A DNA stretch of 24,912 nucleotides from the NCBI RefSeq assembly GCF_009671205.1, contig NZ_CP045310.1, positions 1-24,912 on the forward strand, in the 5' to 3' direction. The DNA comes from Micromonospora terminaliae (lineage in GTDB: Bacteria; Actinomycetota; Actinomycetes; Mycobacteriales; Micromonosporaceae). The notes beneath the pieces were generated by a model. The model was not told where the DNA came from. It searched no databases and saw only the letters and a list, made by a program, of their open reading frames with translations. The translations under genes were made by a program, and so were the position numbers. The stretch's first letter is position 1, and each line of letters starts with the position of its first letter. Positions 1 through 24,912 of this stretch are shown here, one piece after another.

Positions 1-477
1 GCCGACTACATCCGGGGAGTGATGCGCGGTGGCCCGCACACCCTCAGCGACGAGCAGGTGGAGCAGCGGGTCAAGCTGCGCCTCGACCGCCAGCAACGGC
101 TCACGGGTGACGATCCGCCGATCCTCGACGCCATCATCGACGAGGGGGCGTTACTGCGCCCGGTCGGGGACCGGACCGTGATGGGGGGTCAGCTCCAGCA
201 CCTGCTCAAGATGGCCGAACTGCCGAACATCACCGTGCAGGTGATCCCCCTCTCCGCCGGATACCACCGGGGGACCCGGGGGTCGCTGCACATCCTGGAG
301 TTCGCCGACCCGGAGGACCCGATCATCGCCTCGGTGGAGACGGTCGCCGGGCAGATGGTGCTGGACCGGCCGGGCGACCTGCGCACCTGCACGAAGATCA
401 TGGAGCACCTGCGGACCGTGGCGCTGAGCCCGGCGGCCAGCCGGGACGAGCTGCTCCGCCTGCTGAACGAGAGGTAG
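1..477 (+). CDS. XRE-family regulator, C-terminal part (arm A copy)
   Basis: This is the C-terminal 158 residues of the 281-aa regulator found complete at 22334-23179; it enters the window at residue 124 of that protein, so the 5' end is missing only because the window starts here. It covers most of the C-terminal effector region (DUF5753 type) and lacks the helix-turn-helix. The stop codon is 5 nt before the DUF397 start. The residues agree with the complete copies in arms B and C. Confidence 0.9.
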   Translation, partial: ADYIRGVMRGGPHTLSDEQVEQRVKLRLDRQQRLTGDDPPILDAIIDEGALLRPVGDRTVMGGQLQHLLKMAELPNITVQVIPLSAGYHRGTRGSLHILEFADPEDPIIASVETVAGQMVLDRPGDLRTCTKIMEHLRTVALSPAASRDELLRLLNER

Positions 478-482
478 GAAGC

Positions 483-683
483 ATGAACGGCACGAACAGC
501 CACCGACGGCCGGTGACCGGCTGGCGCAAGAGCAGCCACAGCGGCGATGAGGGCGCGTGCGTCGAGATGGCGCCGCTGCCGGAGGCGGTCGCGGTCCGCG
601 ACTCCAAGGACCCGGCCGGCCCGGTGCTGGTGTTCCGCCCGGCCGCCTGGGCCGCCTTCACCGACGCCCCGCCGCGCCCCTGA
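483..683 (+). CDS. DUF397 small protein (arm A copy)
   Basis: Copy of the 66-aa DUF397 protein described at 23185-23385. The ATG is preceded by GAGAGG (469-474), which lies in the last codons of the XRE gene, so the two are cotranscribed and probably translationally coupled. The stop codon TGA (681-683) lies in the first unit of a 14-bp tandem repeat. Confidence 0.9.
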   Translation: MNGTNSHRRPVTGWRKSSHSGDEGACVEMAPLPEAVAVRDSKDPAGPVLVFRPAAWAAFTDAPPRP

Positions 684-745
684 TCCGGCAGCCCTGATCC
701 GCCGCCCCTGACTCGCCGGCCCTGACCCGCCGGCCCTGGTCCGCC
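676..745 (+). repeat. 14-bp tandem repeat, five units (arm A copy)
   Basis: Five imperfect 14-bp units of the form GCCCTGAYCCGCCG run from the last codons of DUF397 into the gap before the ROK gene. See 12061-12130 for the same array on the other strand. Confidence 0.85.
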
Positions 746-763
746 GGGCGGCGACGCCGCGGC

Positions 764-1816
764 TCAGCCGGCGACCAGCGGGCCGGCGGCGGCCCCGCCG
801 CGGACCGCCTCCAGCGCCGCGATGGCCACCCCGCGCGCCCCGGCCATGTCCCGGTCGGGCACCAGCGCGAAGGTCGCCACCGCGCGCTGCTCGGCGCGGA
901 GCACGGTGTGCTCCCGCACGGTGGCCAGGAACCAGTCGCGGAACTCCGGCGCCGCCTCCACCACCCCGCCGCCCACGAAGTACGCGTGCGGGTCGGTGAA
1001 GTTGGCCGCGATGGTGAACAGCCGACCCAGCGCCATGGCCTGCTGGGTGAAGAGCTCGCGCGCCAGCGGGTCGCCCCGCTCGCCGTAGCCGCGGACGAGC
1101 TTCGCCGCCCGGGCCGGTTCCTCGGCGGCCAGCGGGTGCCCCGGGAACCGGCCCAGCCAGTACGGCAGCAGGTTGTTCGCGATGGCGGTGAGCGAGGCGA
1201 CGCTCTCCACGTCGCCGGCGAAGCCGCAGGCGCACACGGGCACCGGCTGGCCCGGCCCGAGCAGCCCGTCGAGCGGGATGTGCACGTGCCCGAACTCGCC
1301 GGCCATGCCGGCCGCACCGCCGACCACCCGGCCGCTCTCGACCACGCCGCCACCGAGCCCGGTGCCCACGATCGCGGCGACCGAGGACCGGGCCATCGCG
1401 TCGGCGCCGAAATGCGTGTGGTGGGCGTAGAGGGCCGCCGCGTTGCCGTCGTTGGCGTAGACCACGGGCAGGCCGAGCCGGTGCTCCAGCGCGCTGCGCA
1501 CGTCGTAGCCGCGCCAGGCGGGCTGGGAGAAGTTGGTCGAGCCGCGCGAGGAGATCACCCCGGTGGCGCTGGCCGGGCCGGGGGTGTCCAGCCCGACCGC
1601 GCGGACCAGCTCGCGGGGCACCCCGGTGAGCGCCAGCACCCCGTCCAGGGCCCGGGCGAGAGCCTCGATCGCCGCCTCCGGACCGGCCTGGACCTCGCTC
1701 GGGATCTCGACCAGCCCGTCCACCAGGAACCGGCCGTCGACCGTCAGCACGGTGGCGTTGTTGCTCGTGCCGCCGTTGTCCAGACCCACCACCACCGGCA
1801 CACCCGCACTGCCCAC
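764..1816 (-). CDS. ROK-family sugar kinase (arm A copy)
   Basis: Same gene as 10990-12042, with identical translation. The GTG at 1816 is preferred to the GTG six bases upstream (1822) because the GGGAGG ribosome-binding site then has an 8-nt spacer and not a 2-nt one. It is convergent with DUF397 across the 14-bp repeat array. Confidence 0.9.
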   Translation of the reverse strand: MGSAGVPVVVGLDNGGTSNNATVLTVDGRFLVDGLVEIPSEVQAGPEAAIEALARALDGVLALTGVPRELVRAVGLDTPGPASATGVISSRGSTNFSQPAWRGYDVRSALEHRLGLPVVYANDGNAAALYAHHTHFGADAMARSSVAAIVGTGLGGGVVESGRVVGGAAGMAGEFGHVHIPLDGLLGPGQPVPVCACGFAGDVESVASLTAIANNLLPYWLGRFPGHPLAAEEPARAAKLVRGYGERGDPLARELFTQQAMALGRLFTIAANFTDPHAYFVGGGVVEAAPEFRDWFLATVREHTVLRAEQRAVATFALVPDRDMAGARGVAIAALEAVRGGAAAGPLVAG

Positions 1817-1885
1817 CGCCACCGCCTCCCGCCGAGCCTGACCTGAGGCTAGTTGCCGCCGCGGGGTCCCGCCACGGTCGCGCGG

Positions 1886-1903
1886 CCCGCCCGGGTGGGC
1901 GGG
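1886..1903 (-). terminator. GC hairpin after the PrmC-like gene (arm A copy)
   Basis: CCCGCCC/GGGCGGG with a 4-nt loop lies ten bases beyond the methyltransferase stop. It has no T-run. It is the same structure as 10903-10920. Confidence 0.4.
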
Positions 1904-1913
1904 GCCGGGCGCC

Positions 1914-2705
1914 TCACCCGGGGCGGCGGGCCGTGACGGCGGTGGCCTCCAGGTCGTCGTCGTGCACCACGGACGGGTCCAGGCCGGCGTCGGTGAGGAT
2001 GGCGCAGAGCGCCGTGGCCTGGCCGGCGCTCACCTCCACCGCGAGGTGCCCACCGGGGGCCAGCCACTCGGCCGCGCCGGCGGCCACCCGGCGCAGCACG
2101 GCCAGCCCGTCCGCGCCGCCGTCCAGCGCCACCGGGGCCTCGTGCAGCCGCGCCTCCGGCGGCAGCATGGCCACCGCGTCGCTCGGCACGTACGGGGCGT
2201 TCGCCACCACCAGGTCCAGCCGCCCCCGCCACCGGGCCGGCAGCGGCGCGAACAGGTCGCCCTGGTAGACCGGCACGCCCAGCGGGGTCAGGTTGCGCCG
2301 GGCGCAGGCCACCGCGGCCGGGTCGACGTCGGCGGCGGCCAGCCAGCGGGGCGCCAGCCGGCCGTGCAGCACCAGCGCGGCGGCGCCCGAACCGCAGCAG
2401 AGGTCGAGCACGGCGGGCGACGGGCCGGCCACCGCCGCGGCGGCGGTGACCAGCAGGGCGGTCCGCCCGCGGGGCACGAACACCCCGGGGTCGACGGCGA
2501 CCCGCAGGCCGCAGAACTCGGCCCAGCCGAGCAGGTGCTCGAGCGGCAGGCCGGCGACCCGGCGGTCGACCAGGTCGGTCAGCGCCTCGGCCGAGTCGGC
2601 GGCGGCGATGAGCAGCTCCGCCTCGTCCTCGGCGAAGACGCAGCCGGCGGCGCGCAACCGCCGGACGAGGGCGGGACGGTCCGGGGAGAACAGGGTGGCT
2701 GGCAT
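1914..2705 (-). CDS. PrmC/HemK-like protein N5-glutamine methyltransferase (arm A copy)
   Basis: Same 263-aa protein as 10101-10892, with identical translation. The ATG is preceded by GAAAGG six bases upstream and by the structured leader found at 2730-2782. It is downstream of the PLP-enzyme gene on the same strand but appears to have its own promoter. Confidence 0.92.
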   Translation of the reverse strand: MPATLFSPDRPALVRRLRAAGCVFAEDEAELLIAAADSAEALTDLVDRRVAGLPLEHLLGWAEFCGLRVAVDPGVFVPRGRTALLVTAAAAVAGPSPAVLDLCCGSGAAALVLHGRLAPRWLAAADVDPAAVACARRNLTPLGVPVYQGDLFAPLPARWRGRLDLVVANAPYVPSDAVAMLPPEARLHEAPVALDGGADGLAVLRRVAAGAAEWLAPGGHLAVEVSAGQATALCAILTDAGLDPSVVHDDDLEATAVTARRPG

Positions 2706-2880
2706 GGCAGGCCTTTCGGAACGCTCGTCGGCGCTCCCGGCGTCGCCTAACCCTGGGGCGACGCGGACTCGGAGGGAGCGCCGGTCCTCTGCTGGTGGAT
2801 CGGTCTCACCTCCTCCGGTCGGGGCCCACGCGGGCCGCTGCTGCCCCGTCAGCGTAGCGGAGCGGCCGGGCCGGCGTCAG
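2706..2880 (-). promoter_or_regulatory. Promoter and structured 5' leader of the PrmC-like gene (arm A copy)
   Basis: Mirror of 9926-10100: putative -35 CTGACG (2875-2880) over the stop codon of the PLP gene, -10 TACGCT (2851-2856), then a leader of about 140 nt with a small GGCCC hairpin, an extended GGAGGTGA ribosome-binding sequence without an ATG, and a large two-part hairpin. I compared the GGAGGTGA and ATC stretch with arm B directly and it agrees there. Confidence 0.4.
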
Positions 2881-3989
2881 GCCGCGTCGAGCGCGGCGGT
2901 CACGTCGGCGACCAGGTCGGCGGCGTCCTCGATGCCACAGGAGAGCCGGACGAAGCCGGGCGCCGTGTCGTCCCCCCACTGGGCCCGGCGGTCGGCGGTG
3001 GTGTGCAGCCCGCCGAACGAGGTGGCGGCGGACACCAGCCGGGACGCGTCGAGGAACCGGGCGACCCGGTCGGCGTCACCCAGGTCGAAGGAGAGCACGC
3101 CCGGCATCCGTCGCATCTGGACCGACGCCACCGCGTACGCCGGGTCGGTCGCCAGCCCCGGCCAGCGCAGGCCGGTGACATCGTCGCGGCCGGCGAGCAG
3201 CCGGGCCAGCGCCTCGGCGTTGGCGGTCTGCCGGCCCAGCCGCAGGTCCACGGTCGCCAGCGAGCGGTGGGCCAGCCAGCAGTCGAACGGCCCGGGCACC
3301 CCGCCGGTCGTGGTCCGCCAGGCGGTCACCGCGTCGAGCAGCTCGGCCGAGCGGGTCGCCACGTAACCGAGCAGCAGGTCCGAATGGCCGGTGAGGGCCT
3401 TGGTGCCGGAGGCGACCACCACGTCGGCGCCGAGCTCCAGCGGGCGCTGCCCGAGCGGGGTGGCGGTGGTGTTGTCGACGGCCACCAGCGCTCCGGCGCC
3501 GTGCGCCGCGACAGCCAGCGCCGGCACGTCGGCCACGTCCAGGCCGGGGTTCGCCGGTGTCTCCAGCAGCACCAGCCGGACGCCCTCGAACGACGGGTAC
3601 GGGCCGGCCGTCGGCACGAAACCGACGCGTACCCCGATGCCCTCCAGGGTGGCGGTGGCGAAGGCGCGCACCGGGAAGTAGCCGTCGGCGGGGAGCAGCA
3701 CGGTGTCGCCGGGGCGCAGCAGGGCCAGCAGCAGCCCCGTGATGGCCGCCTGGCCGCTGGCGAAGACCCGGCAGTCGCCGCCCTCCAGCTCGCCGACGGC
3801 CGCCTCCAGCAGCCGCCGGGTGGGGTTGTCCGGCCGCCCGTACCCGTTGGGGGTCGCCTCCGGCCCCCGCCACGGGTCCAGGTGGTACGGCGCCGCGAAG
3901 ACCGGCCCGGGCAGGAAGGGCTGGCCCGGTTCCGGCGCGGGCAGCCCGGCGTGCACGCTGCGCGTGCCGTCACCCCACTCGTCGGTCAT
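2877..3989 (-). CDS. Cys/Met metabolism PLP-dependent enzyme (arm A copy)
   Basis: Same 370-aa protein as 8817-9929, with identical translation. It starts 7 nt after the gpsA stop and is therefore almost certainly cotranscribed with gpsA. Confidence 0.92.
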
Positions 3990-3996
3990 CGCCGCC

Positions 3997-5004
3997 TCAC
4001 TCGTACGACTCGGGCTTCGCGGTGCGGCTCATGAGGGCGTCCACGGCGAGCCGCGGGTCCATCCCCTCGTGGCAGATCCGCTCGATCTGCTCGGTGATCG
4101 GCATCTCGACGCCGTGCGCCCGGGCCAGGTCCCGGATGGCGAGGCAGCTCTTCACGCCCTCGGCGGTCTGCCGGGTGGCCGCCTGCGCCTGCTCCAGCGT
4201 CTCCCCCCGGCCCAGGTGCTCGCCGAAGGTGCGGTTGCGGGCCAGCGGCGACGTGCAGGAGGCCACGAGGTCGCCCATGCCGGCCAGCCCGGCGAAGGTG
4301 ATCGGATCGGCGCCCAGGGCCACGCCAAGCCGGGCGGTCTCGGCCAGGCCGCGGGTCATGAGCATGGCGCGGGTGTTGTCGCCGAAGCCCATGGCGGTCG
4401 CGATGCCGTACGACAGGGCGATCACGTTCTTCACGGCTCCGCCCAGCTCGCAGCCGATCACGTCGTCGTTGGTGTACGGCCGGAAGTACGGCGTGCGGAT
4501 CGACGACTGCACCAGGGCGGTCCGGCGGCTGTCGGTGCCGGCGACCACGGTCGCGGCCGGCTGCTCGGCGGCGATCTCCGGGGCCAGGTTGGGGCCGGAG
4601 ACGACGACCACCCGGTCGGCCGGCACCCCGGCGGTCTCCATGATCACCTGGCTCATCCGCTTGGTGGTGCCCAGCTCGATGCCCTTCATGAGTGAGACGA
4701 GCGTGGCGTCCGGGTCCAGGTACGGGGTCCACTCGGCGAGGTTGCCGCGCAGCGTCTGCGACGGCACGGAGAGCACCACCACCTCGGCGCCGGCGATGGC
4801 CTCCTCGGCGTCACCGGTCGCGGTGACCCGGTCGGGCAGCCGCACGTCCGGCAGGTAGTCCGGATTGTGGCGCCCGGTCCGGATCGCCTCGGCCACCGAG
4901 GCGCGCCGGGCCAGGATGGTCACCTCCCGGCCGGCGTCGGCAAGGATCTTGGCGAAGGCGGTGCCCCACGAGCCCGCTCCCAACACCGCGACATGCCCGC
5001 TCAC
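3997..5004 (-). CDS. gpsA: Glycerol-3-phosphate dehydrogenase [NAD(P)+]
   Basis: GpsA reduces dihydroxyacetone phosphate to sn-glycerol-3-phosphate in the cytoplasm, supplying the backbone of phospholipids. The 335-aa product has the usual family length. The N-terminal Rossmann fold carries GAGSWG (9-14). SLMKGIE (104-110) holds one conserved lysine, [10 protein letters not shown] spans 136-145, [10 protein letters not shown] (188-197) carries the catalytic Lys192, and the substrate-binding NRTFG lies near 257-261. The GTG start is supported by an immediate nucleotide-binding strand ([10 protein letters not shown]). The plsC gene is 55 nt upstream and the PLP enzyme 7 nt downstream on the same strand, so glycerol phosphate supply and its acylation are neighbours. 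This copy reads GRGETLEQ with six G's; arm B has nine G's and one extra glycine, so I take this version as correct. Confidence 0.96.
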
Positions 5005-5059
5005 TGCGCCACCTTCGTTCGCGACTGCGGGGCTCGCAACACCGGCTCACTCCTCGCGC
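5005..5059 (-). other. plsC-gpsA spacer with possible interspersed repeat (arm A copy)
   Basis: This 55-nt gap contains an imperfect hairpin, TTGCGA pairing with TCGCGAA around GCCCCGCAG. It resembles intergenic filler I associate with Micromonospora genomes, but no second non-mirror copy exists in this window to prove it is a repeat. Confidence 0.25.
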
Positions 5060-5785
5060 TCACTCGGTCACCTCGGGCGTACGCGTCCGGGCCGGCCGCT
5101 CCCACAGCGGCGGCGGTGTGCCACCGCGGATCTCCGCCACCAGGTCCCGGATCCGCAGCATGATCGTGTCGGTCATCTCCTCCAGGATCGCCCGGGTCGG
5201 CGTGGCGCCCGCCCACCGGCTCAGGTCGACCGGCGGCCCGGCGACCACCGTCACCGGGGTACGCGGGCGCAGCCCGACGCGGGCGGTCCGCGGGTCGAAC
5301 ATCTTCTCCGGGCCGACCATGGCGACCGGGATCACCGGGGCGCCGGTGGCCAGCGCCAGCCGGGCCGCGCCGGTCTTGCCCTTCATGGGCCACAGGTCCG
5401 GCTCGCGGGTGGTGGTCCCCTCCGGGTAGATCACCACCGCGCCACCCTCGTGCACGGCGGCCACCAGCTTGTCCAGCGACCGGGCCGCCTCGACGCTGCC
5501 GCGCTCCACCGGGATCTGCTTGCAGCGGTGCAGGATCCAGCCGATCACCGGCACCCGGAACACGCTGGCCTTGCCGAGGAACTGCGGCCAGCGCCCGGCG
5601 TCGTGGATGAAGTGCGCGGACACCAGCGGGTCCGCGTGCGAGATGTGGTTCGGCACGATGATGATCCCGCCCTCGCGGGGCAGGTGCTCCATCCCCCGCC
5701 AGGTGCGGCGGGTCCAGACGGTCAACACCGGCTTCACCAGCACCACGGCGAACCGTGGCCAGAATCCCAGCCTCCGCGGTGCCAC
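5060..5785 (-). CDS. plsC: 1-acyl-sn-glycerol-3-phosphate acyltransferase (arm A copy)
   Basis: Same 241-aa protein as 7018-7743. It is divergent from cofC across a 111-nt gap. The GTG at 5785 follows a strong GAGGAGG ribosome-binding site. Confidence 0.92.
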   Translation of the reverse strand: MAPRRLGFWPRFAVVLVKPVLTVWTRRTWRGMEHLPREGGIIIVPNHISHADPLVSAHFIHDAGRWPQFLGKASVFRVPVIGWILHRCKQIPVERGSVEAARSLDKLVAAVHEGGAVVIYPEGTTTREPDLWPMKGKTGAARLALATGAPVIPVAMVGPEKMFDPRTARVGLRPRTPVTVVAGPPVDLSRWAGATPTRAILEEMTDTIMLRIRDLVAEIRGGTPPPLWERPARTRTPEVTE

Positions 5786-5863
5786 CCTGCCTCCTCGTTC
5801 CGCCCCACGCGCGCGCACGCCCCGGGACGAAATCATGCCTGCTCGCTCCCGGTCCGGCCAGTG

Positions 5864-5869
5864 AGGGTA
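5864..5869 (-). promoter_or_regulatory. Possible -10 element for plsC
   Basis: TACCCT on the minus strand fits the actinobacterial TAnnnT pattern and lies about 80 nt before the plsC GTG. I find no convincing -35 at the right spacing. The arm B copy has one C fewer here (TACCTC), so the exact sequence is uncertain. Confidence 0.2.
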
Positions 5870-5896
5870 CCGCCGGGCGGCTGGCAGGATTGTCAC

Positions 5897-6431
5897 GTGC
5901 CTGAGCCGACCTGGACCGTGGTGGTGCCGGTGAAGCGCCTCGGGGTGGCGAAGAGCCGCCTGCGCGGGGCGCTGCCCGGCGTACCCCATGAGGAGCTGGC
6001 GCTGGCCCTCGCGGCCGACACGGTCCGCGCGGTGCGGGCCTGCCCGGCGGTGGCCCGGGTGCTCGTGGTGACCGACGATCCCCGGGTCGCGGCGGAGGCG
6101 ACCGCGGCCGGCGCGGCGGTCGCGCCGGACCCGGCGGCCGGCCTGAACGCGGCCTTCCGGCACGGCGCGGCGGTGGCCGGCGCGGGCGCCGCCGTGGCCG
6201 GCCTGACCGCCGACCTGCCCGCGCTGCGCCCGGCCGACCTGGCCGCGGCGCTCCGGGCCGTTCCTGCCGACGGGGTACGCGGATTCGTGGCCGACGCCCC
6301 GGGCAGCGGCACCGTGCTGCTCGCCGCGCCACCCGGGGTGCCCCTGGCGCCCCGGTTCGGGCCCGGCTCGGCGGCGGCGCACGCGGCGAGCGGGGCGCTG
6401 CCGCTGCCCGGCGGCTGGCCCACGCTCGCCC
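5897..6431 (+). CDS. cofC: 2-phospho-L-lactate/phosphoenolpyruvate guanylyltransferase, 3' end lost at J1
   Basis: CofC (FbiD in mycobacteria) activates 2-phospholactate or phosphoenolpyruvate with GTP, an early step in coenzyme F420 synthesis. The N-terminal nucleotidyltransferase signature VPVKRLGVAKSRL (10-22) is clear. DPAAGLNAAF (78-87), ADLPALR (105-111), SGTVLL (137-142) and FGPGSAAAH (154-162) follow in family order. The frame is genuine to about residue 178 (WPTLAR); after base 6431 it runs into reverse-complement sequence, so the last 25-40 residues are missing. GTG start chosen because VPEPTWTVVVPVK is a typical N-terminus. There is no clear ribosome-binding site, and a CAGGAT at 5885-5890 could be a -10 of a leaderless transcript. 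It is divergent from plsC. Confidence 0.85.
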
Positions 6432-6433
6432 GT
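6381..6433. other. Junction J1: fold-back turn inside cofC
   Basis: Arm A reads through to about 6431 in the cofC frame. Sequence from about 6433 is the reverse complement of arm A from about 6380 backwards. The roughly 50 intervening bases are present once. Over the next 200 bases arm B differs from arm A by many 1-7 nt deletions and insertions (for example CCCCC for CCCC near 6525, and missing blocks near 6468 and 6482). This error density is not seen elsewhere. Confidence 0.85.
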
Positions 6434-6903
6434 GGCCGCCGCGAGCCGGCCGAACCGGGCGCCAGGGCCGGGTGGCGCGGCGCGGTGCCGCTGCCCCGGG
6501 GCGTCGGCCACGAATCCGCGTACCCCCGTCGGCAGGAACGCGCCCGGAGCGCCGCGGCCAGGTGCGGCCGGGCGCAGCGCGGGCAGGTCGGCGGTCAGGC
6601 CGGCCACGGCGGCGCCCGCGCCGCCACCGCCGCGCCGTGCCGGAAGGCCGCGTTCAGGCCGGCCGCCGGGTCCGGCGCGACCGCCGCGCCGGCCGCGGTC
6701 GCCTCCGCCGCGACCCGGGGATCGTCGGTCACCACGAGCACCCGGGCCACCGCCGGGCAGGCCCGCACCGCGCGGACCGTGTCGGCCGCGAGGGCCAGCG
6801 CCAGCTCCTCATGGGGTACGCCGGGCAGCGCCCCGCGCAGGCGGCTCTTCGCCACCCCGAGGCGCTTCACCGGCACCACCACGGTCCAGGTCGGCTCAGG
6901 CAC
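6432..6903 (-). pseudogene. cofC: cofC, broken copy beside J1 (arm B)
   Basis: The GTG is at 6901-6903 and the frame matches the arm A copy to about residue 94, where one missing C (near 6620) shifts it; further indels follow up to J1. The frame defects lie in the error-dense strip beside the turn and are better explained as sequencing or assembly error than as true gene decay. Use 5897-6431 for the protein sequence. Confidence 0.7.
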
Positions 6904-7017
6904 GTGACAATCCTGCCAGCCGCCCGGCGGTACCTCACTGGCCGGACCGGGAGCGAGCGAGCAGGCATGATTTCGTCCCGGGGCGTGCGCGCGCGTGGGG
7001 CGGAACGAGGAGGCAGG

Positions 7018-7743
7018 GTGGCACCGCGGAGGCTGGGATTCTGGCCACGGTTCGCCGTGGTGCTGGTGAAGCCGGTGTTGACCGTCTGGACCCGCCGCAC
7101 CTGGCGGGGGATGGAGCACCTGCCCCGCGAGGGCGGGATCATCATCGTGCCGAACCACATCTCGCACGCGGACCCGCTGGTGTCCGCGCACTTCATCCAC
7201 GACGCCGGGCGCTGGCCGCAGTTCCTCGGCAAGGCCAGCGTGTTCCGGGTGCCGGTGATCGGCTGGATCCTGCACCGCTGCAAGCAGATCCCGGTGGAGC
7301 GCGGCAGCGTCGAGGCGGCCCGGTCGCTGGACAAGCTGGTGGCCGCCGTGCACGAGGGTGGCGCGGTGGTGATCTACCCGGAGGGGACCACCACCCGCGA
7401 GCCGGACCTGTGGCCCATGAAGGGCAAGACCGGCGCGGCCCGGCTGGCGCTGGCCACCGGCGCCCCGGTGATCCCGGTCGCCATGGTCGGCCCGGAGAAG
7501 ATGTTCGACCCGCGGACCGCCCGCGTCGGGCTGCGCCCGCGTACCCCGGTGACGGTGGTCGCCGGGCCGCCGGTCGACCTGAGCCGGTGGGCGGGCGCCA
7601 CGCCGACCCGGGCGATCCTGGAGGAGATGACCGACACGATCATGCTGCGGATCCGGGACCTGGTGGCGGAGATCCGCGGTGGCACACCGCCGCCGCTGTG
7701 GGAGCGGCCGGCCCGGACGCGTACGCCCGAGGTGACCGAGTGA
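7018..7743 (+). CDS. plsC: 1-acyl-sn-glycerol-3-phosphate acyltransferase
   Basis: PlsC-type membrane acyltransferase that adds the second acyl chain to lysophosphatidic acid, giving phosphatidic acid. The 241-aa product carries the four family blocks: NHISHAD (46-52) with the HX4D catalytic pair His47/Asp52, GKASVFRVPVIGW (71-83) followed by PVERG (92-96), PEGTTT (121-126), and APVIPVAM (149-156). The hydrophobic stretch FWPRFAVVLVKPVL (8-21) may touch the membrane. GTG 7018 is chosen over ATG 6967 because GAGGAGG lies a few bases upstream (about 7007-7013), and the extra residues of the longer form look unstructured. It is the first gene of a same-strand group with gpsA and the PLP enzyme. 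Substrate preference (lysophosphatidate or another lyso-lipid) cannot be read from sequence. Confidence 0.92.
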   Translation: MAPRRLGFWPRFAVVLVKPVLTVWTRRTWRGMEHLPREGGIIIVPNHISHADPLVSAHFIHDAGRWPQFLGKASVFRVPVIGWILHRCKQIPVERGSVEAARSLDKLVAAVHEGGAVVIYPEGTTTREPDLWPMKGKTGAARLALATGAPVIPVAMVGPEKMFDPRTARVGLRPRTPVTVVAGPPVDLSRWAGATPTRAILEEMTDTIMLRIRDLVAEIRGGTPPPLWERPARTRTPEVTE

Positions 7744-7798
7744 GCGCGAGGAGTGAGCCGGTGTTGCGAGCCCCGCAGTCGCGAACGAAGGTGGCGCA
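7744..7798 (+). other. plsC-gpsA spacer with possible interspersed repeat
   Basis: The 55-nt gap contains GTGTTGCGAGCCCCGCAG and TCGCGAACGAAGG, which form an imperfect hairpin (TTGCGA with TCGCGAA, one bulged base). GAAGGTGG at its end is the likely ribosome-binding site for gpsA at 7799. My impression that similar sequence recurs between Micromonospora genes comes from memory and is not shown by this window. Confidence 0.25.
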
Positions 7799-8809
7799 GT
7801 GAGCGGGCATGTCGCGGTGTTGGGAGCGGGCTCGTGGGGCACCGCCTTCGCCAAGATCCTTGCCGACGCCGGCCGGGAGGTGACCATCCTGGCCCGGCGC
7901 GCCTCGGTGGCCGAGGCGATCCGGACCGGGCGCCACAATCCGGACTACCTGCCGGACGTGCGGCTGCCCGACCGGGTCACCGCGACCGGTGACGCCGAGG
8001 AGGCCATCGCCGGCGCCGAGGTGGTGGTGCTCTCCGTGCCGTCGCAGACGCTGCGCGGCAACCTCGCCGAGTGGACCCCGTACCTGGACCCGGACGCCAC
8101 GCTCGTCTCACTCATGAAGGGCATCGAGCTGGGCACCACCAAGCGGATGAGCCAGGTGATCATGGAGACCGCCGGGGTGCCGGCCGACCGGGTGGTCGTC
8201 GTCTCCGGCCCCAACCTGGCCCCGGAGATCGCCGCCGAGCAGCCGGCCGCGACCGTGGTCGCCGGCACCGACAGCCGCCGGACCGCCCTGGTGCAGTCGT
8301 CGATCCGCACGCCGTACTTCCGGCCGTACACCAACGACGACGTGATCGGCTGCGAGCTGGGCGGAGCCGTGAAGAACGTGATCGCCCTGTCGTACGGCAT
8401 CGCGACCGCCATGGGCTTCGGCGACAACACCCGCGCCATGCTCATGACCCGCGGCCTGGCCGAGACCGCCCGGCTTGGCGTGGCCCTGGGCGCCGATCCG
8501 ATCACCTTCGCCGGGCTGGCCGGCATGGGCGACCTCGTGGCCTCCTGCACGTCGCCGCTGGCCCGCAACCGCACCTTCGGCGAGCACCTGGGCCGGGGGG
8601 GGGAGACGCTGGAGCAGGCGCAGGCGGCCACCCGGCAGACCGCCGAGGGCGTGAAGAGCTGCCTCGCCATCCGGGACCTGGCCCGGGCGCACGGCGTCGA
8701 GATGCCGATCACCGAGCAGATCGAGCGGATCTGCCACGAGGGGATGGACCCGCGGCTCGCCGTGGACGCCCTCATGAGCCGCACCGCGAAGCCCGAGTCG
8801 TACGAGTGA
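7799..8809 (+). CDS. gpsA: Glycerol-3-phosphate dehydrogenase, copy with extra GGG (arm B)
   Basis: Same gene as 3997-5004 but 336 aa. A run of nine G's near 8596-8604, where arm A has six, inserts one glycine (GRGGETLEQ). The insertion is in frame, so the protein is otherwise identical. A length change in a G-run between two copies of one locus is typical of long-read homopolymer error. Confidence 0.92.
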
Positions 8810-8816
8810 GGCGGCG

Positions 8817-9929
8817 ATGACCGACGAGTGGGGTGACGGCACGCGCAGCGTGCACGCCGGGCTGCCCGCGCCGGAACCGGGCCAGCCCTTCCTGCCCGGG
8901 CCGGTCTTCGCGGCGCCGTACCACCTGGACCCGTGGCGGGGGCCGGAGGCGACCCCCAACGGGTACGGGCGGCCGGACAACCCCACCCGGCGGCTGCTGG
9001 AGGCGGCCGTCGGCGAGCTGGAGGGCGGCGACTGCCGGGTCTTCGCCAGCGGCCAGGCGGCCATCACGGGGCTGCTGCTGGCCCTGCTGCGCCCCGGCGA
9101 CACCGTGCTGCTCCCCGCCGACGGCTACTTCCCGGTGCGCGCCTTCGCCACCGCCACCCTGGAGGGCATCGGGGTACGCGTCGGTTTCGTGCCGACGGCC
9201 GGCCCGTACCCGTCGTTCGAGGGCGTCCGGCTGGTGCTGCTGGAGACACCGGCGAACCCCGGCCTGGACGTGGCCGACGTGCCGGCGCTGGCTGTCGCGG
9301 CGCACGGCGCCGGAGCGCTGGTGGCCGTCGACAACACCACCGCCACCCCGCTCGGGCAGCGCCCGCTGGAGCTCGGCGCCGACGTGGTGGTCGCCTCCGG
9401 CACCAAGGCCCTCACCGGCCATTCGGACCTGCTGCTCGGTTACGTGGCGACCCGCTCGGCCGAGCTGCTCGACGCGGTGACCGCCTGGCGGACCACGACC
9501 GGCGGGGTGCCCGGGCCGTTCGACTGCTGGCTGGCCCACCGCTCGCTGGCGACCGTGGACCTGCGGCTGGGCCGGCAGACCGCCAACGCCGAGGCGCTGG
9601 CCCGGCTGCTCGCCGGCCGCGACGATGTCACCGGCCTGCGCTGGCCGGGGCTGGCGACCGACCCGGCGTACGCGGTGGCGTCGGTCCAGATGCGACGGAT
9701 GCCGGGCGTGCTCTCCTTCGACCTGGGTGACGCCGACCGGGTCGCCCGGTTCCTCGACGCGTCCCGGCTGGTGTCCGCCGCCACCTCGTTCGGCGGGCTG
9801 CACACCACCGCCGACCGCCGGGCCCAGTGGGGGGACGACACGGCGCCCGGCTTCGTCCGGCTCTCCTGTGGCATCGAGGACGCCGCCGACCTGGTCGCCG
9901 ACGTGACCGCCGCGCTCGACGCGGCCTGA
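8817..9929 (+). CDS. Cys/Met metabolism PLP-dependent enzyme (cystathionine gamma-synthase/lyase type)
   Basis: Fold-type I, PLP-dependent trans-sulfuration family enzyme of 370 aa, working in the cytosol on cystathionine, O-acyl-homoserine or a related sulfur amino acid. Visible family marks are YGRPDNPT (50-57, phosphate-binding Tyr and Arg), FASGQAAI (76-83), ETPANP (143-148), VDNTTATP (171-178, Asp172 to the pyridine nitrogen), [11 protein letters not shown] (194-204) with the Schiff-base Lys197, and RLSCGIED near the C-terminus. The ATG is 7 nt after the gpsA stop. At 370 aa it is slightly short for the family (usually 380-400), with a trimmed N-terminal arm. Synthase and lyase activities cannot be told apart from these motifs, so no gene symbol is given. 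Confidence 0.9.
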
Positions 9930-9955
9930 CGCCGGCCCGGCCGCTCCGCTACGCT
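9926..9955 (+). promoter_or_regulatory. Putative promoter of the PrmC-like gene
   Basis: CTGACG (9926-9931, over the stop codon of the upstream gene) and TACGCT (9950-9955, a TAnnnT -10) are 18 bp apart. Transcription would begin near 9962 and leave a leader of about 140 nt. TACGCT also stands just before the GNAT start (17060), which lends it some weight. Confidence 0.35.
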
Positions 9956-9969
9956 GACGGGGCAGCAGC

Positions 9970-9983
9970 GGCCCGCGTGGGCC
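9970..9983 (+). other. Small GGCCC hairpin in the leader
   Basis: GGCCC-GCGT-GGGCC, a 5-bp stem with a 4-nt loop, sits just before the extended ribosome-binding sequence. It could also act as a weak terminator for the PLP-enzyme transcript. Confidence 0.3.
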
Positions 9984-9996
9984 CCGACCGGAGGAG

Positions 9997-10059
9997 GTGA
10001 GACCGATCCACCAGCAGAGGACCGGCGCTCCCTCCGAGTCCGCGTCGCCCCAGGGTTAG
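9997..10059 (+). CDS. Possible 20-codon leader peptide
   Basis: GTG 9997 to TAG 10057-10059 reads VRPIHQQRTGAPSESASPQG. A near-perfect anti-Shine-Dalgarno match, GGAGGTGA (9993-10000), overlaps the GTG itself, which is too close for that codon to be its normal start. The codon at the usual distance is ATC (10006), not ATG, in the same frame, giving IHQQRTGAPSESASPQG. Either this peptide is translated from an unusual start or the site only recruits ribosomes. The sense of the peptide is unknown. Confidence 0.3.
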   Translation: MRPIHQQRTGAPSESASPQG

Positions 10060-10076
10060 GCGACGCCGGGAGCGCC
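10024..10076 (+). promoter_or_regulatory. Two-part leader hairpin before the PrmC-like gene
   Basis: Outer stem GGCGCTCCC (10024-10032) with GGGAGCGCC (10068-10076); inner stem GCGTCGCC (10042-10049) with GGCGACGC (10059-10066); 9-nt loop CCAGGGTTA; a 9-nt bulge on one side and 1 nt on the other. All 17 pairs are perfect Watson-Crick. The inner stem overlaps the end of the candidate leader peptide, the layout expected for attenuation or translational control. It does not match a riboswitch class I can name. Confidence 0.45.
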
Positions 10077-10100
10077 GACGAGCGTTCCGAAAGGCCTGCC

Positions 10101-10892
10101 ATGCCAGCCACCCTGTTCTCCCCGGACCGTCCCGCCCTCGTCCGGCGGTTGCGCGCCGCCGGCTGCGTCTTCGCCGAGGACGAGGCGGAGCTGCTCATCG
10201 CCGCCGCCGACTCGGCCGAGGCGCTGACCGACCTGGTCGACCGCCGGGTCGCCGGCCTGCCGCTCGAGCACCTGCTCGGCTGGGCCGAGTTCTGCGGCCT
10301 GCGGGTCGCCGTCGACCCCGGGGTGTTCGTGCCCCGCGGGCGGACCGCCCTGCTGGTCACCGCCGCCGCGGCGGTGGCCGGCCCGTCGCCCGCCGTGCTC
10401 GACCTCTGCTGCGGTTCGGGCGCCGCCGCGCTGGTGCTGCACGGCCGGCTGGCGCCCCGCTGGCTGGCCGCCGCCGACGTCGACCCGGCCGCGGTGGCCT
10501 GCGCCCGGCGCAACCTGACCCCGCTGGGCGTGCCGGTCTACCAGGGCGACCTGTTCGCGCCGCTGCCGGCCCGGTGGCGGGGGCGGCTGGACCTGGTGGT
10601 GGCGAACGCCCCGTACGTGCCGAGCGACGCGGTGGCCATGCTGCCGCCGGAGGCGCGGCTGCACGAGGCCCCGGTGGCGCTGGACGGCGGCGCGGACGGG
10701 CTGGCCGTGCTGCGCCGGGTGGCCGCCGGCGCGGCCGAGTGGCTGGCCCCCGGTGGGCACCTCGCGGTGGAGGTGAGCGCCGGCCAGGCCACGGCGCTCT
10801 GCGCCATCCTCACCGACGCCGGCCTGGACCCGTCCGTGGTGCACGACGACGACCTGGAGGCCACCGCCGTCACGGCCCGCCGCCCCGGGTGA
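10101..10892 (+). CDS. PrmC/HemK-like protein N5-glutamine methyltransferase
   Basis: SAM-dependent class I methyltransferase related to PrmC, which methylates the GGQ glutamine of release factors. The 263-aa protein has the PrmC-type start region AGLPLEHLLGWAEFCG (51-66) and VFVPRGRT (75-82). The SAM-binding DLCCGSGA (101-108), acidic ADVDP (125-129), NAPYVP (169-174) and HEAPVALDGGADGL (188-201) follow. In true PrmC the catalytic motif is NPPY; here it is NAPY, which fits the actinobacterial PrmC-related branch of unknown substrate. ATG is chosen for GAAAGG six bases upstream. It follows a long structured leader and probably has its own promoter. The protein target is unknown. Confidence 0.88.
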   Translation: MPATLFSPDRPALVRRLRAAGCVFAEDEAELLIAAADSAEALTDLVDRRVAGLPLEHLLGWAEFCGLRVAVDPGVFVPRGRTALLVTAAAAVAGPSPAVLDLCCGSGAAALVLHGRLAPRWLAAADVDPAAVACARRNLTPLGVPVYQGDLFAPLPARWRGRLDLVVANAPYVPSDAVAMLPPEARLHEAPVALDGGADGLAVLRRVAAGAAEWLAPGGHLAVEVSAGQATALCAILTDAGLDPSVVHDDDLEATAVTARRPG

Positions 10893-10902
10893 GGCGCCCG
10901 GC

Positions 10903-10920
10903 CCCGCCCACCCGGGCGGG
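10903..10920 (+). terminator. GC hairpin after the PrmC-like gene
   Basis: CCCGCCC (10903-10909) and GGGCGGG (10914-10920) with loop ACCC, ten bases after the stop. There is no T-run, which is common in actinobacteria. Confidence 0.4.
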
Positions 10921-10954
10921 CCGCGCGACCGTGGCGGGACCCCGCGGCGGCAAC

Positions 10955-10960
10955 TAGCCT
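10955..10960 (+). promoter_or_regulatory. Possible -10 for the ROK gene
   Basis: TAGCCT fits TAnnnT and lies 30 nt before the preferred ROK start. No good -35 is visible. Confidence 0.25.
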
Positions 10961-10989
10961 CAGGTCAGGCTCGGCGGGAGGCGGTGGCG

Positions 10990-12042
10990 GTGGGCAGTGC
11001 GGGTGTGCCGGTGGTGGTGGGTCTGGACAACGGCGGCACGAGCAACAACGCCACCGTGCTGACGGTCGACGGCCGGTTCCTGGTGGACGGGCTGGTCGAG
11101 ATCCCGAGCGAGGTCCAGGCCGGTCCGGAGGCGGCGATCGAGGCTCTCGCCCGGGCCCTGGACGGGGTGCTGGCGCTCACCGGGGTGCCCCGCGAGCTGG
11201 TCCGCGCGGTCGGGCTGGACACCCCCGGCCCGGCCAGCGCCACCGGGGTGATCTCCTCGCGCGGCTCGACCAACTTCTCCCAGCCCGCCTGGCGCGGCTA
11301 CGACGTGCGCAGCGCGCTGGAGCACCGGCTCGGCCTGCCCGTGGTCTACGCCAACGACGGCAACGCGGCGGCCCTCTACGCCCACCACACGCATTTCGGC
11401 GCCGACGCGATGGCCCGGTCCTCGGTCGCCGCGATCGTGGGCACCGGGCTCGGTGGCGGCGTGGTCGAGAGCGGCCGGGTGGTCGGCGGTGCGGCCGGCA
11501 TGGCCGGCGAGTTCGGGCACGTGCACATCCCGCTCGACGGGCTGCTCGGGCCGGGCCAGCCGGTGCCCGTGTGCGCCTGCGGCTTCGCCGGCGACGTGGA
11601 GAGCGTCGCCTCGCTCACCGCCATCGCGAACAACCTGCTGCCGTACTGGCTGGGCCGGTTCCCGGGGCACCCGCTGGCCGCCGAGGAACCGGCCCGGGCG
11701 GCGAAGCTCGTCCGCGGCTACGGCGAGCGGGGCGACCCGCTGGCGCGCGAGCTCTTCACCCAGCAGGCCATGGCGCTGGGTCGGCTGTTCACCATCGCGG
11801 CCAACTTCACCGACCCGCACGCGTACTTCGTGGGCGGCGGGGTGGTGGAGGCGGCGCCGGAGTTCCGCGACTGGTTCCTGGCCACCGTGCGGGAGCACAC
11901 CGTGCTCCGCGCCGAGCAGCGCGCGGTGGCGACCTTCGCGCTGGTGCCCGACCGGGACATGGCCGGGGCGCGCGGGGTGGCCATCGCGGCGCTGGAGGCG
12001 GTCCGCGGCGGGGCCGCCGCCGGCCCGCTGGTCGCCGGCTGA
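10990..12042 (+). CDS. ROK-family sugar kinase
   Basis: Repressor/ORF/kinase family protein of about 350 aa without a DNA-binding domain, so a kinase and not a repressor; it likely phosphorylates glucose or an amino sugar with ATP. It shows LDNGGT (12-17, phosphate loop), YANDGNAAA (120-128) with catalytic Asp123, GTGLGGG (151-157) and GEFGHVHI (173-180) with zinc-ligand His177. The cysteine motif reads CACGFAGDVES (195-205): Cys195 and Cys197 are kept, but the third ligand position, normally Cys, is Asp202. GTG 10990 is preferred over GTG 10984 because GGGAGG (10976-10981) is then 8 nt away, not 2. It is convergent with DUF397. The sugar cannot be assigned, so no symbol is given. Confidence 0.9.
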   Translation: MGSAGVPVVVGLDNGGTSNNATVLTVDGRFLVDGLVEIPSEVQAGPEAAIEALARALDGVLALTGVPRELVRAVGLDTPGPASATGVISSRGSTNFSQPAWRGYDVRSALEHRLGLPVVYANDGNAAALYAHHTHFGADAMARSSVAAIVGTGLGGGVVESGRVVGGAAGMAGEFGHVHIPLDGLLGPGQPVPVCACGFAGDVESVASLTAIANNLLPYWLGRFPGHPLAAEEPARAAKLVRGYGERGDPLARELFTQQAMALGRLFTIAANFTDPHAYFVGGGVVEAAPEFRDWFLATVREHTVLRAEQRAVATFALVPDRDMAGARGVAIAALEAVRGGAAAGPLVAG

Positions 12043-12060
12043 GCCGCGGCGTCGCCGCCC

Positions 12061-12130
12061 GGCGGACCAGGGCCGGCGGGTCAGGGCCGGCGAGTCAGGG
12101 GCGGCGGATCAGGGCTGCCGGATCAGGGGC
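12061..12130 (+). repeat. 14-bp tandem repeat, five units
   Basis: Units at 12061, 12075, 12089, 12103 and 12117 follow the pattern GGCGGRTCAGGGCC with 1-3 differences each. The array lies between the convergent ROK and DUF397 genes. Read on the DUF397 strand, four units carry TGA and the fifth has TGG, and the first of them supplies the DUF397 stop. The repeat thus overlaps the gene's last codons. Confidence 0.85.
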
Positions 12131-12323
12131 GCGGCGGGGCGTCGGTGAAGGCGGCCCAGGCGGCCGGGCGGAACACCAGCACCGGGCCGGCCGGGTCCTT
12201 GGAGTCGCGGACCGCGACCGCCTCCGGCAGCGGCGCCATCTCGACGCACGCGCCCTCATCGCCGCTGTGGCTGCTCTTGCGCCAGCCGGTCACCGGCCGT
12301 CGGTGGCTGTTCGTGCCGTTCAT
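12123..12323 (-). CDS. DUF397 small protein (arm B copy)
   Basis: Identical to 23185-23385. Second gene of the XRE/DUF397 operon, 5 nt after the XRE stop. Confidence 0.9.
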   Translation of the reverse strand: MNGTNSHRRPVTGWRKSSHSGDEGACVEMAPLPEAVAVRDSKDPAGPVLVFRPAAWAAFTDAPPRP

Positions 12324-12328
12324 GCTTC

Positions 12329-13174
12329 CTACCTCTCGTTCAGCAGGCGGAGCAGCTCGTCCCGGCTGGCCGCCGGGCTCAGCGCCACGGTCCGCAGGTG
12401 CTCCATGATCTTCGTGCAGGTGCGCAGGTCGCCCGGCCGGTCCAGCACCATCTGCCCGGCGACCGTCTCCACCGAGGCGATGATCGGGTCCTCCGGGTCG
12501 GCGAACTCCAGGATGTGCAGCGACCCCCGGGTCCCCCGGTGGTATCCGGCGGAGAGGGGGATCACCTGCACGGTGATGTTCGGCAGTTCGGCCATCTTGA
12601 GCAGGTGCTGGAGCTGACCCCCCATCACGGTCCGGTCCCCGACCGGGCGCAGTAACGCCCCCTCGTCGATGATGGCGTCGAGGATCGGCGGATCGTCACC
12701 CGTGAGCCGTTGCTGGCGGTCGAGGCGCAGCTTGACCCGCTGCTCCACCTGCTCGTCGCTGAGGGTGTGCGGGCCACCGCGCATCACTCCCCGGATGTAG
12801 TCGGCGGTCTGGAGCAGGCCGGGCACCACCGACGGCTCGAAGTTCGCGATGCCGGTCGCCTCCGCCTCCAGGGCGATGAAGTCGATGGTCCGCCGGTCCA
12901 GCAGGTACGAGTAGGAGACCCACCAGCCCGGCTTGCGGGCGTCCTTGGCGAGCTGCACGGCCGCGGCGATCTCGTCGGGCCCCACCCCGTAGAGGGTGAG
13001 CAGCGCCCGCACGGTGGCCGGGCTGACCAGCGTCTGCGCGTTCTCGTAGCGGGACAGGGTGCTGCGGGTGCTGTTGATCTCGTCGGCCGCGGCCTCCAGG
13101 GTGAGGCCGGCGGCCTCCCGGTGGGTCCGCAGGGCGATGCCGAGCCGTCGGGCCCGGGCGGTCTTCGGCGCCAT
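12329..13174 (-). CDS. XRE-family regulator (arm B copy)
   Basis: Identical to 22334-23179 and complete at 281 aa. Divergent from the mini-ORF and the 76-aa gene across a 230-nt regulatory gap. Confidence 0.9.
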   Translation of the reverse strand: MAPKTARARRLGIALRTHREAAGLTLEAAADEINSTRSTLSRYENAQTLVSPATVRALLTLYGVGPDEIAAAVQLAKDARKPGWWVSYSYLLDRRTIDFIALEAEATGIANFEPSVVPGLLQTADYIRGVMRGGPHTLSDEQVEQRVKLRLDRQQRLTGDDPPILDAIIDEGALLRPVGDRTVMGGQLQHLLKMAELPNITVQVIPLSAGYHRGTRGSLHILEFADPEDPIIASVETVAGQMVLDRPGDLRTCTKIMEHLRTVALSPAASRDELLRLLNER

Positions 13175-13327
13175 GCATCGATGGTCGCACATCAACGGGA
13201 GCTTGGGCATGAGAGAAGATCGATGAGAGTTGCATTCACGCGTGTCCACCTGTCAATCTGTGACGGCGTCCTCACCGCCGGTTGTCGTGGCGACGGTGGT
13301 GGTGAGCGACCGGAGGGGATGGGGCGC

Positions 13328-13367
13328 GCGGCGATCGGGTTTTACTCCCCCACGACCCGATCGTCGC
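13328..13367 (+). promoter_or_regulatory. Long inverted repeat between XRE and the 76-aa gene
   Basis: CGATCGGGT (13332-13340) and ACCCGATCG (13355-13363) form a perfect 9-bp inverted repeat that extends outward to 13 bp with one mismatch; the spacer is 14 nt and contains TTACTCCCC. There is no gene over it, and it is 38 nt before the mini-ORF start. It is a good candidate operator for a dimeric regulator, possibly the divergent XRE protein, or an mRNA hairpin. Confidence 0.5.
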
Positions 13368-13404
13368 GTGCCCCGACCGGCACACCGGACGGGGAGGAGC
13401 GGCG

Positions 13405-13455
13405 ATGACGGTGACGGCCTGCCAGCCGGCGGACGAGGGCGGGGGGCGGGGATGA
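13405..13455 (+). CDS. Mini-ORF coupled to the 76-aa gene (arm B copy)
   Basis: ATG 13405 follows GGGGAGGAG (13391-13399) at 5 nt and reads 16 codons to a TGA that overlaps the ATG of the next gene (ATGA). Arm C has three G's fewer and 15 codons. The peptide begins MTVTACQPADEGG. Confidence 0.45.
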   Translation: MTVTACQPADEGGGRG

Positions 13456-13682
13456 CCCGGTTCCTCGTGGTCCTCACCGACGTGCGTCCCCTCGACGGCC
13501 TCTGGCGCAACGAGCGCACCAGCCCCGAGCGGCGCCGGCAGGTCGTCGGCGCGAGCAGCCGCGAGGCGGCGGACCGGATCGCCGGCGCCTTCATGGCGCT
13601 GGGCATGGTCCGCGCCGGCCGGCAACGGGTCAAGGTCATCGCGGTCGGCCGCCGGCCGCGCACCCCGGATCACCTCAACTGA
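13452..13682 (+). CDS. Unknown 76-aa protein (arm B copy)
   Basis: Same protein as 21829-22059. The longer in-frame reading from 13230 is rejected because its upstream residues run through the regulatory gap and the inverted repeat. Confidence 0.6.
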   Translation: MTRFLVVLTDVRPLDGLWRNERTSPERRRQVVGASSREAADRIAGAFMALGMVRAGRQRVKVIAVGRRPRTPDHLN

Positions 13683-13688
13683 ACCGGG

Positions 13689-13719
13689 CCCGCCCCCGGA
13701 TCGCGGCGACGGGGGCGGG
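13689..13719 (+). terminator. Strong hairpin after the 76-aa gene
   Basis: CCCGCCCCCG (13689-13698) pairs perfectly with CGGGGGCGGG (13710-13719) around an 11-nt loop, 6 nt beyond the stop codon. It has no T-run. Confidence 0.6.
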
Positions 13720-13725
13720 GAGCCG

Positions 13726-13758
13726 GGCGGCCGGTGGCAGGTCCCGCCGCCGGCCGCC
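13726..13758 (+). terminator. Second hairpin after the 76-aa gene
   Basis: GGCGGCCGG (13726-13734) with CCGGCCGCC (13750-13758) and a 15-nt loop, directly after the first hairpin. A tandem pair of this kind should insulate ddl from the upstream gene. Confidence 0.5.
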
Positions 13759-13866
13759 TGGCCTGACCGCCGCCCATCCGGTTACTCCCCGTATACGATC
13801 GTTGACCGGCTGCGGCCTGCTGTGCCGTCTCCCCGGGTATCCACCACCGACGCTCGCCACGCACAG

Positions 13867-13872
13867 TAAGGT
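13867..13872 (+). promoter_or_regulatory. Possible -10 for ddl
   Basis: TAAGGT fits TAnnnT, giving a start near 13879 and a leader of about 55 nt to GTG 13935. TTGACC further upstream (13802-13807) is too far away to be its -35. Confidence 0.25.
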
Positions 13873-13934
13873 CAAGGGGTGAGCGCCCCCGGCGAGCACG
13901 GCCAGCCGCAGTCGTGGACGAAGAGGTGACCGGA

Positions 13935-15028
13935 GTGACCACCCCAGGTAAGACCCGCGTGGCGATCGTCTTCGGCGGCCGCAGCCCGGAGCACGGCATC
14001 TCCTGCGTCAGCGCCGGCAGCGTGCTGGCCGCCCTCGACCCCGACGAGTTCGAGGTCGTGCCGGTCGGCATCACCCGGCAGGGCCAGTGGGTGCTGGCCA
14101 GCGGCGACCCCGGCCAGCTCGCCATCGCCGACCGCAAGCTCCCCGAGATCACCGCCGGCTCCGGCGCCGAGCTTGTGCTGCGCGCCGACCCGGCCGTGGG
14201 TGGCCTCATGGTGCTCGACCCGACCCAGGGTCCGGTGGCGCTGGCCGACGTGGACGTGGTCTTTCCGGTGCTGCACGGCGCGTACGGGGAGGACGGCACC
14301 ATCCAGGGGATGCTGGAGATGGCGGACATCCCCTACGTCGGTGCGAACGTGTTCGCCTCGGCGGCCGCCATGGACAAGGAGTTCACCAAGAAGCTCTGCG
14401 CCGCCGAGGGCATCCCGGTCGGCCCGTACGTGGTGCTGCGCGCCGGGATGACGCTGACCGAGGAGGACAAGGAGCGCCTCGGCCTGCCGGTCTTCGTGAA
14501 GCCGTCCCGCGCCGGTTCGTCGTTCGGCATCACGAAGGTCGACGACTGGGCGCAGCTCGACGCGGCGGTCGCCACGGCCCGGGAGATCGACACGAAGGTG
14601 CTCGTCGAGGGCGCGATCGTGGGCCGCGAGATCGAGTGCGGCGTGCTGGAGGGCGAGGCCGGCGGCGCCCCGGAGGCGTCGGTGCTGGCCGAGGTGCGGG
14701 TGGTCTCCGGCCACGACTGGTACGACTTCGAGGCCAAGTACATCGACGACGCCTGCGAGTACGACATCCCGGCGAACCTGCCCGAGCACGTGACCCGGCA
14801 GGTGCGCGAGTACGCCACGCGCGCGTTCACCGCGCTGGACTGCTCCGGCCTGGCCCGGGCCGACTTCTTCGTCACCCCGGAGCTGGACGTCTATCTCAAC
14901 GAGATCAACACCATGCCGGGCTTCACCCGACCTCGATGTTCCCGCGCATGTGGGCGGCCAGCGGGCTGGAGTATCCGAAACTGGTCAACCGGCTCATCCG
15001 CACCGCCCTGCGCCGCGCCGGCCGCTGA
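13935..15028 (+). pseudogene. ddl: D-alanine--D-alanine ligase, frameshifted copy (arm B)
   Basis: Matches the intact gene at 20480-21574 except for one missing C in a run (14926-14928 has three, arm C four). This shifts the frame after NTMPGFT and replaces the C-terminal 30 or so residues. Because the same locus is intact in arm C, and the change is one base in a homopolymer, it is an error and not a decayed gene. Confidence 0.85.
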
Positions 15029-15046
15029 CTCCGCGGCCGGCGCGGC
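15012..15046. terminator. Bidirectional terminator between ddl and DUF3515 (arm B copy)
   Basis: GCCGCGCCGGCCGC (15012-15025) pairs perfectly with 15033-15046; the 7-nt loop TGACTCC contains the ddl stop codon. The stem includes the last four ddl codons and ends 5 nt before the DUF3515 stop. It is self-complementary and would serve both convergent genes. Confidence 0.65.
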
Positions 15047-15051
15047 GACGG

Positions 15052-15666
15052 TCAGGCGGAGCAGCCGGACGGTGCCGTCTTCGCGGCGGGCACCGAGGCG
15101 ACCACCGCGTCGGAGATCGGCGTGACCCACTGGAGCGGCTGCTCGTACTGCTTCGGCACCCGCACCCGCACCGGGGTCTCCCGGTCGACGGTGGTCAGCA
15201 CGGTGGCGTCGGCCTCCTGCACGGCATGCCAGCAGACCTTGTTCACCGACCACACCTCGTCGGTGGGCTGCACGATCGGCGGCGTGCCGCCGCAGGCAAC
15301 GGTGAGCGCCGGATCGCCGTACGCGGCGTTCTGCTCGGCGCCCGCGGTGACCGGACGCTGCGCCAGGTCGCGGACGGTCGCCGGCAGCTGCGACACCAGG
15401 GCGCGGCACACCGTGGCGGGCCGCTCGGCCAGGGCCGGGGCCGGCAGCTCGACCGGCGCGCTCGACTGCGGCCGGGCGGCGGACGCCGACGGACTCGGCG
15501 CGGCGGCCGGGGAGTCCGGGGCGAGCTTGGCGAAGGTGAACCCGGCCACCGCCAGGGTGACCGGCACCGCGACGAGGGTGGCCCAGAGCGCGGCGCTGCG
15601 GGTCGACCGGTCGCGGCGCGCCGGGCGGGACTCCTCGGCGGCGGGGGAGGACGTGATCTCTTCCAC
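15052..15666 (-). CDS. DUF3515 membrane-anchored protein (arm B copy)
   Basis: Identical to 19842-20456. Confidence 0.85.
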
Positions 15667-15900
15667 TTACAGGCGCACCACCGAACACGTGAGGGTGCGG
15701 GTGATGCCGGGCACCAGCTGCACCTTGCTGACGATGAGTTTGCCGAGCTCGTCGACGGTGTTCGCCTCGGTGAGGACGACCACGTCGTAGGGCCCGGTGA
15801 CGGCGTCGACGCGTACCACGCCGGCGAGGTCCGCGATCTGACCGGCCACGTCACGTGCGCGACCGACCTCCGTCTGGATGAGGATGTACGCCTGTACCAC
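15667..15900 (-). CDS. Stand-alone Lrp/AsnC ligand-binding domain (arm B copy)
   Basis: Identical to 19608-19841. Confidence 0.88.
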   Translation of the reverse strand: MVQAYILIQTEVGRARDVAGQIADLAGVVRVDAVTGPYDVVVLTEANTVDELGKLIVSKVQLVPGITRTLTCSVVRL

Positions 15901-16062
15901 GACTCGACCTCCGTCCGTCGCCGCTTCGGCGGCCCGAAGGGTGAAACTACCCTACGGAGCGGCCCTGATCTGTCTCGGTCGCCGGGGGACCGCGGTGAGC
16001 GAGCACACGTGGGGCAGTGGTGGCGGGACTGCGGAGCTGGAAGAGCGCGACGAGGGGACGGC

Positions 16063-17009
16063 ATGACGGTCGCGGGTGTCGGTGAGTTCGGGCTGATCGA
16101 CCGGGTGACCGCCCGGTTGGCCCAGGGGGAGAGCTGCCTGCTCGGCCCCGGAGACGACGCGGCGGTGGTGGCGGCGCCGGACCGGCGGGTGGTCGCCTCC
16201 ACCGACGTGCTGGTCGAGGGGCGGCACTTCCGCCGGGACTGGTCGGGGGCCCGGGACGTGGGGCACCGGGCCGCGGCGGCCAACCTGGCCGACATCGCGG
16301 CCATGGGGGCCACCCCGACCGCGCTGCTGGTCGCCCTCTGCATGCCGGCGGACCTCGACCCGGGCTGGGCCGAGGAGCTGGCCGACGGGCTGGGCGCCGA
16401 GGCGGCCCTGGTGGGCGCGAGCGTGGTGGGCGGGGACATGTCCGCCAGCCCGACGCTGACCGTCGCGGTGACCGCCCTGGGTGACCTGGCCGGCCGGCCG
16501 CCGGTGGTCCGCTCCGCGCCCGCCCCGGCGACGTGGTGGCCCTCGCCGGGCGCACCGGCTGGGCGGCCGCCGGCTACACCGTGCTGTCCCGGGGGTTCCG
16601 CACGCCCCGGCTGCTCGTGGAGGCGTTCCGCCGCCCCGAGGTGCCCTACGCCGCCGGCCCGGAGGCCGCCGCGCACGGCGCCACCGCCATGATCGACGTG
16701 TCGGACGGGCTGCTCGCCGACCTGGGGCACGTGGCGAAGGCCAGCGGGGTGGCCGTCGACCTCACCCGGGAGGCGTTCGAGGTGCCCCGGCAGATGCGCG
16801 ACGCGGCGCAGGCGCTCGGCGTCGACCCGTACTCGTGGATCCTGGCCGGGGGCGACGACCACGCGCTGGCGGCGACCTTCCCGGCGGAGGCGACGCTGCC
16901 GGCGGGCTGGCGGCCGGTCGGGCGGGTGATCGAGGGAACGGGGGTGACCGTCGACGGCACGCCGTACGCGGGCCCGGCCGGCTGGGACCACTTCCGCCGG
17001 GGGGAGTGA
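16063..17009 (+). pseudogene. thiL: Thiamine-monophosphate kinase, frameshifted copy (arm B)
   Basis: Same gene as 18498-19445 with one G missing after base 16515 (CTCCGCGCC here, CTCCGGCGCC in arm C), which breaks the frame after Arg150-Ser151. The second half resumes in another frame to the normal stop at 17009. One-base loss in a G/C stretch; error, not decay. Confidence 0.85.
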
Positions 17010-17059
17010 TCTGCGTCCGATGCGGGTGATCGGGCCACCGGCGGGCCGGGGACCGGCCG

Positions 17060-17065
17060 TACGCT
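17060..17065 (+). promoter_or_regulatory. -10 element of GNAT gene, possibly leaderless
   Basis: TACGCT ends 8 nt before the GTG at 17074, so the transcript would begin at or within 2-3 nt of the start codon. No ribosome-binding site is visible before the GTG, which supports leaderless translation. Confidence 0.4.
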
Positions 17066-17073
17066 TGCATCCC

Positions 17074-17535
17074 GTGAGTGAGATCGAGATCCGGGCGCAG
17101 CGCTTCGACGCGCCCGAGTCGCAGGCGTTGATCCGGGCGGCCCTGGCCGACCTCGGCGCGCGGTACGGCGGCAACGGCGACGACACCCCGGTCGACGCGG
17201 CCGAGTTCGAGCCGCCGGCCGGCACCTTCCTGGTGGCCTACCTCGACGGGGAGCCGGTGGGCTGCGGCGGGTGGCGCAGCCACGGCGACGACACGGCCGA
17301 GCTGAAGCGGATGTACACGGCGCCGGCGGCCCGGGGCCGGGGCGTGGCCCGAGCGGTGCTCGCCGCCGTCGAGCGGTCCGCCCGGGACCACGGCCGCAAG
17401 CGGATCATCCTGGAGTGCGGCGACAAGCAGCCCGAGGCGATCGCCATGTACACCTCGGCCGGCTACGAGCGCATCCCGAACTTCGGCTTCTACCAGGACG
17501 CGCCCGGCTGCCTCTCGTACGGCCGCACGCTCTGA
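17074..17535 (+). CDS. GNAT-family N-acetyltransferase (arm B copy)
   Basis: Identical to 17972-18433. Downstream of thiL by 64 nt and convergent with the ATP-grasp fragment (9 nt between stops). Confidence 0.88.
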   Translation: MSEIEIRAQRFDAPESQALIRAALADLGARYGGNGDDTPVDAAEFEPPAGTFLVAYLDGEPVGCGGWRSHGDDTAELKRMYTAPAARGRGVARAVLAAVERSARDHGRKRIILECGDKQPEAIAMYTSAGYERIPNFGFYQDAPGCLSYGRTL

Positions 17536-17544
17536 CCCGCGCCG

Positions 17545-17753
17545 TCAGCCGGCGGTGATCCGGATCTCGCCGGCGGCCTTGCGGGCGGCGCTCTCCGCGT
17601 CGGTGGGGGTGGCGCCCCAGGCCAGCAGGTGCCCGCTGCGGTGCGCCGAGGAGAGCAGCTCCGGCACCTGGTCGCCGACCTTCGCCTCGATCTGCACGTC
17701 GAGCACACCGGGCACCCGCAGGGCGGCCCGGCGGCCGTCCACCGCGGTGACCC
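17545..17753 (-). CDS. ATP-grasp protein, C-terminal end, cut at J2 (arm B copy)
   Basis: Mirror of 17754-17962. The frame continues across the turn into antisense sequence; that extension is not real protein. Confidence 0.55.
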
Positions 17754-17757
17754 GCCC
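17750..17757. other. Junction J2: fold-back turn inside the ATP-grasp gene
   Basis: The 8-nt spacer ACCCGCCC separates two perfectly mirrored arms (CCACCGCGGTG before, CACCGCGGTGG after). There is no indel cluster here, unlike J1. The true upstream part of the ATP-grasp gene is absent on both sides. Confidence 0.9.
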
Positions 17758-17962
17758 CACCGCGGTGGACGGCCGCCGGGCCGCCCTGCGGGTGCCCGGT
17801 GTGCTCGACGTGCAGATCGAGGCGAAGGTCGGCGACCAGGTGCCGGAGCTGCTCTCCTCGGCGCACCGCAGCGGGCACCTGCTGGCCTGGGGCGCCACCC
17901 CCACCGACGCGGAGAGCGCCGCCCGCAAGGCCGCCGGCGAGATCCGGATCACCGCCGGCTGA
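17754..17962 (+). CDS. ATP-grasp (biotin-carboxylase-like) protein, C-terminal end
   Basis: About 68 codons reach the stop at 17960-17962. The segment reads like the C-terminal lobe of ATP-grasp ligases of the biotin carboxylase / amino-acid ligase type: VPGVLDVQIEAKVGDQV, then HLLAWGATPTDAESAARKA, then EIRIT (strand, turn, G-x-T-x-x-E/D-A helix). The ATP-binding and catalytic parts lie beyond J2 and are missing, so the substrate cannot be guessed. It is convergent with the GNAT gene. It could also be an isolated C-terminal-like domain, but truncation at J2 is simpler. Confidence 0.55.
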
Positions 17963-17971
17963 CGGCGCGGG

Positions 17972-18433
17972 TCAGAGCGTGCGGCCGTACGAGAGGCAGC
18001 CGGGCGCGTCCTGGTAGAAGCCGAAGTTCGGGATGCGCTCGTAGCCGGCCGAGGTGTACATGGCGATCGCCTCGGGCTGCTTGTCGCCGCACTCCAGGAT
18101 GATCCGCTTGCGGCCGTGGTCCCGGGCGGACCGCTCGACGGCGGCGAGCACCGCTCGGGCCACGCCCCGGCCCCGGGCCGCCGGCGCCGTGTACATCCGC
18201 TTCAGCTCGGCCGTGTCGTCGCCGTGGCTGCGCCACCCGCCGCAGCCCACCGGCTCCCCGTCGAGGTAGGCCACCAGGAAGGTGCCGGCCGGCGGCTCGA
18301 ACTCGGCCGCGTCGACCGGGGTGTCGTCGCCGTTGCCGCCGTACCGCGCGCCGAGGTCGGCCAGGGCCGCCCGGATCAACGCCTGCGACTCGGGCGCGTC
18401 GAAGCGCTGCGCCCGGATCTCGATCTCACTCAC
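17972..18433 (-). CDS. GNAT-family N-acetyltransferase
   Basis: Acetyl-CoA-dependent N-acetyltransferase of 153 aa, single domain. The acetyl-CoA pyrophosphate loop is in ELKRMYTAPAARGRGVAR (76-93; RGRGVA is the R/Q-x-x-G-x-G/A motif), preceded by the strand TFLVAYLDGEPVGCGGW (51-67) and followed by IILECGDKQPEAIAMY (111-126) and SAGYERI, the usual C-terminal half. GTG 18433 is preferred to the longer ATG start at 18487 because the extra residues (GPPAGRGP...) lie over the -10 TACGCT and are not fold-like. It follows thiL on the same strand. The acceptor (amine, amino acid or drug) cannot be inferred. Confidence 0.88.
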   Translation of the reverse strand: MSEIEIRAQRFDAPESQALIRAALADLGARYGGNGDDTPVDAAEFEPPAGTFLVAYLDGEPVGCGGWRSHGDDTAELKRMYTAPAARGRGVARAVLAAVERSARDHGRKRIILECGDKQPEAIAMYTSAGYERIPNFGFYQDAPGCLSYGRTL

Positions 18434-18497
18434 GGGATGCAAGCGTACGGCCGGTCCCCGGCCCGCCGGTGGCCCGATCACCCGCATCGGACGCAGA

Positions 18498-19445
18498 TCA
18501 CTCCCCCCGGCGGAAGTGGTCCCAGCCGGCCGGGCCCGCGTACGGCGTGCCGTCGACGGTCACCCCCGTTCCCTCGATCACCCGCCCGACCGGCCGCCAG
18601 CCCGCCGGCAGCGTCGCCTCCGCCGGGAAGGTCGCCGCCAGCGCGTGGTCGTCGCCCCCGGCCAGGATCCACGAGTACGGGTCGACGCCGAGCGCCTGCG
18701 CCGCGTCGCGCATCTGCCGGGGCACCTCGAACGCCTCCCGGGTGAGGTCGACGGCCACCCCGCTGGCCTTCGCCACGTGCCCCAGGTCGGCGAGCAGCCC
18801 GTCCGACACGTCGATCATGGCGGTGGCGCCGTGCGCGGCGGCCTCCGGGCCGGCGGCGTAGGGCACCTCGGGGCGGCGGAACGCCTCCACGAGCAGCCGG
18901 GGCGTGCGGAACCCCCGGGACAGCACGGTGTAGCCGGCGGCCGCCCAGCCGGTGCGCCCGGCGAGGGCCACCACGTCGCCGGGGCGGGCGCCGGAGCGGA
19001 CCACCGGCGGCCGGCCGGCCAGGTCACCCAGGGCGGTCACCGCGACGGTCAGCGTCGGGCTGGCGGACATGTCCCCGCCCACCACGCTCGCGCCCACCAG
19101 GGCCGCCTCGGCGCCCAGCCCGTCGGCCAGCTCCTCGGCCCAGCCCGGGTCGAGGTCCGCCGGCATGCAGAGGGCGACCAGCAGCGCGGTCGGGGTGGCC
19201 CCCATGGCCGCGATGTCGGCCAGGTTGGCCGCCGCGGCCCGGTGCCCCACGTCCCGGGCCCCCGACCAGTCCCGGCGGAAGTGCCGCCCCTCGACCAGCA
19301 CGTCGGTGGAGGCGACCACCCGCCGGTCCGGCGCCGCCACCACCGCCGCGTCGTCTCCGGGGCCGAGCAGGCAGCTCTCCCCCTGGGCCAACCGGGCGGT
19401 CACCCGGTCGATCAGCCCGAACTCACCGACACCCGCGACCGTCAT
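18498..19445 (-). CDS. thiL: Thiamine-monophosphate kinase
   Basis: ThiL phosphorylates thiamine monophosphate with ATP to thiamine diphosphate, the active cofactor. The 315-aa product is of normal length. It has GEFGLIDRV (7-15), the metal-binding GPGDDAAV (28-35), ASTDVLVEGRHF (45-56), AAANLADIAAMGA (71-83), VGGDMSASP (122-130) and IDVSDGLLADLGH in the second half, all AIR-synthase/ThiL-type Mg-ATP motifs. ATG 19445 has GAGGGG seven bases upstream. The open frame continues far upstream through the ddl antisense strand, but that extension is meaningless. It is divergent from the Lrp-domain gene and upstream of GNAT. No other thi gene is nearby; this thiL-Lrp-DUF3515-ddl neighbourhood is familiar from actinobacteria. 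Confidence 0.95.
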   Translation of the reverse strand: MTVAGVGEFGLIDRVTARLAQGESCLLGPGDDAAVVAAPDRRVVASTDVLVEGRHFRRDWSGARDVGHRAAAANLADIAAMGATPTALLVALCMPADLDPGWAEELADGLGAEAALVGASVVGGDMSASPTLTVAVTALGDLAGRPPVVRSGARPGDVVALAGRTGWAAAGYTVLSRGFRTPRLLVEAFRRPEVPYAAGPEAAAHGATAMIDVSDGLLADLGHVAKASGVAVDLTREAFEVPRQMRDAAQALGVDPYSWILAGGDDHALAATFPAEATLPAGWRPVGRVIEGTGVTVDGTPYAGPAGWDHFRRGE

Positions 19446-19553
19446 GCCGTCCCCTCGTCGCGCTCTTCCAGCTCCGCAGTCCCGCCACCACTGCCCCACG
19501 TGTGCTCGCTCACCGCGGTCCCCCGGCGACCGAGACAGATCAGGGCCGCTCCG

Positions 19554-19584
19554 TAGGGTAGTTTCACCCTTCGGGCCGCCGAAG
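19554..19584 (+). promoter_or_regulatory. Putative promoter/operator and hairpin before the Lrp-domain gene
   Basis: TAGGGT (19554-19559) fits a -10. AGGGT (19555-19559) and ACCCT (19566-19570) form an inverted repeat over the start region, and CTTCGG (19569-19574) with CCGAAG (19579-19584) makes a 6-bp leader hairpin. The -35 is weak. The repeat could be an operator for autoregulation, which is inference. Confidence 0.3.
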
Positions 19585-19607
19585 CGGCGACGGACGGAGG
19601 TCGAGTC

Positions 19608-19841
19608 GTGGTACAGGCGTACATCCTCATCCAGACGGAGGTCGGTCGCGCACGTGACGTGGCCGGTCAGATCGCGGACCTCGCCGGCGTGGTACGCGTC
19701 GACGCCGTCACCGGGCCCTACGACGTGGTCGTCCTCACCGAGGCGAACACCGTCGACGAGCTCGGCAAACTCATCGTCAGCAAGGTGCAGCTGGTGCCCG
19801 GCATCACCCGCACCCTCACGTGTTCGGTGGTGCGCCTGTAA
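19608..19841 (+). CDS. Stand-alone Lrp/AsnC ligand-binding (RAM) domain protein
   Basis: 77-aa protein consisting only of the alpha/beta sandwich that binds amino acids in Lrp/AsnC regulators: VQAYILIQTEVGR (2-14), then the helix ARDVAGQIADLAGVV, DAVTGPYDVVVLTEA (32-46), ELGKLIVSKVQLVPGI (51-66) and TRTLTCSVV. There is no helix-turn-helix, so it cannot bind DNA by itself; such proteins may act as small-molecule sensors or mix with full-length Lrp proteins. The GTG start has GGAGG nine bases upstream. It is cotranscribed with DUF3515, whose GTG touches its TAA. Lrp proteins sense amino acids, and ddl lies nearby, but a link to D-alanine is speculation. Confidence 0.9.
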   Translation: MVQAYILIQTEVGRARDVAGQIADLAGVVRVDAVTGPYDVVVLTEANTVDELGKLIVSKVQLVPGITRTLTCSVVRL

Positions 19842-20456
19842 GTGGAAGAGATCACGTCCTCCCCCGCCGCCGAGGAGTCCCGCCCGGCGCGCCGCGACCG
19901 GTCGACCCGCAGCGCCGCGCTCTGGGCCACCCTCGTCGCGGTGCCGGTCACCCTGGCGGTGGCCGGGTTCACCTTCGCCAAGCTCGCCCCGGACTCCCCG
20001 GCCGCCGCGCCGAGTCCGTCGGCGTCCGCCGCCCGGCCGCAGTCGAGCGCGCCGGTCGAGCTGCCGGCCCCGGCCCTGGCCGAGCGGCCCGCCACGGTGT
20101 GCCGCGCCCTGGTGTCGCAGCTGCCGGCGACCGTCCGCGACCTGGCGCAGCGTCCGGTCACCGCGGGCGCCGAGCAGAACGCCGCGTACGGCGATCCGGC
20201 GCTCACCGTTGCCTGCGGCGGCACGCCGCCGATCGTGCAGCCCACCGACGAGGTGTGGTCGGTGAACAAGGTCTGCTGGCATGCCGTGCAGGAGGCCGAC
20301 GCCACCGTGCTGACCACCGTCGACCGGGAGACCCCGGTGCGGGTGCGGGTGCCGAAGCAGTACGAGCAGCCGCTCCAGTGGGTCACGCCGATCTCCGACG
20401 CGGTGGTCGCCTCGGTGCCCGCCGCGAAGACGGCACCGTCCGGCTGCTCCGCCTGA
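19842..20456 (+). CDS. DUF3515 membrane-anchored protein
   Basis: 204-aa protein of the actinobacterial DUF3515 family, function unknown. A short cytoplasmic head rich in Arg (14-23) is followed by one hydrophobic segment (about 26-47), a Pro/Ala/Ser-rich linker (52-76) and an extracellular domain with four cysteines (in [21 protein letters not shown] and the C-terminal SGCSA), suggesting two disulfide bonds. The N-terminus has no lipobox, so it is a signal-anchor. GTG 19842 directly follows the TAA of the Lrp-domain gene (TAAGTG) with no ribosome-binding site of its own, so translation is probably by reinitiation. It is convergent with ddl over a strong terminator; position near cell-wall genes hints at an envelope role. 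Confidence 0.85.
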   Translation: MEEITSSPAAEESRPARRDRSTRSAALWATLVAVPVTLAVAGFTFAKLAPDSPAAAPSPSASAARPQSSAPVELPAPALAERPATVCRALVSQLPATVRDLAQRPVTAGAEQNAAYGDPALTVACGGTPPIVQPTDEVWSVNKVCWHAVQEADATVLTTVDRETPVRVRVPKQYEQPLQWVTPISDAVVASVPAAKTAPSGCSA

Positions 20457-20461
20457 CCGTC

Positions 20462-20496
20462 GCCGCGCCGGCCGCGGAGTCAGCGGCCGGCGCGGC
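20462..20496. terminator. Bidirectional terminator between DUF3515 and ddl
   Basis: Perfect 14-bp stem with a 7-nt loop holding the ddl stop codon on the minus strand. Same structure as 15012-15046. Confidence 0.65.
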
Positions 20497-21574
20497 GCAG
20501 GGCGGTGCGGATGAGCCGGTTGACCAGTTTCGGATACTCCAGCCCGCTGGCCGCCCACATGCGCGGGAACATCGAGGTCGGGGTGAAGCCCGGCATGGTG
20601 TTGATCTCGTTGAGATAGACGTCCAGCTCCGGGGTGACGAAGAAGTCGGCCCGGGCCAGGCCGGAGCAGTCCAGCGCGGTGAACGCGCGCGTGGCGTACT
20701 CGCGCACCTGCCGGGTCACGTGCTCGGGCAGGTTCGCCGGGATGTCGTACTCGCAGGCGTCGTCGATGTACTTGGCCTCGAAGTCGTACCAGTCGTGGCC
20801 GGAGACCACCCGCACCTCGGCCAGCACCGACGCCTCCGGGGCGCCGCCGGCCTCGCCCTCCAGCACGCCGCACTCGATCTCGCGGCCCACGATCGCGCCC
20901 TCGACGAGCACCTTCGTGTCGATCTCCCGGGCCGTGGCGACCGCCGCGTCGAGCTGCGCCCAGTCGTCGACCTTCGTGATGCCGAACGACGAACCGGCGC
21001 GGGACGGCTTCACGAAGACCGGCAGGCCGAGGCGCTCCTTGTCCTCCTCGGTCAGCGTCATCCCGGCGCGCAGCACCACGTACGGGCCGACCGGGATGCC
21101 CTCGGCGGCGCAGAGCTTCTTGGTGAACTCCTTGTCCATGGCGGCCGCCGAGGCGAACACGTTCGCACCGACGTAGGGGATGTCCGCCATCTCCAGCATC
21201 CCCTGGATGGTGCCGTCCTCCCCGTACGCGCCGTGCAGCACCGGAAAGACCACGTCCACGTCGGCCAGCGCCACCGGACCCTGGGTCGGGTCGAGCACCA
21301 TGAGGCCACCCACGGCCGGGTCGGCGCGCAGCACAAGCTCGGCGCCGGAGCCGGCGGTGATCTCGGGGAGCTTGCGGTCGGCGATGGCGAGCTGGCCGGG
21401 GTCGCCGCTGGCCAGCACCCACTGGCCCTGCCGGGTGATGCCGACCGGCACGACCTCGAACTCGTCGGGGTCGAGGGCGGCCAGCACGCTGCCGGCGCTG
21501 ACGCAGGAGATGCCGTGCTCCGGGCTGCGGCCGCCGAAGACGATCGCCACGCGGGTCTTACCTGGGGTGGTCAC
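20480..21574 (-). CDS. ddl: D-alanine--D-alanine ligase
   Basis: Cytoplasmic ATP-grasp ligase that joins two D-alanines for the peptidoglycan stem peptide. The 364-aa product has the N-terminal [18 protein letters not shown] (6-23), [27 protein letters not shown] (ATP-binding lysine and Ser loop), DFEAKYID in the omega loop and the Mg-binding [10 protein letters not shown]. The Tyr in EAKY is typical of D-Ala-D-Ala ligases; VanA-type D-lactate ligases differ there, so no glycopeptide resistance is implied. GTG 21574 is preferred to GTG 21595 because AGAGGTGA is then well placed and [10 protein letters not shown] is the usual N-terminus. Intact here, frameshifted in arm B. The gene is insulated upstream by two hairpins. 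Confidence 0.95.
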
Positions 21575-21752
21575 TCCGGTCACCTCTTCGTCCACGACTG
21601 CGGCTGGCCGTGCTCGCCGGGGGCGCTCACCCGCTTGACCTTACTGTGCGTGGCGAGCGTCGGTGGTGGATACCCGGGGAGACGGCACAGCAGGCCGCAG
21701 CCGGTCAACGAGTCGTATACGGGGAGTAACCGGATGGGCGGCGGTCAGGCCA

Positions 21753-21785
21753 GGCGGCCGGCGGCGGGACCTGCCACCGGCCGCC
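21753..21785 (-). terminator. Second hairpin after the 76-aa gene (arm C copy)
   Basis: Mirror of 13726-13758. Confidence 0.5.
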
Positions 21786-21791
21786 CGGCTC

Positions 21792-21822
21792 CCCGCCCCC
21801 GTCGCCGCGATCCGGGGGCGGG
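21792..21822 (-). terminator. Strong hairpin after the 76-aa gene (arm C copy)
   Basis: Mirror of 13689-13719, with a perfect 10-bp stem. Confidence 0.6.
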
Positions 21823-21828
21823 CCCGGT

Positions 21829-22059
21829 TCAGTTGAGGTGATCCGGGGTGCGCGGCCGGCGGCCGACCGCGATGACCTTGACCCGTTGCCGGCCGGCGCG
21901 GACCATGCCCAGCGCCATGAAGGCGCCGGCGATCCGGTCCGCCGCCTCGCGGCTGCTCGCGCCGACGACCTGCCGGCGCCGCTCGGGGCTGGTGCGCTCG
22001 TTGCGCCAGAGGCCGTCGAGGGGACGCACGTCGGTGAGGACCACGAGGAACCGGGTCAT
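21829..22059 (-). CDS. Unknown 76-aa protein
   Basis: I do not recognise this protein. It starts MTRFLVVLTDVRP, a likely beta strand, has a basic middle (RTSPERRRQVVGASSREAADRIAGAFMALG, helix-forming), a second strand (RQRVKVIAVGRRPR) and ends TPDHLN. The beta-alpha-beta look and net positive charge could mean a small nucleic-acid- or protein-binding fold. The ATG overlaps the stop of a 15-codon ORF (ATGA), which implies translational coupling. Its gene runs divergently from the XRE regulator, sharing a gap with a long inverted repeat, and ends in two tandem hairpins, so it is probably its own transcription unit and may be controlled by the XRE protein. Confidence 0.6.
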   Translation of the reverse strand: MTRFLVVLTDVRPLDGLWRNERTSPERRRQVVGASSREAADRIAGAFMALGMVRAGRQRVKVIAVGRRPRTPDHLN

Positions 22060-22103
22060 CCCCGCCCGCCCTCGTCCGCCGGCTGGCAGGCCGTCACCGT
22101 CAT
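22056..22103 (-). CDS. Mini-ORF coupled to the 76-aa gene
   Basis: 15 codons from ATG 22103 with GGGGAGGAG five bases upstream, a far better ribosome-binding site than the one before the 76-aa ATG. The TGA overlaps that ATG by two bases. It likely serves to load ribosomes for the next gene; the peptide (MTVTACQPADEGGRG) is unknown. Confidence 0.45.
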   Translation of the reverse strand: MTVTACQPADEGGRG

Positions 22104-22140
22104 CGCCGCTCCTCCCCGTCCGGTGTGCCGGTCGGGGCAC

Positions 22141-22180
22141 GCGACGATCGGGTCGTGGGGGAGTAAAACCCGATCGCCGC
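22141..22180 (-). promoter_or_regulatory. Long inverted repeat between XRE and the 76-aa gene (arm C copy)
   Basis: Mirror of 13328-13367. It lies about 70 nt upstream of the XRE -35 element, on the side of the 76-aa gene. Confidence 0.5.
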
Positions 22181-22251
22181 GCGCCCCATCCCCTCCGGTC
22201 GCTCACCACCACCGTCGCCACGACAACCGGCGGTGAGGACGCCGTCACAGA

Positions 22252-22257
22252 TTGACA
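22252..22257 (+). promoter_or_regulatory. -35 element of the XRE/DUF397 operon
   Basis: A consensus TTGACA is followed 17-19 bp later by GCAACT/AACTCT, a poor -10. Transcription would begin near 22287, 11 nt before ATG 22298 and 47 nt before the preferred ATG 22334. The good -35 and weak -10 fit a regulated promoter. Confidence 0.4.
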
Positions 22258-22333
22258 GGTGGACACGCGTGAATGCAACTCTCATCGATCTTCTCTCATG
22301 CCCAAGCTCCCGTTGATGTGCGACCATCGATGC

Positions 22334-23179
22334 ATGGCGCCGAAGACCGCCCGGGCCCGACGGCTCGGCATCGCCCTGCGGACCCACCGGGAGGCCGCCG
22401 GCCTCACCCTGGAGGCCGCGGCCGACGAGATCAACAGCACCCGCAGCACCCTGTCCCGCTACGAGAACGCGCAGACGCTGGTCAGCCCGGCCACCGTGCG
22501 GGCGCTGCTCACCCTCTACGGGGTGGGGCCCGACGAGATCGCCGCGGCCGTGCAGCTCGCCAAGGACGCCCGCAAGCCGGGCTGGTGGGTCTCCTACTCG
22601 TACCTGCTGGACCGGCGGACCATCGACTTCATCGCCCTGGAGGCGGAGGCGACCGGCATCGCGAACTTCGAGCCGTCGGTGGTGCCCGGCCTGCTCCAGA
22701 CCGCCGACTACATCCGGGGAGTGATGCGCGGTGGCCCGCACACCCTCAGCGACGAGCAGGTGGAGCAGCGGGTCAAGCTGCGCCTCGACCGCCAGCAACG
22801 GCTCACGGGTGACGATCCGCCGATCCTCGACGCCATCATCGACGAGGGGGCGTTACTGCGCCCGGTCGGGGACCGGACCGTGATGGGGGGTCAGCTCCAG
22901 CACCTGCTCAAGATGGCCGAACTGCCGAACATCACCGTGCAGGTGATCCCCCTCTCCGCCGGATACCACCGGGGGACCCGGGGGTCGCTGCACATCCTGG
23001 AGTTCGCCGACCCGGAGGACCCGATCATCGCCTCGGTGGAGACGGTCGCCGGGCAGATGGTGCTGGACCGGCCGGGCGACCTGCGCACCTGCACGAAGAT
23101 CATGGAGCACCTGCGGACCGTGGCGCTGAGCCCGGCGGCCAGCCGGGACGAGCTGCTCCGCCTGCTGAACGAGAGGTAG
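22334..23179 (+). CDS. XRE-family transcriptional regulator with DUF5753-type C-terminal domain
   Basis: Helix-turn-helix regulator of 281 aa, the class abundant in filamentous actinobacteria and usually paired with a DUF397 protein. The HTH is at about 10-65: RRLGIALRTHREAAGLTLEA, AADEINSTRSTLSRYENA (recognition helix), then PATVRALLTLYGV. From about 85 on, WWVSYSYLLDRRTIDFIALEAEA, FEPSVVPGLLQTADYIR and the long C-terminal half (NITVQVIPLSAGYHRG) are the DUF5753 region. ATG 22334 is chosen because MAPKTARARRLG is the usual N-terminus; ATG 22298 and 22259 give 12- and 25-residue extensions that are not family-like, and none of the three has a clear ribosome-binding site. DUF397 follows 5 nt downstream. 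Such pairs often control development or secondary metabolism; the targets here are unknown. Confidence 0.9.
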   Translation: MAPKTARARRLGIALRTHREAAGLTLEAAADEINSTRSTLSRYENAQTLVSPATVRALLTLYGVGPDEIAAAVQLAKDARKPGWWVSYSYLLDRRTIDFIALEAEATGIANFEPSVVPGLLQTADYIRGVMRGGPHTLSDEQVEQRVKLRLDRQQRLTGDDPPILDAIIDEGALLRPVGDRTVMGGQLQHLLKMAELPNITVQVIPLSAGYHRGTRGSLHILEFADPEDPIIASVETVAGQMVLDRPGDLRTCTKIMEHLRTVALSPAASRDELLRLLNER

Positions 23180-23184
23180 GAAGC

Positions 23185-23385
23185 ATGAACGGCACGAACA
23201 GCCACCGACGGCCGGTGACCGGCTGGCGCAAGAGCAGCCACAGCGGCGATGAGGGCGCGTGCGTCGAGATGGCGCCGCTGCCGGAGGCGGTCGCGGTCCG
23301 CGACTCCAAGGACCCGGCCGGCCCGGTGCTGGTGTTCCGCCCGGCCGCCTGGGCCGCCTTCACCGACGCCCCGCCGCGCCCCTGA
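23185..23385 (+). CDS. DUF397 small protein
   Basis: 66-aa protein of the DUF397 family, partner of the XRE regulator just upstream. Signature residues GWRKSSHSGDEGACVEMA (13-30) and VAVRDSKDPAGPVLVFRPAAW (36-56) are complete. Proteins of this family are encoded next to XRE/DUF5753 regulators and are thought to modulate them by direct contact; this is family knowledge, not shown here. The ATG follows GAGAGG, which lies in the last XRE codons. The last codons run into the 14-bp tandem repeat, which supplies the stop. Confidence 0.92.
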   Translation: MNGTNSHRRPVTGWRKSSHSGDEGACVEMAPLPEAVAVRDSKDPAGPVLVFRPAAWAAFTDAPPRP

Positions 23386-23447
23386 TCCGGCAGCCCTGAT
23401 CCGCCGCCCCTGACTCGCCGGCCCTGACCCGCCGGCCCTGGTCCGCC
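23378..23447 (+). repeat. 14-bp tandem repeat, five units (arm C copy)
   Basis: Direct copy of 676-745. Confidence 0.85.
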
Positions 23448-23465
23448 GGGCGGCGACGCCGCGGC

Positions 23466-24518
23466 TCAGCCGGCGACCAGCGGGCCGGCGGCGGCCCCGC
23501 CGCGGACCGCCTCCAGCGCCGCGATGGCCACCCCGCGCGCCCCGGCCATGTCCCGGTCGGGCACCAGCGCGAAGGTCGCCACCGCGCGCTGCTCGGCGCG
23601 GAGCACGGTGTGCTCCCGCACGGTGGCCAGGAACCAGTCGCGGAACTCCGGCGCCGCCTCCACCACCCCGCCGCCCACGAAGTACGCGTGCGGGTCGGTG
23701 AAGTTGGCCGCGATGGTGAACAGCCGACCCAGCGCCATGGCCTGCTGGGTGAAGAGCTCGCGCGCCAGCGGGTCGCCCCGCTCGCCGTAGCCGCGGACGA
23801 GCTTCGCCGCCCGGGCCGGTTCCTCGGCGGCCAGCGGGTGCCCCGGGAACCGGCCCAGCCAGTACGGCAGCAGGTTGTTCGCGATGGCGGTGAGCGAGGC
23901 GACGCTCTCCACGTCGCCGGCGAAGCCGCAGGCGCACACGGGCACCGGCTGGCCCGGCCCGAGCAGCCCGTCGAGCGGGATGTGCACGTGCCCGAACTCG
24001 CCGGCCATGCCGGCCGCACCGCCGACCACCCGGCCGCTCTCGACCACGCCGCCACCGAGCCCGGTGCCCACGATCGCGGCGACCGAGGACCGGGCCATCG
24101 CGTCGGCGCCGAAATGCGTGTGGTGGGCGTAGAGGGCCGCCGCGTTGCCGTCGTTGGCGTAGACCACGGGCAGGCCGAGCCGGTGCTCCAGCGCGCTGCG
24201 CACGTCGTAGCCGCGCCAGGCGGGCTGGGAGAAGTTGGTCGAGCCGCGCGAGGAGATCACCCCGGTGGCGCTGGCCGGGCCGGGGGTGTCCAGCCCGACC
24301 GCGCGGACCAGCTCGCGGGGCACCCCGGTGAGCGCCAGCACCCCGTCCAGGGCCCGGGCGAGAGCCTCGATCGCCGCCTCCGGACCGGCCTGGACCTCGC
24401 TCGGGATCTCGACCAGCCCGTCCACCAGGAACCGGCCGTCGACCGTCAGCACGGTGGCGTTGTTGCTCGTGCCGCCGTTGTCCAGACCCACCACCACCGG
24501 CACACCCGCACTGCCCAC
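23466..24518 (-). CDS. ROK-family sugar kinase (arm C copy)
   Basis: Direct copy of 764-1816 with identical translation; see 10990-12042. Confidence 0.9.
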   Translation of the reverse strand: MGSAGVPVVVGLDNGGTSNNATVLTVDGRFLVDGLVEIPSEVQAGPEAAIEALARALDGVLALTGVPRELVRAVGLDTPGPASATGVISSRGSTNFSQPAWRGYDVRSALEHRLGLPVVYANDGNAAALYAHHTHFGADAMARSSVAAIVGTGLGGGVVESGRVVGGAAGMAGEFGHVHIPLDGLLGPGQPVPVCACGFAGDVESVASLTAIANNLLPYWLGRFPGHPLAAEEPARAAKLVRGYGERGDPLARELFTQQAMALGRLFTIAANFTDPHAYFVGGGVVEAAPEFRDWFLATVREHTVLRAEQRAVATFALVPDRDMAGARGVAIAALEAVRGGAAAGPLVAG

Positions 24519-24587
24519 CGCCACCGCCTCCCGCCGAGCCTGACCTGAGGCTAGTTGCCGCCGCGGGGTCCCGCCACGGTCGCGCGG

Positions 24588-24605
24588 CCCGCCCGGGTGG
24601 GCGGG
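24588..24605 (-). terminator. GC hairpin after the PrmC-like gene (arm C copy)
   Basis: Direct copy of 1886-1903. Confidence 0.4.
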
Positions 24606-24615
24606 GCCGGGCGCC

Positions 24616-24912
24616 TCACCCGGGGCGGCGGGCCGTGACGGCGGTGGCCTCCAGGTCGTCGTCGTGCACCACGGACGGGTCCAGGCCGGCGTCGGTGAGG
24701 ATGGCGCAGAGCGCCGTGGCCTGGCCGGCGCTCACCTCCACCGCGAGGTGCCCACCGGGGGCCAGCCACTCGGCCGCGCCGGCGGCCACCCGGCGCAGCA
24801 CGGCCAGCCCGTCCGCGCCGCCGTCCAGCGCCACCGGGGCCTCGTGCAGCCGCGCCTCCGGCGGCAGCATGGCCACCGCGTCGCTCGGCACGTACGGGGC
24901 GTTCGCCACCAC
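24616..24912 (-). CDS. PrmC-like methyltransferase, C-terminal part (window edge)
   Basis: The last 98 residues of the 263-aa protein at 10101-10892, beginning inside VVANAPYVP. The 5' part lies beyond the window end; by the 22,702-base period it should continue as base 2211 onward. Confidence 0.9.
   Translation of the reverse strand: MVANAPYVPSDAVAMLPPEARLHEAPVALDGGADGLAVLRRVAAGAAEWLAPGGHLAVEVSAGQATALCAILTDAGLDPSVVHDDDLEATAVTARRPG

Follow-up and report, generated by a model that had tools for sequence, protein, structure and literature searches.

A 24.9 kb inverted-dimer contig in a Micromonospora-type assembly, probably a hairpin-read artefact of an 11.4 kb chromosomal fragment

The window, the whole stretch of DNA analysed here, is the entire 24,912 bp contig C2 of a two-contig Micromonospora-type assembly, in which it accompanies a 6.7 Mb contig (C1). 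It is composed of three arms, the middle one inverted, that meet at two turns designated J1 and J2 (Table 1; the limits of arm B are approximate). Opposed copies of gpsA, ddl and thiL lie in the arms, while J1 interrupts cofC and J2 interrupts an ATP-grasp/L-amino acid ligase-like gene (C1:181746-183002, minus strand). On C1, cofC is whole (280 aa) and matches the CofC family (PF01983). Insertions and deletions in arm B frameshift cofC, ddl and thiL, whereas C1 and arms A and C carry whole copies; in the ddl copy of arm B, the C-terminal domain match drops from 224 to 187 bits.

Table 1. Coordinates of the arms, turns, repeats and principal reading frames of contig C2.
Feature	Position	Strand	Remarks
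Arm A	1-6426	-	C1:170580-177005 reversed; identical to C1 letter for letter
Arm B	6427-17754	+	about C1:170618-181955 forward; holds all differences from C1
Arm C	17758-24912	-	C1:174796-181950 reversed; identical to C1 letter for letter
J1 and error-dense start of arm B	6427-6493		arm A runs to C1:170580; arm B continues from about C1:170618 with missing bases; interrupts cofC
J2	17755-17757		CCC between arm B end (C1:181955) and arm C start (C1:181950)
End repeat, copy 1	1-2210	+	equals 22703-24912 by self-comparison
End repeat, copy 2	22703-24912	+	equals 1-2210 by self-comparison
False fusion frame	5897-6907	+	336 aa; cofC start through J1 into antisense of its own copy
gpsA, arm A copy	3997-5004	-	335 aa, as C1
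gpsA, arm B copy	7799-8809	+	336 aa; one residue longer, +GGG in G run
ddl, arm B copy	13935-15125	+	frameshift close to 3' end; 396 aa including a foreign tail, 364 aa in C1
ddl, arm C copy	20480-21574	-	as C1
thiL, arm B copy	16063-16692	+	frameshifted, shortened to 209 aa from 315 aa in C1; AIRS_C domain lost
thiL, arm C copy	18498-19445	-	as C1

Self-comparison bears out the forward-backward-forward inverted dimer described in the initial annotation. Positions 10596-24912 align with their own reverse complement at 99.86% across 14,324 columns and positions 1-12805 at 99.44%, and a repeat search returns eight inverted pairs, six of them longer than 1 kb (4208, 2851, 1646, 1591, 1234 and 1052 nt, each 100% complementary), a structure far above chance expectation. 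The pairs are centred at ~6402 (J1) and ~17754 (J2), and each turn is present once in C2. A period of 22,702 bases had also been proposed, with which the spacing of the centres (~11,351, half of that figure) and the exact repeat at the contig ends agree; recurrence as such is visible across 2210 bases only, and to that extent the period stands. The end repeat is not independent proof of a circle, since the outer arms (6.4 and 7.2 kb) together exceed the 11.35 kb unit and would overlap by ~2.2 kb whether the forward-back-forward source was circular or linear.

The same unit of ~11.4 kb lies uninterrupted in C1 (170580-181955), in the order found in relatives, so that the assembly holds an intact counterpart of the inverted copy. 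A check suggested earlier was whether sequence continues outward from the unit, past J1 through the remainder of cofC and past J2 through the remainder of the ATP-grasp gene; at assembly level, C1 does so at both turns. Over 20 kb at either end, C1 contains neither an overlap nor a hairpin. C1 does not start at dnaA, for which the single match lies at C1:5,550,473.

All divergence from C1 is confined to one arm and, beyond the immediate vicinity of J1, to one type of change. From base 6494 onward, arm B departs from C1 by 13 indel events (seven insertions and six deletions) and no substitutions, a pattern on which paralogy or divergence of a real second copy was rejected. The ~65 bases directly after the J1 turn are dense in dropped bases; this segment aligns with seven runs of dropped bases and no mismatch when gaps are tolerated, or with four deletions and eight substitutions under stricter gap costs. 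Divergence of this kind, made up of indels and limited to one arm, is what an under-corrected read would show; a replicating dimer, in which every molecule would carry both arms, should not leave one of them unpolished. As a caveat, three of the arm B indels are insertions of whole repeat units (GGG, GGG and GAGC), where raw reads would be expected to slip by single bases; this counts against a hairpin artefact.

Comparison with relatives mostly assigns these differences to arm B. Micromonospora chaiyaphumensis, the closest named relative, covers 10 of the 11 indel sites tested and is fitted better by C1 than by arm B at all 10, without gaps at nine. Across 102 relative loci, C1 is clearly favoured at 8 of the 11 sites, and the remaining three give no clear verdict (36 vs 35 at C1:170748, 48 vs 23 at C1:170828 and 17 vs 13 at C1:177996). 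Among close relatives, arm B fits slightly better in locus L013 at 170748 and in L026 at 177996, and L024 is tied at 177641. The gene order tells the same way as the intact unit of C1. Of the 79 loci that match both flanks of J1, 78 are collinear, the exception (L095) being a metagenome-assembled genome at ~68-70% identity in which the second flank is reversed; across J2, a single unbroken match is present in 6 of 30 relatives. No inverted pair of at least 150 bp at 90% identity occurs in the 103 loci scanned, one of which is the J2 region of C1 itself.

Neither turn respects gene boundaries, and neither is conserved in relatives. At J1, 38 bases are lost on one side, and four nucleotides (CGCT) at the folded end recur where the return arm begins, as an inverted match with ~30 nt between. 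A template switch could also leave such a match, though at this G+C content it is weak evidence, with a chance probability of ~4% by a rough hand estimate. J2 has neither microhomology nor a short inverted repeat, and carries three extra bases instead. A search for SMRTbell adapter remnants found none: J1 and J2 scored 13 and 12, below the average of 16.3 obtained from 300 stretches of C2 drawn at random. A remnant is not strictly required at a missed-adapter turn, given that adapter sequence is lost in read correction (PMC4134206).

Taken together, these results make it very improbable that C2 is a real plasmid or rearrangement. It is likely an assembly artefact, in which a hairpin-closed library molecule with missed PacBio SMRTbell adapters was read there and back and kept as a spurious contig. 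A chromosomal fragment of ~11.4 kb (C1:170580-181955) would have become a hairpin-ended library molecule, whose two strands the polymerase would have copied in succession, rounding the J1 hairpin after the first and the J2 hairpin after the second before running over the first again. A PacBio SMRTbell with unrecognized adapters at both ends could yield such a forward-back-forward read, and the assembler may have retained this unsplit read, or a small number from the same molecule, as a small contig beside the chromosome. Two turns and 24.9 kb from an 11.4 kb insert would correspond to a closed dumbbell read ~2.2 times, where a single fold-back would give one turn. We infer the platform, the missed-adapter step and the low read support of C2, and the decision between an artefact and a rare in vivo molecule is drawn indirectly, from assembly-level evidence. 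As probable causes the initial annotation had named an unsplit hairpin, a chimera formed by fold-back, or circling of the assembler through a read of this kind; these gain support from the intact unit in C1, the frameshifting indels of one arm, the cut genes and the collinear relatives. The same evidence agrees with its ranking of a true inverted amplification as less likely.

Another source of such a read, considered unlikely here, is fold-back during library preparation or amplification (a nanopore fold-back or multiple-displacement chimera), in which a displaced 3' end would snap back, prime itself and be copied, in this case twice. Snap-back priming would leave a loss and a short match of the kind seen at J1, and adapter-free junctions are in keeping with it. 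Palindromic reads have been reported at up to 45.8% in amplified DNA (PMC6218980). A survey gives fold-backs at 0.55-0.6% in nanopore genomic DNA and virtually none with PacBio HiFi Revio (PMC12870357); the survey rates favour nanopore or older PacBio chemistry and count against missed adapters. However, two independent events would need to bound exactly the same 11.4 kb, J2 lacks the microhomology and the J1 match has the chance probability given above; amplification would also be unusual for a bacterium in culture whose assembly has a 6.7 Mb contig. Missed adapters remain the preferred cause; palindromic reads have also been ascribed to missed or missing SMRTbell adaptors (Pacasus, PMC6218980).

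It is highly improbable that C2 reflects a real molecule, whether a hairpin-capped 'dogbone' from template switching at a replication fork, the 22.7 kb inverted-dimer circle to which it would give rise, or a locus triplicated in tandem and inverted form in part of the culture. In its geometry C2 matches the product of origin-dependent inverted-repeat amplification (ODIRA) in yeast, a circular inverted dimer joined at two inversion junctions (PMC10766183); the spaced inverted match at J1 and the assembly of C2 as its own contig point the same way. It is scarcely to be expected, by the same measure, that this bacterium makes ODIRA-like hairpin-capped dogbones by strand switching at forks, with an 11.4 kb molecule or inverted-dimer circle caught by long reads, a case in which the one-arm indels would be low-depth sequencing noise and not counter-evidence. 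Against a real molecule stand the differences between arms, which are indels of a single arm that break ddl and thiL, the want of a short inverted repeat for a switch at J2, and the uninterrupted locus in C1. No dnaA match occurs in C2, and the nine unit genes scanned whole on C1, together with cofC and thiL, include no replication or partition gene; this protein scan mostly covered frames above about 170 aa. Seven plasmid records match pieces of the unit, the best place of each in the 60-80% identity band, and none has a place covering 80% of the unit; phage records gave no match at megablast sensitivity, both collections being ones that may omit records of this genome. On these results the plasmid and phage readings of C2 were rejected. 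Least probable of all is that the chromosome truly bears a long inverted duplication or triplication that is collapsed in C1. Assemblers can collapse identical repeats, but C1 continues through both cut genes beyond J1 and J2 in the relatives' order, no C2 sequence exits the unit and the scanned loci are free of inverted pairs; a chromosomal inverted duplication was accordingly rejected.

In public genomes, contigs of this kind mimic a plasmid of 25 kb that carries duplicated and frameshifted copies of housekeeping genes (gpsA, ddl and thiL). They inflate gene counts and may suggest false duplications or false resistance-related ddl copies. A test that needs no reads is available, namely that one contig over its whole length repeats, in inverted form, part of another contig in the same assembly, with indel-only differences in one arm and turns inside genes.

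Among known systems, the ODIRA dogbone and inverted-dimer circle of yeast (PMC10766183) share with C2 a closed inverted-dimer geometry and two inversion junctions. In contrast to C2, they require a replication origin in the unit and short inverted repeats at both junctions; J1 has its 4-nt match and J2 has none, while the only dnaA match lies on C1 and the unit genes scanned include no replication gene. Palindromic and fold-back reads (PMC6218980, PMC12870357) likewise consist of near-perfect inverted copies with little or no spacer, though they are single reads, mostly with one turn, whereas C2 is a polished contig with turns at both unit ends. For missed SMRTbell adapters, PMC4134206 describes subreads with the insert forward, the adapter and the insert in reverse, leading to false hairpins and small spurious contigs; it treats this failure in general terms without an example, the three small contigs of its Escherichia coli EC958 assembly having been judged real phage inversions. 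Unlike the contigs described there, C2 keeps two turns and a partial third pass, and a PacBio platform is presumed for it. It nevertheless resembles them in its insert read forward then in reverse, its false hairpin, its place as a small contig beside a large one and its freedom from adapter sequence after correction.

The assembly consists of two contigs, the 24,912-bp window (C2) and a large contig of 6,717,200 bp (C1). The mirrored-arm structure described in the initial annotation is confirmed by self-comparison of C2, which recovers inverted arms centred at two turn points (J1 and J2) and an exact end repeat of 2210 bases. This repeat exists because the outer arms (A and C) together exceed the length of the unit, and it does not by itself show that C2 is circular. 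In a search of the genome, bases 1-2210 match exactly at four places, of which three lie in C2 and the fourth in C1. The arm matches imply that, barring junction bases and indels, all of C2 corresponds to a single C1 stretch of about 11.4 kb.

Arms and turn points of C2 and their positions in C1
Feature	C2	C1	Remarks
Arm A	1-6426	170580-177005, reverse complement	identical letter for letter
J1	about 6402 (centre)	arm A ends at 170580, arm B restarts at about 170618	4-nt match (CGCT) at the switch point; interrupts cofC (280 aa in C1; CofC, PF01983)
Arm B	6427-17754	about 170618-181955, forward	indels relative to C1
J2	about 17754 (centre)	arm B ends at 181955, arm C starts at 181950	three bases (CCC) between the arms; interrupts a 418-aa gene with ATP-grasp_4 and LAL_C2 domains
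Arm C	17758-24912	174796-181950, reverse complement	identical letter for letter

In C1, the unit encodes CofC, an acyltransferase (plsC-like), glycerol-3-phosphate dehydrogenase (gpsA), a Cys/Met PLP enzyme, a methyltransferase, a ROK kinase, an HTH/DUF5753 regulator, D-Ala-D-Ala ligase (ddl), DUF3515, an AIR synthase-related protein (thiL) and GNAT domains, with ppk adjoining just beyond its edge. No replication gene occurs among the scanned genes of the unit, which were its longer frames, and dnaA has a single match at C1:5,550,473. The ends of C1 (C1:1-20000, locus L115; C1:6697201-6717200, locus L116) do not overlap, and C1 does not start at dnaA.

The C1 coordinates at J1 leave 38 bases present on one side only. 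This turn also generates a 336-aa false fusion frame (window 5897-6907), joining the start of cofC to the antisense of its own copy; automated annotation could mistake this frame for a gene. Among the matches listed, J1 is spanned by one match in 15 of 18 same-genus genomes. A set of 103 loci, including C1 itself near J2 and some loci without J1 coverage, contains 79 in which both J1 flanks are matched, collinearly in 78, and no inverted pair of at least 150 bp at 90% identity was found in the 103. The second flank is reversed solely in L095, a low-identity locus from a metagenome-assembled genome, perhaps through a chance match. J2 is spanned by one match in 6 of 30 relatives (G004, G006, G009, G010, G014 and G018).

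Between window positions 6494 and 17754, arm B differs from C1 at 13 places, all indel events (7 insertions, 6 deletions). Dropped bases cluster in roughly the first 70 bases past the J1 turn (window 6427-6493), on the returning strand only; one alignment gives seven runs with 0 mismatches there, though the count depends on gap costs, others yielding 4 deletions and 8 substitutions. There is no such burst at J2. Three arm-B insertions (window 6951, 8595 and 13441) each supply a complete repeat unit, GAGC in a GAGC tandem and GGG in each of two G runs, a pattern unlike the single-base slips in the rest of the arm. The original state was judged at 11 indel sites above window position 6540 against 102 loci of relatives. 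The C1 state is clearly favoured at eight (73/75, 67/68, 66/66, 76/76, 16/17, 47/47, 52/52 and 17/17 spanning loci) and less clearly at three (36 versus 35, 48 versus 23 and 17 versus 13 loci), with the same species possibly included twice in two of the relative-locus sets. M. chaiyaphumensis (L023), the closest of the named relatives, fits C1 better than arm B at 10 of 10 covered sites, gap-free at nine.

Inverted triplications occur in bacteria. The geometry of C2 is that of the inverted dimer formed by origin-dependent inverted-repeat amplification (ODIRA), as described in yeast (PMC10766183). It is nevertheless unlikely that C2 is a real, maintained inverted-dimer or dogbone molecule: J2 lacks an inverted repeat, and divergence is indel-only, confined to one arm and breaks ddl and thiL. 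In arm B, thiL is shortened from 315 to 209 aa with loss of AIRS_C, ddl goes from 364 to 396 aa and ends in a foreign tail, gpsA is longer by one residue, and cofC is frameshifted as well as cut by J1. All four genes are intact in C1; ddl and thiL are also intact in arm C, and gpsA is in arm A. The uninterrupted C1 copy, the indel-only arm B and the collinear relatives support the artefact proposed in the initial annotation.

A dumbbell template would account for the two turns, one at each end of the same unit, the 2.2 passes, the error burst right past a turn and the one arm left unpolished. We judge a missed adapter preferable to a library fold-back as the probable cause. No SMRTbell adapter remnant was found at J1 or J2, where scores of 13 and 12 were reached or exceeded by 281/300 and 298/300 random stretches. 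A survey of three PacBio samples reports virtually no fold-backs in HiFi reads, against 0.55-0.6% in nanopore genomic DNA, which counts against a modern PacBio source (PMC12870357). In the Pacasus paper's account of an unamplified PacBio control, palindromes occurred in 0.5% of reads and were blamed on false positives and missed or missing adaptors (PMC6218980). The EC958 paper describes unremoved SMRTbell adapters, with adapter sequence in 620 of 217,502 subreads (0.29%), giving chimeric forward-reverse subreads from which read correction strips the adapter, leaving false hairpins and small spurious contigs; the course proposed here for C2 is the one laid out there (PMC4134206).
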